Shown here piece after piece: positions 1 through 64,000 of a stretch of 64,000 nt of DNA. The position numbers and the translations under genes were made by a program. The notes beneath the pieces were generated by a model that searched no databases, had not been told where the DNA came from, and saw only the letters and a list, made by a program, of their open reading frames with translations. The DNA comes from Saccharospirillum sp. (GTDB lineage Bacteria > Pseudomonadota > Gammaproteobacteria > Pseudomonadales > Natronospirillaceae). The stretch covers positions 1,178,001-1,242,000 of the forward strand of contig JAGYIL010000001.1 of NCBI GenBank assembly GCA_018402545.1, read 5' to 3'. The first letter of the stretch is position 1. The number at the start of each line of letters is the position of its first letter.

Positions 1-173
1 TGCGCGCATATTGTCCTATACGAACGGTCGGCCTCTAAAGCCATCGCCCTGATCAGGTTTTCAATATGCCGGTCTGACCTGTGTCACATCAATGTCTGTT
101 ACTTACGCAACCTGGGACGTGCTCTCCTTCTTTCAACGTGCTCGGTTTGCAGGTTAGTCTGTTTGCAGTCAGG
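1..173. other. non-coding flank downstream of IS1111-group transposase
   Basis: No gene is supported here. The segment follows the stop codon of the minus-strand transposase. In IS1111-group members of the IS110 family, the non-coding end downstream of the transposase is where the bridge RNA is expected (established for the family). A bridge RNA may therefore lie here and extend off the window, but I could not fold it or identify guide loops. Confidence 0.25.
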
Positions 174-1199
174 TTAACCCGCAGGCTGGTAGGATTTGCC
201 CCGGGCTACAATCACCCAAGCCACCCGTACCAGTTTGTTGACCAGCGCCACAACCGCTTTGTTAAAGCCTCGTCGCGCAACTAGGCTCTGTATCCATTGA
301 CTGAGCCGATCGTCTTTCCCCCTTTTGACGGCCGCCGCCACAACGGCTCGACACCCGTGTACCATGGCCGCTCTCAGGTTTGGATCACCGCGCTTGGTAA
401 TGCCGTAAAGGGACTCCCGCCCGCCCGTGCTGTATTGACGGGGCACAACTCCCAGGGCGGCTGACGCATCTCGCCCCCGACTGAACTGGTGTCCATTGCC
501 CATCCAGCACGCCAGCTGACTGCTTACAACAGGGCCAACTCCCGGCAGTTCCATTAACTTCTGACAAACCGGGTTTTGTTTGACCTGCTCATTCAAACAC
601 CGATCAAACCAGTCCAGTTCTTCTTGTAACGCCAGCCAATGTTGATAACGTCGATGCAGCAGTTCTCTGAACCGGGGGCTTAGCCCATTCTCCGCGTCTT
701 CCAATACCCAGGGGATTTCCTTGCGGAACGAAGCGACCCCTTGCGCAATGACCAGTCCATACTCAGACAGCAACCCTCGCATCTGATTGATCAGACCCGT
801 TTGATCCTGCTTCAAGCGATTACGGATTCGGTGGAATGCCTGGTCGTCCTGGTGATCCTGTGTCTTGACCTGGACCGGTCGAATCCTGCCATGTTGGCAA
901 GCCTCGGCAATCGCCAGTGCATCATTGCGGTCGTTCTTTTGACCACGCAGATAGCCTTTTACATGTTGGCTTGGCAATAACTGTACAGCTCGCCCGGCCG
1001 CTTGCAGCGTTCTGGCCAGGTGGTGTGCTCCAGAGCAGGCTTCCATGGCAATCACATCAACGTCGGCATTCATCAGGTACTCGAGTACCTGCTGGCGTCT
1101 CAACGTGCGTTGGCGCACCTGCTTTCCATGCCCATTCAAAATAGCCGCTTGAAAGGAGTTCTTTGCCAAATCCAAGCCTAATACGCTAATGTTGTTCAC
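174..1199 (-). CDS. IS110-family (IS1111 group) DEDD transposase/recombinase
   Basis: This is a site-specific recombinase that moves the insertion sequence using an RNA guide. The N-terminal RuvC-like DEDD domain starts with VLGLDLAKNSFQ and continues through MEACSGAHH and the KNDRNDA stretch. The C-terminal transposase_20 domain carries LPGVGP, the QYSTGG segment with its catalytic serine region, and the ARRGFNKAVVAL tail. Length is about 341 residues, normal for the family, with no frameshift. I chose the GTG at 1199 because GGAGGAG lies just upstream; an in-frame TTG at 1238 would add 13 residues and has no good ribosome site. The gene looks intact, so the element may be active. It lies next to a tandem palindromic repeat. 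Confidence 0.9.
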   Translation of the reverse strand: MNNISVLGLDLAKNSFQAAILNGHGKQVRQRTLRRQQVLEYLMNADVDVIAMEACSGAHHLARTLQAAGRAVQLLPSQHVKGYLRGQKNDRNDALAIAEACQHGRIRPVQVKTQDHQDDQAFHRIRNRLKQDQTGLINQMRGLLSEYGLVIAQGVASFRKEIPWVLEDAENGLSPRFRELLHRRYQHWLALQEELDWFDRCLNEQVKQNPVCQKLMELPGVGPVVSSQLACWMGNGHQFSRGRDASAALGVVPRQYSTGGRESLYGITKRGDPNLRAAMVHGCRAVVAAAVKRGKDDRLSQWIQSLVARRGFNKAVVALVNKLVRVAWVIVARGKSYQPAG

Positions 1200-1238
1200 G
1201 GTCTCCTCCACTCTTTTGATTGTTGTCTTCAACTCCAA
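174..1238 (-). mobile_element. IS110-family (IS1111 group) insertion sequence, minimal extent
   Basis: The recognisable part of the element is its transposase. IS110-family elements usually lack terminal inverted repeats and do not make target duplications. I could not place either end, so the coordinates are only the minimal extent of the open frame. Group assignment rests on the MEACSGAHH and QYSTGG motifs shared with IS1111-type transposases. Confidence 0.6.
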
Positions 1239-1284
1239 TCATGGCACATTGTGATGCCGCTTGAGGGGGAGGAGACCATTCCAT

Positions 1285-1550
1285 CGAACGGGGGTTAGGG
1301 TCGTTGCCCGTGATCATAATTCCGTTCGGGGCGAGCTTGCCGAACCATCTTGGGGATGAGGTTTAACCGGTGGTTGGTAATGCTCCGAAAGACCCTTCGA
1401 CAAGCTCAGGGCGAACGGGGGTTAGGTTCGTCGCCAGTGATCATAATTCCGTTCGGGGTGAGCTTGTCGAACCCTCTTGGGGATGGGGTTTAACCGGTGG
1501 TTGGTAATGCTCCGCAAGGCCCTTCGACAAGCTCAGGGCGAACGGGGGTT
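1285..1550. repeat. 127-bp tandem direct repeat (two units plus partial third) with internal palindrome
   Basis: Two units begin at 1285 and 1412, and the first 12 bases of a third begin at 1539, an exact 127-bp period. Each unit contains CCGTTCGGGG plus GAGCTTG near one end and CCCTTCGACAAGCTCAGGG near the other, which are largely complementary, so each unit can fold as a long hairpin. The core resembles the TTCGACAAGCTCAGGGCGAAC repeats common in proteobacterial genomes. A related hairpin lies at 24384..24481. The array fills the gap between the transposase and the RNase J-like gene. Confidence 0.85.
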
Positions 1551-1557
1551 CACTCTG

Positions 1558-2919
1558 CTATTCACTTGCCACCGGAATCAACGCATCCCGATCCCACCCG
1601 AGCCGTCCGGTAGCAACCGCCTTGCGCCGAATCCCCACCACCGGTTTGATATAAAACAAGTCGCCATTTTGTCCGGTTAACTGACGGTTGACGCCCGCAC
1701 CTCGGGCCAGTTTGGCATTGGCCGCCATGTGGGCGGGTTCGCCGTGAACCGGGATGGCCAGCTCTGGCTTGACCCAGTGATACATCTGCGTCAGTTCGTC
1801 GGCGGCCGGGTGGCCGGAAGCGTGAATCGGCAAGCCGGCTTCTTCGGCGGTGATGACGATGATGTCACGCGCTTTCAGCGCTCTGATCAGAGCGTCGACG
1901 AGGACTTCATTGCCCGGAATGATGCGTGCGCTGAACACAACCGTGTCGCCCGCTTCCAGCGTCAGATCCGGGTGTGTGTCTTTGGCCAGTCGTGACAGCG
2001 CGGCCCGGGGTTCGCCCTGGCTGCCAGTGGCGATGGCCATAAAGTGCTCGCGTGGGAAGAAACCGAGGTCGAAGGGGTCGATGAAGCGGTGCTTACAGTC
2101 CCAGTAACCGGTTGCTTTGGCCGCCGATACCATGTTTTTTAATGAGCGGCCCAGCAGGGCGACGCGGCGGCCGGTCTGGTCGGCGGCCTGCATCAGCGTA
2201 ACCAGCCGGGCGACGTTGCTGGCAAAACAGCTGACAACTACTCGACCACGGGCGTTTTCAATGATTTTGCGCAACCCGGGAATCAGTTCCGACTCTGATA
2301 CCGAATGACCATCGACCAGCGCATTGGTGGAATCACACACCATGGCCGAAGGAGATTCATCCGCCAGTGCCTGGAAGATTTTGGGAGCGATGGGCGGCCC
2401 GATGACCGGGGCCGGGTCGAGTTTCCAGTCCGCAGTGTGAAAAACACTGCCGACGGGCGTGCGGATCATGAGTGCCTGGGGCTCGGGTATCGAATGGGTG
2501 ATATTAAGCCATTCGACATTGAACGGGCCTATTTGACGCCGGTCGCCGGGTTTTACGACCTCGATAGAGATTTGCCCGGCCAGATTGAACTCGACCAGTT
2601 TGCGGCGCAGCACTTCGGCGGTGAACGCCGTGGTATAGACCCGGCCCTTAAAGCGACGCCACAGATAGGGAAGGGCGCCTAAATGGTCTTCATGGGCATG
2701 AGTGATAACGATACCGGCCAGATGATCGGCGCGTTCGGCAATAAAAGCCGGGTCGGGCATTTGTACATGGGGCTGATGTGCCTGATCGGGGTCGGCAAAG
2801 GTGACGCCGCAGTCAACCATTAACCACTGGTCGTCGTGGCCATACAAATTGAGGTTCATACCGATTTCGCCGCAGCCACCCAGCGGCAGAAACCAGAGAT
2901 CAGTGTGATCGGGGGACAT
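1558..2919 (-). CDS. RNase J-family metallo-beta-lactamase ribonuclease
   Basis: This is a predicted RNA-processing nuclease of the beta-CASP metallo-beta-lactamase family. The zinc-binding motif HAHEDH occurs at residues 74-79, preceded by GGCGEIGMN, a hallmark of RNase J-like proteins. A beta-CASP insert and the late histidine region (ASGHPAADE, IPVHGE) follow. At 453 residues it lacks the extra C-terminal domain of the ~555-residue Firmicutes RNase J. Short RNase J-like proteins of this kind occur in gammaproteobacteria alongside RNase E, and their targets are mostly unknown. No strong ribosome site is seen before the ATG at 2919. It stands alone, with a palindromic repeat upstream. Confidence 0.85.
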   Translation of the reverse strand: MSPDHTDLWFLPLGGCGEIGMNLNLYGHDDQWLMVDCGVTFADPDQAHQPHVQMPDPAFIAERADHLAGIVITHAHEDHLGALPYLWRRFKGRVYTTAFTAEVLRRKLVEFNLAGQISIEVVKPGDRRQIGPFNVEWLNITHSIPEPQALMIRTPVGSVFHTADWKLDPAPVIGPPIAPKIFQALADESPSAMVCDSTNALVDGHSVSESELIPGLRKIIENARGRVVVSCFASNVARLVTLMQAADQTGRRVALLGRSLKNMVSAAKATGYWDCKHRFIDPFDLGFFPREHFMAIATGSQGEPRAALSRLAKDTHPDLTLEAGDTVVFSARIIPGNEVLVDALIRALKARDIIVITAEEAGLPIHASGHPAADELTQMYHWVKPELAIPVHGEPAHMAANAKLARGAGVNRQLTGQNGDLFYIKPVVGIRRKAVATGRLGWDRDALIPVASE

Positions 2920-3056
2920 GCATTCTGCAGTTAATTGAAAATGTAACGGTAGTTTACCGAATACGGGGAGCGACTGTTGGGAAAGGCGGCTCAGTAACGA
3001 AAATTCTTCGCAAAAGGATTTCGTTCTTCAAGAGTTGGAACTAGGTGAAATGACGA

Positions 3057-3254
3057 GCGGTGGCTGCCTGGGATGCTTCCGTGGGGGAGTCCGCAGCAGG
3101 GACTAAAACGCCAGGAGCGTTTTAGCATGAGCGCAGCGAGCCCGAAGGGTGGATCCCAGGGATGGGATTCATATCCTGCGGCCTAGGCTCCATGAAAGGA
3201 TTGAGTGGGCGGCAATCCGCCCGACCCCACAGAAGCATCCCAGGTGGCCGCCGC
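3057..3254 (+). repeat. palindromic intergenic element, long form (copy 1 of 7)
   Basis: Arms of about 30 bases pair across the element: GCGGTGGCTGCCTGGGATGC at the left and a near-complementary copy ending GGCCGCCGC at 3254. The loop is the long version: AGTCCGCAGCAGGGA, a CTAAAACGC/GCGTTTTAG hairpin, the conserved GAGCGCAGCGAGCCCGAAGG, a GGATCCC/GGGATTC hairpin, then GCGGCCTAGGCTCCATG. It lies between the start of the RNase J-like gene and the stop of the sigma-54 activator gene. The rest of 2920..3295 shows nothing else I can name. Confidence 0.9.
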
Positions 3255-3295
3255 GGACCAAAGCCACAGAGCCGACCACAACGCCGAAACCCGGG

Positions 3296-4255
3296 TTACA
3301 TAAGCTGCAGGGATTTCATTTTTCGCCAGAGGGTGGCGCGTGATATGCCCATGGCGTCGGCGACGGCCTGCTTGTGGCCTTTGTGTTGTTGCATTAGTGC
3401 GAAAATTCGGTCCCGTTCATTTTGCTCGATGCTGATCTCGGACTCATCCGGTGGGGCTTCGCCGCGCAGCTCGGGTGGCAGGTCCTGTAGCTGAATGGTT
3501 GGGCCTTCGCCGATGGCGTGGGCGTAGGTGATGACATTGATCAGCTCGCGAATGTTGCCGGGCCAGTCGTAGGCCAACAGCGCATCGTAGGCAGGCGCGG
3601 CGATGCTGTCGATATGACGTTCGTTTTCCTGGTTCAGGCTGTTGATGAACTGCCAACTGAGCATGGCGACGTCGCCAACGCGGCTTTTCAGTGGCGGCAG
3701 GTACAGCGGTACGACGCGCACCCGGTACATCAGATCTTCGCGGAAATCGCCGTCTGCGGCCAGTTTACGCAAGGATTTGTGCGTGGCGCTGACCAGGCGG
3801 ATGTCAGTATGCAGTACTTCGCTTGAGCCCAGCGGCGTAAAGCATCGGTCCTGCAGTACTCGCAGCAGACCGGCCTGAATATCCAGCGGCATTTCCGCAA
3901 TTTCATCCAAAAACAGGGTGCCGCCGTCAGTCAGTTCAAACAAGCCGGTGCGATCATGCGTGGCGCCGGTGAAGGCACCGCGTTTGTGACCGAAGAGTTC
4001 CGAGGCCATCAACTCGCGCGACAGGGCCGCGCAGTTGATGGCGCTGAACGGCTGAGCGGCACGGCGTGATTGGTCGTGGATATAACGCGCGACCAGTTCC
4101 TTGCCGGACCCGGTTTGACCGCGCACCAGAATCGACGCCTGGGTTCGGGCCACGCGCTCGGCCTGAGCCATGAACTCGAGCATGTTGGGGGCGACAGTCA
4201 GCAGGCCACCAAAGTTATGCGGGCGCTGGTCGTCGGGCCGGTAGAGGTCAGTCAT
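3296..4255 (-). CDS. PspF-like sigma-54-dependent transcriptional activator
   Basis: This is a bacterial enhancer-binding protein that opens sigma-54 RNA polymerase promoters using ATP. The AAA+ domain starts almost at the N-terminus: Walker A GQTGSGKE at residues 46-53, the sigma-54-contacting GAFTGA loop at 93-98 and Walker B GTLFLDE near 112-118. A Fis-type helix-turn-helix (ISRATLWRKMKSLQ) ends the 319-residue protein. There is no N-terminal receiver, GAF or PAS domain, as in PspF, so activity is probably set by a partner protein or by expression level. It overlaps the upstream SulP gene by 8 bases, so it is co-transcribed with SulP and the DUF442 gene. No pspA-like gene is nearby, so it is not called pspF. 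Its targets are unknown. Confidence 0.85.
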   Translation of the reverse strand: MTDLYRPDDQRPHNFGGLLTVAPNMLEFMAQAERVARTQASILVRGQTGSGKELVARYIHDQSRRAAQPFSAINCAALSRELMASELFGHKRGAFTGATHDRTGLFELTDGGTLFLDEIAEMPLDIQAGLLRVLQDRCFTPLGSSEVLHTDIRLVSATHKSLRKLAADGDFREDLMYRVRVVPLYLPPLKSRVGDVAMLSWQFINSLNQENERHIDSIAAPAYDALLAYDWPGNIRELINVITYAHAIGEGPTIQLQDLPPELRGEAPPDESEISIEQNERDRIFALMQQHKGHKQAVADAMGISRATLWRKMKSLQLM

Positions 4256-5858
4256 GGTCTGGCTCCGGTTCGCGGATGCGCTGCGCCATTACCCGGTCGC
4301 ACCAGGGCAAACGAATGCCCAGGGTGTTGGACAGCTGCACCAGTGCCGGGGTATGGCCACAAATCTGAATCTCGATGCCCTGCGTCTGGGCATGCGCTAC
4401 AAACTGCTGCAAAGCCTGCAGGGCCGCTACGCGGATGTGATGTGTATGGGTCAGGTCGATGGTCAGCAGGGTTGTTTTCGGAGCCAGCATGGCCGTGAGC
4501 CGTTCCGGGAGCTGACGTGCAGCGGCGAAATAGAGGCTGCCCGAGATCTGAATCAGCGTATGGGGGCTGTCGAGTTCGATGGTGTCACGCAGCCAGCCTT
4601 CTTCGTCTACCGCGTAGCGCCGCAGCAGGGGTACGCTGGCCTGAAACAGAAAGATGCCGAGCCCCAGCGCCGCGCCGAGCAGAATGGCCTCGTGGAAATT
4701 GAGGACCAGGGTGCTGATCAGGGTGACCAGAAACAGAGTTCGGGTCTGGGAGTTGGCTTTGAGAATGGTGCGAATCTGGTCGGGCTTCAGCATCGACAGG
4801 GCAGTGGCAACCAACAGTCCGGCGATAACCGCCTGTGGAATGGCGCGAATCAGATCGGCGCCAAACAGAATAATGGGCAGAATGGCCAGGGCGGCGATAA
4901 AGGGCGCCCAGCGGGTAACCGCACCACCAATGTCGAGCAATACAGACCGGGTCAGGGAAGTGCTGGCCGGGAAGGCCCCGGTCACGCTGCCGACCAGGTT
5001 GGCAATGCCCTGGCTGCCGAGCTCGCGCCGCAGCCAGCGCTGCTCGGCCCGGTTGCGCAGGGTCACAATCAATTCCAGCGAGCCGATAAAGGAGACAGCA
5101 AAACCCGGGATGATCAGTGCCTGTACCATGCTCCAGCTGGGCCAGTGAGTAGCCAGTTGCGGCCAGCCATCGGAAATGACGGTGGTTTGTTCCAGCGTTA
5201 TCCAGCGCTCGATAAAAGACCAGGGTGCCCAGATTACCAGGGCCGTGCTGACCACCAGAGTCATCAGCGGAATCGGCCAGCGTGGCAAGAAGCGCCGGCC
5301 GAGCACGACTGACGCCAGCGCAAAGACCGACAGGCCAACTGCTGCCCATTCAATATCAGGCAGCCTCAGACCTGAGAGCTGAACTAGCTCATCCACGACA
5401 TTGCGCACATCGGAGAAGGGAGTGCCGATGAATTCGTCGAGCTGCATCAGCGCAATGATAACGGCCGCACCGGTGGCGAAACCCACCATAACGGCTTCGG
5501 GAACGAAGTCGAAGACGCGCTCCGCCCGCAGCGCGACGATCAGCAGGCGTGAAAGGCCCGCCAGAACCGTCAGGGTGGCCATGGCGGTTAATAACAGCTC
5601 AGGCTGGTCGGCCCAGGGGGTCAGGCTGGCGAGAATGATCAGGCCGGTGGTGTTTGTCGGTCCGACCGTAACATGGGCACTGCGACCAAAGAGGGCGGCC
5701 ACCATGCCCGGCAGGGCGGCGGTGACCATCCCGTACATCGGGGGCAGCCCCGATAACATGGCGTAGGCAAGGCATTGCGGAATACCGACCAGTGCCACCA
5801 GTAAGCCGGCGTTGATGTCGCCGGCGCGGGGCAGTGAGAAGGCGATGGCTTTCGGCAA
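4248..5858 (-). CDS. SulP (SLC26) family anion transporter with STAS domain
   Basis: This is an inner-membrane transporter for sulfate, bicarbonate or a related anion. Residues ~15-400 form the multi-pass SulP membrane domain, opening with LVALVGIPQCLAYAMLSGLPP, the conserved first-helix region, and including GSVTGAFPASTSLTRSVL. A cytoplasmic STAS domain occupies roughly 430-520. Length, 536 residues, is typical. The start is a TTG at 5858, three bases after the stop of the DUF442 gene, so translation is probably coupled. The stop overlaps the downstream sigma-54 activator gene. Pairing with a DUF442 persulfide/rhodanese-like protein suggests a sulfur oxyanion as substrate; that is inference from context only. 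Confidence 0.85.
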   Translation of the reverse strand: MPKAIAFSLPRAGDINAGLLVALVGIPQCLAYAMLSGLPPMYGMVTAALPGMVAALFGRSAHVTVGPTNTTGLIILASLTPWADQPELLLTAMATLTVLAGLSRLLIVALRAERVFDFVPEAVMVGFATGAAVIIALMQLDEFIGTPFSDVRNVVDELVQLSGLRLPDIEWAAVGLSVFALASVVLGRRFLPRWPIPLMTLVVSTALVIWAPWSFIERWITLEQTTVISDGWPQLATHWPSWSMVQALIIPGFAVSFIGSLELIVTLRNRAEQRWLRRELGSQGIANLVGSVTGAFPASTSLTRSVLLDIGGAVTRWAPFIAALAILPIILFGADLIRAIPQAVIAGLLVATALSMLKPDQIRTILKANSQTRTLFLVTLISTLVLNFHEAILLGAALGLGIFLFQASVPLLRRYAVDEEGWLRDTIELDSPHTLIQISGSLYFAAARQLPERLTAMLAPKTTLLTIDLTHTHHIRVAALQALQQFVAHAQTQGIEIQICGHTPALVQLSNTLGIRLPWCDRVMAQRIREPEPDHD

Positions 5859-5861
5859 GAC

Positions 5862-6194
5862 TCAGTTGGACCCCTGAGTGGCGTTGTACAAAATGCTGCT
5901 GCGATTGCCAGTGCGACAATAGGCAAGAATGTTGCTGCCGTCGTCGATCAGGGCTTTCAGGGTACTCACCTGCTCGGGCGAGTAGTTGGGCCCGTTCATC
6001 GGCAGCTCGACGAATTTGATGCCGGCCGCATCGCAGGCACGACGGATGTCGGCCGCTGGAATCTGGTCGGCACTTTCGCCATCGGGCCGGTTGCAGACGA
6101 TGACACCGATACCCTGTTCTTTGGCTTCGGCAACGTCGTTAGTCGTAATTTGCGGGCTGACCCGGAAGGTGGGGGATAGCTGGGTTACGTTCAT
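5862..6194 (-). CDS. DUF442/TIGR01244-family rhodanese-like sulfur transferase
   Basis: This is a small (110-residue) cytoplasmic protein of the DUF442 family, which has a dual-specificity-phosphatase/rhodanese-like fold. The active-site loop CRTGNR lies at residues 93-98 with C93 as the predicted nucleophile. Homologues are often fused or linked to persulfide dioxygenases and sulfide:quinone oxidoreductases, so a role in handling persulfide sulfur is plausible. The ATG at 6194 is chosen because AGGAGAGG precedes it; an in-frame ATG 57 bases upstream has no such site. It is the first gene of the operon with SulP and the sigma-54 activator. The TIGR01244 assignment is from memory of the family. 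Confidence 0.8.
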   Translation of the reverse strand: MNVTQLSPTFRVSPQITTNDVAEAKEQGIGVIVCNRPDGESADQIPAADIRRACDAAGIKFVELPMNGPNYSPEQVSTLKALIDDGSNILAYCRTGNRSSILYNATQGSN

Positions 6195-6550
6195 TGAACC
6201 TCTCCTGCTTTGATGTCGAATTATGCTGGATGCTACCACCTGCTTAACCACGGTGCGATACCGTCGGCCGGATTGCAGCGTTCAGCGCTTACATTAGTAA
6301 AGTATAATATAATGATATGGATCACAGTTTCCAGAGATTGGTCGTCGTGCTGCATTAATTTTCCATGTCAGGCCTCCCGGCATGCTTGCAGTCTGCGCCA
6401 ATTCCTCTATGTTATCAGTCAGCATCCGGCCACTTTTACGTAGCCTCTGAACGGTTGCAAACAGGCCCTGTTCCAGCCTGGTAGAAATCGCTCAGGTGAC
6501 CGTCAACAACAATAACCCGTACCGGCCGGACCGACCCTTTGGAGAGCATT
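6195..6550. other. divergent intergenic region
   Basis: This 356-base gap separates the minus-strand DUF442-SulP operon from the plus-strand Yip1-like gene. A very AT-rich patch at 6294-6320 (including GTATAATATAATGATAT) is the only strong promoter-like composition. It could serve the minus-strand operon. I saw no clear -24/-12 sigma-54 promoter and no gene. Confidence 0.4.
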
Positions 6551-7162
6551 ATGATTCTGGATCACACCCTTGGTATTTTCACTCACCCCGGTAGTGAGTG
6601 GTCACTCATTCGTAAACAGCGACGCAGCAAGACGATGGAGTTTCTGACTCACGTCCCGATTCTGGCGCTGATTCCTGCGGTGTGTTTCTATTTTGGCGTG
6701 GCGGAAGTAGGCTGGCGTCTGGGTGACGGGCCGCTGACTGTGCTGACGGCGCAAAGTGCGCTGGTTCTGTGCGTGCTGAGCTATCTGGCGGCATTGGTCG
6801 GCGTCTGGGCATTCGGTGAGTTTATTACCTGGATGACAACAACCTATTCCGATGAGCCGGTTGATCCGCACCACGGCATGGCTCTGGCTGTTTATACCAC
6901 AGCGCCAATTTTCCTGGCTGGTATCGTCGGTGCCTGGCCAGTGCTCTGGCTAAACGCCGTGGTATTTGCCATCGCGGCCGCCTATGCGGTCTATCTGATC
7001 TACGAAGGCCTGCCCATCGTGATGAACATTCCGAAAGAGCGTGCCTTCATGTACGCCACTTCGGTCATCACCGTAGCCCTGGTGCTGCTGGTAACCCTGC
7101 GGGTAGGCACCGTCATCGTCTGGTCAGCCGGCTTCGGCCCCGAATACATGGTATTGGAATGA
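6551..7162 (+). CDS. Yip1-family inner-membrane protein
   Basis: This is a 203-residue multi-pass membrane protein of the Yip1 domain family (DUF1282-like). The N-terminus HPGSEWSLIRKQRRS is the typical cytosolic lead (P..W..I) before about five membrane helices. A conserved-looking YTTAPIFLAGIVGAWP segment lies in the centre. Function in bacteria is unknown. The ATG at 6551 is preferred because GGAG lies 9 bases upstream; an ATG at 6539 overlaps the ribosome site. It is monocistronic and ends at a palindromic repeat and a bidirectional terminator. Confidence 0.75.
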   Translation: MILDHTLGIFTHPGSEWSLIRKQRRSKTMEFLTHVPILALIPAVCFYFGVAEVGWRLGDGPLTVLTAQSALVLCVLSYLAALVGVWAFGEFITWMTTTYSDEPVDPHHGMALAVYTTAPIFLAGIVGAWPVLWLNAVVFAIAAAYAVYLIYEGLPIVMNIPKERAFMYATSVITVALVLLVTLRVGTVIVWSAGFGPEYMVLE

Positions 7163-7178
7163 TCAGTGGCAGGAGTTC

Positions 7179-7291
7179 GTGTCGGCTACCGGGTAGTCCT
7201 CTCCGGGGTCGGCGTGAACTCGTCCATGAGGCCTAGACCACAGCATCCCTGCTGTGGACTCCCCCGGAGAGGCCTACCCGGCAGCCGACAC
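7179..7291 (-). repeat. palindromic intergenic element, short form (copy 2 of 7)
   Basis: The arms are GTGTCGGCTACCGGGTAGTC at the left and a complementary arm ending CAGCCGACAC at 7291. Both halves contain a CCTCTCCGGGG/CCCCGGAGAGG block, which differs from the other copies but matches within this one. The loop, read on the minus strand, is AGTCCACAGCAGGGATGCTG then GGTCTAGGCCTCATGGAC and ACGCCGA, the short version without the extra module. It lies between two convergent genes. Confidence 0.9.
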
Positions 7292-7321
7292 TAATTGCCG
7301 CGTTGATTCCGACATTGCATT

Positions 7322-7350
7322 AAAAAGCCGACATTAAAGTCGGCTTTTTT
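7322..7350. terminator. bidirectional rho-independent terminator
   Basis: AAAAAGCCGAC and GTCGGCTTTTTT form a stem with a short AT-rich loop, with A and T tracts at each side. It lies between the converging Yip1-like gene and the lipoprotein gene and can end both transcripts. Confidence 0.85.
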
Positions 7351-7363
7351 GTGGTTGTAGAGG

Positions 7364-8278
7364 TTAGAGCAAACTCGACCAGGAAATGCTGTCCCGATAG
7401 CCATTGCTGTCGGTACGAGTCACGCCATAGTCCGAAAACTCCAGGTCCACCCATCCCCGATATGCCGTCATCCGTACCTTGCCCGCGTGTGGGCGGGTGT
7501 CGTTCTGGTACCAGTGCACGCCGCGTGTGGTAGTCAGACTGGCCGAGTTCGTGCGCCAGCCATCGTCTAGCCAGACGCTGGCGCTGGCTTCAATGCGAAA
7601 GTCGGTTGAATCCAGCTCGACGATGTCGGTGTTGATATTGGTGTAGTTCAGGTCGCTGCGTTCAGCGCGCATGCGCAGCCGGCCGGTCATGCTGCCTTCG
7701 AGGGATTCGATGCGGTCGTCATAGTCGTCGTACCAGCCCATTACATCAAAATCGAGCCGGCTGTTCAGGGTGACGTAGCCCTGCCAGTTGCGGGTATCGC
7801 AGTCTACAGCTTCGGCGGTTACGTCCATGGTGATGAACGTCATGCTGTCAGAGTAGGTTTCGGTCTCACCATAGGCATCGATACTGGTGTAGCCGCCAAA
7901 GTCGCAGGCTCCGGAATCAAACAGGTAGGTTGACGTGGTTTCAACCGGAATATGACTGCGGCTGGCCATGCGGGCTGAGGGGGTTAGAAACGCCTCGGGG
8001 TCCGCGATCATCTCGATGCTGGTGGCGCTCAGTGAGTAGGGTACCAGGGCGCTGCGCACCAGAAACTCGGTGTCGTAGCGCGCCAGTGTTGGAGTGACTT
8101 CCGTGTCGTAACCGGCCTCATGCTCATTTACATCGGTGACGCTTACGTGGCAACCGGTCAGCAGCAGGCCTGTCATTATGGAAAAGGTGGCCATGGTGGC
8201 CAGACGGCGCAGCCGAGCGGGTGAATGCTGGTTTGGCTCGATCGGTACGAACCGTTGATGCAAGCTGTTCTGAGTCAT
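7364..8278 (-). CDS. predicted lipoprotein of unknown function
   Basis: I do not recognise the family. The 304-residue product has a long, basic N-terminal lead, a hydrophobic stretch at residues ~28-41 and a lipobox-like LLTGC with C43 as the likely lipidated cysteine, so it is probably attached to the outer membrane facing the periplasm. The rest is rich in polar, aromatic and beta-prone segments (DSTDFRIEASASVWLDDGW) and could be a beta-sandwich. The ATG at 8278 is preceded by AAGGAGCC. It is a single gene, ending at the shared terminator. The leader is longer than usual for a lipoprotein, so an internal methionine could be the true start. Confidence 0.6.
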   Translation of the reverse strand: MTQNSLHQRFVPIEPNQHSPARLRRLATMATFSIMTGLLLTGCHVSVTDVNEHEAGYDTEVTPTLARYDTEFLVRSALVPYSLSATSIEMIADPEAFLTPSARMASRSHIPVETTSTYLFDSGACDFGGYTSIDAYGETETYSDSMTFITMDVTAEAVDCDTRNWQGYVTLNSRLDFDVMGWYDDYDDRIESLEGSMTGRLRMRAERSDLNYTNINTDIVELDSTDFRIEASASVWLDDGWRTNSASLTTTRGVHWYQNDTRPHAGKVRMTAYRGWVDLEFSDYGVTRTDSNGYRDSISWSSLL

Positions 8279-8386
8279 GAGTAAGGCTCCTTGTTCGATG
8301 GAGCCAGTATCGCAAGGCAGGCTGAACCCGATCTGAACTGAGCAGGCTGAAAGATGTGGTTGTTAATATTGGGTTAAGGAAATGAA

Positions 8387-9457
8387 TTAGTGTGCAATCG
8401 CAGTGATGGGCTGGAGTCGTTCTGCCAGTTTGCCGGTGCTGACCAGGGTGTGGAGTTCGTCGGCCAGGGCCTGGTTCATGTCGACCACGGTGTTCCAGTA
8501 GCGCAGGCGGGTTTCGTCATCGAGGGTTTCGAAGTCTTTGCGGTCGGGAATCTTGCCGTAAGGCAGTTTGTCGATGAACGCCTGGCTTGGGCAGACGACC
8601 AGGGTGTGGCTGTAGTGACTGGCGGTGACTTTGCGCCAGGGCAGGGGTTTGTCGAACCAGCCGGGTTTCAGCACTGGGGAGAAGTGCGGGTAGAGCACCA
8701 GGCCGTTGTCTGGTTTGATTGGCAGGTCGAAATGGTAGTCGACCATGCCGCCGTCCCGGTAGACCCCCGGAGGGGCGCCGGCGGGGTTGGTAACACCGTG
8801 AATTACTACTGGAATAGCGCCACTGGCTTGCAGCGCCTGGCGCAGGTTGTCGGGTGTCAGTGGCACCTGATAGGTGGTGAACTGGTCCCAGTCGGTCAGG
8901 GGTAGCTGGCCACCGGGGCTGCGAAACACGACTCTGTCGAAGTAGCGGGGCAGGGTGGCCCGGGAGATCATGTTGCTGGCGGCGACGCCGGTGAATACCC
9001 AGGCCTGTTTGCGCGTGGAGTGCGCTGCGGTGACGCCCCGGCAACGGGCGGTGACAAGATGCAGCAAACGGTTTGGGTGCAGGTCGTCGAAGGGGTTATC
9101 GCCCATGGTTTCGTCGATGAACTCGTTGACCTTGCCGGTAATTTCGTCGGCATCGGCGTTGTCTGAATAGCGCTGGTTCAGGTAGCCGTGTTCTAGCCGG
9201 TCGAGCGCTGCTACCGGGTTTTTGTTGGCATAGGCCGTCATGCGCCAGGCGCCAATGGAACTGCCGATCAGGTTCAGGGGGTGATCGATGGCGGGCAGCC
9301 ATTCACTGGCCAGGTAACGATCCAGATGACTCAGTACAAACCATTTGGGTCCGCCCGATGCGCCCATAATGACGCGGATCGACTGGGGTGACAGCCCTTC
9401 GTTTTGAATGGTCCGGTAGGCGTGCTCGCCAGCGAAGAAATTGAGCGCTTGGGTCAA
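8387..9457 (-). CDS. patatin-like phospholipase family protein
   Basis: This is a predicted lipid acyl hydrolase of 356 residues. The oxyanion-hole segment GASGGPKWF is near residue 33, the nucleophile elbow GSSIG (G-x-S-x-G) is near 66-70 and the catalytic aspartate sits in DGGMVDYHFD near 235. All three parts of the Ser-Asp dyad architecture are present. No signal peptide is visible, so it is likely cytoplasmic or membrane-associated. The start codon is TTG at 9457, preceded by CAGGGACAG. It lies between a lipoprotein and a suhB-like gene with no obvious operon link. Substrate is unknown. Confidence 0.8.
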   Translation of the reverse strand: MTQALNFFAGEHAYRTIQNEGLSPQSIRVIMGASGGPKWFVLSHLDRYLASEWLPAIDHPLNLIGSSIGAWRMTAYANKNPVAALDRLEHGYLNQRYSDNADADEITGKVNEFIDETMGDNPFDDLHPNRLLHLVTARCRGVTAAHSTRKQAWVFTGVAASNMISRATLPRYFDRVVFRSPGGQLPLTDWDQFTTYQVPLTPDNLRQALQASGAIPVVIHGVTNPAGAPPGVYRDGGMVDYHFDLPIKPDNGLVLYPHFSPVLKPGWFDKPLPWRKVTASHYSHTLVVCPSQAFIDKLPYGKIPDRKDFETLDDETRLRYWNTVVDMNQALADELHTLVSTGKLAERLQPITAIAH

Positions 9458-9577
9458 ACGTCTGTCCCTGTATGTTCAGAAAACGCGCACTATACCCCGT
9501 GATAAGCTCTGCCCCAAGGCGTAGCTGATAAAACGGCGGATCTGAAGTGTGGAACCGGAAAGGAAGTCACAAAACGT

Positions 9578-9605
9578 TGCCTCCAACAGCGGACTGTTGG
9601 AGGCA
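9578..9605 (-). terminator. terminator of the suhB-like gene
   Basis: TGCCTCCAACAG and CTGTTGGAGGCA form a perfect 12-bp stem with a 4-base loop, 17 bases beyond the suhB-like stop codon. On the minus strand it is followed by a short T-rich stretch. Confidence 0.75.
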
Positions 9606-9621
9606 GCAGGACAAATGGCGC

Positions 9622-10371
9622 CTATCCGCGGCTGAACAGCTGCTTGAACAGGCGCGGTGACGCGGCCAGCAACTCCCCTTTGCGAGCGCTGACCGGGCCG
9701 CCATTGCGGTCGCCGCTGAGGGCACCGGCTTCCTGTAACAGCAGGCTGGCAGCCGGGAAGTCGACATCGTTCAGATCGTCGGCGAAGGCCAGTTGTACTC
9801 TGCCAGCCACCAGTTGGGCGATGTTCATCAAACCACAACCGCTGACGCGAATGCCGGCGACACGCTCCGACCAGCGCCCGATTTCGGCCGGGTCGCTGCT
9901 ATCGATGGCGGCCAGGGCCAGGTCGAGGGTGGAGGCGTCTACCCGAACGCGACGTTCGTTCAACTGTACACCGCGGCCGCGCATGCTGGTCCACTCGTCA
10001 CCGGTGATCGGGTCGAGCAGAGCGGCGGCTTCGATGCGGTCTTTGACGAAAAAAGTGACAACGATCAGAAAGCCCGGATAACCGGAGCGGTAGTTGGATT
10101 CACCGGCCAGCACGTTGATTTTCCAGCAGGACTGGCCGTCGTAGTCGCGGCTTTCGTCCATGCCTATGTGCAGGCTGTCGATGTGGTGGCGCGGGTGGCC
10201 TTTGCGGATGGCTTTGCGGGCACGCCAGGCGGCGTCTTCAATGGCCTGGTCAAACACGTCTTTGCGGGTAGCGCCTTCGGCGGTCAGTGAATCGATGTTC
10301 GACAAGGTGTAGGTCAGTTTGTCGGCTGCGTTGCGCGCAGCGCGCAGGGCAATGGTCAGAATCGGTTGCAT
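9622..10371 (-). CDS. SuhB-like inositol monophosphatase homologue with degenerate active site
   Basis: This belongs to the inositol monophosphatase family and is placed like suhB, beside trmJ. The N-terminus MQPILTIALRAARNAAD matches SuhB well, and NDVDFPAASLLLQEAG matches the late WDxAAG...EAG motif. The metal-binding motif DPLDGTTNF, which supplies two metal-ligand aspartates, reads NVLAGESNY at residues 86-94: both aspartates are replaced (N86, A89). It is about 20 residues shorter than typical SuhB. It is therefore probably not a phosphatase. E. coli SuhB also works as an rRNA antitermination factor with NusA, a role that does not need catalysis, so a retained regulatory role is plausible. 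Divergent from trmJ. Confidence 0.75.
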   Translation of the reverse strand: MQPILTIALRAARNAADKLTYTLSNIDSLTAEGATRKDVFDQAIEDAAWRARKAIRKGHPRHHIDSLHIGMDESRDYDGQSCWKINVLAGESNYRSGYPGFLIVVTFFVKDRIEAAALLDPITGDEWTSMRGRGVQLNERRVRVDASTLDLALAAIDSSDPAEIGRWSERVAGIRVSGCGLMNIAQLVAGRVQLAFADDLNDVDFPAASLLLQEAGALSGDRNGGPVSARKGELLAASPRLFKQLFSRG

Positions 10372-10530
10372 GGTCGGTTCACACTCACATCAAAAGGGTT
10401 AAACCGTACCGGTCAGGCATGGACGCCAGCCTTTCCATCGAGTGTGTGACAGCACAGCCAGACAGAACGGACGGACGAGCCTGGTCAGGTACGTCGGTTT
10501 TATCCGCAAAAACGGGTTTGTTAAACAGCG

Positions 10531-10565
10531 GTTCGGGCGCTTTCCCGAACGAGGGCGCGTATAAT
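10531..10565 (+). promoter_or_regulatory. inverted repeat and -10 element upstream of trmJ
   Basis: GTTCGGG and CCCGAAC form a perfect 7-bp inverted repeat with a 6-base spacer (10531-10550). A consensus TATAAT follows at 10560-10565, about 68 bases before the trmJ start. The repeat covers the spacer and -35 zone, where a repressor could act. No regulator can be named. Confidence 0.45.
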
Positions 10566-10632
10566 ACACACCTTTGACGCACTCTTTAAGCCATGGTGTG
10601 CAGTTTTTGAACGATAAGAGGTGAAATAAAGC

Positions 10633-11409
10633 ATGTCGCAGTCACAGGACGCCGCAGGCGAAACGGGTATCCGGCTGGATGATATTAAAGTGGTACTGGT
10701 GCACACCAGCCACCCTGGCAATATCGGTGCCGCCGCCCGGGCCATGAAAACCATGGGCCTGACCCGGCTGGTGCTGGTGTCTCCCAAGGATTATCCGTCC
10801 GGTGAAGCCTTTGCCCTGTCTTCCGGTGCCCACGATGTGCTCGACCGGGCTGAAGTCGTTGAGGATATTGACACCGCCATTGCCGATTGCACCCTGGTGG
10901 TGGGTGCTTCGGCGCGCTCGCGCTCCTTGCCCTGGCCACTGCTCAATCCGCGTGAAATGGCTGACAAAGTAGCCTCTCACCCGGCCGGGTCGACAGTAGC
11001 CTTGCTGTTCGGGCGTGAACGCAGTGGCCTGACCAATGATGAACTCGCCAAATGCCACTATCATGTGAACATTCCGTCAAACCCGGACTACAGTTCGCTT
11101 AACGTGGCCCAGGCGGTTCAGGTACTCTGTTACGAATTGCGCATGCGCCAGGAACTGGCAGTGCCCCAGACCCGAACCGACTGGGGCGTCGAATGGGACC
11201 AGCCACCGGCGCGGGCCGAGCAACTCGAAGGGCTGTTCGAGCACTGGGAGAAAACCCTGGTTGAGATCGATTTTCTCGACCCCACTAATCCCCGAACCCT
11301 GATCAGTAAATTACGCCGCCTGATTCTGCGCGCACAGCCCGATGAAGTTGAAGCCAACATTTTACGTGGCATGCTGACGCAGATAGACAAGTCGATAAGG
11401 AAACCCTGA
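10633..11409 (+). CDS. trmJ: tRNA (cytidine/uridine-32-2'-O)-methyltransferase TrmJ
   Basis: This is a SPOUT-class methyltransferase that 2'-O-methylates position 32 of the tRNA anticodon loop using S-adenosylmethionine. Motifs follow the family order: [20 protein letters not shown] near residues 19-38, [15 protein letters not shown] near 125-139 and the knot segment [19 protein letters not shown] near 148-166. Length, 258 residues, is as expected. The start at 10633 has AGAGGTGA upstream. cysE begins one base after the stop, so the two are co-transcribed, an arrangement seen in other gammaproteobacteria. Confidence 0.95.
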
Positions 11410-11410
11410 T

Positions 11411-12199
11411 ATGTTCCGCAACCTGAAAGAAGACATCCAGAGCGTCTTTGACCGCGACCCTGCGGCGCGAAGCTGGTTTGAGGTGCTCCTGAACTATCCG
11501 GGTTTGCATGCCATTCTGATCCATCGCCTCAGTCACAAGCTGTGGCAGTGGAATCTGAAAACACTGGCTCGCTGGGTTTCCCAACTGGCTCGCTGGTTCA
11601 CCGGTATTGAGATTCATCCGGGCGCCAAGCTCGGCCGACGGTTTTTTATTGACCATGGCATGGGCGTGGTAATCGGGGAAACCGCTGAAATTGGCGATGA
11701 CGTTACCATTTACCAGGGCGTTACCCTGGGCGGCACCAGCTGGGAAAAAGGCAAGCGCCACCCAACGCTGGAAGATGGCGTGATTGTCGGTGCCGGTGCC
11801 AAGGTGCTGGGCCCCTTTACCGTCGGCAAAAATGCGCGGGTAGGGTCCAATGCGGTTGTCACCAAGGCTGTACCGGAGAACGCAACCGTGGTCGGGATTC
11901 CCGGGCGCATCGTTAAGCAGCAGGGTGAAAAAGTGCTGCCGTTCAGCGATAAACAAAAGGCGATGGCCGATAAGGTTGGCTTCGATGCCTACGGTGTGTC
12001 GCAAATGCCAGACCCGACGGCTCATGCCATTATGGCCTTGCTGGAGCACATTCACGCTCAGGATCAGCGCATTGATGTGATGTGCAAGGCACTTAAGCGA
12101 ATCGACTCCACCTACACCAGCACGGAATCGCCCGAACTGAGTGACGAAGACTTCGCTCCTATTGAGGATTCCGATCGGTCAGCCAACGCAGGCGGCTAA
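11411..12199 (+). CDS. cysE: serine O-acetyltransferase
   Basis: This enzyme transfers acetyl from acetyl-CoA to L-serine, giving O-acetylserine for cysteine synthesis in the cytoplasm. The N-terminal helical region is followed by a left-handed beta-helix of hexapeptide repeats ([40 protein letters not shown]) with the catalytic-type histidine in [10 protein letters not shown]. Length is 262 residues, with a C-terminal tail rich in acidic residues. It starts one base after trmJ. No iscR follows, unlike in many relatives; the next gene is convergent. Confidence 0.92.
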
Positions 12200-12218
12200 C
12201 TGGCCGGTAGTTTAAGCG

Positions 12219-13085
12219 TCAGGCGTTGGCGGTTTTTGGCCGGAAGGTGCTTTTGGGACGGGTCGGGATTAACTGGTTCAGTTCCCGAACGGCGTAGAAG
12301 GTATCCCGCGAATGGCAGACCTGATCGTACAGGGTACGACCGAACAGGTGGTGGCGCCGGGGGAAGCGCAATTGCGGTGGAACTAGCGCAAAACGTCGGC
12401 TCTGGCCCAGCGGCTGGGCAATTAGAATGTCCAGAAAAGGCGCCAGGAAAGCGAGATAGCTGTCGATGTCGGTACCCTCGAGCGCGGAAATCAGTTCGAG
12501 TTCATGGGTACGGGACAACAAGGCATCCTTGATATCGAGCGCACTGCAATAACGACCCTTGTTCAGAATAATGGCATCGTACTGGGCATCGACCCAGACC
12601 CAGGTGTTTTCCTCACTCAGAAAAACCTCAAGCCCCGTATAACAACCCCCGAGCGGCCGCCAGTGGCTGTCGCGAGTGTGCAGCTCAACCAGACGAGCAG
12701 GAATACCGACTGCCTGGAGGGCGTGGCCAAGTATGGTGACAAAGTCGCTGCGACTAAATTGTTCTCCCTGGCTGACCCGGGCCAAAATATCGAGTGGGTT
12801 GTGCGACCCCGATCGACTGCCGTTCTGGGGTTCCCAGCGATTGAGCGTCCAGCGTTGCAGGGCATCGAGCCGTTCGCTGTCGAGACGGGCATGCTTGATT
12901 ATGGCGTCCAGTTCATAACGCTGTGCCAGAACGGCCATCAGTTGTGTTCGTTTTGGTTCGGGCAGGGGCATTTCCGAGCCCGGGCTGTAGCGAAAGGGGC
13001 GCGAACGCGGATAGTGGTTTAAAGACCAGTAGCAAACGCCAAAAACCATGAGAAACAGACTGAGTATTACGAGCAGTGCCAGCAT
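12219..13085 (-). CDS. membrane-anchored transglutaminase-fold protein lacking catalytic Cys/His
   Basis: This is a 288-residue protein with an N-terminal membrane helix (residues ~1-20) and a domain resembling the transglutaminase-like superfamily. The core segment SRSDFVTILGHALQAVGIPA and the following GLEVFLSEENTWVWVDAQYD match the Cys and His/Asp regions of that fold. The catalytic cysteine position appears to be R112 or S113, and the histidine position Y149; only D166 is retained. It is probably not catalytic. The ATG at 13085 is chosen because GGGAGG precedes it and it starts the membrane helix; the frame stays open further upstream. It converges on cysE. Function unknown. Confidence 0.6.
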   Translation of the reverse strand: MLALLVILSLFLMVFGVCYWSLNHYPRSRPFRYSPGSEMPLPEPKRTQLMAVLAQRYELDAIIKHARLDSERLDALQRWTLNRWEPQNGSRSGSHNPLDILARVSQGEQFSRSDFVTILGHALQAVGIPARLVELHTRDSHWRPLGGCYTGLEVFLSEENTWVWVDAQYDAIILNKGRYCSALDIKDALLSRTHELELISALEGTDIDSYLAFLAPFLDILIAQPLGQSRRFALVPPQLRFPRRHHLFGRTLYDQVCHSRDTFYAVRELNQLIPTRPKSTFRPKTANA

Positions 13086-13335
13086 AGAACCTCCCGGGAA
13101 TCCGTTCCGGCCGTGAATCCGAAGACTGCTGATTGGCCTTGGCTTAAGAACCCGGTTTGCAACGGTGAAGGTTGCGTGCTGTGTACCGGGTCTCAATGGC
13201 TCCTTTACATCGGCGAATGGAGTACCCCTATACTTTGGCCCTTTATCTCAAACAGTACAATGCGCTACCGCACCGTTTGTGATTCAATTGACACTGCAAG
13301 CGTAATTATTTCGTAGAGAAACGTAAGCAAAGGTT
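13086..13335. other. intergenic region
   Basis: This is a 250-base gap between two minus-strand genes. It holds an AT-rich stretch near 13280-13320 that may contain the promoter of the transglutaminase-fold gene. I see no terminator hairpin, repeat copy or small gene. Confidence 0.3.
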
Positions 13336-14154
13336 TCAATGAGCCTGGCTGTGTAATACAGCCGCCTGCTTGGGTGACATGGCCGGGTGCAATCGCATGC
13401 CGGGCTGGGTGGCAGCGTGCGGTACCTGAAGCAACTCCAGACTGCCATCCTGATGTTCCAGCAGGGCCGTGCAGCTCTCTACCCAGTCGCCATCATTGGC
13501 ATACACAAAGCCATCGCTTATGCGCAGCGTGCCCTGGTGAATGTGACCGCAGATCACCCCCTGAACACCCTGGCTGCGCGCGTAATCTATCACCTTGGTT
13601 TCAAAACTCTCGATGTAGGCCCGGGCTTTCTTGCTGCGCACTTTCAGTGCACCCGGCAACGACCAGTAAGGTTTGCCAAAGAGCGCACGCACCCGGTTCA
13701 GATGCCGGTTGATTGTAACGATGGATTCATAAGCCCACTCACCCAAATGCCACCAGAAGTGCCCGCAATAGATATCATCATCGAACCGGTCACCGTGCAG
13801 TAGCAAATAACGTTCACCCGTTGCCGACGTATGAATCGCCTCCTGCTCCACGCTGATCGGCCCAATTGTAGTGTCGGCGAAATGACGAAAGAAGGGATCA
13901 TGGTTGCCCGGTACATAAACGACTTTGGTACCGTTATTGGCTTTGGCCAGAATCAACTTCAGAATGGCTTCGTGCTGGCGTGACCAGCGGCCTTTGCGTG
14001 TGCTTAGTTTCCACAGGTCGACTATGTCTCCCAGCAGATAAAGCGTTTCCATTTCAGTCGTGCGCAGAAACGCTTCAAGCAGTGCGACCTGGCTGTTGGG
14101 GTTGGCCAGATGAATATCGGAAATAAACACGGCACGTACGGATCGATTCGTCAT
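13336..14154 (-). CDS. LpxH-like UDP-2,3-diacylglucosamine diphosphatase family metallophosphoesterase
   Basis: This is a calcineurin-fold phosphoesterase. Metal ligands are visible in order: FISDIHL near residues 10-16, LLGDIVDLW near 40-48, GNHDPF near 83-88, LLHGDRFDDDIY near 117-128 and GHIHQG near 202-207. The DxHL plus GDxxDLW pattern fits the LpxH-type family that cleaves UDP-diacylglucosamine to lipid X in lipid A synthesis. At 272 residues it is longer than E. coli LpxH (240), so it may be a paralogue with another substrate. No signal peptide. It stands alone, followed upstream by two palindromic repeats. Confidence 0.75.
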   Translation of the reverse strand: MTNRSVRAVFISDIHLANPNSQVALLEAFLRTTEMETLYLLGDIVDLWKLSTRKGRWSRQHEAILKLILAKANNGTKVVYVPGNHDPFFRHFADTTIGPISVEQEAIHTSATGERYLLLHGDRFDDDIYCGHFWWHLGEWAYESIVTINRHLNRVRALFGKPYWSLPGALKVRSKKARAYIESFETKVIDYARSQGVQGVICGHIHQGTLRISDGFVYANDGDWVESCTALLEHQDGSLELLQVPHAATQPGMRLHPAMSPKQAAVLHSQAH

Positions 14155-14242
14155 AACGGCAGGCTCCGGTCATAGCAGACAGGTTCAGACTATTGCCGGG
14201 AAATGACAGTTGGACGACAGTACCGTGATGATTTGATGAACA

Positions 14243-14449
14243 GGGATTATTAACTCAGGTTTCGGAGTTCGAGTCCGCAGAAGTGGCGGTGGTCCGCGCC
14301 GGATACCTGGTATGCCTCTGTGGGGTCGGCGTAGATCCGTCCGTGGAGCCTAGGCCGCAGCATCCCTGCTGCGGACTACCCCACAGAGGCATACCCAGCA
14401 TCCGCCGCTAATCGCCTTAGCAAACTCCGAAACTTGAGTCAATAATCCC
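14243..14449 (-). repeat. palindromic intergenic element, short form with 27-bp terminal inverted repeats (copy 3 of 7)
   Basis: The core (14286-14408) has arms sharing GGTATGCCTCTGTGGGG and its exact complement. The short loop is read on the minus strand: AGTCCGCAGCAGGGATGCTG, then CGGCCTAGGCTCCACGG. Outside the core, 14243-14269 and 14423-14449 form terminal inverted repeats identical at 25 of 27 positions and containing TTTCGGAGTT. No target duplication is evident. This copy shows the fullest boundaries of the family. Confidence 0.9.
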
Positions 14450-14511
14450 CGCGAAACTGTTGCTTAGAGACGGGAGTAGAGAGACTTATTTGGAAGTGGC
14501 ACTAGGTTAAG

Positions 14512-14695
14512 TGCCGGGTGCCGGGTGTGACTATCCGGGGGAGTTCGCAACATGGACTAAAACGCCTGGAGCGTTTTAGCATGAGCGCAGCGAGCCCGAA
14601 GGGTGAATCCCATGGATGGGATTCATATCATGCGATCTAGGCCCCATGCAAGGGTTCACGCCGACCCCGGATAGTCATACCCGGTGCCCAGCACG
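14512..14695 (+). repeat. palindromic intergenic element, long form (copy 4 of 7)
   Basis: Arms GTGCCGGGTGCCGGGTGTGA and the complementary arm ending GTGCCCAGCAC share a GACTATCCGGGG block. The loop holds the CTAAAACGC/GCGTTTTAG hairpin, GAGCGCAGCGAGCCCGAAGG, a perfect GAATCCCATGGATGGGATTC palindrome, then the conserved CTAGGCCCCATG and CACGCCGA end. It lies 62 bases from copy 3. Together they occupy most of the 602-base gap between the LpxH-like gene and the secreted nuclease gene. Confidence 0.9.
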
Positions 14696-14756
14696 AATTC
14701 ATGGCACCTAATTAGAAGTGCCGGGGCTCCATGGAAGGATGCCCCGGCCAGAGAGA

Positions 14757-17318
14757 TTAACGCGGCAGCGTCTGAGTCAGACTGCTGGTCGCGCCATCGT
14801 TATCGGTGACGGTGAGGGTAACCTCACGCACCTTGTTGCGCTTGAGCAGGTACCTCGGAATCACATTCCAGTCACCTGAGAAGGTGAACGGGCCTGCCTG
14901 CCATTCCTGATCGACGACATAGCCGTCATCATCGTTGCTGTCGCTGATAAAGATGTACCAGAACAGGAACTTGAACACGCTGAACGAGGCGTTCGGTGGC
15001 GTGTTCAAATTAAAGTCGACGATGACCGGATCGTGGTCTGAAGACCGGTAAGGCGTTGGCGCATACAAGAGTTCAACATGATTGTCGCTCTTGAACTCGG
15101 TGTTGTAATCCAGCACCAGCGGCTCATCGGTATTGATGTGCCAGTCCTGAACCTTGATCACCTTGGCCTGCAAACTGGCAGAGGCCAATGCATGATCCAG
15201 GTTGCCGGATTCACCATCGAAGACATAAGAGTATTCACCTTCGCCTTTCAGGTTGGCATAGCCGGCATCGGCCAGAACCTGCAGCGGGTCTTCCATTGAA
15301 TAGGCGTTCAGGTCACCGATAATCATTACATCGGCATCATCAACCCCGGTCGGGTTGGTGCTCAGCCATTCGGCCAGGGCCATGGCCGCTGCCGTACGAA
15401 CGCCATTACAGTTGCCTTGCAGGTTCGGGTCGGTCGGGTCACCAACGTCTTCACAGGATGAACCCTTGGACTTGAGGTGATTGACCACAACCGTGAACCG
15501 GTCGCTGCTGCCCAGATGCTCAAAGCTCTGCGTCAGAGCCGGACGGTTTTTCTCATCGTTGAACAGCGGTTCGCCTTCGTCATTCAATGGCGAATTGTCG
15601 CTCGACAGTACCTGGGCACTGTTAACCGGTGCCACGACATCGGGTCGGTAGATCAAACCCACTGCGATCGAATCGGTGCCCACACCCGCACCACCGGTTG
15701 AGATGTAATCGTAAATCTTATCCGCTGGCTGAGTCACGTTCAGCGCATTGACCAATTGGGCAATGGCACTGTTTTCGTCAAAGCCGTCGTTCTCGATTTC
15801 CATCAGACCAATCACATCCGCATCCAGAGCCGACAACGCAGCAACCAGCTTGGCTTCCTGACGCTCCAGCTCTAGCGGCGTATCGGCACCGCGGTCGGTC
15901 GGGAAACCACCGCCGAGGCCATCACCGTTGTAGTAATTCAGCACATTGAAGCTGGCCACACGCATGTCGCGGTCCAGCGTGTCTTCAGGTGCAGCGGTAC
16001 GTGGATTGGTGCCCTGCAGTTGCAAATTGCTCGTCGGGATCAACTTGTACGCGCCAAACGAGTAGTTCAGAACGCCGCTCAGGTTAGTGATGGTTTCACC
16101 GATGCGCAGGGTGTTGTAGGCCGATAACTCAGGCGCCGGAAACCGCATTGGGTCCGGGTTTTGCGTGCGAATGCCGTCTTCGACAACCAGCTTGTTAAGG
16201 TCGTTGGCAGCGTTCACGGCAAAGGCATCGGGGCCCGGAGCGGCGACTTCGGTCGGAATGAAGCGGCGACCCAGACTGACGGTAAATTCACCGTAGCGGC
16301 CGAGCTGATAAACTTCGTTAACGGTCAGCGTCTGATTACTGGTTACCCGCATGCCCTCAAAGGCTTCGAGATCGTCGGCATCACCCAGCGGAAGGGAGAC
16401 CATCGCCGGGGTAGGCAACATTTGATTGCTGGCACAGACACTGAGGCCATCGACGTTGTTGAGCTGGGTTAGGCCAAAGTATTCATCAACAGTGCCGTTA
16501 ACGACAACACGGTCGCCGACACTGACATCGGTTCCTGAATAGAATACGAACAAACCTTCAGAGGTTGTCGGGTCTCCATCCTGATCGGCATCTTCTTCTT
16601 GAATAAAGAAACCGCTGAGCTGGTTTCCGGCCTGGTAATCGCCAACCACTATGGCTTCTACCGCAACAGCCTGGCCTACCATAGGTGAAGCCGCACCACT
16701 GCCCTGAATGGTGGAAATCAGCGTTACCGGGTCGCCGCACTGAGCCAGTATCGGGTCGTCCGGACCACCATCGTCGCCGCCACCGGAACCGGCGCTACCG
16801 AGATACGCAAAAGTATTGCTGGGGAAGGCGTCCCATTCCAGGGTCGGGTCAAACGGGGCACTATAATCAACGTCACCTTCTGTAATATCGGCCTTGCGGA
16901 CCAGGGTTACGTTGGCGCCAAAATTATCTGCACTGCCCAACTGACCGATTCGGTCAATTACCGTATCGATCTCACGCAACAGCAGCACATCGTTGCCATT
17001 GAAGTTGGTGACACCTGAGATCGTATCGGAAACATCCAGAATCTCCTGAGCAGCCTGGCTATTGGCGATGACGAAGACGTCATCGGCGGCCAGAGTCCCG
17101 CTCAGCGTAAGTGCCGTGTTAACGCTGGTATTGCCATTGGAATAGAGTTCGACGGTGTACTGACTTAGGTCAAGGGTCGTATCACCGGTATTCTGAAGCT
17201 CGATGGCTTTGTTGAAGGAGGAGCCTTCAATGTATTCGGAGAAAATCAGATCGGCCTGGGCACCGCCGGCGGAGGCCGCGGCAATCATCAGGGCCAGGGT
17301 AGTTCGTCTGGCGTTCAT
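14757..17318 (-). CDS. ExeM/NucH-family secreted endonuclease with lamin-tail domain
   Basis: This is a predicted extracellular nuclease of 853 residues. A signal peptide (residues 1-22, ending GGAQA) leads into an N-terminal lamin-tail-like domain (IFSEYIEGSSFNKAIELQNT, about 24-150). A Gly/Asp-rich linker, an OB-fold-like region (about 195-300) and an endonuclease/exonuclease/phosphatase domain follow (about 455-775). That domain contains FNVLNYYNGDG, ADVIGLMEIEN, VVNHLKSKGSSC, MIIGDLNAYSMEDP and RSSDHDPVIVDF, which supply the metal and catalytic His/Asp residues. A short C-terminal beta domain ends the protein. In relatives such proteins degrade environmental DNA for phosphate and biofilm control. 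AGAGGGA precedes the ATG. Confidence 0.88.
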   Translation of the reverse strand: MNARRTTLALMIAAASAGGAQADLIFSEYIEGSSFNKAIELQNTGDTTLDLSQYTVELYSNGNTSVNTALTLSGTLAADDVFVIANSQAAQEILDVSDTISGVTNFNGNDVLLLREIDTVIDRIGQLGSADNFGANVTLVRKADITEGDVDYSAPFDPTLEWDAFPSNTFAYLGSAGSGGGDDGGPDDPILAQCGDPVTLISTIQGSGAASPMVGQAVAVEAIVVGDYQAGNQLSGFFIQEEDADQDGDPTTSEGLFVFYSGTDVSVGDRVVVNGTVDEYFGLTQLNNVDGLSVCASNQMLPTPAMVSLPLGDADDLEAFEGMRVTSNQTLTVNEVYQLGRYGEFTVSLGRRFIPTEVAAPGPDAFAVNAANDLNKLVVEDGIRTQNPDPMRFPAPELSAYNTLRIGETITNLSGVLNYSFGAYKLIPTSNLQLQGTNPRTAAPEDTLDRDMRVASFNVLNYYNGDGLGGGFPTDRGADTPLELERQEAKLVAALSALDADVIGLMEIENDGFDENSAIAQLVNALNVTQPADKIYDYISTGGAGVGTDSIAVGLIYRPDVVAPVNSAQVLSSDNSPLNDEGEPLFNDEKNRPALTQSFEHLGSSDRFTVVVNHLKSKGSSCEDVGDPTDPNLQGNCNGVRTAAAMALAEWLSTNPTGVDDADVMIIGDLNAYSMEDPLQVLADAGYANLKGEGEYSYVFDGESGNLDHALASASLQAKVIKVQDWHINTDEPLVLDYNTEFKSDNHVELLYAPTPYRSSDHDPVIVDFNLNTPPNASFSVFKFLFWYIFISDSNDDDGYVVDQEWQAGPFTFSGDWNVIPRYLLKRNKVREVTLTVTDNDGATSSLTQTLPR

Positions 17319-17623
17319 GGTATCCCTCTCATTTACTTCGGGGGCTCACTGACATCCGTGTGGGTTGCCGACCACAGAGTCCCGTTATTGTTTTTTTAAG
17401 TGCAGCGTATCGACTGCAGAGCTGCGTTCTAAGTTTTCTATTTTTTATAACCTACCCGTAGGTACGGTGCAGCATCATTAGTTGAACATCTGGTCAAAAA
17501 ATGATCCTGACCACATTACCCGAAAAATGTGACCGATTGGTAACATTTTTATGGGAATCCAATTGCAAAGAACGAATTATTCGGATTCAAACACTGCACA
17601 TGCCGCAATAGGTGGTCCTGACA
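17319..17623. other. upstream region of the secreted nuclease gene
   Basis: This 305-base gap lies between the nuclease start and the stop of the AcoR-like gene. The part near 17440-17545 is AT-rich and should hold the nuclease promoter. A loose tandem resembling a Pho box (GTGACCGATTGGTAACA, 17529-17545) is too weak to call. No gene is present. Confidence 0.35.
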
Positions 17624-19498
17624 CTAGTGGCCCTCGCCACTCAGAAGCTTCAACTTGCGATGCAAGGTCGTGCGATCAATATTCAATTCACGGGCCGCTG
17701 CTGAAACGTTCCCCTTGTGGTTGGCCAGAGCGGTGTCGATGGCCTTTCGCTCCCAGTCGGCCAGGGCAGAGCCTGAAGCTTCGACAGTCGCTTCAGTCCG
17801 GGCTTCGGCCATAAAATCGGCCGACAGGTGCTCAGGTTGTATGGGCTGATCCGGGTCGCACAAAATGCGGGCCGTTCTGAGTACGGAATGGAGCTGTCGC
17901 AAGTTGCCGGGCCAGGGGTGGTTTTCCAGCAGTTTCCAACTGGCCGTGCTGAGCGAGCCGCCGCCGAGGTCAGCCAGAACCGTGTCGATCAGGCTTCTGA
18001 TGTCTTCTCGTTCGCGCAAGGGTGGCAGGTTCAGTGTAAGGCCATTGATCCGGTAGTACAGATCCTGCCGAAACAGCCCCTGGCCGACGGCTTCACCCAG
18101 TTGGGTGTGGGTGGCGCAGATCAGGTCGAAGTCGACCGGAATGGGCTGACCGCCCCCGACCGGGATCACCTGCCGTTCTTGCAACACGCGCAGCAAACGC
18201 GGTTGCAGGGCTGGCGGCATATCGCCGATTTCATCTAGAAAAAGGGTGCCGTTGTGGGCTTCCAGTATCCGCCCCCGCGAGCCAGCCTTGTCGGCCCCGG
18301 TGAAGGCTCCCGGGCGGTAGCCGAACAATTCGGCCTCGATCAGGCTTTCGGGAATGGCGGCGCAGTTGACCGCTACCATGGCACCGCTGCGAGGTCCGGC
18401 CTGGTGAAGGGCTCTGGCCCAGACATCTTTGCCGACCCCGGTTTCGCCTTGCAGCAGGATGGGAATGCCCTGGCCGACGATCCGTTTTGCCTGTTTTATC
18501 AGTTTGGCGATGCCCGGGTCGGTACTTTCCAGCGCTGCCAGTGGATCGGATGCTGTGGTTGTATGCGGTGCCGGTGGTGCTTTAGTCGGGTTCGACGGGG
18601 CTCTGTAGGCCTTATGCCGGGCGTGCAAGGTTTGGCCGCAGTGAGTCACCAGGCTGGCATGGGCTTCGGGGTCGGTCAGGCGCGGGAAGAGTGCCTGCAA
18701 GTTAAGGGGTTGCTCAGGGCGGTCGGGCAGGTTCAGATGCTGACGGGCCCAGCGGTTAGCGCCGATGATGCGGCCACTGTCGTCATAGGCCAATATGCCT
18801 TCATACAAGCCACCCAGCAGATGGGCGTGAGGATGCAGGTACATTAAATGCGCCCGCTCGCAGGTGCGTTCGAGCAGGCTGTTCTCAATCATCGATACCG
18901 CCAGGTTGACCAGGGCCATGGTGTGACGCTGCGAATGCCGTGCATCGCTGGAAATATCGAGCACACCAATTACCTGGCCACTGGGGTCAAATACCGGCAC
19001 AGCAGCGCAGGTTAAGAAGCCGTTCTGGTTAAGAAAATGCTCCTGGCCATGCACCACGACCGAACGCCCCTCGCTGGCGGCGGTACCAATCGCATTGGTG
19101 CCGCGAGCGCCTTCGCTCCAGACACCACCCGGCATCAGCTCTACCCGTCGTGCTTCCGGTACAAAGCCCGCATCGCCCACGCCATGCAGAATGGTGCCAG
19201 CCTGATCAGCCAGCAAAACAGCGCATTGAGTGTCCTGGATTTGCTCGAACAGACTCTCCAATTGTGGGCGGGCGATGTCGAGCAGAGTGGCATTGCGTTC
19301 GCGAATGTCCCGAAATTCGGGTTGCGACAGCCGCGCTTCCCGGCTGCAATGCTCCGGTGTCAGGCCCGCTTTGAGGCTGCGCTGCCAGGAACGCTCGATC
19401 AATGGCGATATCAGTGAACCGGGCGTCTGGCGCTGTTCAAAAAAATGACGCCTGGCGGCAGCCAGTGCCTCGGCACTGGGGTGAGTCGAAGAAGCCAT
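17624..19498 (-). CDS. AcoR-like sigma-54-dependent Fis-family activator
   Basis: This 624-residue enhancer-binding protein probably switches on the divergent aldehyde dehydrogenase gene. The N-terminal sensory part contains a GAF-like domain (around FEQIQDTQCAVLLADQAGTI through the MIENSLLE region) and a PAS-like region; the AcoR layout is for acetoin or alcohol catabolism. The central AAA+ domain has Walker A GETGVGKD, GAFTGA and Walker B GTLFLDEIGD. The C-terminus has a Fis helix-turn-helix (VSAAARELNIDRTTLHRKLK). The ATG at 19498 is preferred because GGGAGA lies upstream; the frame extends 61 more residues without family similarity. Candidate binding repeats lie just upstream at 19512-19560. 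Confidence 0.85.
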   Translation of the reverse strand: MASSTHPSAEALAAARRHFFEQRQTPGSLISPLIERSWQRSLKAGLTPEHCSREARLSQPEFRDIRERNATLLDIARPQLESLFEQIQDTQCAVLLADQAGTILHGVGDAGFVPEARRVELMPGGVWSEGARGTNAIGTAASEGRSVVVHGQEHFLNQNGFLTCAAVPVFDPSGQVIGVLDISSDARHSQRHTMALVNLAVSMIENSLLERTCERAHLMYLHPHAHLLGGLYEGILAYDDSGRIIGANRWARQHLNLPDRPEQPLNLQALFPRLTDPEAHASLVTHCGQTLHARHKAYRAPSNPTKAPPAPHTTTASDPLAALESTDPGIAKLIKQAKRIVGQGIPILLQGETGVGKDVWARALHQAGPRSGAMVAVNCAAIPESLIEAELFGYRPGAFTGADKAGSRGRILEAHNGTLFLDEIGDMPPALQPRLLRVLQERQVIPVGGGQPIPVDFDLICATHTQLGEAVGQGLFRQDLYYRINGLTLNLPPLREREDIRSLIDTVLADLGGGSLSTASWKLLENHPWPGNLRQLHSVLRTARILCDPDQPIQPEHLSADFMAEARTEATVEASGSALADWERKAIDTALANHKGNVSAAARELNIDRTTLHRKLKLLSGEGH

Positions 19499-19511
19499 CT
19501 GTGATCTCCCG

Positions 19512-19560
19512 GGTGTGGCATTTTGCAACACCTGATGCACCCTGCAACACCCTGTTCGGG
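19512..19560. promoter_or_regulatory. candidate upstream activator sites for the AcoR-like protein
   Basis: GGTGTGGCA and TGCAACACC form a near-perfect inverted repeat (19512-19532). TGCAACACC recurs at 19543, 19 bases after 19524, followed by a CACCC/GGGTG inverted repeat. These lie about 200-240 bases upstream of the -24/-12 promoter, the usual distance for sigma-54 enhancers, and directly beside the regulator start, so autoregulation is possible. Confidence 0.55.
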
Positions 19561-19753
19561 TGATCGCCGATACCCGACCGGCGTTTGAGTTTTTATTCTT
19601 ATGGTCGATGTGCGTGCTGAGTGGCCCATGAACACTGGCTTTCCGGCGATGTTCCGAGTGACGCAAAGCCCCGGCTGGCAAGCCTTGCGGGTCTCATTCA
19701 ACACCTTGTTCAGCTCCTTTGTTTTAGCCCCTTACCAGCATCAATGCAAGTGC

Positions 19754-19769
19754 TGGCACGGCCGTTGCG
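19754..19769 (+). promoter_or_regulatory. sigma-54 (-24/-12) promoter of the aldehyde dehydrogenase gene
   Basis: TGGCACGGCCGTTGCG matches the consensus TGGCACG-N4-TTGC exactly. It lies 50 bases before the aldehyde dehydrogenase start codon and is oriented towards it. With the divergent enhancer-binding-protein gene this makes a complete regulatory unit. Confidence 0.88.
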
Positions 19770-19818
19770 ATAGCCCTTGTGGATTCACCAAAAACAACAA
19801 CAGCAAGAGGTAACAACC

Positions 19819-21342
19819 ATGCTCTATTCGCACCCCGGCCAGCCCGATTCCCCGGTCTCCGTAAAAACCCGTTACGGCAACTTCATTGGCGGACAATGGG
19901 TCGAGCCTGTTAACGGCCAGTACCTCGATAATGTGTCTCCGGTAACCGGCGATATCTTTTGCCAGATCCCACGCTCCAGCGCTGAAGACATTGATCTGGC
20001 TCTCGATGCCGCCCATGCCGCCAAAGCCGCCTGGGGGTCAATGTCAGTCACAGCCCGCTCCAATCTACTGCTCAAGATTGCCGACCGGCTCGAACAAAAC
20101 CTGGAAATGATCGCCATCGCCGAAACCTGGGATAACGGCAAGGCCGTTCGTGAAACCCTGAATGCTGACGTACCTCTGGCCGTCGACCACTTCCGCTATT
20201 TCGCCGGGGCGGTTCGAGCACAGGAAGGCTCAATCGGAGAGATCGACGAGCACACCGTTGCCTATCATTTTCACGAACCGCTGGGTGTGGTCGGGCAGAT
20301 CATTCCCTGGAACTTTCCGCTGTTGATGGCCGCCTGGAAACTGGCCCCGGCTCTGGCCAGCGGCAACTGCATCGTATTGAAGCCTGCCGAGCAAACGCCA
20401 TGGTCCATTCTGAAGTTCATTGAACTGATTGAAGATCTGCTGCCCGCCGGTGTCTTGAACGTGGTTAATGGCTACGGCGCTGAAGCCGGCCAGGCCCTGG
20501 CGACCAGCAAACGCATTGCCAAAATTGCCTTTACCGGTTCCACGCCCGTCGGCTCGCACATTCTCAAATGCGCAGCAGAGAATATCATTCCCTCGACCGT
20601 CGAACTCGGTGGCAAGTCACCCAACATTTTCTTCGAAGATGTTATGCAGTACGAAGACAGCTATCTAAGCAAATGCATTGAAGGGGTGGTGCTGGCGTTC
20701 TTTAACCAGGGTGAAGTCTGCACCTGCCCATCGCGCTTGCTGGTGCATGAATCCATTTACGACGAGTTCATGAAAAAGGTGATTGAACGCACCAACCAGA
20801 TCAAACGCGGTAACCCGCTGGATACCGACGTGATGGTCGGCGCTCAGGCATCAAAAGAGCAGTTCGACAAGATCATGGGCTACTTTGCCATCGGCCGGGA
20901 AGAGGGCGCGGAGTTCCTGCTTGGTGGTGATCAGCTTGGCACAACGGAAGGCAAATACGAGTCTGGCTTCTACATTCAACCGACCCTGATCAAAGGCCAC
21001 AACAAGATGCGCGTCTTCCAGGAGGAAATCTTCGGCCCGGTAGTATCGGTCACCACTTTCAAAGATGAAGCCGAGGCCCTGGAAATCGCCAACGATACCG
21101 AGTTCGGCCTGGGCGCCGGCTTGTGGACACGGGACATGAACCGCGCTTACCGCATGGGCCGCGGTATCGAAGCAGGCCGAGTCTGGACCAACTGTTACCA
21201 CCATTACCCGGCACACGCTGCCTTCGGTGGCTACAAGAAATCCGGAGTCGGTCGTGAAAACCACAAAATGATGCTGGATCACTACCAGCAGACCAAGAAC
21301 CTGCTAGTCAGCTACGACGTGAACCCCATGGGGTTCTTCTGA
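19819..21342 (+). CDS. NAD-dependent aldehyde dehydrogenase (acetaldehyde dehydrogenase type)
   Basis: This 507-residue soluble enzyme oxidises aldehydes, probably acetaldehyde, to carboxylic acids. Family landmarks are present: the NAD-binding [10 protein letters not shown], the [11 protein letters not shown] turn, the general-base glutamate in [10 protein letters not shown] and the catalytic cysteine in [12 protein letters not shown]. The N-terminus [17 protein letters not shown] and the C-terminus ([20 protein letters not shown]) resemble the ExaC/AldB-type enzymes induced on ethanol or acetoin. The ATG at 19819 has AAGAGG upstream. Expression is probably driven by the sigma-54 promoter at 19754 with the AcoR-like activator. 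No alcohol dehydrogenase is adjacent. Confidence 0.9.
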
Positions 21343-21381
21343 GGCAATTCGGAGGTCAGTTTAACTGGTTGCCGTGAGTTC

Positions 21382-21494
21382 GTGCCAGACACCGGGTGTG
21401 CCTATCCGGGGTCGGCGTGAACCCATCCATGGGGCCTAGACCGCAGCATCCCTGCTGCGGACTTCCCCGGATAGGCACACCCGGTATCCGGCAC
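21382..21494 (-). repeat. palindromic intergenic element, short form (copy 5 of 7)
   Basis: Arms GTGCCAGACACCGGGTGTGC and the complement ending TATCCGGCAC share a CCTATCCGGGG block. The loop on the minus strand is AGTCCGCAGCAGGGATGCTG followed by CGGTCTAGGCCCCATGGATG and ACGCCGA. It lies 40 bases after the aldehyde dehydrogenase stop. Confidence 0.9.
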
Positions 21495-21612
21495 TTTATT
21501 GGCTGGCAACATTACATTTAACCCCTGTTCTAAAAATTCTTTGCCTTGTTTGTGTTTCTTCACAGTCGGGGCTTTTTTGTGCCTGCTAGAGTGTGTCAAA
21601 GGTTACTAGCAC

Positions 21613-21796
21613 AAGTTTCGGAGTTCGCTCAGTAGACTAGCGCCGGTTGCCGGGGTATGCCTCTGTGGGATAGTCCGCAACATGGATGTTGCGGCCTAGG
21701 CTCCAGGACGGATTCACGCCGACCCCACAGAGGCATACCCCGGTATCCGGTGCGGCCCAATGCCAATGAGCAGACCTTAACTCCGGAATTTGAGTC
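21613..21796 (+). repeat. palindromic intergenic element, short form with outer inverted repeats (copy 6 of 7)
   Basis: The core 21641-21754 has arms sharing GGGGTATGCCTCTGTGGG and its complement. The loop is in plus orientation: TAGTCCGCAACATGGATGTT, then GCGGCCTAGGCTCCAGG, ending CACGCCGA. Outer repeats AAGTTTCGGAGTT (21613-21625) and AACTCCGGAATTTGAGTC (21779-21796) match those of copy 3. Confidence 0.88.
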
Positions 21797-22013
21797 ACCC
21801 CGGGGTTGTTATCTGCTCCCCAGTCGCTATTATGCGCGTCCCTTTACATTACTGAGCCTGCAGTACCCATCGTGATTCTTACGCCACCCTAGCGCACCAT
21901 CCCATCTCCGCAGACACCTATGTCTGACTTAATGTGTTCATTCAGGGCATGCATCCTGTATGGCTCGCCGATACGCGGCACTCAATCGTTAACTCGTACC
22001 CCCTGAGGTCTCT
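21797..22013. other. upstream region of the SulP-usp operon
   Basis: This is the remainder of the 671-base gap between the aldehyde dehydrogenase and the second SulP gene, after two palindromic elements. It should hold the operon promoter, but I cannot place -35/-10 boxes with confidence. TGAGG lies before the SulP ATG. No gene is seen. Confidence 0.3.
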
Positions 22014-23498
22014 ATGTTGTTATCTTCCACCCGAAAAGACTGGTTCGGGAATGTTCGTGGCGATGTGCTCGCCGGTTTGGTTGTTGCCCTGGCATTGATC
22101 CCCGAAGCGATTGCCTTTTCCATTATTGCGGGTGTTGACCCCAAAGTCGGGTTGTACGCGTCGTTCTGCATCGCTGTTGTCATTGCTTTCACCGGCGGTC
22201 GGCCGGGCATGATTTCTGCCGCGACGGGCGCCATGGCGCTGTTGATGGTGACGCTGGTGAAAGAGCATGGGCTGGAATATCTGCTGGCCGCTACGCTGTT
22301 GACCGGCGTTCTGCAGATTGTGATCGGCTATTTGCGCATGGGCGAACTGATGCGGTTTGTCTCACGCTCCGTGGTCACGGGCTTTGTGAATGCCCTGGCA
22401 ATTCTGATTTTTATGGCCCAGTTGCCCGAACTGACCAATGTCACCTGGCACGTCTATGCGATGACAGTAGCGGGCCTGGGCATCATTTACCTGTTTCCGC
22501 TGATCAATAAAACCATTCCCTCGCCGCTGGTGACCATTGTGGTACTGACCGGCGTGAGCATGGTGATGGGGCTTGAGATCAGAACCGTGGGCGATCTGGG
22601 CGACTTGCCGGATACCCTGCCGATGTTCCTGTGGCCCGATGTACCGCTGACCCTCGAAACCCTGCAAATCATCTTCCCCTATGCCTTTGCGCTGGCCATG
22701 GTTGGGATTCTCGAATCGCTGATGACAGCGACCATTGTTGACGATCTGACCGACACTCCCAGCGACAAGAACCGTGAGTGCAAGGCCCAGGGCGTTGCCA
22801 ACATCGGTTCTGGCTTGATGGGTGGCATGGCCGGTTGTGCCATGATCGGTCAGTCGGTCATCAACGTTAAATCTGGGGGTCGCGGACGTTTGTCGACGCT
22901 GATTGCTGGTGTCGTGCTATTGATCATGGTGGTCTTTCTGAACCCCTGGGTTTCGCAGATACCGATGGCTGCTCTGGTGGCGGTGATGATCATGGTCTCT
23001 ATCGGTACCTTTAACTGGGGCTCGTTCAAAGACCTTAAGAAATACCCGCTGTCGACCAATATTGTGATGGTCGTTACCGTTGTTGTTGTGGTCTGGACGC
23101 ACAACCTGGCCTACGGTGTCTTTGCGGGTGTGCTGTTGGCGGCCCTGTTCTTCGCCAACAAGGTGGGGCACTTCATGTATGTTACCAGCCAGTTGGATGA
23201 AGCAACCGATACCCGTCGCTACAGCGTCATCGGCCAGGTTTTCTTTACGTCTTCCGAGAAGTTTTTGGCGTCATTCGACTTCAAAGAAGCCGTCGATCAT
23301 GTTGTTATTGACCTGACCCGTGCTCATTTCTGGGACATCACCGCCGTGGGCGCACTCGACAAGGCCGTGATCAAGTTCCGCCGTGAAGGGGCACAGGTCG
23401 AGATCATTGGCCTGAACGAAGCCAGTGAAACCATCGTTGACCGCTTTGGTGTGCACGATAAACCCGAAGAGATCGACAAAGTGTTAGGAGGTCACTGA
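22014..23498 (+). CDS. SulP family inorganic anion transporter with STAS domain
   Basis: This is a second SulP/SLC26 transporter, 494 residues, only distantly like the one at 4248. The first helix region reads [20 protein letters not shown], about ten membrane segments follow, then a shortened STAS domain (about 400-490, with [20 protein letters not shown]). The family carries sulfate, bicarbonate or other anions across the inner membrane. It overlaps the universal stress protein gene by one base (TGATG), so the two are translationally coupled. The pairing suggests transport tied to stress or energy status; the substrate is not clear. Confidence 0.87.
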
Positions 23499-24358
23499 TG
23501 TTTAACAAAGACAATAAAATACTGGCCTGCATCGACGGTTCCAAATACAGCCAGTCGGTCTGTGACTATGCCGCCTGGATCAGCCAGCGCACGGGTGCCC
23601 CCTTGCAGTTGTTGCATAACCTGGAGCACCCTGCGGGTGCTTCTACGGCTGATCTGTCTGGTGCCATTGGGCTGGGCAGCCGAGATACCCTCTTGCAGGA
23701 ACTGACCGAGGTAGAAGAACAGCGTAACCGGCTGATGATGGAGCAAGGCAAGCTGATGCTGGCGGCCGCTAAAGAGCGGATCGGGCAGGGCGGTACCGAA
23801 GCGTCGACCAAACAGCGCCACGGTAGCCTGACTGAATCCCTGATCGAGATGGAAGAAGACATTCGCGTTCTGGTGCTGGGCATTCGTGGCGAAGAACACG
23901 AGCAGGACACCACGCACCTGGGCGCCCACCTGGAAGCCACCATACGCGCCCTGCACCGGCCGATTCTGGTGGTAAACACCGAGTTTAGGGTGCCCGAGAA
24001 AGTCATGTTGGCCTATGACGGCAGTGATGCCTCCAGCAAGGCACTCGACATGCTGGCGCAAAGCCCGCTGTTTAAAGGCATTCCGGTGCATCTGGTCACG
24101 GTTGGGGAAGACCCGGCTGACTCAAATACGTTACAACACAAGGCTACCGAGGTATTGCAGGCAGCGGGTCACAACGTTACTGCGGTCACCCTGGACGGTA
24201 AGCCGAGTGAAGCGCTGGTGAGCTACCAGGCCGAGCACGATATCGATCTGACCCTGATGGGGGCGTTCAGCCATACCCGTCTGCGCGAGCTGGTGTTGGG
24301 CAGCCTGACCGCCAAGGTGTTGTTGAAGTCGAACAAGCCGTTGTTATTGTTAAGGTAA
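23498..24358 (+). CDS. universal stress protein, tandem UspA domains
   Basis: This 286-residue cytoplasmic protein has two UspA-like domains. The first starts KILACIDGSKYSQSVCDYAAW at residues 5-25, and the second starts at about residue 168 with KVMLAYDGSDASSKALDML. The second ends with an ATP-binding-type signature (GAFSHTRLRELVLGSLTAKVLLKS, about 252-275), whereas the first domain's equivalent segment is divergent. The first domain also carries a long helical insertion rich in Glu/Gln. It is coupled by overlap to the SulP transporter, so it may modulate it or be co-induced. A palindromic repeat follows. Confidence 0.88.
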   Translation: MFNKDNKILACIDGSKYSQSVCDYAAWISQRTGAPLQLLHNLEHPAGASTADLSGAIGLGSRDTLLQELTEVEEQRNRLMMEQGKLMLAAAKERIGQGGTEASTKQRHGSLTESLIEMEEDIRVLVLGIRGEEHEQDTTHLGAHLEATIRALHRPILVVNTEFRVPEKVMLAYDGSDASSKALDMLAQSPLFKGIPVHLVTVGEDPADSNTLQHKATEVLQAAGHNVTAVTLDGKPSEALVSYQAEHDIDLTLMGAFSHTRLRELVLGSLTAKVLLKSNKPLLLLR

Positions 24359-24383
24359 AATCGATTCGCCGGTTAAACTAAAT

Positions 24384-24481
24384 CCCCAAGGGGGTTCGAC
24401 AGGCTCACCCCGCACGGAATTCGGGGCTCAGACTGCAATGACTACCCCCGTTCGCTCTGAGCCTGTCGAAGGGCCTTGGGG
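24384..24481. repeat. intergenic hairpin repeat related to the 1285..1550 array
   Basis: CCCCAAGGGGGTTCGACAGG and its near-complement ending TCGAAGGGCCTTGGGG enclose a loop with CACCCCGCACGGAATTCGGG and CCGTTCGCTCTGAGCC. The TTCGACA/TGTCGAA plus GCTCA core is shared with the 127-bp tandem repeat. It lies between convergent genes and may also end transcription. Confidence 0.8.
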
Positions 24482-24521
24482 AATAGAGTGAGCCGGAGTA
24501 CCTGTCGGCTCACTGATCAGA

Positions 24522-24893
24522 CTAAGTGTCGTTTTTGCCCACACTGTCCTCTTCCACCCCCTTCCGCCAGACCTTCAGCACATAGATATACAGCATGACC
24601 ACCAGTGCAGCGGCCAGCCCCGAGGCCAGTATTGACGGTTGCTCGACGGCATCCGGGTTCATGGTCAGCCCCAGGCCGCCAATGGTGAAGACCTGCTGTG
24701 GCATCAGCCAGCGCTTGCGCGGACGCCCGGTCAGAGTGGCGCGCAGGGTGAAATGCAGGGCCATGGGGGCAACGGCCAGCAGAACCCCCCACCAGGGCGC
24801 GGGTTCCGCCCCGTTCAGCAGGGCGAGAACAGCCACCATGGCCGCCACACCCAGCAAACCGGTGTAGGCGCGCATGAAAAAGGCAATGTTCAT
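24522..24893 (-). CDS. small multi-pass membrane protein of unknown function
   Basis: I do not recognise this 123-residue protein. It is mostly hydrophobic, with about four predicted membrane helices (residues ~9-27, ~33-50, ~65-80, ~88-108) and a charged C-terminal tail (KVWRKGVEEDSVGKNDT). The start overlaps the stop of the LOG-family gene (ATGA), so it is its operon partner and is translationally coupled. Nothing in the sequence points to a specific role. Confidence 0.65.
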   Translation of the reverse strand: MNIAFFMRAYTGLLGVAAMVAVLALLNGAEPAPWWGVLLAVAPMALHFTLRATLTGRPRKRWLMPQQVFTIGGLGLTMNPDAVEQPSILASGLAAALVVMLYIYVLKVWRKGVEEDSVGKNDT

Positions 24894-25438
24894 TGCGGAC
24901 GGACCCGGCTTTCCAGCGTATCCAGCAGGCTGTCGACCGTCGATTCGATGATCAGTGTGGTCGTAAGATCAGCCCAAGCGAAGCCCTGGTCCGTCATTCG
25001 GGTGATCATGGTGAGCAGCGGGTCGTAATAACCCTTGTGGTTCAGAATGGCCACTGGCTTGTGGTGGTAGCCCAGCATCTGCCAGGTCCAGACTTCGAAC
25101 AATTCTTCCATGGTACCTGGCCCGCCGGGCAGGGCGACAAAGGCATCGGCCGGGTCGGCCATGCCGGCCTTGCGTTCATGCATAGTGTCGACGACCTGCA
25201 ATTCGGTGATACCCGGGTGAGCGACTTCCCGGTCGACCAGCGCTTTGGGCATCACGCCCAGCACCTGCCGGCCACCGGCCAGTACGGCATCGGCCACTGC
25301 CCCCATCAGGCCAATGTTGGCTCCGCCGTAAATCAGGTCATGCTGCCGCCGGGCCATCTGTTGGCCAAGGTTCGTGGCCAGATCGATGTATTCCGGGTTA
25401 TGACCACTTTTTGAGCCGCAATAAACCGCTATTTGCAT
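24890..25438 (-). CDS. LOG/TIGR00730-family nucleotide 5'-monophosphate phosphoribohydrolase
   Basis: This Rossmann-fold protein, 182 residues, belongs to the Lonely Guy family, members of which cleave AMP or cytokinin nucleotides to base and ribose 5-phosphate. The diagnostic motif PGGPGTMEE lies near residues 104-112, and the N-terminal VYCGSKSG and GGANIGLMGAVADA segments match. It is often annotated as a lysine decarboxylase-like protein, which is a misnomer. It is the first gene of a two-gene unit with the small membrane protein. AGGGG precedes the ATG. In bacteria the true role is probably nucleotide salvage. Confidence 0.88.
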   Translation of the reverse strand: MQIAVYCGSKSGHNPEYIDLATNLGQQMARRQHDLIYGGANIGLMGAVADAVLAGGRQVLGVMPKALVDREVAHPGITELQVVDTMHERKAGMADPADAFVALPGGPGTMEELFEVWTWQMLGYHHKPVAILNHKGYYDPLLTMITRMTDQGFAWADLTTTLIIESTVDSLLDTLESRVRPQ

Positions 25439-25490
25439 GACGTTCCCCTGATGAATGGCGCTGCAAGAATGCCACCTTCAGCGCCCAATC

Positions 25491-26003
25491 TCAAAGTGCC
25501 TGGCAGACTTCAGTCATGATGGTGCTGTCTTGCTCAAGGGTGCGAATGTCATTGACCTGGGCCTCTCCGGCTTCCGTCATGGGTACCAGCTCGGTCGTGG
25601 TGCAATTGAGCAGATAGGTTTGATAGGTCACCTGATCAATGTGTTGTTTTTCAAAGCGATACATTACAAAGCGTACAATGATGTCGCCTTCCTGTTCACG
25701 CTGAACCATGTTGTTCACATCGACCACGGTAAAGGCATTGATCATGGGGTAAACCATGGTCCAGGGGCGCCAGACCTGGTTGGGAGATTCGGTCGAGACC
25801 ACGACGGAACCCTCGGGTAGCTGAGCTTGCTTCAGCTCAAACCAGCCATACTCAAAGTTGACCTGGTAAGCCAGCATGCCCGCACCGGCAAAAACCGGAA
25901 TGATCCATCGGGGTAATTTCTTTCGGCTAAGAAAACGGAGAAAGAGGCCGATGCCAGCGGCACCCAGGCCCGATACTGCAATTGCGATTAAATGCCATAA
26001 CAT
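25491..26003 (-). CDS. conserved-type membrane-anchored protein of unknown function
   Basis: I cannot assign this 170-residue protein to a family. Two hydrophobic stretches near the N-terminus (residues ~4-24 and ~34-48) suggest it sits in the inner membrane with a polar C-terminal domain rich in beta-prone segments (residues ~55-165), including NQVWRPWTMVYPMINAFTVV. It has two cysteines in the C-terminal half. It is preceded by the terminator of the symporter operon and followed by the LOG gene, so it is probably its own unit. Confidence 0.6.
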   Translation of the reverse strand: MLWHLIAIAVSGLGAAGIGLFLRFLSRKKLPRWIIPVFAGAGMLAYQVNFEYGWFELKQAQLPEGSVVVSTESPNQVWRPWTMVYPMINAFTVVDVNNMVQREQEGDIIVRFVMYRFEKQHIDQVTYQTYLLNCTTTELVPMTEAGEAQVNDIRTLEQDSTIMTEVCQAL

Positions 26004-26025
26004 GAAAGGTTAACCCTGAAATAAA

Positions 26026-26049
26026 ACGGGCCTCCAAGTGGAAGCCCGT
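26026..26049 (-). terminator. terminator of the sodium symporter operon
   Basis: ACGGGC and GCCCGT with inner TCC/GGA pairs form a stem about 75 bases after the symporter stop. On the minus strand it is followed by TTTTATTTC. Confidence 0.75.
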
Positions 26050-26125
26050 GAAAGAAACTGTGATCCTGTCAGTGTACCCGTACCGACTCCCGGGAGCGAG
26101 AGTCGGCGGTCGTGCACCGGATCAA

Positions 26126-27898
26126 TCAGTGACTGAGGTGACTCGCTGCGCCAGCGCCTTTCGGATAGCGAACGCTTTCAACCAGTTCCTGAATTTCCTT
26201 CGGTGGTGCTTCAGTCGCGTTGGATACGAGGAAGGCGACGCCGAAGTTGATCATAGCACCGACAGCCCCGAAGGACAGTGGTGAAATACCAAAGATCCAA
26301 TTGTCGGCCGTGTTGGCCAGCATGTTGGTATCCGGAATGAAGAACCAGCCGAGGTAGGTGAAGATGTACAGCAGCGTGGACAACAGACCCGCCAGCATGC
26401 CTGCGATTGCACCCTTGTCGTTCATGCGGGTCGAGAAAATACCCATCATGATCGCCGGGAAGATCGAGGCAGCCGCAATACCAAACGCCAGTGCCACCGT
26501 CTGTGCCGCGAACCCGGGTGGGTTAAGGCCCAAATAGGTTGCCAGCAGAATGGCACCACCCATGGAGATGCGGGCAGCCAGCATTTCACCCTTTTCACTG
26601 ATGTCTGGTTTGAGGGTTTTCTTGATCAAGTCGTGACTGATGGCCGAGGAGATGGCCAGCAACAAACCGGCTGCTGTCGACAAAGCCGCCGCGATACCAC
26701 CCGCTGCAATTAGGCCGATGACCCAGCCTGGCAGATTGGCAATCTCAGGGTTTGCCAGTACCAGAATGTCGTTGTTAACCGTCAGTTCATTGCCTGCCCA
26801 TCCACGCGCTTCGGCCGTGGCTTGAAACTCGGGAACGGCATTGTAGAACTGAATGCGGCCATCGTTATTCTGGTCGTTAAAACTGACCAGCCCGGTTTCT
26901 TCCCAGCTGCGAATCCACTGTGGCCGGTCTTCATAGGCCAGTGCAGGCGCTTCAGCTCCGTCCGGGAATACCGTGGTCAGCAGGTTCAAGCGAGCCATAG
27001 AAGCAACGGCAGGCGCTGTCAGGTACAACAGGGCGATAAACACCAGTGCCCAGCCAGCGGACCAGCGAGCGTCAGCCACCTTGGGCACGGTGAAGAAGCG
27101 GATGATGACGTGTGGCAGACCCGCCGTACCGATCATCAGTGACAGGGTAAACAGCACCATGTTCAGCTTGTTGGACACGTCTGCAGTGTAGTCCCGGAAG
27201 CCCAGTTCACGTACCACTTCATCCAGCTTGGCCAACAATGGCATGCCGGAGTCAGTATGTTCACTGAACAAACCGAACATTGGAATCGGGTTGCCAGTCA
27301 GTTGCAGTGAAATAAAGATCGCCGGAATGGTGTAGGCGATGATCAGTACCACATACTGGGCGACCTGAGTATAGGTAATGCCTTTCATGCCACCGAATAC
27401 CGCGTAGAAGAACACGATAACCGCCGCAATCCAGATACCCGCTGTGCTGCTCACTTCCAGGAAGCGTGAGAAGGCAACACCGGCACCGGTCATCTGACCG
27501 ATAACGTAGGTTACCGAGGCAACGATCAGACAGACAACCGCCACCAGACGTGCCTTGCTGCTGTAGAAACGGTCGCCAATGAAGTCAGGTACCGTGAACT
27601 TGCCGAACTTGCGCAGGTAGGGGGCCAGCAACATGGCCAGCAGCACGTAACCACCCGTCCAACCCATCAGGAAGGTTGAGTTGGCGTAACCACCGGCGGC
27701 GATCAGGCCCGCCATGGAGATGAACGAAGCAGCTGACATCCAGTCGGCCGCGGTTGCCATGCCGTTGGTGATCGGATTGATACCGCCACCGGCGACGTAG
27801 AATTCTTTGGTAGAGGATGCCCGGGCCCATATCGCGATACCGATATAAAGCGCAAAGGAGCCGCCAACAAAGATCAGGTTAATTGCAAATTGACTCAT
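26126..27898 (-). CDS. sodium:solute symporter, large subunit (VC_2705/ActP-like)
   Basis: This 590-residue inner-membrane transporter belongs to the sodium:solute symporter superfamily. About thirteen membrane helices are visible. The early segment FYVAGGGINPITNGMATAAD and GQMTGAGVAFSRFLEV match the acetate permease-like subgroup that is paired with a DUF4212 small subunit. Likely substrates are acetate, propionate or related short acids, taken up with sodium. A central hydrophilic loop (about 300-370) is longer than in ActP. The start follows the small-subunit gene by five bases and has GGAG upstream. The terminator lies at 26026. Confidence 0.9.
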   Translation of the reverse strand: MSQFAINLIFVGGSFALYIGIAIWARASSTKEFYVAGGGINPITNGMATAADWMSAASFISMAGLIAAGGYANSTFLMGWTGGYVLLAMLLAPYLRKFGKFTVPDFIGDRFYSSKARLVAVVCLIVASVTYVIGQMTGAGVAFSRFLEVSSTAGIWIAAVIVFFYAVFGGMKGITYTQVAQYVVLIIAYTIPAIFISLQLTGNPIPMFGLFSEHTDSGMPLLAKLDEVVRELGFRDYTADVSNKLNMVLFTLSLMIGTAGLPHVIIRFFTVPKVADARWSAGWALVFIALLYLTAPAVASMARLNLLTTVFPDGAEAPALAYEDRPQWIRSWEETGLVSFNDQNNDGRIQFYNAVPEFQATAEARGWAGNELTVNNDILVLANPEIANLPGWVIGLIAAGGIAAALSTAAGLLLAISSAISHDLIKKTLKPDISEKGEMLAARISMGGAILLATYLGLNPPGFAAQTVALAFGIAAASIFPAIMMGIFSTRMNDKGAIAGMLAGLLSTLLYIFTYLGWFFIPDTNMLANTADNWIFGISPLSFGAVGAMINFGVAFLVSNATEAPPKEIQELVESVRYPKGAGAASHLSH

Positions 27899-27903
27899 CT
27901 GCC

Positions 27904-28164
27904 TTACTCCCCGAGGTCGAATTTCTTATCGAGTTTGTTCATTCTCCAGGCGTAGAAGAAGATCAGACCGATAAAGCTGAGAATTGAACCCTGTTGAGCA
28001 AACCAGAAGCCGAGGTCGGTGCCACCGAATTGAATTCCGGCCAGTAACGGACGAAACAGAATGGCGCAACCGTAGGACACAAAAGCCCAGACGATCAGGC
28101 AACCCAGAATCAATCTCAGGTTGGCCGACCAATACTGCGCCGCTGGGGATCTATCATCACTCAT
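27904..28164 (-). CDS. DUF4212 sodium/substrate symporter small subunit
   Basis: This 86-residue protein has two membrane helices (about 17-36 and 50-72) and matches the DUF4212 family that always accompanies VC_2705-type symporters. WSANLRLILGCLIVWAFVSY and the ending FFYAWRMNKLDKKF are typical. It is probably needed for assembly or function of the large subunit. GGAG precedes the ATG. A palindromic candidate operator lies about 50 bases upstream. Confidence 0.9.
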   Translation of the reverse strand: MSDDRSPAAQYWSANLRLILGCLIVWAFVSYGCAILFRPLLAGIQFGGTDLGFWFAQQGSILSFIGLIFFYAWRMNKLDKKFDLGE

Positions 28165-28210
28165 GATGTGTTCTCCGTCTTATTGTTGTTGAACGAGCTA
28201 GAGAGTGCGC

Positions 28211-28228
28211 GGTGTTCTTAAGAATACC
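28211..28228. promoter_or_regulatory. palindromic candidate operator upstream of the symporter operon
   Basis: GGTGTTCTTAAGAATACC is an 18-bp palindrome with one non-complementary pair. It lies 47 bases upstream of the small-subunit start, in the region expected to hold the promoter. The regulator cannot be named. Confidence 0.5.
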
Positions 28229-28398
28229 CAACGCTATGGTGCATAATTGCAGTGTCCATTGAAAAGCCAGACTTTAGTCGCATGAGAGGGGACAGCTACG
28301 AGCTGCGAGCTATTAGCTGAGAGTTTAGTGATAGGAAGAGCCGTGTCTGGTTGGGCTTTTTCGGTACAATGGCGTCACATTCCCGGCCAATGTTGACT

Positions 28399-29235
28399 AT
28401 GCCTGTTACCGCTTTTGACCGCCTCGCCTGTCCATTGGATGGCCAACCACTTACGCGCCAGAGCCATGCCTGGCAGTGCCCCCAGGGGCATAGCTTCGAT
28501 ATTGCCCGCCAGGGTTATGTGCATTTGTTGCCGGTTCAGAAAAAACGATCGAAAGACCCGGGCGACAGCAAAGCCATGGTGGCGGCCCGGCAACGGTTTC
28601 TGAACGCGGGGCACTACCAGTGTATTGCTGACGCCCTTAATAAGGCTGTACTGCAGGCGTTGCCCGCTGATGCTGCCTGTCTGGATGCCGGCTGTGGCGA
28701 GGGCTATTACCTGCGCCAGTTTGGCCAGGCGATGCCGGCAGGCATCGATATGCAGGTGCTGGGGCTGGATGTCTCCAAATGGGCCGTTCTGTCGGCCGCC
28801 AAACAGGACCCGGCTCCCGCCTGGCTGGTGGGTACCAACGCCCACATACCGGTACCCGACAGCAGCCTCGACCGGGTGCTCTGTGTGTTCGGTTTCCCGG
28901 TATTCGACGAGTTTGCCCGGGTATTGAAGCCAGGAGGACGGCTGATCATGGTCGATCCGGGGCCGGACCATTTGCGTGAACTGCGAGACATTATTTACCC
29001 CAGTGTCACCGAGCGACCTGAAGGTGAACGTGCTGTGCCCGAATCGTTTCAGGAGGTGAGCAGGGAGGCCGTGCGCGAAACGATCGAGCTTGAGGATGCA
29101 TCTAGTATCGCGGATTTGCTGGCGATGACGCCGCATCTATACCGGGCACCCGCTGAAGGTCTGGCCAGAGCCGCCGAACTGACCCGGCTGCAACTGACAC
29201 TTGATGTTCGGATTCAGGTGCTGGAACTCGCATAA
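28399..29235 (+). CDS. RlmA-like 23S rRNA (guanine-N1) methyltransferase
   Basis: This S-adenosylmethionine-dependent methyltransferase has 278 residues. An N-terminal zinc ribbon is visible: CPLDGQPL followed by CPQGHSFD (residues 9-31), as in RlmA, which methylates G745 (RlmA-I) of 23S rRNA. A basic YVHLLPVQKKRSKDPGD segment and the SAM-binding CLDAGCGEGYYLRQF follow. Later GGRLIMVDPGPDHLREL completes the Rossmann core. I use the ATG at 28399; another in frame at 28390 is equally possible, and neither has a strong ribosome site. A TACAAT box at 28365 is a possible -10. It is a single gene and ends at a palindromic element. Confidence 0.82.
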   Translation: MPVTAFDRLACPLDGQPLTRQSHAWQCPQGHSFDIARQGYVHLLPVQKKRSKDPGDSKAMVAARQRFLNAGHYQCIADALNKAVLQALPADAACLDAGCGEGYYLRQFGQAMPAGIDMQVLGLDVSKWAVLSAAKQDPAPAWLVGTNAHIPVPDSSLDRVLCVFGFPVFDEFARVLKPGGRLIMVDPGPDHLRELRDIIYPSVTERPEGERAVPESFQEVSREAVRETIELEDASSIADLLAMTPHLYRAPAEGLARAAELTRLQLTLDVRIQVLELA

Positions 29236-29236
29236 C

Positions 29237-29503
29237 TCAAGTATCGTAGTTCGCCGGAGAAACGAGCGGCGGGTGCCGGGTGAGCCCTTGAGGGGAAGTC
29301 CGCAACAGGGACTACAACTCCAGGAGCGTTTTAGCATGAGCGCAGCGAGCCCGGAGGGTGAATCCCATGGAGGGGATTCATATCATGCGGTCTAGGCCCC
29401 ATGGATGGGTTGAGTGGGCGGCATTCCGCCCGACCCCTCAAGGGCTTACCCGGTTCCCGGTGCGGGCTATTGCCGCCCAGCCAACCCGAACTCCGGAATT
29501 TGA
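29237..29503 (+). repeat. palindromic intergenic element, long form (copy 7 of 7)
   Basis: Core 29266-29464 has arms sharing AGCCCTTGAGGGG and its complement. The loop keeps AGTCCGCAACAGGGACTA, GGAGCGTTTTAGCATGAGCG, GAATCCCATGGAGGGGATTC and TCTAGGCCCCATGGATGGGT. Outer repeats containing TCAAG...GTTCG and CGAACTCCGGAATTTGA flank it. The TAAAACGC arm of the inner hairpin is changed to TACAACTC here, so that small stem is lost in this copy. Confidence 0.88.
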
Positions 29504-29506
29504 CAT

Positions 29507-29532
29507 AAAAAAAACCCGGCCTGAGCCGGGTT
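29507..29532 (-). terminator. rho-independent terminator of aceEF
   Basis: AACCCGGC and GCCGGGTT form an 8-bp stem with a 4-base loop, followed on the minus strand by eight T residues. It lies 25 bases after the aceF stop. Confidence 0.92.
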
Positions 29533-29556
29533 GATTGAATCGCAATAACGGGCTTG

Positions 29557-31512
29557 TTACAGCACCAGTCTGCGAATGTCGCTCAGTACCTCGGTCAGGT
29601 AGGTCGCGAACTTGGCCGCATCGGCCCCGTTTACGGCCCGGTGATCGTAGGACAGCGACAGCGGCGTGAAGGTGCGCGGCACGAACTCCTTGCCGGTCCA
29701 GTGCGGCTTAACCTGGTTCTTGGAGACACCGAGGATCGCCACTTCCGGTGCGTTCACAATGGGCGTGAACGCGGTGCCGCCGAGACCACCAAGGCTGGAG
29801 ACGGTAAAGCAGCCACCGCGCATCTCGTCAGACTTCACCTTGCCATCACGGCCGCGCTTGGCGTAGTCGATAATCTCTTCAGCAATCTGCCAGATCGATT
29901 TCTTGTCGGCATCGCGGATCACCGGAACAATCAGGCCGTTTGGCGTGTCGACCGCTATGCCGATGTGCACGTAGTGCTTCTGTACGATGCGCTTGCCATC
30001 GGCCATCAGCGAGACGTTGAAGTTCGGGAACTCCAGCAAGGCCGAGGCACAGGCTTTCACGATGAACGCCAGCGGACTGATCTTGATGCCACGCTTCTCC
30101 ATTTCGCCTTTCAGCGATTGGCGGAAGGCCTCGGTATCGGTCACATCGGCTTCATCGAACTGGGTCACGTGCGGAATGTTCAGCCAGTTCCGCGCCATGT
30201 TCTGGGCGGTGATCTGCTGAATTCGAGTCAGGTCTTTTACCTCAACCTCACCGAACTTGCTGAAGTCCTGATCCGGTACGCTCGGAATGCCGGCACCGCC
30301 AGCAACCTGGGCAGGTTCCTGAACGCGCTTCTTGACCCAGGCGGCTACGTCGTCTTTTACGATGCGGCCTTTCGGGCCGGAACCAGGCACCAGCGCCAGG
30401 TCGACGCCGAACTCACGGGCCAGCTTGCGCACCGCAGGACCGGCATGCACGGTCTTGGACGGACGCACCGGTGCGTCGTCGTGGGCCGTTGCCAGGGTTG
30501 CCGGTTGTTCTTCGGCGGCGGCTTTGGGGGCCGGGGCATTCGACTGGGCTGGCTTGTCGTCAGACTTGGCAGAAGAAGCTTCACCACCGCTGACCTTCAG
30601 TTTCAGCAACGGCGTGCCTTCACTGACCTTGTCGCCGGTCTTGACCAGCACTTCGACCACTTCACCGGCTTCCAGGGCAGGCACTTCCATGCTCGCCTTG
30701 TCGGTCTCCAGAACGACCATGGGGTCGTCGACAGCCAGTTTATCGCCAGGCTTGACCGAGACTTCGATGACATCCACTTCAGACGCATCGCCAAGGTCCG
30801 GCGTGTTGACGGTGATTACGCTGTCTTTGCCGCCACCGGAGGAGGCTGGGGCGTTCGATTCTTTGGCGGTGTTGTCGCTTTCCTGGCTGTCATCCGCCGC
30901 CGACTCAGCACTGCCAGCGGACTTCACTTCCACCAGAATGCTGCCTTCTTTGACCTGGTCGCCTTCCTTGATCTTAATCGAGACCACTTCACCGGCGACA
31001 TCAGACGGCACTTCCATGCTCGCCTTGTCGGATTCCAGCACTACGATAGGGTCGTCGACCTCGATGGTATCGCCGACCTTGACGTTGATCTCAATCACGC
31101 CGGCTTCGTCCATGCCAATGTCCGGCACCTTGACGGAGACTACTTCGCCGCCACTTTTGGAAGCCGCTTTTGACGGTTCTTTCTTGGCTGGTTTTTCGCT
31201 CTTGTCTGCAGACGGCGCGTCAGCATCATCGTCCGAATTTTTATCAGACGCTGCACTGTCGTCGCTGTCGGAATCGCCTTCGATTTCGAGGTAAAGAATC
31301 TCGTCGCCTTCTTTGAGGCTATCGCCTTCTTTAACTTTCACCTGAGTGACTTTCCCGGCTTTGGGCGACGGTACATCCATGGAGGCCTTGTCCGACTCCA
31401 GCACAATCAGGGTGTCGTCTTCACCGACGGTATCCCCGGCTTTTACGCTGACCTCAATAACCGAGGCTTCGTCCATTCCCAGATCGGGAACCTTAATGAT
31501 TTCAGTTGCCAT
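29557..31512 (-). CDS. aceF: pyruvate dehydrogenase E2, dihydrolipoyl acetyltransferase
   Basis: This is the core of the pyruvate dehydrogenase complex; it moves the acetyl group from lipoate to CoA. Three lipoyl domains are present (about 1-75, 118-195, 228-308), each with the lipoylated lysine in ESDKASM or ETDKASM, joined by flexible acidic and Ala/Pro-rich linkers. A peripheral-subunit-binding domain (AGPAVRKLAREFGVDL, about 350-390) and the catalytic domain with DHRAVNG near the C-terminus follow. The total of 651 residues fits a three-lipoyl E2. AGGAG precedes the ATG. It follows aceE by 36 bases. The E3 gene (lpd) is not in this window. Confidence 0.97.
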   Translation of the reverse strand: MATEIIKVPDLGMDEASVIEVSVKAGDTVGEDDTLIVLESDKASMDVPSPKAGKVTQVKVKEGDSLKEGDEILYLEIEGDSDSDDSAASDKNSDDDADAPSADKSEKPAKKEPSKAASKSGGEVVSVKVPDIGMDEAGVIEINVKVGDTIEVDDPIVVLESDKASMEVPSDVAGEVVSIKIKEGDQVKEGSILVEVKSAGSAESAADDSQESDNTAKESNAPASSGGGKDSVITVNTPDLGDASEVDVIEVSVKPGDKLAVDDPMVVLETDKASMEVPALEAGEVVEVLVKTGDKVSEGTPLLKLKVSGGEASSAKSDDKPAQSNAPAPKAAAEEQPATLATAHDDAPVRPSKTVHAGPAVRKLAREFGVDLALVPGSGPKGRIVKDDVAAWVKKRVQEPAQVAGGAGIPSVPDQDFSKFGEVEVKDLTRIQQITAQNMARNWLNIPHVTQFDEADVTDTEAFRQSLKGEMEKRGIKISPLAFIVKACASALLEFPNFNVSLMADGKRIVQKHYVHIGIAVDTPNGLIVPVIRDADKKSIWQIAEEIIDYAKRGRDGKVKSDEMRGGCFTVSSLGGLGGTAFTPIVNAPEVAILGVSKNQVKPHWTGKEFVPRTFTPLSLSYDHRAVNGADAAKFATYLTEVLSDIRRLVL

Positions 31513-31548
31513 GTATGACTCCTAAATCCGCTCGTATCCTGTACCCGA

Positions 31549-34206
31549 TCAAGACAGCGCCGGGTTGGGTTTATTGGGGTCGAGGTTGAACTGTTTCAGC
31601 GCCTTGGTGACGTCTTTCGCATCAACAGTGCCTTCTTCCGCGAGGGCGTTCAGAGCGGCGACAACGATCCAGTAACGGTCGACTTCAAAGAAGTGACGCA
31701 ATTTCTGGCGCGAGTCACTGCGGCCAAAGCCATCGGTACCCAGCACGTGGTAGCTGTGCGGAACCCACTTACGGATCTGGTTGGCGTAGTTTTTCATGTA
31801 ATCGCTGGCGGCAATGACCGGACCGCGGCGTTTTTCCAGCATCTCGGTCACGTACGACTTCTTCTTGTCGCGTTCAGGATGCAGCATGTTGTCACGGTCG
31901 GTGTTCAGGCCGTCACGGGTCAGTTCGTTGTAGCTGGTGACGGCCCAGACATCGGCCTGTACGCCGAAGTCGTCGCGCAGCAGGGTAGCCGCTGCCCGCA
32001 CTTCCTGAAGAATGGAGCCGGAGCCGAACAGCTGAACCGCTTTCTTGCCTTTCTTGACGCCATCCTCAAGCAGATACATGCCTCGCTTGATGCCATCGAC
32101 CATGGACTCATCGAGGCCAGGGTTATGGTAATTCTCGTTCAGGGTGGTGATGTAATAGAAGACATTTTCCTGGTCTTCGATCATCCGTTTCATGCCTTCC
32201 TGCACGATGGTCACCAGCTCGTAGCCGTAGGTGCAATCGTAGGTGACACAATTCGGAATGGTGCTGGCCAGGGTGTGACTGTGTCCATCCTGGTGCTGCA
32301 GACCTTCACCGTTCAGCGTGGTTCGGCCCGAGGTCGCACCGATCAGGAAGCCACGGGCTTGCAGGTCACCGGCTGCCCAGGCCAAATCGCCTATGCGCTG
32401 GAAACCGAACATCGAATAGTAGATGTAGAACGGAATCAGCTGACGGTTATAGGTGCTGTAGGCTGTGGCGGCGGCCAACCAGGAGCTGAAGGCGCCAGCC
32501 TCGGTGATGCCTTCCTGCAGGATCTGACCCTTGACGTCTTCCTTGTACCACATCACCTGGCCTTTATCCTGAGGGATATACAGCTGGCCATTGGGTGAGT
32601 AGATACCGAACTGACGGAACAGGCCTTCCATACCAAAGGTGCGGGCTTCATCGGGCACGATTGGAACAATACGGTCGCCGATGTTCTTGTCTTTCATCAG
32701 CGTTGAGATCAGCCGCACAAAGGTCATGGTGGTCGAAATTTCACGATCACCGCTGTCTTTGGTCAGTGACTCAAAGGATTCAAGAGTCGGTACTTTCAAC
32801 TGATCTTTCGCGGTCTGGCGACGCATTGGAATGTAGCCACCAAGATCATTGCGGTGCTTGCGGATGTACTGCATTTCCGGGCTGTTTTCGTCCGGACGGT
32901 AGAACGGAATCTTACCCGCTTCCAGATCTTCATCGGAAATCGGCACACCGCAACGGTCCCGGAAGGTTTTCAGGTCGTCAACGCTCAGCTTTTTCAGCGA
33001 GTGCGTAGCGTTCTTGCCTTCGCCCGCTTCAATGCCATAACCCTTGACGGTGTGTGCCAGAATAACCGTCGGCTGGCCGTTGTTGTCGTTTACGGCGCGA
33101 TCGAAGGCCGAGTAAACCTTGTACGGGTCGTGACCACCGCGGTTCATGCGGTAGATCTCATCGTCGCTCATGTCCTTGACCATTTCAGCCAGCTCAGGGT
33201 ATTTGCCGAAGAAATGTTCACGGGTGTAGGCACCACCATGAGATTTGAACGCCTGCAGTTCACCGTCGACGACTTCGTCCATGCGCTTTTGCAGCAGGCC
33301 CTTGCTGTCTTTGGCGAACAGCTTGTCCCACTGACGACCCCAGACGACTTTGATCACGTTCCAGCCAGCACCCCGGAACATGCCTTCCAGTTCCTGGATG
33401 ATCTTGCCGTTACCGCGAACCGGACCGTCCAGACGCTGCAGGTTGCAGTTGATAACAAAATTGAGGTTGTCGAGATGCTCCCGGCCAGCCAGCGAAATGG
33501 CACCCAGTGATTCCGGCTCGTCGGTTTCACCATCACCCAGGAAAGCCCAGACCCGGCCACCTTTCTCAATTTCACCGCGGTTTTCCAGATACCGCATCAC
33601 ATGCGCCTGGTAAATCGCCTGAATCGGGCCGAGACCCATGGAAACGGTCGGGAACTGCCAGTAATCCGGCATCAGCCAGGGGTGGGGATAGGACGACAGG
33701 CCCTTGCCGTCGACTTCGCGACGGAAATTGTCGAGCTGCTCTTCCGAGAGGCGGCCCTCGACGAAGGAACGAGCGTAGATCCCGGGCGAGATGTGGCCCT
33801 GGAAATAAACCATGTCACCGGGGTGGGTATCGGTCGGTGCACGCCAGAAGTGGTTGAACCCCATGTCGTACAGGGTGGCGGAGGACTGAAAGCTTGAAAT
33901 GTGCCCGCCCAGTTCATCACCGGTCTTGTTGGCACGAACGACCATGGCCACGGCATTCCAGCGAATCATGGCGCGGATCTTACGCTCCATGTCGTTGTCG
34001 CCCGGATACTTGGGTTCTTCGTCCAGCGTGATGGTGTTGCGGAACGGTGTATTCAGCGCAAAGGGAACATCCGGACCGCCCTTGGTGATGTTGTCGGACA
34101 AACGCTTGAGCAGGAACTGCGCGCGGTCATTGCCTTCTTCGCGCATAACCGATGCCAGGGCATCAAGCCATTCCTGCGTTTCAATCGGATCGATATCGTG
34201 TTCCAT
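31549..34206 (-). CDS. aceE: pyruvate dehydrogenase E1 (homodimeric type)
   Basis: This thiamine-diphosphate enzyme decarboxylates pyruvate and acetylates lipoyl groups of E2. At 885 residues it is the homodimeric AceE type. The cofactor motif GDGETDEPES starts near residue 230 and runs to the NLNFVINCN segment. The transketolase-like and C-terminal domains follow (LLRDDFGVQADVWAVTSYNE). It heads the aceEF operon. AAGAGGT lies before the ATG. The promoter region 34207-34390 holds a small CCGGTG/CACCGG hairpin. No PdhR-type operator was recognised and no pdhR gene is adjacent. Confidence 0.97.
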   Translation of the reverse strand: MEHDIDPIETQEWLDALASVMREEGNDRAQFLLKRLSDNITKGGPDVPFALNTPFRNTITLDEEPKYPGDNDMERKIRAMIRWNAVAMVVRANKTGDELGGHISSFQSSATLYDMGFNHFWRAPTDTHPGDMVYFQGHISPGIYARSFVEGRLSEEQLDNFRREVDGKGLSSYPHPWLMPDYWQFPTVSMGLGPIQAIYQAHVMRYLENRGEIEKGGRVWAFLGDGETDEPESLGAISLAGREHLDNLNFVINCNLQRLDGPVRGNGKIIQELEGMFRGAGWNVIKVVWGRQWDKLFAKDSKGLLQKRMDEVVDGELQAFKSHGGAYTREHFFGKYPELAEMVKDMSDDEIYRMNRGGHDPYKVYSAFDRAVNDNNGQPTVILAHTVKGYGIEAGEGKNATHSLKKLSVDDLKTFRDRCGVPISDEDLEAGKIPFYRPDENSPEMQYIRKHRNDLGGYIPMRRQTAKDQLKVPTLESFESLTKDSGDREISTTMTFVRLISTLMKDKNIGDRIVPIVPDEARTFGMEGLFRQFGIYSPNGQLYIPQDKGQVMWYKEDVKGQILQEGITEAGAFSSWLAAATAYSTYNRQLIPFYIYYSMFGFQRIGDLAWAAGDLQARGFLIGATSGRTTLNGEGLQHQDGHSHTLASTIPNCVTYDCTYGYELVTIVQEGMKRMIEDQENVFYYITTLNENYHNPGLDESMVDGIKRGMYLLEDGVKKGKKAVQLFGSGSILQEVRAAATLLRDDFGVQADVWAVTSYNELTRDGLNTDRDNMLHPERDKKKSYVTEMLEKRRGPVIAASDYMKNYANQIRKWVPHSYHVLGTDGFGRSDSRQKLRHFFEVDRYWIVVAALNALAEEGTVDAKDVTKALKQFNLDPNKPNPALS

Positions 34207-34393
34207 AAAGTTCAGACCTCTTCCCCTATGGGTTGAATCATCAGAGTAGATTCACAAGTTGCGAGCCGGTGTGATAAGCACCGGTCCGTTTGAAAACAGT
34301 GGTTTAACTCTAGCCTACTATTTCAGTTTGGCGTCGTATCAGCGTGATTTCGCATTCCGGCGAAATTTCGCTTTTTGCCAACCCTGAAACAAC

Positions 34394-34419
34394 AAACGGC
34401 AGCCACAGGGCTGCCGTTT
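34394..34419 (-). terminator. terminator downstream of pyk
   Basis: AAACGGCAGCC and GGCTGCCGTTT pair around a short loop, 45 bases after the pyk stop. The T-tract on the minus strand is short and interrupted, so termination may be partial. Confidence 0.7.
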
Positions 34420-34463
34420 TGGTTTATCGCTTCAGATGGTCATAGCGATCATGGCCGCCCTTT

Positions 34464-35906
34464 TTACAGGATATTCCCAACGCTGACAATCTTAAGCGTA
34501 TTGGTGCCGCCATGCACACCCTGGTGATCGCCATAACTAAGCAGCACCAGATCACCATCCTTGACAATGCCGCGATGCTTGAGTTCATCGACCGCGCGCT
34601 TGTTCACCTGCTCGATCGGTCCGGCAGAGACGTCAAAGGCAATGGCTTCCACACCCCGATACAGCGCACATTTGCGCTGAGTCAGCTCCTGGCGGGTCAT
34701 TGCGTAGATCGGCATGCCGGAGCTGATGCGCGACATCCAGCGCGGGGTCGAGCCCGATTCGGTCATGCAGACAATGGCTTTCACGCCCTTCAGGTGGTTG
34801 GCGGTGTACATCACCGACATCGCAATGGCTTCATCGATGCGGTGGAACTCTGTGTTCACCCGGTGGCGCGACTGAGTCGTCAAAGGGTGCTTTTCGGCAC
34901 CGAGGCAGACGTCGTTCATCGCCTTCACGGTTTCGACCGGGTAGTCACCGGCGGCGGTTTCAGCGGAGCACATAACGGCGTCGGTGCCATCGAGTACTGC
35001 GTTCGCCACGTCGAACACTTCCGCCCGGGTCGGGAACGGGTTGTCGATCATCGACTCCATCATCTGGGTGGCGGTAATCACAACACGGTCGAGTGTCCGG
35101 GCCCGCTTGATGATGTGCTTCTGCACGCTGATCAGCGCCGGGTCGCCAATTTCAACGCCCAGGTCGCCACGCGCGACCATGACGACATCGGACGCGAGGA
35201 TAATGCGATCGAGGTTGTCGTGGTCCAGCACCGCCTCGGCACGTTCCAGCTTAGCCACGATCTCTGCCGTTGAACCGGCTTCGGCCAGCAGCTGACGGGC
35301 TTCGTTCATGTCTTCGGCATTGCGCGGAAATGAAACGGCGATGTAGTCCACACCAATGGCTGCTGCGGTCTTGATGTCTGCCTTGTCTTTCTCGGTCAGT
35401 GCTTTGGCCGACAAGCCTCCGCCCAACTTATTGATGCCCTTGTTGTTCGACAGCGGGCCGCCCTGGGTCACGATGGTGTGCACGGCATTGCCGTCCACCT
35501 TCTCGACCTGGACTTTGACCCGGCCATCATCCAGCAAGTAGATGTCGCCGGGTTTGCTGTCGGCGGCCAGTTCCGGGTAGTCGATGCCAACCCGGGTGGC
35601 GTCACCGGCGTTCTTGTCGAAATCGACATCGAGAATAAATGCCTGGCCGTCTTCGAGCTGGACTTTGGTGTCCTTGAAGCGGGCAATGCGGATTTTCGGG
35701 CCTTGCAGGTCGCCGAGTATACCGACGTGAAGACCGTGCTTTTTCGCAATGGCATGGACTTCATCGGCACGACGCTGATGATCTTCCGGGCTGCCGTGAG
35801 AAAAGTTCAGGCGAACGACGTTGGCGCCCGCAAGAATCAGTTTTTCAAGCACGCCATCGCGATCGGTGGCTGGGCCCAGGGTGGTGACGATTTTGGTACG
35901 TCTCAT
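34464..35906 (-). CDS. pyk: pyruvate kinase
   Basis: This enzyme converts phosphoenolpyruvate and ADP to pyruvate and ATP. The N-terminus [14 protein letters not shown] and [10 protein letters not shown] carry substrate-binding residues. The active-site region [10 protein letters not shown] and the conserved [12 protein letters not shown] follow. Length, 480 residues, and the allosteric C-terminal domain resemble the PykA (AMP-activated) class. It lies between gap and aceE, all on the minus strand, each probably with its own terminator, in line with lower glycolysis feeding pyruvate dehydrogenase. No HexR-like site was seen directly upstream. Confidence 0.95.
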
Positions 35907-35962
35907 GGTATCTCTGATCTCTTGTTGTCGGGTCTGGCTGTGACACTCAGATCTTTACTCGC

Positions 35963-35991
35963 AGAAAAGCCCGGGTCAACCGGGCTTTTCT
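35963..35991 (-). terminator. terminator of gap
   Basis: AGAAAAGCCCGG and CCGGGCTTTTCT form a 12-bp stem with a 5-base loop, immediately after the gap stop codon and upstream of pyk. Confidence 0.85.
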
Positions 35992-35998
35992 GGGGGAC

Positions 35999-37024
35999 TT
36001 ACTTGGCGTTCATCAGGGCAACGGTGCTGTCCAGCATACGGTTGGAGAAGCCCCATTCGTTGTCATACCAGGACATGACCTTAACCAGACGACCCTGAAC
36101 GCGGGTTTGAGTCGCGTCGAAGATCGAGCTGAAGCTGTTGTGGTTATAGTCGGAAGACACCAGCGGTTCAACGTTGACGTCAAGTACCTTGGCCAGGTTC
36201 TTGTCGGCAGCAATGGCGTCGGAGATGGCTTTGTTGATGCCCTCGGCAGTGACGTCCTTGCTGGCGGTGAAGGTCAGGTCAACCAGCGATACGTTGGCGG
36301 TCGGCACACGCACGGCCATGCCGTCGAACTTGCCTTCCAGTGCCGGAACAATCTTGCCTACCAGGGCGGCGGCGCCAGTCTTGGTCGGGATCATGTTCAG
36401 TGCAGCGGCGCGAGCGCGGTAGAGGTCTGAGTGATAGACATCGCTCAGGCGCTGGTCGTTGGTGTAGGAGTGAATGGTGGTCATCAGACCGCTTTCAATG
36501 CCGACGGCGTCGCTCAATACCTTGGCAACGGGCGCCAGGCAATTGGTGGTGCATGAGGCGTTGGAAATCACCGTCATGTCGCTGGTCAGAATGCTGTCGT
36601 TGACACCAAAAACCACGGTGGCGTCCACTTCCTTGCCCGGTGCAGAAATGATGACTTTCTTGGCGCCGGCGGCAATGTGCTTGCTGGCGCTGGCCTTGTC
36701 GACGAACAGGCCGGTGCACTCGTACACCACATCTACGTTCAGCTTGCCCCAGGGCAGGTCGGCCGGGTTGCGCTCGGAGAATATGCTGATCTTGTCGCCG
36801 TTGACGTACAGCGCTTCGTTGTCGGAGGTAACCTCGAAACCAAAGCGACCGTGAACGGTGTCGTACTTGGTCAGGTGAGCGTTGGTTTTGGAATCACCCA
36901 GGTCGTTGATGGCAACGATCTCGATCGGGTAGTCCTTGCCAGCCTGGTTGGCTTCATACAAGGCGCGCAGAACATTGCGGCCGATGCGGCCATAACCATT
37001 AATAGCAACGCGGATCTTGGACAT
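35999..37024 (-). CDS. gap: type I glyceraldehyde-3-phosphate dehydrogenase
   Basis: This enzyme oxidises glyceraldehyde 3-phosphate to 1,3-bisphosphoglycerate with NAD. The N-terminal nucleotide fold begins [14 protein letters not shown], and the catalytic cysteine is in [12 protein letters not shown] (near residue 155). Length is 341 residues. The ATG at 37024 is preferred because AAGGAG lies 7 bases upstream and family similarity starts there; the frame continues 56 codons further without similarity. The gene lies between pyk and hexR, and a HexR-like operator occurs at 37330-37344 in its upstream region. Confidence 0.96.
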
Positions 37025-37431
37025 GGTGTGCTCCTTAGCGTTAATGAGGCGGTTTTTGAACCACCGCCGGATTGTTTTGAATGAGTTTGTCTGGCCGTAA
37101 CCCGACCCGGTATCGGCGGTGCGTCGGACCAGACCAGCCGCCCTCAGGCGGCTGGTGAAATTCGTTGTCTGTTTTGTCAGCCCTGCCGTCACGGCACCGT
37201 ACCCCGGTCGACCTCGCCAGTGGGTGTGGTTACCCAGTCTAGTGGGCGAGTTGCGGTGTAGCTAACTTTCATAGTTATACAACAAAACGGGCGCATTCTG
37301 CCAGCTTAAGGACAGATTTCACAGCTATTTGTAGTTTTATTACATCTTTGTGCGTGTTTAAACCGTTTATACGGAGTGACAGACCTGAGGGTTCAGGCCT
37401 GCTACGGGGCGGGTTTGCTGCAGGTTGGTCG
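37025..37431. other. gap upstream region
   Basis: This 407-base gap between gap and hexR holds the gap promoter region. It contains the HexR-like site at 37330 and a hairpin (CAGACCTGA/TCAGGCCTG, 37380-37401) that may end the hexR transcript, though it lacks a T-tract. No gene is evident. Confidence 0.5.
37330..37344. promoter_or_regulatory. HexR-like operator upstream of gap
   Basis: TGTAGTTTTATTACA matches TGTAAT-N3-ATTACA at 11 of 12 defined positions. That palindrome is the HexR site known from Shewanella and other gammaproteobacteria. It lies about 306 bases before the gap start, beside hexR itself. Confidence 0.7.
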
Positions 37432-38292
37432 TTATTCGCTGTCGGGCGATTTAAACCGTGTATCGGCCAGGGCGGCCTTGATGCGCTTCAGGTGGCTCTG
37501 GAACTCGGGGCCGTGCTTGAGGATGACGCCGGTGGCGAGCACATCAATGATGGTCAGATGCACGATGCGCGAGGTCATGGGGGTATAGATATCGGTGTTT
37601 TCCGGGCTGTCGACGCCGAGCAGAATATGGCTTTCTTCCGACAGGGGCGTGTGCGGTTGGGTGATGGTGATCACCGTCGCGCCGGACTCGCGGGCAATGC
37701 GCGCGGTTTCCACCAGCGCTATGGTGCGGCCGGTATTGGAGATGATGATGACCACATCGCCGGGCTTGGTAGCCGCGGCTGCCATGCGTTGTTGCAGCAC
37801 ATCAATATAAGCAACGCAGGGCGTATTGAGCCGGAATAACTTGTGCTGGGCGTCCATGGCAACACTGCCAGAGGCGCCCAGGCCGTAAATTTCGATACGG
37901 CGGGCCTGGGCAAGCGCATCGACCGTGCGGCTGAGCGCATTGGGGTCGATGGAGCGCTTGGCATCGCTGATGGCGCTCATGGTCGCCTCGAAGATCTTGC
38001 TGCTGTATTCCTCGACGTTGTCGCTGGATTCCACATTGCGGTTGACGTAGGGCGTGCCCGTGGCCAGGCACTGGGCCAGTTTCAGCTTGAAATCGGGAAA
38101 GCCGGTGCAATCAAGGCTGCGGCAGAACCGGTTGACGGTGGGTTCGGATACATTGGCTGCCTTGGCCAGACTGGCAATGCTGGAGCGAATCGCCTTGTTC
38201 GGATCCTCAAGGATGACGTTGGCCACCTTGCGCTCACTCTTGCTCAGGCAGCTGGGGTTGGACTTGAGACGCTCCAGAATGTTCACAGACAT
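37432..38292 (-). CDS. hexR: HexR, RpiR-family regulator of central carbon metabolism
   Basis: This DNA-binding regulator senses 2-keto-3-deoxy-6-phosphogluconate and controls Entner-Doudoroff and related genes. An N-terminal RpiR helix-turn-helix (SIASLAKAANVSEPTVNRFC, about 33-52) precedes a sugar-isomerase (SIS) domain with IYGLGASGSVAMDAQHK and IIISNTGRTIALVETA (about 130-250). The ATG at 38292 begins MSVNILERLK, typical of HexR, with AAGGA upstream; an in-frame ATG 27 bases earlier is less well supported. Total 286 residues. It is divergent from zwf, the classic arrangement, with HexR-like palindromes between them, so it likely represses or activates both its neighbours and itself. Confidence 0.93.
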   Translation of the reverse strand: MSVNILERLKSNPSCLSKSERKVANVILEDPNKAIRSSIASLAKAANVSEPTVNRFCRSLDCTGFPDFKLKLAQCLATGTPYVNRNVESSDNVEEYSSKIFEATMSAISDAKRSIDPNALSRTVDALAQARRIEIYGLGASGSVAMDAQHKLFRLNTPCVAYIDVLQQRMAAAATKPGDVVIIISNTGRTIALVETARIARESGATVITITQPHTPLSEESHILLGVDSPENTDIYTPMTSRIVHLTIIDVLATGVILKHGPEFQSHLKRIKAALADTRFKSPDSE

Positions 38293-38465
38293 GGACTGAC
38301 AATCCTTGGTTGATTGCATGGGGTGCTGCAAACGCGCCAACCCCCGGGTTGAGTGTTCGCGATTGTAGGGAATTCAACCCGCTGGCGAAAGCACACTGTG
38401 TGACTATCTTCACGGGAACACCCGGTAGCGTCACTATTGCGACCTATTATGGTCGGTCATCACAT

Positions 38466-38480
38466 TGTTGTAAAATTACA
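38466..38480. promoter_or_regulatory. HexR-like operator 1 between hexR and zwf
   Basis: TGTTGTAAAATTACA matches TGTAAT-N3-ATTACA at 10 of 12 positions. It also contains a tighter inverted repeat, TTGTAA-AA-TTACAA (38468-38481). It lies 125 bases upstream of zwf. Confidence 0.65.
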
Positions 38481-38516
38481 AATGTGGGCGACATAGGGCT
38501 TTATTTCCCGTAAAAT

Positions 38517-38531
38517 TGAAAATAAATTACA
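38517..38531. promoter_or_regulatory. HexR-like operator 2 between hexR and zwf
   Basis: TGAAAATAAATTACA matches the HexR palindrome at 10 of 12 defined positions. It lies 75 bases upstream of zwf, in a position to overlap its promoter. Confidence 0.55.
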
Positions 38532-38605
38532 ACACGGTGTGCCTGCCCGGCCAAACAGTCAGGCTTATTCAGCGCGCCGGAACCGCATTTGACCTGGAGT
38601 GATCT

Positions 38606-40087
38606 ATGCAACACAACACGACCTGTTTCCCTTGTAACGTCGTTATTTTCGGCGGCAATGGCGATCTGGCCATACGCAAACTGCTGCCCGCATTGTACAA
38701 CCTCGATCGTGGCGGCTATTTGTGCGAGGGTACTCAGGTCATCGGCGCTTCCCGGACCGACATCGGCCGCGATGGCTACATCGAGATGGTTCGCCAGGGC
38801 ATCGACGAATTCGGTGACCCGGATTGCTGGGATGAAGCCGTCTGGGAACGGTTCAAGGATCGCCTGAACTACGTCGCCGTCGACGCCCGCAACCTCGACA
38901 GCTTCAAACTGTTAAAGAAGGCGCTGGGTAAATCCTTCACCCAGAACGACACTGTTTACTATATGTCGACCGCGCCAGACTTCTTTGGCGATATCACCGA
39001 CAACCTGGCTGCCGCCGGGCTGGTCAGCGACCGCACCCGGGTGGTGATGGAAAAACCCATCGGCAAGAGCCTGGAATCGTCCAAGACCATCAATGACGCC
39101 GTCGCCCGATCGTTTCCTGAGAAAAACATCTATCGCATCGACCATTACCTCGGCAAGGAGACCGTACAAAACCTGCTTGCGGTGCGTTTTGCCAATGCGC
39201 TGTTCGAGCCGGTCTGGACCAATGCTCACATCGACAACGTGCAGATTACCGTGGCCGAAACCGTCGGTGTTGAAGGCCGCTGGGGTTACTACGATGACTC
39301 CGGTGCGCTGCGCGACATGATTCAGAACCACCTGCTGCAATTGCTCAGCCTGGTGGCCATGGGTGTGCCGGTCTCGCTAGATGCCGAAGCCGTGCGGGCA
39401 GAAAAGCTCAAAGTGCTTAAATCACTGAAGAAGATGTCGGTTGACCGGGTGCGGCGCAACACCGTGCGCGCCCAGTACACGGCAGGCAATATGGATGGCC
39501 GCAAGGTGCCGGGCTACAAGGAAGAAGAGGGCGGTGTGCCCGATTCGCAAACTGAAACCTTTGTCGCTATTCGCGCCGACATTCACAACTGGCGCTGGCG
39601 CGGCGTGCCGTTTTATCTGCGCACCGGCAAGCGCCTGCCCGCTCGCTACAGTGAAATTGTAATTCAATTTAAAGACGTGCCGCACTCCATTTTCCCCGGC
39701 ACTGCCAACATGAGCCCGAACAAGCTGGTTATTCGGTTGCAGCCGGAAGAATCGATTCAGCTGTACATGATGAACAAGCTGCCCGGCCTGGGCGAAGGCA
39801 TGGAAGTGACCCCGGTGACCCTGAACCTGACGCTGCCCGACCGCATCGCCGATTCACGGGTGCCTGAAGCGTATGAGCGGTTGATTCTTGATGTGATTCG
39901 CGGCAACTCGACCCTGTTTGTACATCGTGATGAAGTCGAAGCCGCCTGGGTCTGGGCCGATGCCATACTGGAAAGCTGGGCGACCGCGACGGTTGATCCA
40001 CACGTTTACCCGGCAGGAAGCTGGGGGCCGCAGGCGGCCTTTGAGCTGGTGGCGCGCGATGGCCGCAGCTGGCACGAAACCAATTAA
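38606..40087 (+). CDS. zwf: glucose-6-phosphate 1-dehydrogenase
   Basis: This enzyme oxidises glucose 6-phosphate to 6-phosphogluconolactone. The nucleotide-binding motif FGGNGDLAIRKLLPAL is at residues 12-27, and the substrate-binding active-site RIDHYLGKETVQN is near 178-190. Length, 493 residues, is normal. GGAG precedes the ATG. It is the first gene of the zwf-pgl-edd-glk-eda run and is probably controlled by HexR through the sites at 38466 and 38517. The pgl gene follows after 12 bases. Confidence 0.97.
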   Translation: MQHNTTCFPCNVVIFGGNGDLAIRKLLPALYNLDRGGYLCEGTQVIGASRTDIGRDGYIEMVRQGIDEFGDPDCWDEAVWERFKDRLNYVAVDARNLDSFKLLKKALGKSFTQNDTVYYMSTAPDFFGDITDNLAAAGLVSDRTRVVMEKPIGKSLESSKTINDAVARSFPEKNIYRIDHYLGKETVQNLLAVRFANALFEPVWTNAHIDNVQITVAETVGVEGRWGYYDDSGALRDMIQNHLLQLLSLVAMGVPVSLDAEAVRAEKLKVLKSLKKMSVDRVRRNTVRAQYTAGNMDGRKVPGYKEEEGGVPDSQTETFVAIRADIHNWRWRGVPFYLRTGKRLPARYSEIVIQFKDVPHSIFPGTANMSPNKLVIRLQPEESIQLYMMNKLPGLGEGMEVTPVTLNLTLPDRIADSRVPEAYERLILDVIRGNSTLFVHRDEVEAAWVWADAILESWATATVDPHVYPAGSWGPQAAFELVARDGRSWHETN

Positions 40088-40099
40088 GGAGCCCGGACC

Positions 40100-40798
40100 A
40101 TGACCATGACACAGCACGATTTTGACAACCGCGAAGACCTGACCAAAGCACTGGCCAAGGAGATTCTTATTCGCCTAAAAGCCGACATCGAAACGAATGG
40201 CGAAGCCGGGTTGGCGGTATCGGGTGGACGCACCCCGGTGGCCCTGTTTCAGACGCTGAGCCAGGCGGAACTCGACTGGAGCAAGGTGACGATCACCCTG
40301 GTCGATGAACGCTGGGTCACACCCGACCACGACGACAGCAATGAAAAACTGGTGCGTACTCACTTACTGCAGAGTAAGGCGGCATCGGCAAAGTTTATTC
40401 CGCACAAAACAGCGGCCGAATCGCCTTTTGAAGCCGAGTCGGAATTGAACAAGGCGCTGGCTGCTCTGCCCGACCGGCTAACCGTATCGATTCTGGGTAT
40501 GGGAGAAGACGGGCACACCGCATCGTTCTTCCCGGGTGCCGATACACTGGAAAAAGCGCTCGATATCGAGCTGCACAGCGACTGTTGTGCGGTGGTGCCC
40601 AAGACCGCACCACACCCGCGCATGACGCTGACGCTGCAACGCATTCTGCGCAGCGACTGGATCGTATTGCACCTGACCGGTGCCGGAAAAAAACCGGTGC
40701 TTGAACAGGCACTGGATGACGGGCCTGTCACCGAGCTACCGGTACGCAGCGTGCTTAAGCAAAACCAGGCACCGGTGTCCGTGTACTGGGCCGAATAA
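40100..40798 (+). CDS. pgl: 6-phosphogluconolactonase
   Basis: This hydrolyses 6-phosphogluconolactone to 6-phosphogluconate. It is the 232-residue DevB/NagB-fold type: AVSGGRTPVALFQTL (about 35-49), VTITLVDERWV (about 61-71) and ILGMGEDGHTASFFPG (about 132-147) carry the sugar-phosphate and catalytic residues. GGAG lies upstream; a second ATG two codons in is equally usable. It lies between zwf and edd in the same transcript. Confidence 0.95.
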   Translation: MTMTQHDFDNREDLTKALAKEILIRLKADIETNGEAGLAVSGGRTPVALFQTLSQAELDWSKVTITLVDERWVTPDHDDSNEKLVRTHLLQSKAASAKFIPHKTAAESPFEAESELNKALAALPDRLTVSILGMGEDGHTASFFPGADTLEKALDIELHSDCCAVVPKTAPHPRMTLTLQRILRSDWIVLHLTGAGKKPVLEQALDDGPVTELPVRSVLKQNQAPVSVYWAE

Positions 40799-40840
40799 GC
40801 GTCTTCGGCAGTGGCGGCGTCACTGTCCAAACAGGAGTGA

Positions 40841-42679
40841 ATGATGAACACCGAATTGATTCGCGTCACCGAACGCATTATTGAACGCAGCCGGGCTTCG
40901 CGTCAGTTGTACCTGACGCGCATGAAGGATGCGGGCGATAATATTCCGGACCGCAAGCAGCTCAGCTGTGGCAACCTGGCACACGGCTTTGCTGCCTGCA
41001 CGGAAACGGAAAAAAACACCATCAAGATGATGAACGCCGCCAACCTCGGCATCATCACCGCCTACAACGACATGCTCAGTGCGCACCATCCGTATGAGCG
41101 TTTTCCCGGCATCATCAAAGCAGCTGCTCGCGACATGGGCTGTACCGCCCAGGTTGCTGGTGGAACGCCCGCCATGTGCGACGGGGTGACTCAGGGTCAG
41201 CCGGGCATGGAGCTGAGTTTGTTCAGTCGTGACAACATCGCCATGTCGGCGGGCATTGGTCTGTCGCACAACATGTTCGACGCGGCGTTGTACCTCGGTG
41301 TGTGCGATAAAATCGTACCCGGGCTCGTCATGGGCGCGCTGCGCTTTGGCTATTTACCGACGGTTTTTGTACCGGCTGGCCCGATGCCGTCCGGACTGCC
41401 CAATAGTGAAAAGGCCCGCGTCCGGCAGGAGTACGCCCAGGGCAAGGTCGGTCGCGATGCGTTGTTGCAAGCCGAATCGGATTCTTATCACAGCGCCGGC
41501 ACCTGCACCTTTTACGGCACCGCCAACACCAACCAGATGCTGATGGAATTCATGGGCCTGCACTTGCCGGGTAGCAGCTTTGTTAACCCGGAAAACAGCA
41601 TGCGCGATGCGCTGACCCGCGAAGCCACGCAACAGGCGGTGCGCATCACCAAGCAGAACGGTCAGTACACACCCCTGTATGAAGTGCTTACTGAAAAAGC
41701 CTTTGTGAATGGCCTGGTCGGGTTGCTCAGTACCGGCGGTTCCACCAACCTGACCATTCACCTGATCGCCATGGCACGTGCCGCCGGCATCGTTCTGACC
41801 TGGGAAGACTTTTCCGATTTGTCCCGCGTTGTTCCCTCGCTGGCCAAGGTGTATCCGAATGGCATGGCCGACGTGAACCACTTTCACGCCGCCGGCGGGC
41901 TTGGCTACCTGATCGGCGAATTGCTCGATGGCGGTCTGTTGCATGACGACGTCAAGACCATCATGGGCAGCGGTCTGCGCAAGTACACCGAAGAGCCGTT
42001 CCTCGAAGGCGATGATATTGTGTTCAAGCCGGGCGCTGGCAAATCGCTCAATGAAGACATCGTTCGTCCGGTGAGCAACCCGTTCAGTCCTGAAGGTGGC
42101 TTGCATGTAATCAAGGGCAACCTGGGCACGGGTGTTATCAAAGTGTCTGCCGTCAAGGCGGAACACCAGCACATTGAAGCACCGGCGGTGATATTCGAAA
42201 GCCAGCACGATTTGCAGGCCGCCTTTGAAGCGGGCGACCTGAACAAGGATTGCATCGTCGTCGTCCGGTTCCAGGGGCCGAAAGCCAATGGCATGCCTGA
42301 ATTGCACAAACTGACGCCGCCCCTGGGTGTCTTGCAGGATAAAGGCTACAAGGTGGCCCTGGTAACGGACGGCCGTATGAGCGGAGCCTCCGGCAAGGTA
42401 CCGGCGGCGATTCATCTGTCGCCGGAAGCCAGTGAAGGTGGGCCACTCGCCCGCGTACAGCCTGGCGACATCATCAAACTCGACGCCCACACCGGTGAGC
42501 TGAACATCCAGGTCGACCCGGCTGAATTTGCGGCGCGCACCCCGGTTATTGGTGATTTGAAGGCCAATCAGTTTGGTGTGGGTCGCGAGCTGTTTGGGCA
42601 TATGCGCAGCGCGGTCAGCACGGCTGAAGAGGGCGCAACGGTATTCCGGTTTGAAGATTCCGAGGTGAACAATGGCTGA
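40841..42679 (+). CDS. edd: phosphogluconate dehydratase
   Basis: This Fe-S enzyme of the IlvD/Edd family dehydrates 6-phosphogluconate to KDPG, the first committed Entner-Doudoroff step. Cluster-binding cysteines appear in the family positions, for example [16 protein letters not shown] and [15 protein letters not shown]. The C-terminal [23 protein letters not shown] is typical. Length is 612 residues. AGGAG precedes two adjacent ATG codons. glk starts 8 bases before its stop, so the two are coupled. Confidence 0.97.
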
Positions 42680-43682
42680 ATACGGACTGGTCGCCGATAT
42701 TGGTGGCACCAACGCTCGGTTTGCTCTGGCGCCAATCAAGCATTTTGATCCGCTGGCTGGCTTGCCGCTGACCGAACAGGATCTGGTGGCAGTAGCCGCG
42801 TTGAATGGCGCCGAATACGAGACCATTGCGGACGCGATTCAGGCTTATCTGGCAGGGCCGGCTGCCGAATATGAACGACCGCGTCATTCGGTGATGGCGA
42901 TCGCCTGCCCGACGGATCAGGATCAGATCACCATGACCAACCATATCTGGTCCTTTAAAGTCAGTGAGTTGAGAGCCACGCTTGGCTTTGAGACCCTGGT
43001 GTTCGTGAATGATTACAACGCCTTGGCCAATGCAATTCCTCAGCTCGACAGCGATGGCCTGGTTAAGGTTGGGCCCGGTGAAGCCGTGCCCGGTTTGCCA
43101 ATGGCTGTGACCGGCCCGGGAACGGGGTTGGGTCTTGCGGGGCTGGCCTTCGGCGAAGCCGGCCCGGTAACCCTACAGACCGAAGGTGGTCACGCGCATT
43201 TCGCACCCACCGACGACGTCGAGATTGGTATTTTGCAGTTTCTGCTGAACAAGTATGAGCGGGTATCGATCGAGCGACTGGTATCGGGCATGGGTATCGA
43301 GAACATCTACCAGGCGCTGTGCCATCTGCGCGGTGTGGCTGCAGAGAGCCTGAAAGCCCCGGATATTTCAGCCCGGGCGCTGGAGAAGACCGACCCTTTG
43401 TGCGAAGAAACCCTGGCCCGCTTCTGCGCCATTCTGGGCAGCTATGCCGGGGATGTGGCGCTGACGCTGGGTGCTAAGGGGGGAGTCTACATTTCCGGTG
43501 GTATTGTGCCGCGCTTTTTGCCTTATTTTCAAAACAGCCAGTTCCGCTCCCGGTTCGAAGCCAAGGGGCGCTTAAGCGGCTTTAACCAGCCGATACCCAC
43601 TTACGTTGTCGTTGCCAGACAGCCCGGTTTGCTCGGGTCGGCCGCGGTGCTGAACCATCGTTTGAATACAGTAACCTCCTGA
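42672..43682 (+). CDS. glk: glucokinase
   Basis: This enzyme phosphorylates glucose with ATP to feed zwf. It is the bacterial Glk type, 336 residues: [16 protein letters not shown] (phosphate-binding, residues 6-21), [14 protein letters not shown] (catalytic Asp region, about 115-128) and [19 protein letters not shown] (about 144-162). It overlaps edd by 8 bases and precedes eda. Presence in the cluster implies that free glucose, for example from glucan breakdown, enters here without PTS phosphorylation. Confidence 0.96.
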
Positions 43683-43734
43683 GGGGTGTGCAACACCAAA
43701 CAGGGGTTAATCACGTTTTCGCAGAGAGAAGAAT

Positions 43735-44370
43735 ATGAGCTATCAAGTCCAGGATATCCTTGAACACGCCTTCCCGGTGATGCCGGTGTTGGCGGTCAGC
43801 CGCGTCGAAGACGCCCAGCCATTAGCCCGGGCCCTGAAAGCGGGCGGCCTGACAGTGCTGGAAGTGACGCTGCGCACCAGCGCGGCAATCGACGTGATTG
43901 CCGAGATGAAAAAAGTAGAGGGCATCATCGTCGGTGCCGGTACCGTGACCCGGGTTGAACAACTGAAACAACTGGAAGCCGTCGGTGCCGATTTTGCCAT
44001 CAGCCCCGGGGCAACGCCGCGCCTGCTCGAAGCCGGCCAGCAAACCTCAATGCCGTTTCTGCCGGCCATCGCCAGCGTATCGGAAATGATGCAGGGGCTG
44101 GAGATGGGTTACGAGCACTTCAAATTTTTTCCGGCTGCTGCCTCGGGCGGTGTGTCTGCGCTGAAGGCTTTTGCCGGGCCCTTCCCGGATGTGAAATTCT
44201 GCCCCACCGGCGGTATTTCGGTGAACGACTTCACTCAGTACCTGGCGTTGCCCAATGTGGTGTGCGTCGGTGGCTCCTGGGTGGTGCCAGCCGATGCGCT
44301 GAATCAGGGCGACTGGGCACGCATTGAACAGCTCGCCCGTGAAGCCTGTGAGTTGGCGAAGCAGGCCTGA
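43735..44370 (+). CDS. eda: KDPG aldolase (2-dehydro-3-deoxy-phosphogluconate aldolase)
   Basis: This cleaves KDPG to pyruvate and glyceraldehyde 3-phosphate. The 211-residue class I aldolase has the glutamate in TVLEVTLRTSAA, the GAGTVTR segment and the Schiff-base lysine in YEHFKFFPAAASGG (near residue 130). GAGAGAAGA precedes the ATG. It follows glk by 52 bases and ends the core Entner-Doudoroff set. Its products go to gap and pyk-aceEF, encoded on the other strand nearby. Confidence 0.96.
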   Translation: MSYQVQDILEHAFPVMPVLAVSRVEDAQPLARALKAGGLTVLEVTLRTSAAIDVIAEMKKVEGIIVGAGTVTRVEQLKQLEAVGADFAISPGATPRLLEAGQQTSMPFLPAIASVSEMMQGLEMGYEHFKFFPAAASGGVSALKAFAGPFPDVKFCPTGGISVNDFTQYLALPNVVCVGGSWVVPADALNQGDWARIEQLAREACELAKQA

Positions 44371-44453
44371 TGCGGCTTTCTTGAGCACGGTTCCCGTTAG
44401 GCACAAAGGTTGCAGAACGGGTGTTGTACTGCGCCACTCTGGAGTGTCAGTGA

Positions 44454-47400
44454 ATGAACGATGCTATCGATCAACAGGGCGCTAGCGAGCGCCTTGATCA
44501 GTATTTCGACGAAGTGTACGCCACCATTTTAAGCCGTCAGGATGCCAAAACCGGTCTGTTTCCGGCTAGTACTGACGTAAACGGTCACGGTGACTACACC
44601 GATGCCTGGGTGCGCGACAACGTCTATTCCGTTCAGGCGGTCTGGGGTCTTTGGCTGGGCTATCGGCGCACCAATCATAACCCGGGGCGTACCGAGTATC
44701 TGGGCGACTGTGTTACCCGGTTGATGCGCGGCTTATTGTCGGCCATGTTGCGTCAGTCGCACAAAGTCGAGCGGTTTAAATACACCCAGAACCCGATGGA
44801 TGCACTGCACGCCAAGTATGGCACCCAAAGTGGCGACGTCGTGGTCGACGACGACAAATGGGGCCATTTGCAACTCGATGCGACCTCGATTTTTCTGTTG
44901 ATGCTGGCGCAGATAACACGCTCCGGGTTGCGCCTGATTCACAGCGTTGATGAAGTGAATTTTGTGCAGAACCTGGTCTGGTATATCGGCCGTGGTTACC
45001 GCACACCGGATTACGGCATCTGGGAGCGGGGCAACAAGATCAACAACGGACACGTTGAAATCAACGCCTCATCGGTTGGCATGGTAAAGGCTGCACTGCA
45101 GGCGATGCGCGGCCTGAATCTGTTGCACGACGCTCACAGCTACCGCGGTGTTATTCACGTGGTACCGGATGAAATCGCCCGCTGCCGGACGACGCTTGAA
45201 AACCTGTTGCCGCGCGAATCCCTGTCGAAGGAAGTGGATGCCGCCTGTCTGTCGGTGATCGGTTACCCGGCGTTTGCCGTGGAAAAGAAAAGTCTGGTCA
45301 ACACCACCCGCGAACACATACTCGACAAGCTGGCCGGCCGCTATGGCTGCAAGCGTTTTCTGCTCGATGGCCACCAGACCGTTCTGGAAAACCATGACCG
45401 GCTGCATTACGAACCGGAAGAACTGCGTAATTTCGAAAACATAGAATCCGAGTGGCCACTGTTTTTCGCGTTTCTGTATCTCGACGCATTGTTTGCAGGA
45501 GACCGTGAACGCAGCGACGAATACCGGCTCAAGCTGGATGAGTTGCGCGTCGAAAAAGACGGCCTGTGGCTGCTGCCAGAGCTGTATTACGTCGATCAGG
45601 AACATATCGATGCCGAACGGGCAGACCCGGGCAGCCAGCCACGCGTGGCCAACGCCAACGTACCACTGGTGTGGACCCAGTCGCTCTATGTACTCGGCTG
45701 CCTGGTGCACGAAGGCCTGGTCACCGCCGATGAGCTCGACCCGGTCGCCGCGCACAAGCGCATCGGCCGCAAGCAGCGGTCACCGGTGCTGGTGGGTCTG
45801 CTCGCCGAGAACGAGGCGGTGAAAGACCGGCTGGCAGCACGCGGCCTCTGGTCGGAAACGGTCGACCAGATGGACCCTGTGCGGGTGTTGCCGCCACTGG
45901 AACTGGCGCGGGTCTTCAATGTGGTCGGTCAGAACCGAACGCTCGGCCTGACCGGCCGCCCACAACGCCGGCCGCGCTCTCTGGCAACTGCACAGCTTTA
46001 TCAACTGGGTGGCGAGAGCTGCGTGTTTCTGCCCCAGTTTCAGAATCGGGATACCTTTTATCTGGCGTCCGATAACCAGCTGCTGTGTGAAAAAATCCAG
46101 GCAGAGCTGAAGTACGTCAGCCGTCACTGGAATCAGGACAAGCAACCGCTGATGATGCTCTACCTGACGGACACCATGACAGCCGCCCGGGACGCCGGAG
46201 CGGTATTTGATCTGGTTGCCGAATTGAGTACTGGCCGTTGTAACGGCGTCACCGTGCGCACTGGTCCCTTGCTTGAACTGCTGAATGACGTCGGCACAGA
46301 ACGAATTGATGACCTGAACGATTATTACGTGCCCGATGCACTGAGCCTGGTTCGGTTGCGCCGTAAAAACTGGTTGCCCGAGGCAGATCAGTGCCAGCCG
46401 GTTCAGCCCTCGGTACTGTCGTTGCTGGAACCGAGCGAAAACCTCGAACAGCAACGCAACCGCCTGCAAAACAGCACCAACCTGCGCGAACAGATGGACA
46501 TCATCACTGACTGGGCCCAGGTGCATGGGCTGGATTTCGAACCCGGCATTGCTCCGCGGGTCACGGTCAAGGTACTGCTGGAAGAGGTGTATCGCAAAGC
46601 CAGTTGTCGCCATGAATGGAGTGTGTTGCGCAAGGCCGCCGGAGTGCTCGGCAAATACTGGGGTGGCCTGGAAGATTCTGTGGCAGAAATTCTGGCGCGC
46701 CAGCGCATTATCAATGTTGGCCGTGCCTATTCCGACCAGGGGCTGATTCGCATGCCGCTGAGCAACCGGGAAACGCTGGCACTGATTCGTCAGAACTGCG
46801 GTGGCGATGTGCGCGAGGCCATACTGAACCAGGAGATTCTCGTCATTCTGTCGGTCATTATGCGCGGCGAGCCCGAACTGTTCGATGGCATGATGACCAT
46901 ACGACCGGGCCACCTGGCCCAACTGATGATGGGTCGCTTTGCCCAGGAAGCCTCACTGGAACCCGACCAGGCCTTTGAGCGTCTGGCGGCGATGAGCCCG
47001 TTCGACATCCAGAGCCGAATTCGCGACATTCTGGAAAGCTATACCGAGGAAGTGGGTCGGCTGTTTTCCACCGAAGCGCTGCATTTGCGCAGTCTGCCCG
47101 GTGTTTTGCATCGGGCCGACCCGGGCTCGGAGGGTTTGCCGGGCGACACGGTCGAGAACGATGTGGCTGACTGGCAGAGCTGGCGTGAAGAGCAGGGCGT
47201 AATGCCGCGCTTTCCTGAATCCTTTCATCAGCGGCTCTGGTCGGTCTTGCAGCAATGCCGGGGTGTTGTTGTAGGTGACCGTTTTGATCCGCGCAGCCGA
47301 TTGCAAAGTGATCTGGTGACCAGTCACATGACAGGGGGCGAACCCCAGTTTGCACAACTGGTCGAGCGATTGCTCAGTCAGATAGAAAGCGCCGAGTATC

Positions 47401-47672
47401 GCCAGATGTCGGTCGAAGCGCTGGCAGCACTGATGGCCTTTGCCGAAGCGAACCCGCTGCTGGAGCTCGACGACTTTGTGATTCTCGATGTGGTGATCTC
47501 CCACGCCGTGCGCTTAAGCTGGCAGCACCAACATGCCAGCCAGGCGGATGCCTACAACCAGTTCCGCGGTGAAGCCTGGCAGCAATTTTACCAGGCACCG
47601 CCGGAGTCCGTACGCTACTGGCTGCTGGAATCGCTCACCTATCTGGTTGAGAATGCACCGGAAACGGCCTGA
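44454..47672 (+). CDS. phosphorylase kinase alpha/beta-like protein with GH15-type domain
   Basis: This 1072-residue protein resembles the regulatory alpha and beta subunits of eukaryotic phosphorylase kinase rather than a plain glucoamylase. An N-terminal (alpha/alpha)6 GH15-like domain (about 10-420) contains DAWVRDNVYSVQAVWGLWLG, YGIWERGNKINNGHVEINAS (with E191 at the general-acid position) and a LPRESLSKEVDAACLSVIGY segment. All are close to phosphorylase kinase subunits. A long helical C-terminal part (about 500-1060) extends well past any GH15 enzyme. There is no signal peptide, so it acts in the cytoplasm. It directly follows eda and precedes malQ. No phosphorylase gene is in the window. 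It could hydrolyse or sense glucans. GGAG precedes the ATG. Confidence 0.82.
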   Translation: MNDAIDQQGASERLDQYFDEVYATILSRQDAKTGLFPASTDVNGHGDYTDAWVRDNVYSVQAVWGLWLGYRRTNHNPGRTEYLGDCVTRLMRGLLSAMLRQSHKVERFKYTQNPMDALHAKYGTQSGDVVVDDDKWGHLQLDATSIFLLMLAQITRSGLRLIHSVDEVNFVQNLVWYIGRGYRTPDYGIWERGNKINNGHVEINASSVGMVKAALQAMRGLNLLHDAHSYRGVIHVVPDEIARCRTTLENLLPRESLSKEVDAACLSVIGYPAFAVEKKSLVNTTREHILDKLAGRYGCKRFLLDGHQTVLENHDRLHYEPEELRNFENIESEWPLFFAFLYLDALFAGDRERSDEYRLKLDELRVEKDGLWLLPELYYVDQEHIDAERADPGSQPRVANANVPLVWTQSLYVLGCLVHEGLVTADELDPVAAHKRIGRKQRSPVLVGLLAENEAVKDRLAARGLWSETVDQMDPVRVLPPLELARVFNVVGQNRTLGLTGRPQRRPRSLATAQLYQLGGESCVFLPQFQNRDTFYLASDNQLLCEKIQAELKYVSRHWNQDKQPLMMLYLTDTMTAARDAGAVFDLVAELSTGRCNGVTVRTGPLLELLNDVGTERIDDLNDYYVPDALSLVRLRRKNWLPEADQCQPVQPSVLSLLEPSENLEQQRNRLQNSTNLREQMDIITDWAQVHGLDFEPGIAPRVTVKVLLEEVYRKASCRHEWSVLRKAAGVLGKYWGGLEDSVAEILARQRIINVGRAYSDQGLIRMPLSNRETLALIRQNCGGDVREAILNQEILVILSVIMRGEPELFDGMMTIRPGHLAQLMMGRFAQEASLEPDQAFERLAAMSPFDIQSRIRDILESYTEEVGRLFSTEALHLRSLPGVLHRADPGSEGLPGDTVENDVADWQSWREEQGVMPRFPESFHQRLWSVLQQCRGVVVGDRFDPRSRLQSDLVTSHMTGGEPQFAQLVERLLSQIESAEYRQMSVEALAALMAFAEANPLLELDDFVILDVVISHAVRLSWQHQHASQADAYNQFRGEAWQQFYQAPPESVRYWLLESLTYLVENAPETA

Positions 47673-47893
47673 TAGGGCGCGCTGGAGCCGCTTCATCCGG
47701 TCGGGGAAATCCTCCTGGCGATAAATCCTTCCGGCCCGGTGCGGACGAACCGCGAAAACCGGGCCAAGGCTCGCTACACTGGCTAGACGGGTGACTGGCT
47801 CCGGAGCCTGGTGCGATACCAACAACACAGCACATCGTCGCATGCAGCGTCCGCAGCCGGTCAGGTTTTAACCGCACTTTGACTGAGGTTTCT

Positions 47894-50107
47894 ATGGCGA
47901 CTGGGGTTTCTATGACGAATGGGGAGCTGGTCAGCAAGCTTGCTCACTTGCGAAACATTTCCTCCACCTTTCAGGACTATCGCGGGGTCACCACGGAAGT
48001 TGACGCGGCCAACATCGAACGCATTCTCGCCGCCATGGGCTATGACCTCGACGATGACACTGGGCTGGCACAGCGCGCGATGCAGCTGGATCAGCAGCAA
48101 TGGCAGCAACGTCTAGAGCCGGTGGTGGTGCTTAACCCGCTGCGCGGTCACGACCTGAACCTCTACCTGACCCGTGATGAATACCACCAGACTGGCCACT
48201 GGCGTATTGAATTTGAGCACGATGCACCCGCGCGCGAAGGGCAGTTTGACCCGTCTGAACTGACGCAAACCGGCGATTACTGGATTGGCGATATCGAACA
48301 CCTGCGGCTGGCGCTGCCGCTGCCTTTAGATCTGCCCGAAGGCTACCATCGCATTCATCTGACCCTGGCCGGTCAAACCGATGAAACAGCCCTGATCGTG
48401 ACCCCGGCCACCAGTTTTCAGCCCGAGCCCATGGCGCGGGGTGATCGCGTCTGGGGTACGGCCATTCAGTTGTATACGCTGCGTTCGCCGAATAATTGGG
48501 GCATGGGTGATTTTGGCGATCTGGCTCAACTGGTCGATACCCTGGCCGACCAGGGGGCCGATGTGATCGGCCTGAACCCGATTCACTCGCTCTATCCGAT
48601 AAGCCCCGAACATGCCAGCCCCTACAGCCCATCGAACCGCAGTTACGTTAACCCGCTCTACGTGGTTGTTGAGCAGGTGCCCGAATTTCAGGCGGCCGCT
48701 GAGCTGCAACAGGCGCTGGCCGGCGCTGAAATGCAGGCGGAACTGAGCCGTCTGCGCGATCAGCCTATGGTCGACTACAGTGGCGTCAGTGCTCTCAAAT
48801 ACCAGGCATTGACTGAACTCTACCGGGTATTTCGACGAGACCATCTGGGGCAGGGTACCGATCGGGACCGTGCCTTTCAGGCGTTTGTCGAGCAGCAGGG
48901 TGGCCCCCTGCGCGAGCATGCCACCTTCGAAGCTCTGCTGACCCATTTTCGCCAGCAAGACCCCATGGCCTGGGGCTGGCCGTGCTGGCCAGAGGCCTAT
49001 CAGGACCACCACAGCGACGCAGTACAGGCCTATGCTGCCGAGCATGACGACGACATTACCTACTTTCAATACCTGCAGTTTGTGGCTGACGAACAGCTTC
49101 AGGCGGTTGACCGGCAAACCAAAGCGCGCGGTATGCGCATCGGGTTGTACCGTGATCTCGCTGTAGGTGCCGACCGGGGCGGGGCGGAAGTCTGGGGCAA
49201 CCGGGAGAGTTTTTGCCTGAATGCGGCGGTCGGAGCCCCGCCGGATGCGCTGGGCCCCAATGGCCAGAACTGGGGCCTGCCCCCGTTCGACCCGATCAAA
49301 CTGAAAGCCCAGGGCTACCAGTCTTTTATTACCTTGTTGCGTAACAACATGCGCGCTTGTGGTGCCCTGCGCATCGATCACGCCATGGCGCTGTTGCGGC
49401 TCTGGTGGTGCCCGCCCGGCGAGTCGGCGGCCTATGGCGCCTATGTATATTACGACCTGTACGATTTGCTCGGCATTTTGAATCTGGAATCGCAGCGAAA
49501 TCAGTGCATGGTCATCGCTGAAGACCTGGGTACCGTGCCGGACGAAGTGATCGAAACCTTTCCGCGTGCCCAGCTTTATTCGAACAAGGTCTTTTACTTT
49601 GAAATGGCCGATGGCGTCTGTACACCGCCAGAAGACTACGCCCAACGGGCCCTTGCCATCGTCTGCAACCACGATATGCCGACGGTACATGCATTCTGGG
49701 CCATGTCGGATCTGGACCTGCGCCAGCAGTTGGGAATGTTCGCCACCGAGGCGGATTTCCAGGGCGAACGCGTCGCCAGGTCGAAGGCCAAACAGGCGAT
49801 CATCGATGCCCTGGTCGCCTATAAACGACTGCCGGACGGAATCTCCAGCGATGCCGGGAAGGTAACCGAAATGACGCTGCCGCTGTGTCTGGCCATCCAC
49901 CAACATCTGGCGGCCTGCCACTCGCAAATTGTGGCGGTGCAACTGGAGGATCTGATGCTGATTAATGCGCCGGTCAATATCCCCGGAACCAGCGATGAAT
50001 ACCCCAACTGGCGTCGGAAACTGACCGAAACCCTGCCGGAACTGTTCTCAAAACCGGCAATAAGAGCCTTTTGCCAGCAGTTGAACACCCTGAGAGGTGA
50101 CGGCTAA
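47894..50107 (+). CDS. malQ: 4-alpha-glucanotransferase (amylomaltase)
   Basis: This GH77 enzyme transfers alpha-1,4-glucan segments and releases glucose. The chain of about 737 residues has a bacterial N-terminal extension (1-170) before the barrel (TAIQLYTLRSPNNWGMGDFG onward). Catalytic segments include ALRIDHAMALLRLWW (nucleophile Asp), CMVIAEDLGTVPDEVIE (acid Glu) and CNHDMPTVHAFW. The start is uncertain: a TTG at 47879 and ATGs at 47894 and 47912 lie in frame, with the imperfect 18-base repeat GAGGTTTCTATGGCGACT/GGGGTTTCTATGACGAAT giving each ATG its own weak ribosome site. It supplies glucose for glk upstream. Confidence 0.93.
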   Translation: MATGVSMTNGELVSKLAHLRNISSTFQDYRGVTTEVDAANIERILAAMGYDLDDDTGLAQRAMQLDQQQWQQRLEPVVVLNPLRGHDLNLYLTRDEYHQTGHWRIEFEHDAPAREGQFDPSELTQTGDYWIGDIEHLRLALPLPLDLPEGYHRIHLTLAGQTDETALIVTPATSFQPEPMARGDRVWGTAIQLYTLRSPNNWGMGDFGDLAQLVDTLADQGADVIGLNPIHSLYPISPEHASPYSPSNRSYVNPLYVVVEQVPEFQAAAELQQALAGAEMQAELSRLRDQPMVDYSGVSALKYQALTELYRVFRRDHLGQGTDRDRAFQAFVEQQGGPLREHATFEALLTHFRQQDPMAWGWPCWPEAYQDHHSDAVQAYAAEHDDDITYFQYLQFVADEQLQAVDRQTKARGMRIGLYRDLAVGADRGGAEVWGNRESFCLNAAVGAPPDALGPNGQNWGLPPFDPIKLKAQGYQSFITLLRNNMRACGALRIDHAMALLRLWWCPPGESAAYGAYVYYDLYDLLGILNLESQRNQCMVIAEDLGTVPDEVIETFPRAQLYSNKVFYFEMADGVCTPPEDYAQRALAIVCNHDMPTVHAFWAMSDLDLRQQLGMFATEADFQGERVARSKAKQAIIDALVAYKRLPDGISSDAGKVTEMTLPLCLAIHQHLAACHSQIVAVQLEDLMLINAPVNIPGTSDEYPNWRRKLTETLPELFSKPAIRAFCQQLNTLRGDG

Positions 50108-50162
50108 AGCCCATTCCAGAGCGGTTTGGAAGGAAATTACAGCGTTAGGTCCGGATTCGGAC

Positions 50163-50193
50163 TTGCAATTGGTAGTATTATTACGGCTATAAT
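50163..50193 (+). promoter_or_regulatory. candidate promoter of the malK-like gene
   Basis: TTGCAA (50163-50168) and a perfect TATAAT (50188-50193) are 19 bases apart, 113 bases before the ATPase start. The spacing is slightly long. It would make the ATPase gene independent of the upstream malQ transcript. Confidence 0.5.
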
Positions 50194-50305
50194 GGAGCCA
50201 TTCGTCGGATGAGTCGAAAATGCCTGTAAGAAAACTACAAAGGCACTTGAAACATCCTTTGCCCCGGCACTGGGTTCGTATAACGACAAAAATGAGTGGA
50301 AGCTG

Positions 50306-51400
50306 ATGGCTAGCATAAAATTTGACAACGTAGTGAAGAGCTACGGCGACGTAGACATCATCAAGGGTCTCGATCTGGAGATCCGCGACAAGGAATTTAT
50401 GGTTCTGGTTGGCCCGTCTGGTTGTGGTAAATCAACCACGCTGCGGATGATTGCCGGCCTGGAAGAGATCACCGATGGCAAGCTGTACATCGGCGACCGG
50501 GTGGTGAACAACGTCCACCCGAAAGACCGCGACGTTGCCATGGTGTTTCAGAGCTACGCCCTCTATCCGCACATGTCGGTCTATGAAAACATTGCCTTTG
50601 GCCTGCGCCTGCGCAAACTGCCCAAAGACGAGATTGATCGTCTGGTCAGCGAAGCCGCCGACACCCTGGGCCTGACGCCCTTGCTGGATCGTAAGCCCAA
50701 AGCCTTGTCCGGTGGTCAGCGTCAGCGCGTGGCGCTGGGTCGTGCCATTGTGCGCAAACCGTCGGTTTTCCTGTTCGACGAGCCGTTGTCGAACCTCGAT
50801 GCCGAACTGCGAGTTCACATGCGTGCTGAAATTGCGAACCTGCAGAAACGGTTGTCCATTACCTCGGTCTATGTAACGCACGACCAGGTTGAAGCCATGA
50901 CCATGGGCGATCGCATCGCGGTATTGCACGACGGCAACCTGCGTCAAGTGGGTACCCCGCTCGATCTGTACGACAACCCGCAAAACGTCTTCGTTGCTCA
51001 GTTCATCGGCACGCCGAACATGAACATCCTGAAGATGACGGTGTCGGACGATGGTACCGAGCTGACGCACCCGGACATCACCTACAAGACGCCAGAGGCA
51101 TGGAAAGCGGCCGTCAGCGAACGTAAAGGCAAGATGGTCTACGTTGGTTTCCGCCCCGAGCACATTCGCGGCGAAGGCGAACACGATTGGAAAAACGTTG
51201 CCGAAATTAAATCCAAGGCACAAATCGTCGAAACCCTGGGCCATGAAGTGGTTGTTCACGCCAAGCTGGCCAATGACGATAAAGCCATCGTCGCCAAAAT
51301 GGACGTGCACAAGACGCCGAAGGTCGGCGACGACCTGGTGTTGTATGTGAACGCCGACAAACTTCACATTTTCGACGGCGAAACCACCAACCGTCTGTAA
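50306..51400 (+). CDS. MalK/UgpC-type sugar ABC transporter ATP-binding protein (orphan)
   Basis: This ATPase powers import of sugars or glycerol phosphate through an ABC transporter. Walker A GPSGCGKST lies at residues 36-43, the ABC signature LSGGQRQRVALGRAI near 135-149, Walker B VFLFDEPLSNLD and the switch THDQVEA follow. A C-terminal OB-type regulatory domain (about 235-364) completes the MalK fold. No permease or binding-protein genes are adjacent, so it may serve transporters encoded elsewhere, as MsiK and MsmX do. It lies between malQ and the DUF4032 gene, with a promoter candidate upstream and a terminator downstream. Confidence 0.9.
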   Translation: MASIKFDNVVKSYGDVDIIKGLDLEIRDKEFMVLVGPSGCGKSTTLRMIAGLEEITDGKLYIGDRVVNNVHPKDRDVAMVFQSYALYPHMSVYENIAFGLRLRKLPKDEIDRLVSEAADTLGLTPLLDRKPKALSGGQRQRVALGRAIVRKPSVFLFDEPLSNLDAELRVHMRAEIANLQKRLSITSVYVTHDQVEAMTMGDRIAVLHDGNLRQVGTPLDLYDNPQNVFVAQFIGTPNMNILKMTVSDDGTELTHPDITYKTPEAWKAAVSERKGKMVYVGFRPEHIRGEGEHDWKNVAEIKSKAQIVETLGHEVVVHAKLANDDKAIVAKMDVHKTPKVGDDLVLYVNADKLHIFDGETTNRL

Positions 51401-51437
51401 GTTCGGCTTCGCGTTAATAACAGTGTGTAGTGCCCAT

Positions 51438-51468
51438 AAAAAGCCGGCTTGTTAGCCGGTTTTTTTAT
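51438..51468 (+). terminator. terminator of the malK-like gene
   Basis: AAAAAGCCGGC and GCCGGTTTTTTT pair with one bulged base around a short loop, 38 bases after the ATPase stop. The T-tract is strong on the plus strand. Confidence 0.85.
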
Positions 51469-51489
51469 TTCAGTGTCAGAGAACCCGCC

Positions 51490-52776
51490 ATGAAGATTCA
51501 GATTCACTCGCCAAGCCATTACATTACCGATTTGCGGTACCCCTGGTCCAAGCACCTGACGCAATGGCCACCGGAGCTCTTTGTTGAAGTCGCACGGGGC
51601 ATTCATCGCAACGTGGTTCGTTTCATCAGTAACAAGGGGCGGGTCTATGCGCTCAAGGAGCTGATGACGCCCATCGCCCGCAATGAATACAACTTGTTGC
51701 GCGAGATGGAGGAGATGGGCTTGCCAGTGGTAGAACCCGTCGGCCTGGTTACCAACCGGGATGAGGGCGTCTCCCAGGCCCGGTCGAACTTCAATCTGGT
51801 GGGTGACAGCATGGACATGAGTAACCGTGCGCTGCTGGTCACACACTATCTGGAAGGTGCGCTGCCTTACCGCATTATTATTCAGCAAGGCATCACCATG
51901 GAGCAGCTCGGCCAGATGCTGGACGCCCTGGTTGAATTGCTGGCCCGGTTGCACCTCAGTGGTATTTACTGGGGCGATTGCTCGCTCTCCAATACGCTCT
52001 TCCGGCGAGATGCGGGCCTGATGGCAGCCTACCTGGTCGACGCCGAAACCAGTGAAATTTACCCGACGCTGAGTGATGGTCAGCGCGCCTACGATCTGGA
52101 GCTGGCTGAGTTGAACCTTGCCGGCGACCTGATGGATCTGGAAGCGGCCGAGCAACTGCCAAAAGGGGCCGACCCGGTTGAACTGGCCAATTCGGTGGTC
52201 GACCGTTACAACAAGCTCTGGCAGGAACTGACCCACGATGAAATCTTTGCACCCGAAGATCAGTTCAAAATTGAACAGCGGGTGCGACGGCTGAATGACC
52301 TGGGCTTCGATGTCGAGGAAATGGAGATTACCACGGTTGACGATGGTCAGCGCGTGCGCATGGTGCCGCGAGTGGTGGAACACTGGCATCACCGGCGCCG
52401 GCTGAACAGCCTGACCGGGTTGCAAGTACAGGAAAACCAGGCACGCCGGCTGCTAAACGACCTGAGCCGCTACAAAGCCTTTCTCGCCGAACACGAGGGC
52501 CGTGACATTCCCGAGCCTGTGGCCGCCTATCGCTGGTTGTCCGAAGTGTTCAACCCCAGTCTGCAAAGCATTTCCAGCGATCTGAAGGGCAGTCTCGATG
52601 ACGCCGAAGTCTTCCACGAAATTCTCGAACACCGCTGGTACCTGAGCCAGGCAGCCGGGCGGGATGTCGGCCAGGCGGCAGCGACGGAAGACTACATCAA
52701 TACGGTGATGAAACGACGCAAAGCGGGTAATTTCAAAGCCGGTGACGATCCGTTTGTGAAGACCACGAAACGTTAG
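51490..52776 (+). CDS. DUF4032 protein with protein-kinase-like fold
   Basis: This 428-residue cytoplasmic protein belongs to the DUF4032 family, which has an N-terminal lipopolysaccharide-kinase/protein-kinase-like domain and a C-terminal DUF4032 domain. Kinase-type residues appear in the right order: a lysine in YALKEL (K56), a helix glutamate in NEYNLL (E66), the catalytic loop GDCSLSNTLF (D163, N168) and a metal-binding DAET (D184). It therefore probably binds ATP and may phosphorylate a protein or sugar. The ATG at 51490 is chosen because similarity begins there. It lies two genes from the phosphorylase kinase alpha/beta-like gene. Substrate unknown. Confidence 0.78.
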   Translation: MKIQIHSPSHYITDLRYPWSKHLTQWPPELFVEVARGIHRNVVRFISNKGRVYALKELMTPIARNEYNLLREMEEMGLPVVEPVGLVTNRDEGVSQARSNFNLVGDSMDMSNRALLVTHYLEGALPYRIIIQQGITMEQLGQMLDALVELLARLHLSGIYWGDCSLSNTLFRRDAGLMAAYLVDAETSEIYPTLSDGQRAYDLELAELNLAGDLMDLEAAEQLPKGADPVELANSVVDRYNKLWQELTHDEIFAPEDQFKIEQRVRRLNDLGFDVEEMEITTVDDGQRVRMVPRVVEHWHHRRRLNSLTGLQVQENQARRLLNDLSRYKAFLAEHEGRDIPEPVAAYRWLSEVFNPSLQSISSDLKGSLDDAEVFHEILEHRWYLSQAAGRDVGQAAATEDYINTVMKRRKAGNFKAGDDPFVKTTKR

Positions 52777-52796
52777 CGCCGAGAGCAAACGGAAGC

Positions 52797-52973
52797 TTAC
52801 GGCTTGTCTTGTTGACCGGCCTGCAGCATTTGATACAGCTTGTCGGCCTCTTCAGACAGCATTGAATAGCTGCGGATGTCGCCATTGCGTTGCGCCTGCT
52901 GGGCTTCCGTCAGCTTTTTTTCGTAGGCTTTTTGCAGTGCTTTGGTGGTGTCTTTTTTCAGGAAGTTGAACAT
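52797..52973 (-). CDS. DUF6435-like small protein
   Basis: This is a 58-residue charged, helical protein, MFNFLKKDTTKALQKAYEKK at its start and RNGDIRSYSMLSEEADKLY in the middle. The pattern (MFNFLKK lead, then alternating Lys/Glu helices with QAQRNGDI) matches the small DUF6435 family of gammaproteobacteria, whose function is unknown. The first helix is amphipathic and could bind membranes. An AGAGA sequence precedes the ATG at 52973. It lies between the DUF4032 gene (convergent) and cydC. Confidence 0.75.
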   Translation of the reverse strand: MFNFLKKDTTKALQKAYEKKLTEAQQAQRNGDIRSYSMLSEEADKLYQMLQAGQQDKP

Positions 52974-53057
52974 GGTGTTCTCTGTGTGAAGTTGAGCTAC
53001 TGGTTACGGACAGTCGGCCGGTTTGGCCTACTCTATCCATTGATTTTGTAATGAATG

Positions 53058-54716
53058 TCAGGCTTTTAGCGTCAGGTGAACCTGTTGGTCGGCTGTGGGC
53101 AGTGTGCTGTTTTCGTGGGCAAGCCAGACCAGGGTTTTGTCGGCAAGGGTGGTCTCCAGAGCCGACAGAATGCGCTGGCCGGTTGCCACGTCGACGCCGC
53201 GAAACGGTTCATCCAGAACATAGAACTGTGCCGGTCGCAGCAGTGCCCGGGCCAGAGCGACCCGGCGTTGCTCGCCACCCGACAGTGCCAGCCCGGTTTG
53301 ACCGATCCAGGTCTCCAGTCCCAGCAGGGTCGACTCAAACCGGCTGGCCAGGTCTACCAGGGCCAGGGCGTCCCAGAGTTCCCGATCGGTAGCAGACGGA
53401 TTTCCCATCAGCAGGTTTTCCCTCAGGGTCGCCGAGAACAGAACCGTCTCCTGAGTTAGCCAGCTCAGGTGTTTGCGCCACTGGAGCGGGTCGATGTCGG
53501 CCATCGTCGTGCCATTGATTCGTATCTGCCCGGATACCGGCACCCGGTCTGCGGCCAGCAGACTGGCCAGACTGGATTTGCCTGAGCCCGATTCACCGGT
53601 AATTACCAGCGTCTCCCCCTTGCGCAGATCGAGGGTTACAGCGTTCAGGGGTGGGTGTCCGGGGTAGGCTGGTTGTACCTGCTGAAAACTGAGTAGTTGG
53701 AAAGCATCAGGCACATGGGTCGCGTCATTCGCCCTGGGTTGAGGCAGCTGGTTGAGCTGGTTCAGTTGAAGTGCCGCCTGCTGGGTTTTACTGAACTCGG
53801 CAAAGGCTTTGGGCAGACTGGTATAGGCTTCACCCAGGGCCACAACGGCCAGTGTCCACAAGGTGACAACAGGGCCTGAGAGGTCGCCCTGTTGCCAACC
53901 GTCGAGTCCCGAAAGCAGCGTCAACAAGGCCAGGGCACCCAACAGCGAACTTTGCAATGATTCAACGGCGGCAACGGTCGTAATCAGGCGACGCTGTTCG
54001 CTCTGAAGTTGATCCTGAGTCTGCATCAGCTGCTCTGCTCTGGCCCGGGCTTGCAGTGCCGCTTGCAGTTCAGGCAAACCGCTGAGGTAGTCGATACTTT
54101 GCTGGCGCAGGCTGGATTCCTGCGCCAGTACATCACGCCCACTTTGCCTGCCCAGCCAGGCAGGCAGAGCAATACTCAGCGCCGACAGAGCGGCAAAGCC
54201 AAAAGCGAGTATCAGGGCGATGGCCGGCATGACGGTTGCCATGGCAACCAGTACCAGCACAGTTGCCAGCAGGGCTACCACCGGCGGTGCCAGTAAGCGC
54301 AAATACAGGCTGTCGAGTGCGTCGACATCCCGGGTGAGTCGAGACAGCCAGACCGCCGAATGGGTAGACTTCACTGTGTTTGCATTCGCCTGACCCAACG
54401 TGCCGAACAGGGTCACACGGATGTCAGCCAACAGCCTGAGCACCGTATCATGGTTATAAAGCCGCTCACCATAGCGGGCCAGGGTGCGCGTTAGCGCGAA
54501 CGCACGTATACCGGAACCGGGCACGTAGACATCGAGGTGCACGGCGACACCCGCTGCCAGTAACAGCCCGGTTAGTGCACTGGCGGTAATAAACCAGCCA
54601 GAGAGGGCCAGCAATGCCGTGCCGGCTAACACGGTCAGTGCCATCAGCAGCACACCGAAGAACAACCGCTTTCGACGTGTTAGTATCAGCTGTATCCAGG
54701 GGATCAGCGCCTTCAT
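53058..54716 (-). CDS. cydC: thiol reductant ABC exporter CydC
   Basis: This is half of the CydDC heterodimeric transporter, which moves thiol compounds or haem across the inner membrane and is needed for cytochrome bd assembly. Six membrane helices (about 15-310) precede the ATPase domain with Walker A GESGSGKSS, signature LALSGGEQRRVALARALL and Walker B FYVLDEP. Length, 552 residues, is normal. It overlaps cydD by four bases (ATGA), so the two are translated together. It is the last gene of cydABDC. Confidence 0.93.
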   Translation of the reverse strand: MKALIPWIQLILTRRKRLFFGVLLMALTVLAGTALLALSGWFITASALTGLLLAAGVAVHLDVYVPGSGIRAFALTRTLARYGERLYNHDTVLRLLADIRVTLFGTLGQANANTVKSTHSAVWLSRLTRDVDALDSLYLRLLAPPVVALLATVLVLVAMATVMPAIALILAFGFAALSALSIALPAWLGRQSGRDVLAQESSLRQQSIDYLSGLPELQAALQARARAEQLMQTQDQLQSEQRRLITTVAAVESLQSSLLGALALLTLLSGLDGWQQGDLSGPVVTLWTLAVVALGEAYTSLPKAFAEFSKTQQAALQLNQLNQLPQPRANDATHVPDAFQLLSFQQVQPAYPGHPPLNAVTLDLRKGETLVITGESGSGKSSLASLLAADRVPVSGQIRINGTTMADIDPLQWRKHLSWLTQETVLFSATLRENLLMGNPSATDRELWDALALVDLASRFESTLLGLETWIGQTGLALSGGEQRRVALARALLRPAQFYVLDEPFRGVDVATGQRILSALETTLADKTLVWLAHENSTLPTADQQVHLTLKA

Positions 54717-56254
54717 GCGTTTCTGTCTCCAGCGAGATACACGACCCGATCGGCCGCCGCCAGTGACTGGGCGTCATGGCTGGCCATAATGACCGTACGG
54801 CCTTGTTCTTCAACCAGCGTCCTGATTTGTGACAGCACAATGCGGGCACTGTAAGGGTCCAGTGCCGCTGTGGGTTCGTCCAGCAGCAGGATGTTGGCGT
54901 TGGATAAAAAAGCGCGGGCCAGGGCGAGGCGTTGCGCCTGGCCACCGGATAACCGGTAACCGAATTCGCCAATGGTTGCATCCAGGCCGTCCGGCGTTTG
55001 GCGGATCAGGCTGCCCAGGTCGGCTTTATCCAGGGCGGCCAGCATCGCCGGGTCGGTTGCATCGGGGGAAAGCCATTGTAGGTTGTCACGCCAGGTGCCT
55101 GCCAGCAGCCAGGGCGACTGGCTCAGCCAGAAAACCGGCTCCTGGCCTGGTACATGACCATTCAGAAAAACCCGTCCCGAGTCGGGCCGTGTGAAGCCGG
55201 CCAGGATATTTAACAGGCTGGTCTTGCCCGTGCCACTTTCGCCCGCCAATACCACCCAGGCAGGCTGTTCAACCTTCAGTGAGAACTGGTGCAATACGGC
55301 GCCACGGCCCGGAAAACAAAGATCGATGTCTTGCAGGCTGATAATGGGATTGGATTGTACCTCTGCAACAGTTTGGTTAACTGGCTGCTGTTTCACAGCG
55401 GTCGGGGATTCTGTCGCGCTGAATTCTTGCGCCAGCTCATCGGCCGCACCAATGGCCGCGGCTCTGTCATGGTAATGCTGTGCCAGGGTGCGCCAGGGTT
55501 GAAAGAAATCGGGTGCCAGTAACAGAATCAGCAAGCCGGAGTATAGGTTGAGGCTGGTCGCGGGCCCCCATTGCAGATAACCCAGCAAACTGAAGCCAAT
55601 GTAAATGGCGAGCATGGCAATGGCGACCGAGGCAAAGAACTCCAGAACTGCAGAGGATAAAAAAGCAATTCGGAGGGTTTTCAGCGTCAGCCGCCGGTAG
55701 TCGTCGCTGGCTTTCGCGAGCGAAGCCTCGCTGGTGTCTATGGCGTCAAACAGCTGCAACGTCGTGAGCCCGCGAATCTTATCCAGGAACTGGTCTGATA
55801 GCCGACTGACCGTTAGCCAGTGTTGACGGCCGATGGCCTCAGCGCCCATACCGACCAGCGCCATAAACACGGGAATCAGCGGTGCCGAGATCAACATCAG
55901 CAATGCCGCAACCCAGTTGAGTGTGGCAACGAAGATGACGATTAAAGCCGGAACCGCAAGCGTGATCCACATCTGAGGCAGAAATCGGGTGATGTAGCCA
56001 TCCAGAGCGTCAGTATGTTCGAGCAGGTGAGCTGCGCGAGCGGCGGGGGAGACGGATTTCAGATCAAGCGGTGAGGTTGTGGCCCAATGGGTCAGCAACC
56101 TATGGCGCAACGTCCGGCGAGCCTGGAGAGACGCGCAAGAACCGAAGTGGGCCTGAGCCCAGCTGCCCGCACTGCGGATTGCCAATCCGGCCAGGGCCAG
56201 TCCGAAACCGGTAAGCGCCGATTGCGACAGAATCAGCACCGCGTTGACGGCCAT
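54713..56254 (-). CDS. cydD: thiol reductant ABC exporter CydD (start upstream of first ATG likely)
   Basis: This is the partner of CydC. The ATPase domain has Walker A GESGTGKTS, signature RLSGGQAQRLALARAFL and Walker B ILLLDEPTAALD. The coordinates begin at the first in-frame ATG and give 513 residues, shorter than the usual ~580. The frame stays open upstream to 56419, and the codons there encode LVRLAAIAGILSGIGGILLW, which matches the first membrane helix of CydD. No ATG, GTG or TTG occurs in that extension, so translation must start at a rare codon, by coupling with the end of cydB (stop at 56397), or the sequence has an error. It overlaps cydC by four bases. Confidence 0.9.
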   Translation of the reverse strand: MAVNAVLILSQSALTGFGLALAGLAIRSAGSWAQAHFGSCASLQARRTLRHRLLTHWATTSPLDLKSVSPAARAAHLLEHTDALDGYITRFLPQMWITLAVPALIVIFVATLNWVAALLMLISAPLIPVFMALVGMGAEAIGRQHWLTVSRLSDQFLDKIRGLTTLQLFDAIDTSEASLAKASDDYRRLTLKTLRIAFLSSAVLEFFASVAIAMLAIYIGFSLLGYLQWGPATSLNLYSGLLILLLAPDFFQPWRTLAQHYHDRAAAIGAADELAQEFSATESPTAVKQQPVNQTVAEVQSNPIISLQDIDLCFPGRGAVLHQFSLKVEQPAWVVLAGESGTGKTSLLNILAGFTRPDSGRVFLNGHVPGQEPVFWLSQSPWLLAGTWRDNLQWLSPDATDPAMLAALDKADLGSLIRQTPDGLDATIGEFGYRLSGGQAQRLALARAFLSNANILLLDEPTAALDPYSARIVLSQIRTLVEEQGRTVIMASHDAQSLAAADRVVYLAGDRNA

Positions 56255-56396
56255 TGCTACGCCGACCCAGAGCAGAATGCCGCCAATGCCGGACAGTATG
56301 CCAGCAATGGCCGCCAGTCTGACCAGGCCCCCAACCGGTGCTGTAAGCGTTTTTAACAGTGCGACCGCCGCCGCACTGTTTGAGGGTGTAACGTGA

Positions 56397-57401
56397 TCAG
56401 TGATAACCCATGCCCGCCTTTACTTTGCCGCGGAATACCCAGTAGGTCCAGGCCGTATACATCAGCACGAAGGGAATCACAAACAATAAGCCGATCAGCA
56501 AAAACAGCTGTGATTCGCCGGCCGAGGCTGCATCCCACAGGGTGTAACTGGGCGGAACGATGTAGGGTAGCTTGCTGGCGGCCAGGCCCAGATAGGTGAA
56601 GACAAAAATCCCCATGGTGGCGACAAACGGCAGCCCCTCCTGGCGTTTGATCAGGGCTCTGACCAATACCACCATCGACAGCAAGGCGCCGACAGGTAAT
56701 AGCCAGATCAGACTGAACTGGTCGAACCAGCGAGCTTTGACCATGGGGTCCATCAGCGGCGTCCAGATGCTGATCGCAATGAACACAGCAACCACCATGG
56801 CCAGTAATTTGGGTGTAATGCGATACGCCCAGGCTTGCAACTTGCCCTCGGTTTTCAATATTAGCCAGGTACTGCCCAGCAGTGCGTAGCCGGCAATCAT
56901 GCCCAGCCCGGTAAGAACAGTAAATGGCGTTAACCAGTCAAAAGCCCCGCCAACGTAGCGGAAATTCTCAGTTTCAAAGCCCTGAATATAGGAGCCGACC
57001 ACAGCGCCCTGGGCAAAGGTTGCGAGAATCGAGCCGACTGAAAAGGACCAGCTCCACAGGTATTTGGAGGTTCTCGCCTTGAACCGGAATTCGAAGGCAA
57101 CGCCCCGAAATATCAGACCCGCCAGCAACACGAAGACACCCAGATACAGTGCCGGCAAGAAGACCGTATACACCAGCGGAAAAGCGGCCAGCAAGCCCGC
57201 CCCACCGAGCACCAACCAGGTCTCGTTGCCATCCCAGACCGGGGCGACAGAATTCATCATGGTGTCGCGGTCTTCTTCATTGCGGGCGAAGGGAAACAGA
57301 ATACCCTGGCCCAGGTCAAAGCCATCCATGAGCACATACATGATGATGCCGAAACCAATGATGCCCGCCCAGATGGGCACAAGATCAAACATGGAATCCA
57401 T
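56397..57401 (-). CDS. cydB: cytochrome bd-type quinol oxidase subunit II (CioB-like)
   Basis: This is the second subunit of the terminal quinol oxidase in the inner membrane. It has eight to nine membrane helices and 334 residues, close to CioB (about 335) rather than E. coli CydB (379). Typical segments are WAGIIGFGIIMYVLMDGFDLG, WDGNETWLVLGGAGLLAAFP and the RGVAFEFRFK loop. It overlaps the cydA stop by one base (TAATG), so it is translationally coupled. The cydD gene overlaps or abuts its end. Confidence 0.94.
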   Translation of the reverse strand: MDSMFDLVPIWAGIIGFGIIMYVLMDGFDLGQGILFPFARNEEDRDTMMNSVAPVWDGNETWLVLGGAGLLAAFPLVYTVFLPALYLGVFVLLAGLIFRGVAFEFRFKARTSKYLWSWSFSVGSILATFAQGAVVGSYIQGFETENFRYVGGAFDWLTPFTVLTGLGMIAGYALLGSTWLILKTEGKLQAWAYRITPKLLAMVVAVFIAISIWTPLMDPMVKARWFDQFSLIWLLPVGALLSMVVLVRALIKRQEGLPFVATMGIFVFTYLGLAASKLPYIVPPSYTLWDAASAGESQLFLLIGLLFVIPFVLMYTAWTYWVFRGKVKAGMGYH

Positions 57402-58804
57402 TATCGGGCTCCTTCTTCAAAGGGAACATCCACTGCAGACAGTGGTCGCTTGGCCCGGTGCTCCGGCGCCTCTTCCTGTTCTGACGCTGGCGGGTGCTCC
57501 ATGCCATCGCGCAGGATTCGCATCAGGTAGTAGAGCCCACCCGTAAAAATCATGGCGTACACAACGACATAGCCAATCAGCGTAGTCAGGGCCATCCAGC
57601 CCTGAAGCGAGGGCGTCAGCCCTTCTTCAAACCGCATGATGCCGTAGATCAGCCAGGGCCCGCGGCCGATCTCTGTGGTAAACCAGCCCGCCAAGACGGC
57701 CACGAAGGGGGTTAGGCTCATGAAGGTGAGGGAGCGGAGGTACCAGCGCTTGGTATAGACAGCGCCGTTGCGGCGCAGAATTAGCCCGGCAATTGCAGCG
57801 GCAATCATCAGCAAGCCGAGGCCCACCATGATGCGGAAAGACCAGAACACCAACCAGACCGGTGGCTGATCTTCGCGGGCAACCTGGTCCAGGCCAGGCA
57901 CAACGCCGTTGACGTCATGCGTCAGAATCCAGCTGGCCATGCCGGGAATACCCAGTACAAAGTGGTTGGTCTGGGCTTCCTGATCCGGCCAGGCAAAGAG
58001 CAAAAGAGGGACATTGCTTTTTGTTTCCCAGTTACCTTCCATGGCTGACACCTTCGCCGGTTGGTGCTCAAGCGTGTTGAGCCCATGCAGGTCTCCGACC
58101 CAGGCTTGCATTGGTGCGATAAACAACAGTAGCCAGAGCGTCATGGACAATGCCGCACGATTGGCCTTTACTTCACGGCCCAGCAACAGATACCAGGCAC
58201 TGACCCCCGCGACTACGAAACCGCCGGTCAGAAACGAGGCCAGAGCCATATGGACAAACCGGTAGGGCAATGAGGCGTTAAAGATGGCTTCACTCCAGGA
58301 AGTCACATACAGCAGTTCGCCGCGCATCTCGACACCGGCAGGTGTTTGCATCCAGCTGTTGGCCGAGAGGATCCAGAACGAGGAAATGAACGTGCCGACA
58401 GCCACTAAAATAGCGGATAACAGGAAAATGCCCGGTGGCACCTTACCCCGGCCGAACAGCAGTACGCCCAGAAACGCAGCTTCCAGAAAGAAAGCGGTGA
58501 CGACTTCGTAGCTGAGGATGGGCCCGAGAAAGTTGGCGCTGGTGTAAGAAAAATTACTCCAGTTTGTGCCAAACTGAAATGCCATGACAATGCCGGACAC
58601 CACGCCCATTCCAAAGACCACGGCAAACACCCGGGTCCAGAATCGAGACAGTATCGTCCAGGTGGGGTGGTTGGTTTTGAAGGCAAAGCCCTCAAGTACT
58701 GCTATGTAGGATGCGAGGCCAATGGTGAATACCGGAAAAATGGCGTGGAAGGAGACTACAAATGCAAACTGCAACCTGGATAGAAAAAGGGGGTCAAGTT
58801 CCAT
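57401..58804 (-). CDS. cydA: cytochrome bd-type quinol oxidase subunit I (CioA-like, short Q-loop)
   Basis: This is the haem-bearing subunit that oxidises quinol and reduces oxygen. Haem ligands are conserved: His in VSFHAIFPVFTIG (near residue 20), His in RFVHMALASF (near 187) and Met in FRIMVG. The Q-loop residues Lys and Glu are present in PAKVSAMEG. Length is 467 residues with a short Q-loop, as in the CIO group. The normally invariant GRQPW reads GRGPW here. GAGG precedes the ATG. It is the first gene of cydABDC with an FNR/ANR-type box upstream. Confidence 0.94.
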   Translation of the reverse strand: MELDPLFLSRLQFAFVVSFHAIFPVFTIGLASYIAVLEGFAFKTNHPTWTILSRFWTRVFAVVFGMGVVSGIVMAFQFGTNWSNFSYTSANFLGPILSYEVVTAFFLEAAFLGVLLFGRGKVPPGIFLLSAILVAVGTFISSFWILSANSWMQTPAGVEMRGELLYVTSWSEAIFNASLPYRFVHMALASFLTGGFVVAGVSAWYLLLGREVKANRAALSMTLWLLLFIAPMQAWVGDLHGLNTLEHQPAKVSAMEGNWETKSNVPLLLFAWPDQEAQTNHFVLGIPGMASWILTHDVNGVVPGLDQVAREDQPPVWLVFWSFRIMVGLGLLMIAAAIAGLILRRNGAVYTKRWYLRSLTFMSLTPFVAVLAGWFTTEIGRGPWLIYGIMRFEEGLTPSLQGWMALTTLIGYVVVYAMIFTGGLYYLMRILRDGMEHPPASEQEEAPEHRAKRPLSAVDVPFEEGAR

Positions 58805-58859
58805 GACGTACCTCGGGAGAAGGATTTTGAACAGTGTATATTAGCTATGTTTCATATAT

Positions 58860-58873
58860 TTGACGTGAGTCAA
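58860..58873. promoter_or_regulatory. FNR/ANR-type operator upstream of cydA
   Basis: TTGACGTGAGTCAA is a perfect palindrome fitting the relaxed FNR/ANR box TTGAC-N4-GTCAA (consensus TTGAT-N4-ATCAA). It is centred about 62 bases before the cydA start. TAATAT or TACACT on the minus strand, 23-33 bases further on, could be the -10, which would put the box close to -41, the position for activation. Confidence 0.65.
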
Positions 58874-59012
58874 TTTTGGCGGCCATAGTGAATAGCTATG
58901 GTTAAGATAGAGCAGTGACTGGTTTAATTATTAGATAAACCTAATATATTGATTTCATGGATGGCAAGGCAGTAGTGCCACCCGAGTACTTCCAACCAAC
59001 AGGAGCAAGACG

Positions 59013-59639
59013 ATGACATTACGATTAGGCGATACCGCACCCGACTTTACCGTTGAGACCACCCAGGGAAAGATCACCTTCCACGAGTGGCTGGGCGATT
59101 CCTGGGCATTCTTCTTCAGCCACCCGGCTGACTTCACGCCCGTGTGCACCACCGAGATGGGACGCACGGCGCAGCTGTCTGACGAGTTTGCCAAGCGCAA
59201 CGTCAAGCCGTTGGGGCTGTCGACGGATACCGTTGAAGAGCACAACAAGTGGATCTTCGACGTCAACGACACTCAGAACACTACCCTGAACTTTCCAATC
59301 GTCGCTGATGCCGACCTGTCGATTGCCAAGCAGTACGACATGATCCACCCCGGCGAAAGCCAGACGGCGGCAGTGCGTTCTGTCTTCATTGTCGACCCGA
59401 AGAAAAAGATTCGGCTGACGCTGACCTACCCGATGTCGGTTGGTCGTAACTTCGATGAAATTTTGCGGGTCATTGATGCCCTGCAACTGGGTGATGCCAA
59501 GCGGGTTGCAACGCCGGCCGACTGGCGTCCGGGCGATGACGTCATCATTCCGCCGTCAATCAGCAACGAGGAAGCCAAAGACATCTTCCCGCAAGGCTGG
59601 AATGAAATTCGTCCCTACTTGCGCACCACCAAAGTCTGA
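59013..59639 (+). CDS. 1-Cys peroxiredoxin (Prx6 type)
   Basis: This reduces hydrogen peroxide and organic peroxides in the cytoplasm. The peroxidatic cysteine is C45 in PADFTPVCTTEMGR. No other cysteine occurs in the 208 residues, so it is the 1-Cys class that needs an external reductant such as glutathione. The C-terminal domain with the TYPMSVGRNFDEILRVIDAL segment is typical of the Prx6 family. AGGAG precedes the ATG at 59013. It is divergent from cydA, sharing the 208-base upstream region, and ends at a strong bidirectional terminator. Confidence 0.93.
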   Translation: MTLRLGDTAPDFTVETTQGKITFHEWLGDSWAFFFSHPADFTPVCTTEMGRTAQLSDEFAKRNVKPLGLSTDTVEEHNKWIFDVNDTQNTTLNFPIVADADLSIAKQYDMIHPGESQTAAVRSVFIVDPKKKIRLTLTYPMSVGRNFDEILRVIDALQLGDAKRVATPADWRPGDDVIIPPSISNEEAKDIFPQGWNEIRPYLRTTKV

Positions 59640-59652
59640 TTTCCATTCAGAC

Positions 59653-59682
59653 AAAAAAAACCCCGGTTAACCGGGGTTTTTT
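59653..59682. terminator. bidirectional rho-independent terminator
   Basis: AAAAAACCCCGG-TTAA-CCGGGGTTTTTT is a perfect palindromic stem with flanking A and T tracts. It lies between the converging peroxiredoxin and sulfide:quinone oxidoreductase genes. Confidence 0.95.
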
Positions 59683-59683
59683 A

Positions 59684-60886
59684 TTAAGGGCTGGTTTTCA
59701 CCAGCCATTCCCTGCCACGCATCATCAGGTTCCAGTAAACCCAGGGAAAACCCGTGGTTTTCATCCACCAGTAGAGGCTGCGCGGTACTCTTGGGTCCAG
59801 CGGAAAGCTGGGTTTCAGGCTACCACCGTAACCGAATTCAGCGAGCACGACTTTGCCAACTTCCACTGTCAGCGGACAGGCACCGTAGCCATCGTAAACG
59901 CCAGGCATGGCCTGTCGCTTTCTGGCAGCCAACAGATTGTCGGCGACAATCGGGACCTGTTTGCGAACTGCAGCTGCCGTTTTCGCATTGGGGGCAGAGC
60001 ACACGTCGCCTAGCGAAAATACGTTGGCATAGCGCGTATGTTGCAGTGTCTTCTGATCGACATCGACCCAGCCGGCTTCGTTGGCCAGTGCGCTGGAGGC
60101 GACAACATCCGGCGCGCATTGTGGCGGCGTTACATGAAGCAGGTCGAACGTGGTTTCTTCAACGCTGCCATCGCCCTGTTTGAACCAGGCTTTCTTTGCA
60201 GGCCCATCTACCCTGATCAGCGTACTGCCGAAGCAGGTTTTTACACCGTACTTTTTAACGTAGCTTTCAAGGACCGGCACAAAGTCAGCGACGCCGAACA
60301 TGACCGCACCGGCATTGTGAAACTCGACATCAACGCCCGACAACCGGTTTTCCTTAAGCCAGTAATCGCAACTGAGGTACATGGCTTTTTGCGGCGCCCC
60401 GGCACATTTGATCGGCATGGGTGGCTGGGTAAACAGCGCCCGGCCCGTCTTCAGTTGTTGCACCTGATCCCAGGTATAAGCAGACAACTCAGTGACATAA
60501 TTCGAAGTAACTCCGTTCTGGCCCAGGGTATCCGCCAGGCCTTCAATGCCCTCGAGGTTCAGTTTCAGGCCCAGGCTCACTACCAGGTGTTCATAGGCCA
60601 GGGTTGTGCCGTTATCGAGATCAATTTCGTTGGCGTCAGGCTTGAATGCGGTGACGGCGGCTTTGATCCAGTCGACACCCGCGGGAATAAACGTCTGAGT
60701 CGGTCGTTTCAGTTGCTCCAGCGACATGACGCCGCGCCCCACTAGTGTCTGACCGGGCTGGTAAACGTGGGTCTCCGACGGTTCGATAATCGCAATGGTC
60801 AGTGACGCATCGCGTCGCTTCAGCGACGCCGCGACGGACAGGCCAGCAGCCCCTCCACCGGCGATCAGTATCTGGTAAGTCTTCAT
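59684..60886 (-). CDS. type II sulfide:quinone oxidoreductase-like flavoprotein
   Basis: This FAD enzyme probably oxidises sulfide and passes electrons to quinone at the inner membrane face, giving persulfide. The FAD-binding GGGAAGLSVA is at residues 10-19. The two catalytic cysteines of the mitochondrial SQOR-like class are present: C161 in PIKCAGAPQKAMYLS and C337 in YDGYGACPLTVE. Length, 400 residues, fits. An amphipathic C-terminus (SLYWWMKTTGFPWVYWNLMM) may anchor it to the membrane. AGGGG precedes the ATG. A TATTCT/AGAATA inverted repeat lies upstream at 60950. The DUF442 protein at 5862 is a plausible downstream partner, though not adjacent. Confidence 0.87.
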   Translation of the reverse strand: MKTYQILIAGGGAAGLSVAASLKRRDASLTIAIIEPSETHVYQPGQTLVGRGVMSLEQLKRPTQTFIPAGVDWIKAAVTAFKPDANEIDLDNGTTLAYEHLVVSLGLKLNLEGIEGLADTLGQNGVTSNYVTELSAYTWDQVQQLKTGRALFTQPPMPIKCAGAPQKAMYLSCDYWLKENRLSGVDVEFHNAGAVMFGVADFVPVLESYVKKYGVKTCFGSTLIRVDGPAKKAWFKQGDGSVEETTFDLLHVTPPQCAPDVVASSALANEAGWVDVDQKTLQHTRYANVFSLGDVCSAPNAKTAAAVRKQVPIVADNLLAARKRQAMPGVYDGYGACPLTVEVGKVVLAEFGYGGSLKPSFPLDPRVPRSLYWWMKTTGFPWVYWNLMMRGREWLVKTSP

Positions 60887-60949
60887 CCTGTTCCCCTTGT
60901 GTATGGGCCCTTGATCACAGCTGTATTTTATTAATTAAGAAAAAACTAA

Positions 60950-60963
60950 TATTCTAGAGAATA
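60950..60963. promoter_or_regulatory. inverted repeat upstream of the sulfide:quinone oxidoreductase gene
   Basis: TATTCT-AG-AGAATA, perfect 6-bp arms with a 2-base spacer, lies 64 bases before the start in an AT-rich region. It could be an operator for a sulfide- or redox-responsive ArsR-type repressor. No regulator gene is adjacent. Confidence 0.4.
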
Positions 60964-61003
60964 GGACGCATTGGGCACGACGTCAACTGCGGGATTCAAT
61001 CGC

Positions 61004-63298
61004 TCAGTTTGTGGGAGAGAGGGAGTTGCTGTGTGCCGGGCGGCCCGGGGTACAAACCCGGTTACGACCGGTTTCCTTGGCGCGGTAAAGGGCATTATCG
61101 GCCAGTACCAACAGTTCATCCGGGTCGCTGCAGTGCTCTGGCCAGGTTGCAATGCCAGCCGAGAGGGTCAGATGCCCCAGATCCCGGTTCTCATGAAAGA
61201 TGGGCACCTGGTTCACAGCAAGGCGAATCTCTCCGGCCAGGGCTTTGGCATCGGCCGAGCTGGCACCGGGCAAGATGGCAATGAATTCTTCGCCGCCATA
61301 GCGGCACACCACATCGGTTTCCCGAAACCGGCTGCGCATGGTATCGGCGACCAGGCGCAGGGCTTCGTCGCCGGCCTGGTGTCCGTGCCGGTCGTTGAAC
61401 TGCTTAAAGTGGTCGAGATCGACCATGATGAAACTCAGTGGCACCTGGGTGCGCAGCGCAATGGCCGATTCCCGGGCATAGAGTTCATTAAAGTAGCGCC
61501 GGTTCTTCAGGCCGGTGAGCGAGTCCTCATACGACAGTGTTTCCAGCCGTTGTCTCAGGATCAGGCTCGACAGTACCACCCCTACCTTGTCCATCGCCTG
61601 GCGGATTGACTGAAACAATTGGCCGCGCCCGCTACGGCGTTCGCCTTCTGCGACCTGTTCAGGCAAGGCAATGATCAGCAGGCCCAGCACATCCGAGCCC
61701 CGGTCGACGTCTTCAACAGTAATGGAGAAGGCCCAGTAGGGGTAACCGTCAATATCGACCCGTGCCTGATTCATCGGGTCCAGGTAGGCAGAGGATGGGT
61801 TACCGGGAAGATCGTTTTTCGACCAGCTTTCAGGTAGCCCCGTTTCATGCTCGCCCCATCGTGCCATTAACGTGAACTCAGGTGTGGTACTGAATCGGCG
61901 ATACAGGGCGCCAACCAGAGGTTGAGTGTAGGCCGGCAGATCAGAGGCCAGATTGTCAAAACCCTGCACCAGTGACTGGCTGGCATGCAGGCGGGTGACC
62001 ATGTCGTTGAGCAGCAGGGTTTTTTCATGCTCGTAAGACAGAATTCGGGTACGCAAGCGTTCTTCGTCAGCCAGTGTTTCGAGCTTGCGGGTGCGTTCAT
62101 CGACTCTCAGCTCCAGTTGCTGATTCAGCGCGTACAGCTCCTGACGGGTTTGGTGATACTGGCGCAGCGATACGAGGCTTATGACGACGGAGAATGCAAG
62201 TCCGCCCCAACTCAGAGGTGTTTGGTTCCAGGGCAACAGTCCGTGTGCGACCGCCATGTCGACTAACAGGAGGACAGAATAGAGGGCGAAGCTGGCAATA
62301 ACGGCCAGTTGCTCCCGACTGACCGTGCGTAGATTGGGGGTGACTACAATGAACAGGGTGGTCAACGTTGCCAGTAACAGGTAGTCGAACACATAGAACG
62401 CTGAGGGCAGAATGATTAAACCCAGCAACGACAAAGCGAGCGATCCGACCAGGTAAAGCAGATGGCCCTGCCAGAGCCTGCGAATTAGCCTGAACCGGGT
62501 TTCAGGAAGCCATTGCTCGAGCAACAGTCCAATGGCGACGGGCACCATGAAATAGGCACCGGCTGCGATGTAGTCCCAGACAATGGGCTGGTAGAGCAGC
62601 AGCAGGCTGGCAGGACTTTCTGCTGTCACCATTAAAGCGGAGCACAGTGAGAACAGCCCCACGCTGACAAAGGTACGTCGCTGGGTTTCGATCAGTGCAA
62701 AAAATAAGGCCAGTACCGCAATCAGCAACGAGAAAGCGCTGGCAGCCAAGGCATCGGCTGAATTGACCAGCAGCGTCAGTACCTGATCCTGGCGAGAGTT
62801 GACCTTCACTTCTCCCCACAGACCGATGTCGCTGTAGCTGGAAAAAATGCGGAAATAAAGCGGTTTGCCGTCAAACCCTTCGGGGAGCGTGATCATGTGC
62901 CAGGGCCAGCCTTCGAAGGAGCCCTGGCCCTGCTTATCAAAGGTACCGTATTGGTAGATCTTTTCGCCATCCAGGTAGACTTCAGTAATCAAATCGACAC
63001 TGTAGATGTAGAGAATGGGCTCCCACCATTGATTCTCTGGCAAGGTGACCCGGTACCAGACGTTGGTTTGTCCGTTCCGCCCTGGCGGGTTTGAGGGAAA
63101 AGCGATGGATTGCCAGGCAGGGTTGTCAGGCGCATCCTGAGTCCATACGGGCACGCCGTCCGAGGTAAAGGGAGAGTCACCCCATCGGTACTGCCACCCT
63201 TGCTCCAGTGCCATGGCGGGCGATTGAGCGTGGCTGCCCAATGCCAGGGACCAGACCAGAGGCAGTGCCCACAGTGCTCTGAGAAATGCGTTTACCAT
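61004..63298 (-). CDS. membrane diguanylate cyclase with 7TM-DISM-like sensor
   Basis: This 764-residue protein makes cyclic di-GMP. A signal peptide (1-24) and a periplasmic jelly-roll-like domain (about 30-165, with VWYRVTLPENQWWEPILYIY) precede seven membrane helices (about 175-390). A coiled coil (about 385-425), a GAF-like region and a C-terminal GGDEF domain (about 585-750) follow. The active-site motif is GGEEF, and RETD five residues before it is an RxxD inhibitory site, so the enzyme should be active and product-inhibited. The layout matches 7TMR-DISM extracellular sensors that bind carbohydrate-like ligands. It stands alone in the respiratory block. No strong ribosome site is seen before the ATG. 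Confidence 0.88.
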   Translation of the reverse strand: MVNAFLRALWALPLVWSLALGSHAQSPAMALEQGWQYRWGDSPFTSDGVPVWTQDAPDNPAWQSIAFPSNPPGRNGQTNVWYRVTLPENQWWEPILYIYSVDLITEVYLDGEKIYQYGTFDKQGQGSFEGWPWHMITLPEGFDGKPLYFRIFSSYSDIGLWGEVKVNSRQDQVLTLLVNSADALAASAFSLLIAVLALFFALIETQRRTFVSVGLFSLCSALMVTAESPASLLLLYQPIVWDYIAAGAYFMVPVAIGLLLEQWLPETRFRLIRRLWQGHLLYLVGSLALSLLGLIILPSAFYVFDYLLLATLTTLFIVVTPNLRTVSREQLAVIASFALYSVLLLVDMAVAHGLLPWNQTPLSWGGLAFSVVISLVSLRQYHQTRQELYALNQQLELRVDERTRKLETLADEERLRTRILSYEHEKTLLLNDMVTRLHASQSLVQGFDNLASDLPAYTQPLVGALYRRFSTTPEFTLMARWGEHETGLPESWSKNDLPGNPSSAYLDPMNQARVDIDGYPYWAFSITVEDVDRGSDVLGLLIIALPEQVAEGERRSGRGQLFQSIRQAMDKVGVVLSSLILRQRLETLSYEDSLTGLKNRRYFNELYARESAIALRTQVPLSFIMVDLDHFKQFNDRHGHQAGDEALRLVADTMRSRFRETDVVCRYGGEEFIAILPGASSADAKALAGEIRLAVNQVPIFHENRDLGHLTLSAGIATWPEHCSDPDELLVLADNALYRAKETGRNRVCTPGRPAHSNSLSPTN

Positions 63299-63626
63299 AG
63301 GGGCTGAACACCACGAAAAACCTGAACATTAGTTATTCATTATAGATAAGGTCCGCAGGTTTGCCTTGCAAAATTGTTATTAAGGGAAGGGGGGGTATCG
63401 GCTCCTACTGAGAGAAGCAACTTTCTGTTGTTTTACGACATGGTTGATCTTGCAGGTTGTTGATCTGGATCAATGGACCACGGCCCGACAGGACTAGTCT
63501 GGTAGATGAAGTCACCGGGATCGCGCTGGTCAGTCAGGGTTTTTCAGTGACGAATCCCGAACTGAAGGTACCTGATACAAGTTGTAATGTTCAGGTTTAA
63601 TTGGGCATTAACGACAGGATAAGACC
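63299..63626. other. upstream region of hsp20
   Basis: This 328-base gap lies between the diguanylate cyclase start and the Hsp20 start. It holds the FNR/ANR-type box at 63460-63473. TAGTCT at 63495 could be a -10 that puts the box near -40. A G-rich run (63389-63398) lies nearer the cyclase gene. No other gene or repeat is seen. Confidence 0.5.
63460..63473 (+). promoter_or_regulatory. FNR/ANR-type operator upstream of hsp20
   Basis: TTGATCTGGATCAA matches the consensus TTGAT-N4-ATCAA perfectly. It is centred 160 bases upstream of the Hsp20 start, so a long untranslated leader or a second promoter would lie between. Confidence 0.8.
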
Positions 63627-64000
63627 ATGGAAAATACACATCAGTCCAAATCAAAACTGGCCCCCAAAAACTGGTTCAAACATGAAGACCGTCGCGAACT
63701 GTCGACCACCGACCGGCGCAAGCCGTTGTTTTCGCTGATACGCATGCGTGATGACATGGACCGGCTGTTTGACGAGGCGTTCGGTAGCATGCCTTTGCCA
63801 AGTCTGTTTGATGACACCGATTTTTTTGCGGGCAATTCCAACATTCTCAGACCCAACATTGATATTACTGAGAATAAGGGGAACTACGTCATCACCGCTG
63901 AAGTACCCGGTGTCGAAGAAAAGGATCTGAAACTGACCATGGAGCAGGACAGCCTGGTCATCAGTGGAGAAAAGCGCTCGGAACATGAAGAAAAGCAGGA
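63627..64000 (+). CDS. Hsp20-family small heat shock protein (partial, cut by window end)
   Basis: This is an ATP-independent chaperone that holds unfolding proteins. The first 124 codons are visible. A polar N-terminus (MENTHQSKSKLAPKNWFKH) is followed by MRDDMDRLFDEAFG, typical of the bacterial class A/Hsp20 lead, and the alpha-crystallin domain begins RPNIDITENKGNYVITAEVP, continuing VEEKDLKLTMEQDSLVISGE. The C-terminus is outside the window. AGGA lies 9 bases before the ATG at 63627. An FNR/ANR-type box upstream suggests induction at low oxygen. Confidence 0.9.
   Translation, partial: MENTHQSKSKLAPKNWFKHEDRRELSTTDRRKPLFSLIRMRDDMDRLFDEAFGSMPLPSLFDDTDFFAGNSNILRPNIDITENKGNYVITAEVPGVEEKDLKLTMEQDSLVISGEKRSEHEEKQ

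Follow-up and report, generated by a model that had tools for sequence, protein, structure and literature searches.

A dispersed foldback repeat family of Saccharospirillum and other Gammaproteobacteria with a putative Csr/Rsm-type RNA core

Small RNAs that sequester CsrA, of the CsrB, RsmY and RsmZ type, are the products of a few dedicated sRNA genes and contain several hairpins whose loops include GGA. The binding consensus of RsmE/CsrA is given as A/UCANGGANGU/A (PMC6849547, PMC5864733). One RNA family in Rfam, TwoAYGGAY (RF01731; clan CL00106; gathering threshold 43 bits; type Cis-reg), consists of a poorly conserved outer stem around two hairpins with AYGGAY-type loops. It has been proposed to bind CsrA and is presented as an RNA of Clostridia in one account (PMC4333381); another reports it from the human gut, gammaproteobacteria and Clostridiales and, in a table, rates it as probably an RNA and probably not cis-regulatory (PMC2864571).

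High-copy intergenic palindromes that occur as inverted dimers are known as REPs, including the GTAG/CGTC-tagged (PMC3733652) and the RAYT-associated types (PMC2817692). REPs are described as 20-40 bp long with a tag at one end, forming head-to-head dimers between unidirectional and convergent genes, with a mention of REP dimers inside longer palindromes (PMC3733652). Template switching is a further process described for palindromes, by which inverted-repeat arms are homogenised and the spacer between them is inverted (PMC8604942). Among the literature listings and passages that we consulted, no paper was found that names the repeat family described here.

The window—the whole 64-kb stretch of DNA analysed—comes from a Saccharospirillum genome (G000; 4.25 Mb, 11 contigs), in which the original prediction had noted seven intergenic palindromes with co-varying arms. 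Covariance model R2, for which 121 matches at loci in other genomes were used, matched all seven at or near the predicted places at E ≤ 1 (E 4e-23 to 2e-6; Table 1) and, across the whole window, no eighth place, which bears out the predicted absence of copies from 30-64 kb; ORF-based gene calls likewise place 7/7 copies between genes. An earlier model, R1, had recovered 6/7 and missed copy 7 (29237). An anchor match at window position 39508 lay within a gene, had no covariance-model support and was dropped.

Table 1. The seven copies of the foldback repeat in the window, with their R2 scores and tip sequences.
Copy	Extent	Core	Strand	Form	R2 bits	E-value	Details
1	3015..3291	3067-3244	+	long form	34.9	1.9e-6	tip B altered to CATGAAAG
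2	7169..7301	7189-7281	-	short form	93.1	3.3e-21	tips A and B CANGGANG
3	14243..14449	14306-14398	-	short form	87.6	8.3e-20	tips A and B CANGGANG; outer arms 14243-14269 / 14423-14449
4	14511..14694	14521-14684	+	long form	61.6	3.3e-13	tip B altered to CATGCAAG
5	21382..21494	21392-21484	-	short form	100.5	4.3e-23	minus-strand tips: A CAGGGATG at 21454-21447, B CATGGATG at 21431-21424
6	21610..21794	21651-21742	+	short form + outer arms	84.4	5.3e-19	tip B with one-base deletion; outer ends judged by eye
7	29237..29503	29276-29453	+	long form + outer arms	36.7	6.9e-7	

The single architecture that had been proposed recurs in all copies, but three of them (3057, 14512 and 29237; copies 1, 4 and 7) belong to a long form in which hairpin A carries an insert of ~71 nt, and two of these three have an extra GGGCGG..CCGCCC hairpin. 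Co-variation of the arms also stood; their exact complementarity did not, given a C.A mismatch in the copy at 3057 and a G.A in that at 7179, and the coordinates proposed mix inner with outer arms, the inner stem being ~20-30 bp. Several window copies have a further outer stem, such as ACTCAAGTTTCGGAGTTCG with its complement. Copies 3 and 4 (14243/14512) and copies 5 and 6 (21382/21613) form divergent pairs. Just 3' of copy 4, at approximately 14718-14745, lies another hairpin, GGGGCTCCATGGAAGGATGCCCC, again with the CATGGAAG motif, and a second family of inverted repeats, apparently unrelated, whose arms are of the TTCGACAAGCTCAGGG type, occurs at 1384-1545 and 24383-24482.

On the conserved strand, the element runs from the outer stem through one free base, hairpin A, an A linker, hairpin B and two free bases back to the outer stem. 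Hairpin A comprises 2 bp, a T.Y mismatch and 7 bp below the tip CANGGAUG; hairpin B comprises 3 + 3 bp below the tip CANGGANG, and its 3' side bears a UUYAC bulge of 5 nt that is kept across matches from many genera. RNA folding of 21392-21484 (z -8.7) gives this structure, with each tip gaining an internal A-U pair, and on the CANGGANG strand the four short window copies fold with z -6.5 to -8.7 against 200 dinucleotide shuffles. Both strands of the window copies fold stably, the CANGGANG strand being the more stable of the two in 5/7 copies.

The tip of hairpin B is an intact CANGGANG in 4/7 window copies (changed in 3057, 14512 and 21613), and both tips are intact in 3/4 short ones. When the search put no constraint on the tips, CANGGANG was found at tip A in 91/97 and at tip B in 93/97 short forms of the host genome, and at each tip in 53/55 other loci, some of which may have been picked by a tip-holding pattern. 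The added hairpin of 32 distinct long forms carries CANGGANG in 31/31 readable cases, with tip B intact in 21/32. Tip conservation was taken from this free-tip search and long-form reading, since members of the 121-match set from L213 onwards were picked by a tip-holding pattern. Both N positions vary, and the flanking A's are kept though N3:A6 or A2:N7 is often unable to pair; the closing C-G pair is present at both hairpins in 49/49 rows of an alignment of copies from the genus.

The family is not local to this stretch, as it had first appeared, but genome-wide in its host and present in many gammaproteobacterial genera. The covariance-model search of the genome and its relatives that had been suggested as a check returned, in the host, 150 matches among 150 scored candidates, all spanning ≤95 nt and thus short forms (at least 150), and a long-form query gave at least 40 further strong places, all spanning the insert. 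Because a match of ≤95 nt has no room for the insert, the two lists are disjoint and the host holds at least 190 copies, roughly 200 scattered through the genome. The short-form query returned 75 to 133 first-look candidates in three other genomes of the genus, and 7 and 9 in two more. Across the class, R1 matched 62/369 sampled genomes and 55/272 genera at E ≤ 1e-4, in a scan whose filters lose weak matches. A core-pattern scan of named genomes found at least 113 stretches, the titles listed including Stenotrophomonas, Xanthomonas, Marinobacter, Alteromonas, Idiomarina, Microbulbifer, Ectothiorhodospira and Vibrio; among 96 loci rescored with R1, a set that leaves out some core-pattern loci of near-duplicate species, Saccharospirillum impatiens (L241) came top with 105.9 bits. 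For most copies in other genera, the outer arms appear unrelated by sequence but are nonetheless paired. Phages and plasmids, searched with one query in one collection each, gave no match; a viral contig collection held a single core-pattern match (L326, 7807-7848).

The original prediction knew of no named element that the family resembled. Its core, however, has the TwoAYGGAY plan of an outer stem and two AYGGAY hairpins, AYGGAY being a subset of CANGGANG, and RF01731 scores on relatives of the window copies. A scan of 18 loci gave 38.6 bits for a genus copy in L033 and 42.9 bits for a second element in L050; the latter (1297-1418, minus strand) is a different element on the same plan, nearer to TwoAYGGAY and divergent to an R1-type copy, so that mixed pairs exist. 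Genome searches at E ≤ 1, in which the best 142 candidates were scored in four genomes, found at least 28, 29, 2, 58, 3 and 7 places in the six genus genomes G000, G001, G002, G003, G004 and G005, respectively, and none in 14 control genomes; at least seven places, in 3/6 genus genomes, exceeded the gathering threshold. Among 20 loci of other genera, one (L205) exceeded it, at 44.0 bits, overlapping an R1 match. For the window itself no Rfam family could be named: there was no match at gathering, only chance-like matches appeared at E ≤ 10, and no TwoAYGGAY match was seen in 1-32000 at E ≤ 10. Elements of other loci gave sub-threshold matches to miRNA families and Ysr224, which we dismissed as generic long hairpins. 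Since the window copies fall below the RF01731 threshold, we call the family a TwoAYGGAY variant and not a member. TwoAYGGAY is the closest known family and the present one is its repeat-like cousin, differing from it in being highly repeated, variably present between sister genomes, provided with long-form inserts and arranged in divergent pairs.

The CANGGANG tips match the CsrA/RsmE site in their letters, which makes them predicted docking sites: the short forms present paired ANGGAN loops closed by C-G, as CsrA/Rsm-binding RNAs do, and csrA occurs once per genome in 6/6 genus genomes. Like CsrB, RsmY and RsmZ, the elements combine hairpins with GGA in the loop, the long forms adding at least one more; unlike them, they are repeats scattered through the genome, with no promoter that could be recognised.

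Our preferred reading, held with moderate confidence, is that the family is a dispersed mobile foldback (MITE-like) repeat with a Csr/Rsm-type RNA core, its transcription and CsrA binding being putative. One particular single strand of the core folds into a three-way junction of a variable outer stem and hairpins A and B joined by a one-base linker, each short-form hairpin ending in a C[ANGGAN]G hexaloop. The conserved strand would act as RNA and bind CsrA/RsmA via its paired loops, so that any copy could serve as a decoy or docking site for Csr/Rsm. Two processes would share in keeping the arms complementary: template switching of DNA, by which the element would also be flipped, and selection for the fold. 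As DNA, the elements behave like mobile foldback repeats; as a single strand, they behave like a polar structure of CsrA type. The detailed match of the tips to an RNA-protein site, and the gain in the long form of one more hairpin like theirs, lead us to favour RNA.

The presence of the elements differs in a sister genome (G001), which is collinear with window positions 1559-55636 in the stretches compared, with 80-86% identity in the main blocks and 67% in one other. The whole foldback of copy 1, ~277 bp, is absent at the syntenic site, leaving a clean empty site at which there is no clear target duplication, as far as one site with ends uncertain by a few bases can tell. No counterpart was found there for copies 3, 4 and 7, which with copy 1 make 4/7 window copies. 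Copy 2 has a long-form counterpart at the same site and in the same orientation, being short here and long there, and the divergent pair of copies 5 and 6 is present in both genomes. Of 24 elements mapped from the sister to the host genome, including three that lie in the window, 13 have the same orientation, eight the opposite and three were scored absent, one of the last falsely because window copy 6, with its one-base deletion, escaped the anchor; one of the eight flipped sites (L364/L163) has poor arms and is doubtful, and an orientation flip could instead be an independent re-insertion. The elements are insertion-polymorphic, non-coding and bounded by terminal inverted repeats, as MITEs are, and no parent element was identified for them.

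The main rival to an RNA core takes the family for a REP/MITE-like DNA element that a Y1 (IS200/RAYT-type) transposase moves as folded single-stranded DNA. On this view, hairpin conservation and polarity reflect recognition by the transposase and not an RNA function. The copy number of at least 190 and the empty site without clear target duplication would fit it. So would the near-constant divergence of close neighbours, reminiscent of REP dimers: pairs less than 700 bp apart are divergent in 13/13 cases among genus loci and 12/16 in the wide set, as they are in 12/12 cases in the place list of the host and 8/9 in that of the sister, lists that overlap with the loci and for the sister hold 135/149 places, single-place contigs being left out. 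Genes for Y1 transposases number 1, 1, 3 and 1 in the four copy-rich genus genomes and zero in the two copy-poor ones, which, across six related genomes, is weak evidence. Against this, no convincing element adjoins the Y1 gene at the four of six places examined (L378-L381), the one match there scoring 15.1 bits (E 0.039). By eye, the genus alignment has no constant GTAG tag, AG at the junction being preceded by a variable base, and no constant CGTC; nor are constant ends seen in other genera, since outer arms there are largely unrelated between copies. The elements also depart from REPs in a core of ~90 nt with a three-way fold, variable arms and ANGGAN tips, and these tips agree in detail with an RNA-protein site. 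We consider this DNA-only explanation unlikely, if the most serious of the alternatives.

Gene context bears on both this rival and the next. Among 136 elements of the host genome, 34 lie between co-directional genes on the element's own strand (++) and 38 between co-directional genes on the opposite strand (--), 49 between convergent (+-) and 10 between divergent (-+) ones, four at edges and one inside a gene. The excess of convergent over divergent gaps, set against 48 convergent and 44 divergent gaps of ≥150 nt in the same loci, agrees with the placement of REPs and equally with cis-acting transcript-end hairpins, either bidirectional terminators or stabilisers of mRNA 3' ends, for which the stable folding of both strands also speaks. 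We judge this improbable: T-runs of ≥5 are in no excess 3' of the element (13/133 against 22/133 mirror A-runs), and ANGGAN tips and single-strand polarity are left unexplained. Relative to co-directional genes, element strand is unbiased in the host (34 sense, 38 antisense; p 0.72). The wide set of 121 (++ 14, -- 26, +- 22, -+ 13, 10 at edges, and 36 within ORFs called by length, which we judged largely spurious) likewise shows no sense bias, with 14 against 26 of 121. A function carried in mRNA predicts such a bias, and its lack argues against a simple role of that kind. Sigma-70-like promoters on the 5' side are no commoner than by chance (12/131 host copies, 12/131 shuffled). This lack of orientation preference and of a visible promoter is the main difficulty for the RNA core that we favour.

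The covariation that the original prediction proposed to measure is very strong. In 49 genus copies, drawn from copies pre-filtered for ≥14/20 arm pairs, 98.3% of cells are paired and 30/35 pairs have changed on both sides, with a covariation score of 0.579 against 0.156 when shuffled and ≤0.112 when slid. In the 121 matches from many genera, an alignment fitted to the model, 95.5% of cells are paired, 34/35 pairs have changed on both sides and the score is 0.913 against 0.197. Without any pairing filter, 163/168 copies anchored on hairpin B and the 3' arm signature have well-paired arms. Compensatory change had been taken to mean either selection on a hairpin or a copying mechanism that preserves it; the family is real and both seem to apply to the arms. 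Covariation by itself is ambiguous, because template switching between arms also produces it, and such switching would also account for the inversion of 8/21 shared sites in the sister species.

Mismatch polarity and the tips go beyond this. Over arm pairs 1-20 of 163 elements, scored without credit for G-T, there are 89 G-T and 9 A-C mismatches, with a G-T in 68 elements and an A-C in eight; at sites shared by the two species the counts are 25 and 0, and in the outer stem of the wide fitted set polarity is weaker (80 and 17). A strand-blind process would give equal numbers, so one strand matters, and the G-T excess together with the CANGGANG tips requires selection on one strand, although G-T would be tolerated in a folded DNA single strand as well. 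At shared sites, arms carry several compensated differences; we did not use the tally of double changes as an event count, its large values reflecting shifted register or replaced copies. Two loci (L122 and L126, genus g24) hold a divergent pair apparently common to two species, the arms of which have paired multi-base differences such as template switching would make. That repeated template switching alone made the arms covary, around a core that is simply young and under no selection for its fold, is very improbable: it would explain the flips and the compensated arm differences, including those of L122/L126, but as the sole cause it is largely refuted by polarity, to which it is blind, and it should make the tips palindromic, which is at odds with N3 and N7 varying while the A's stay, and leaves unexplained the persistence of the UUYAC bulge across many genera.

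These loci are a natural case in which to separate covariation made by template switching from selection on RNA structure, and a caveat for covariation-based RNA discovery. TwoAYGGAY is an orphan RNA family, and if the present core is bound by CsrA it would offer an abundant system for testing TwoAYGGAY function. More speculatively, and as a tentative possibility only, the family may represent a gammaproteobacterial class of mobile element with a CsrA/Rsm docking hairpin as its core, which at ~200 copies per genome would act as a distributed, tunable CsrA sponge, or would exploit CsrA for its own spread; orientation would then be free because template switching keeps flipping the element. CsrA binding to the core, if it occurs, would mean that a repeat family titrates a global regulator, and would link the copy number of that family to gene regulation.
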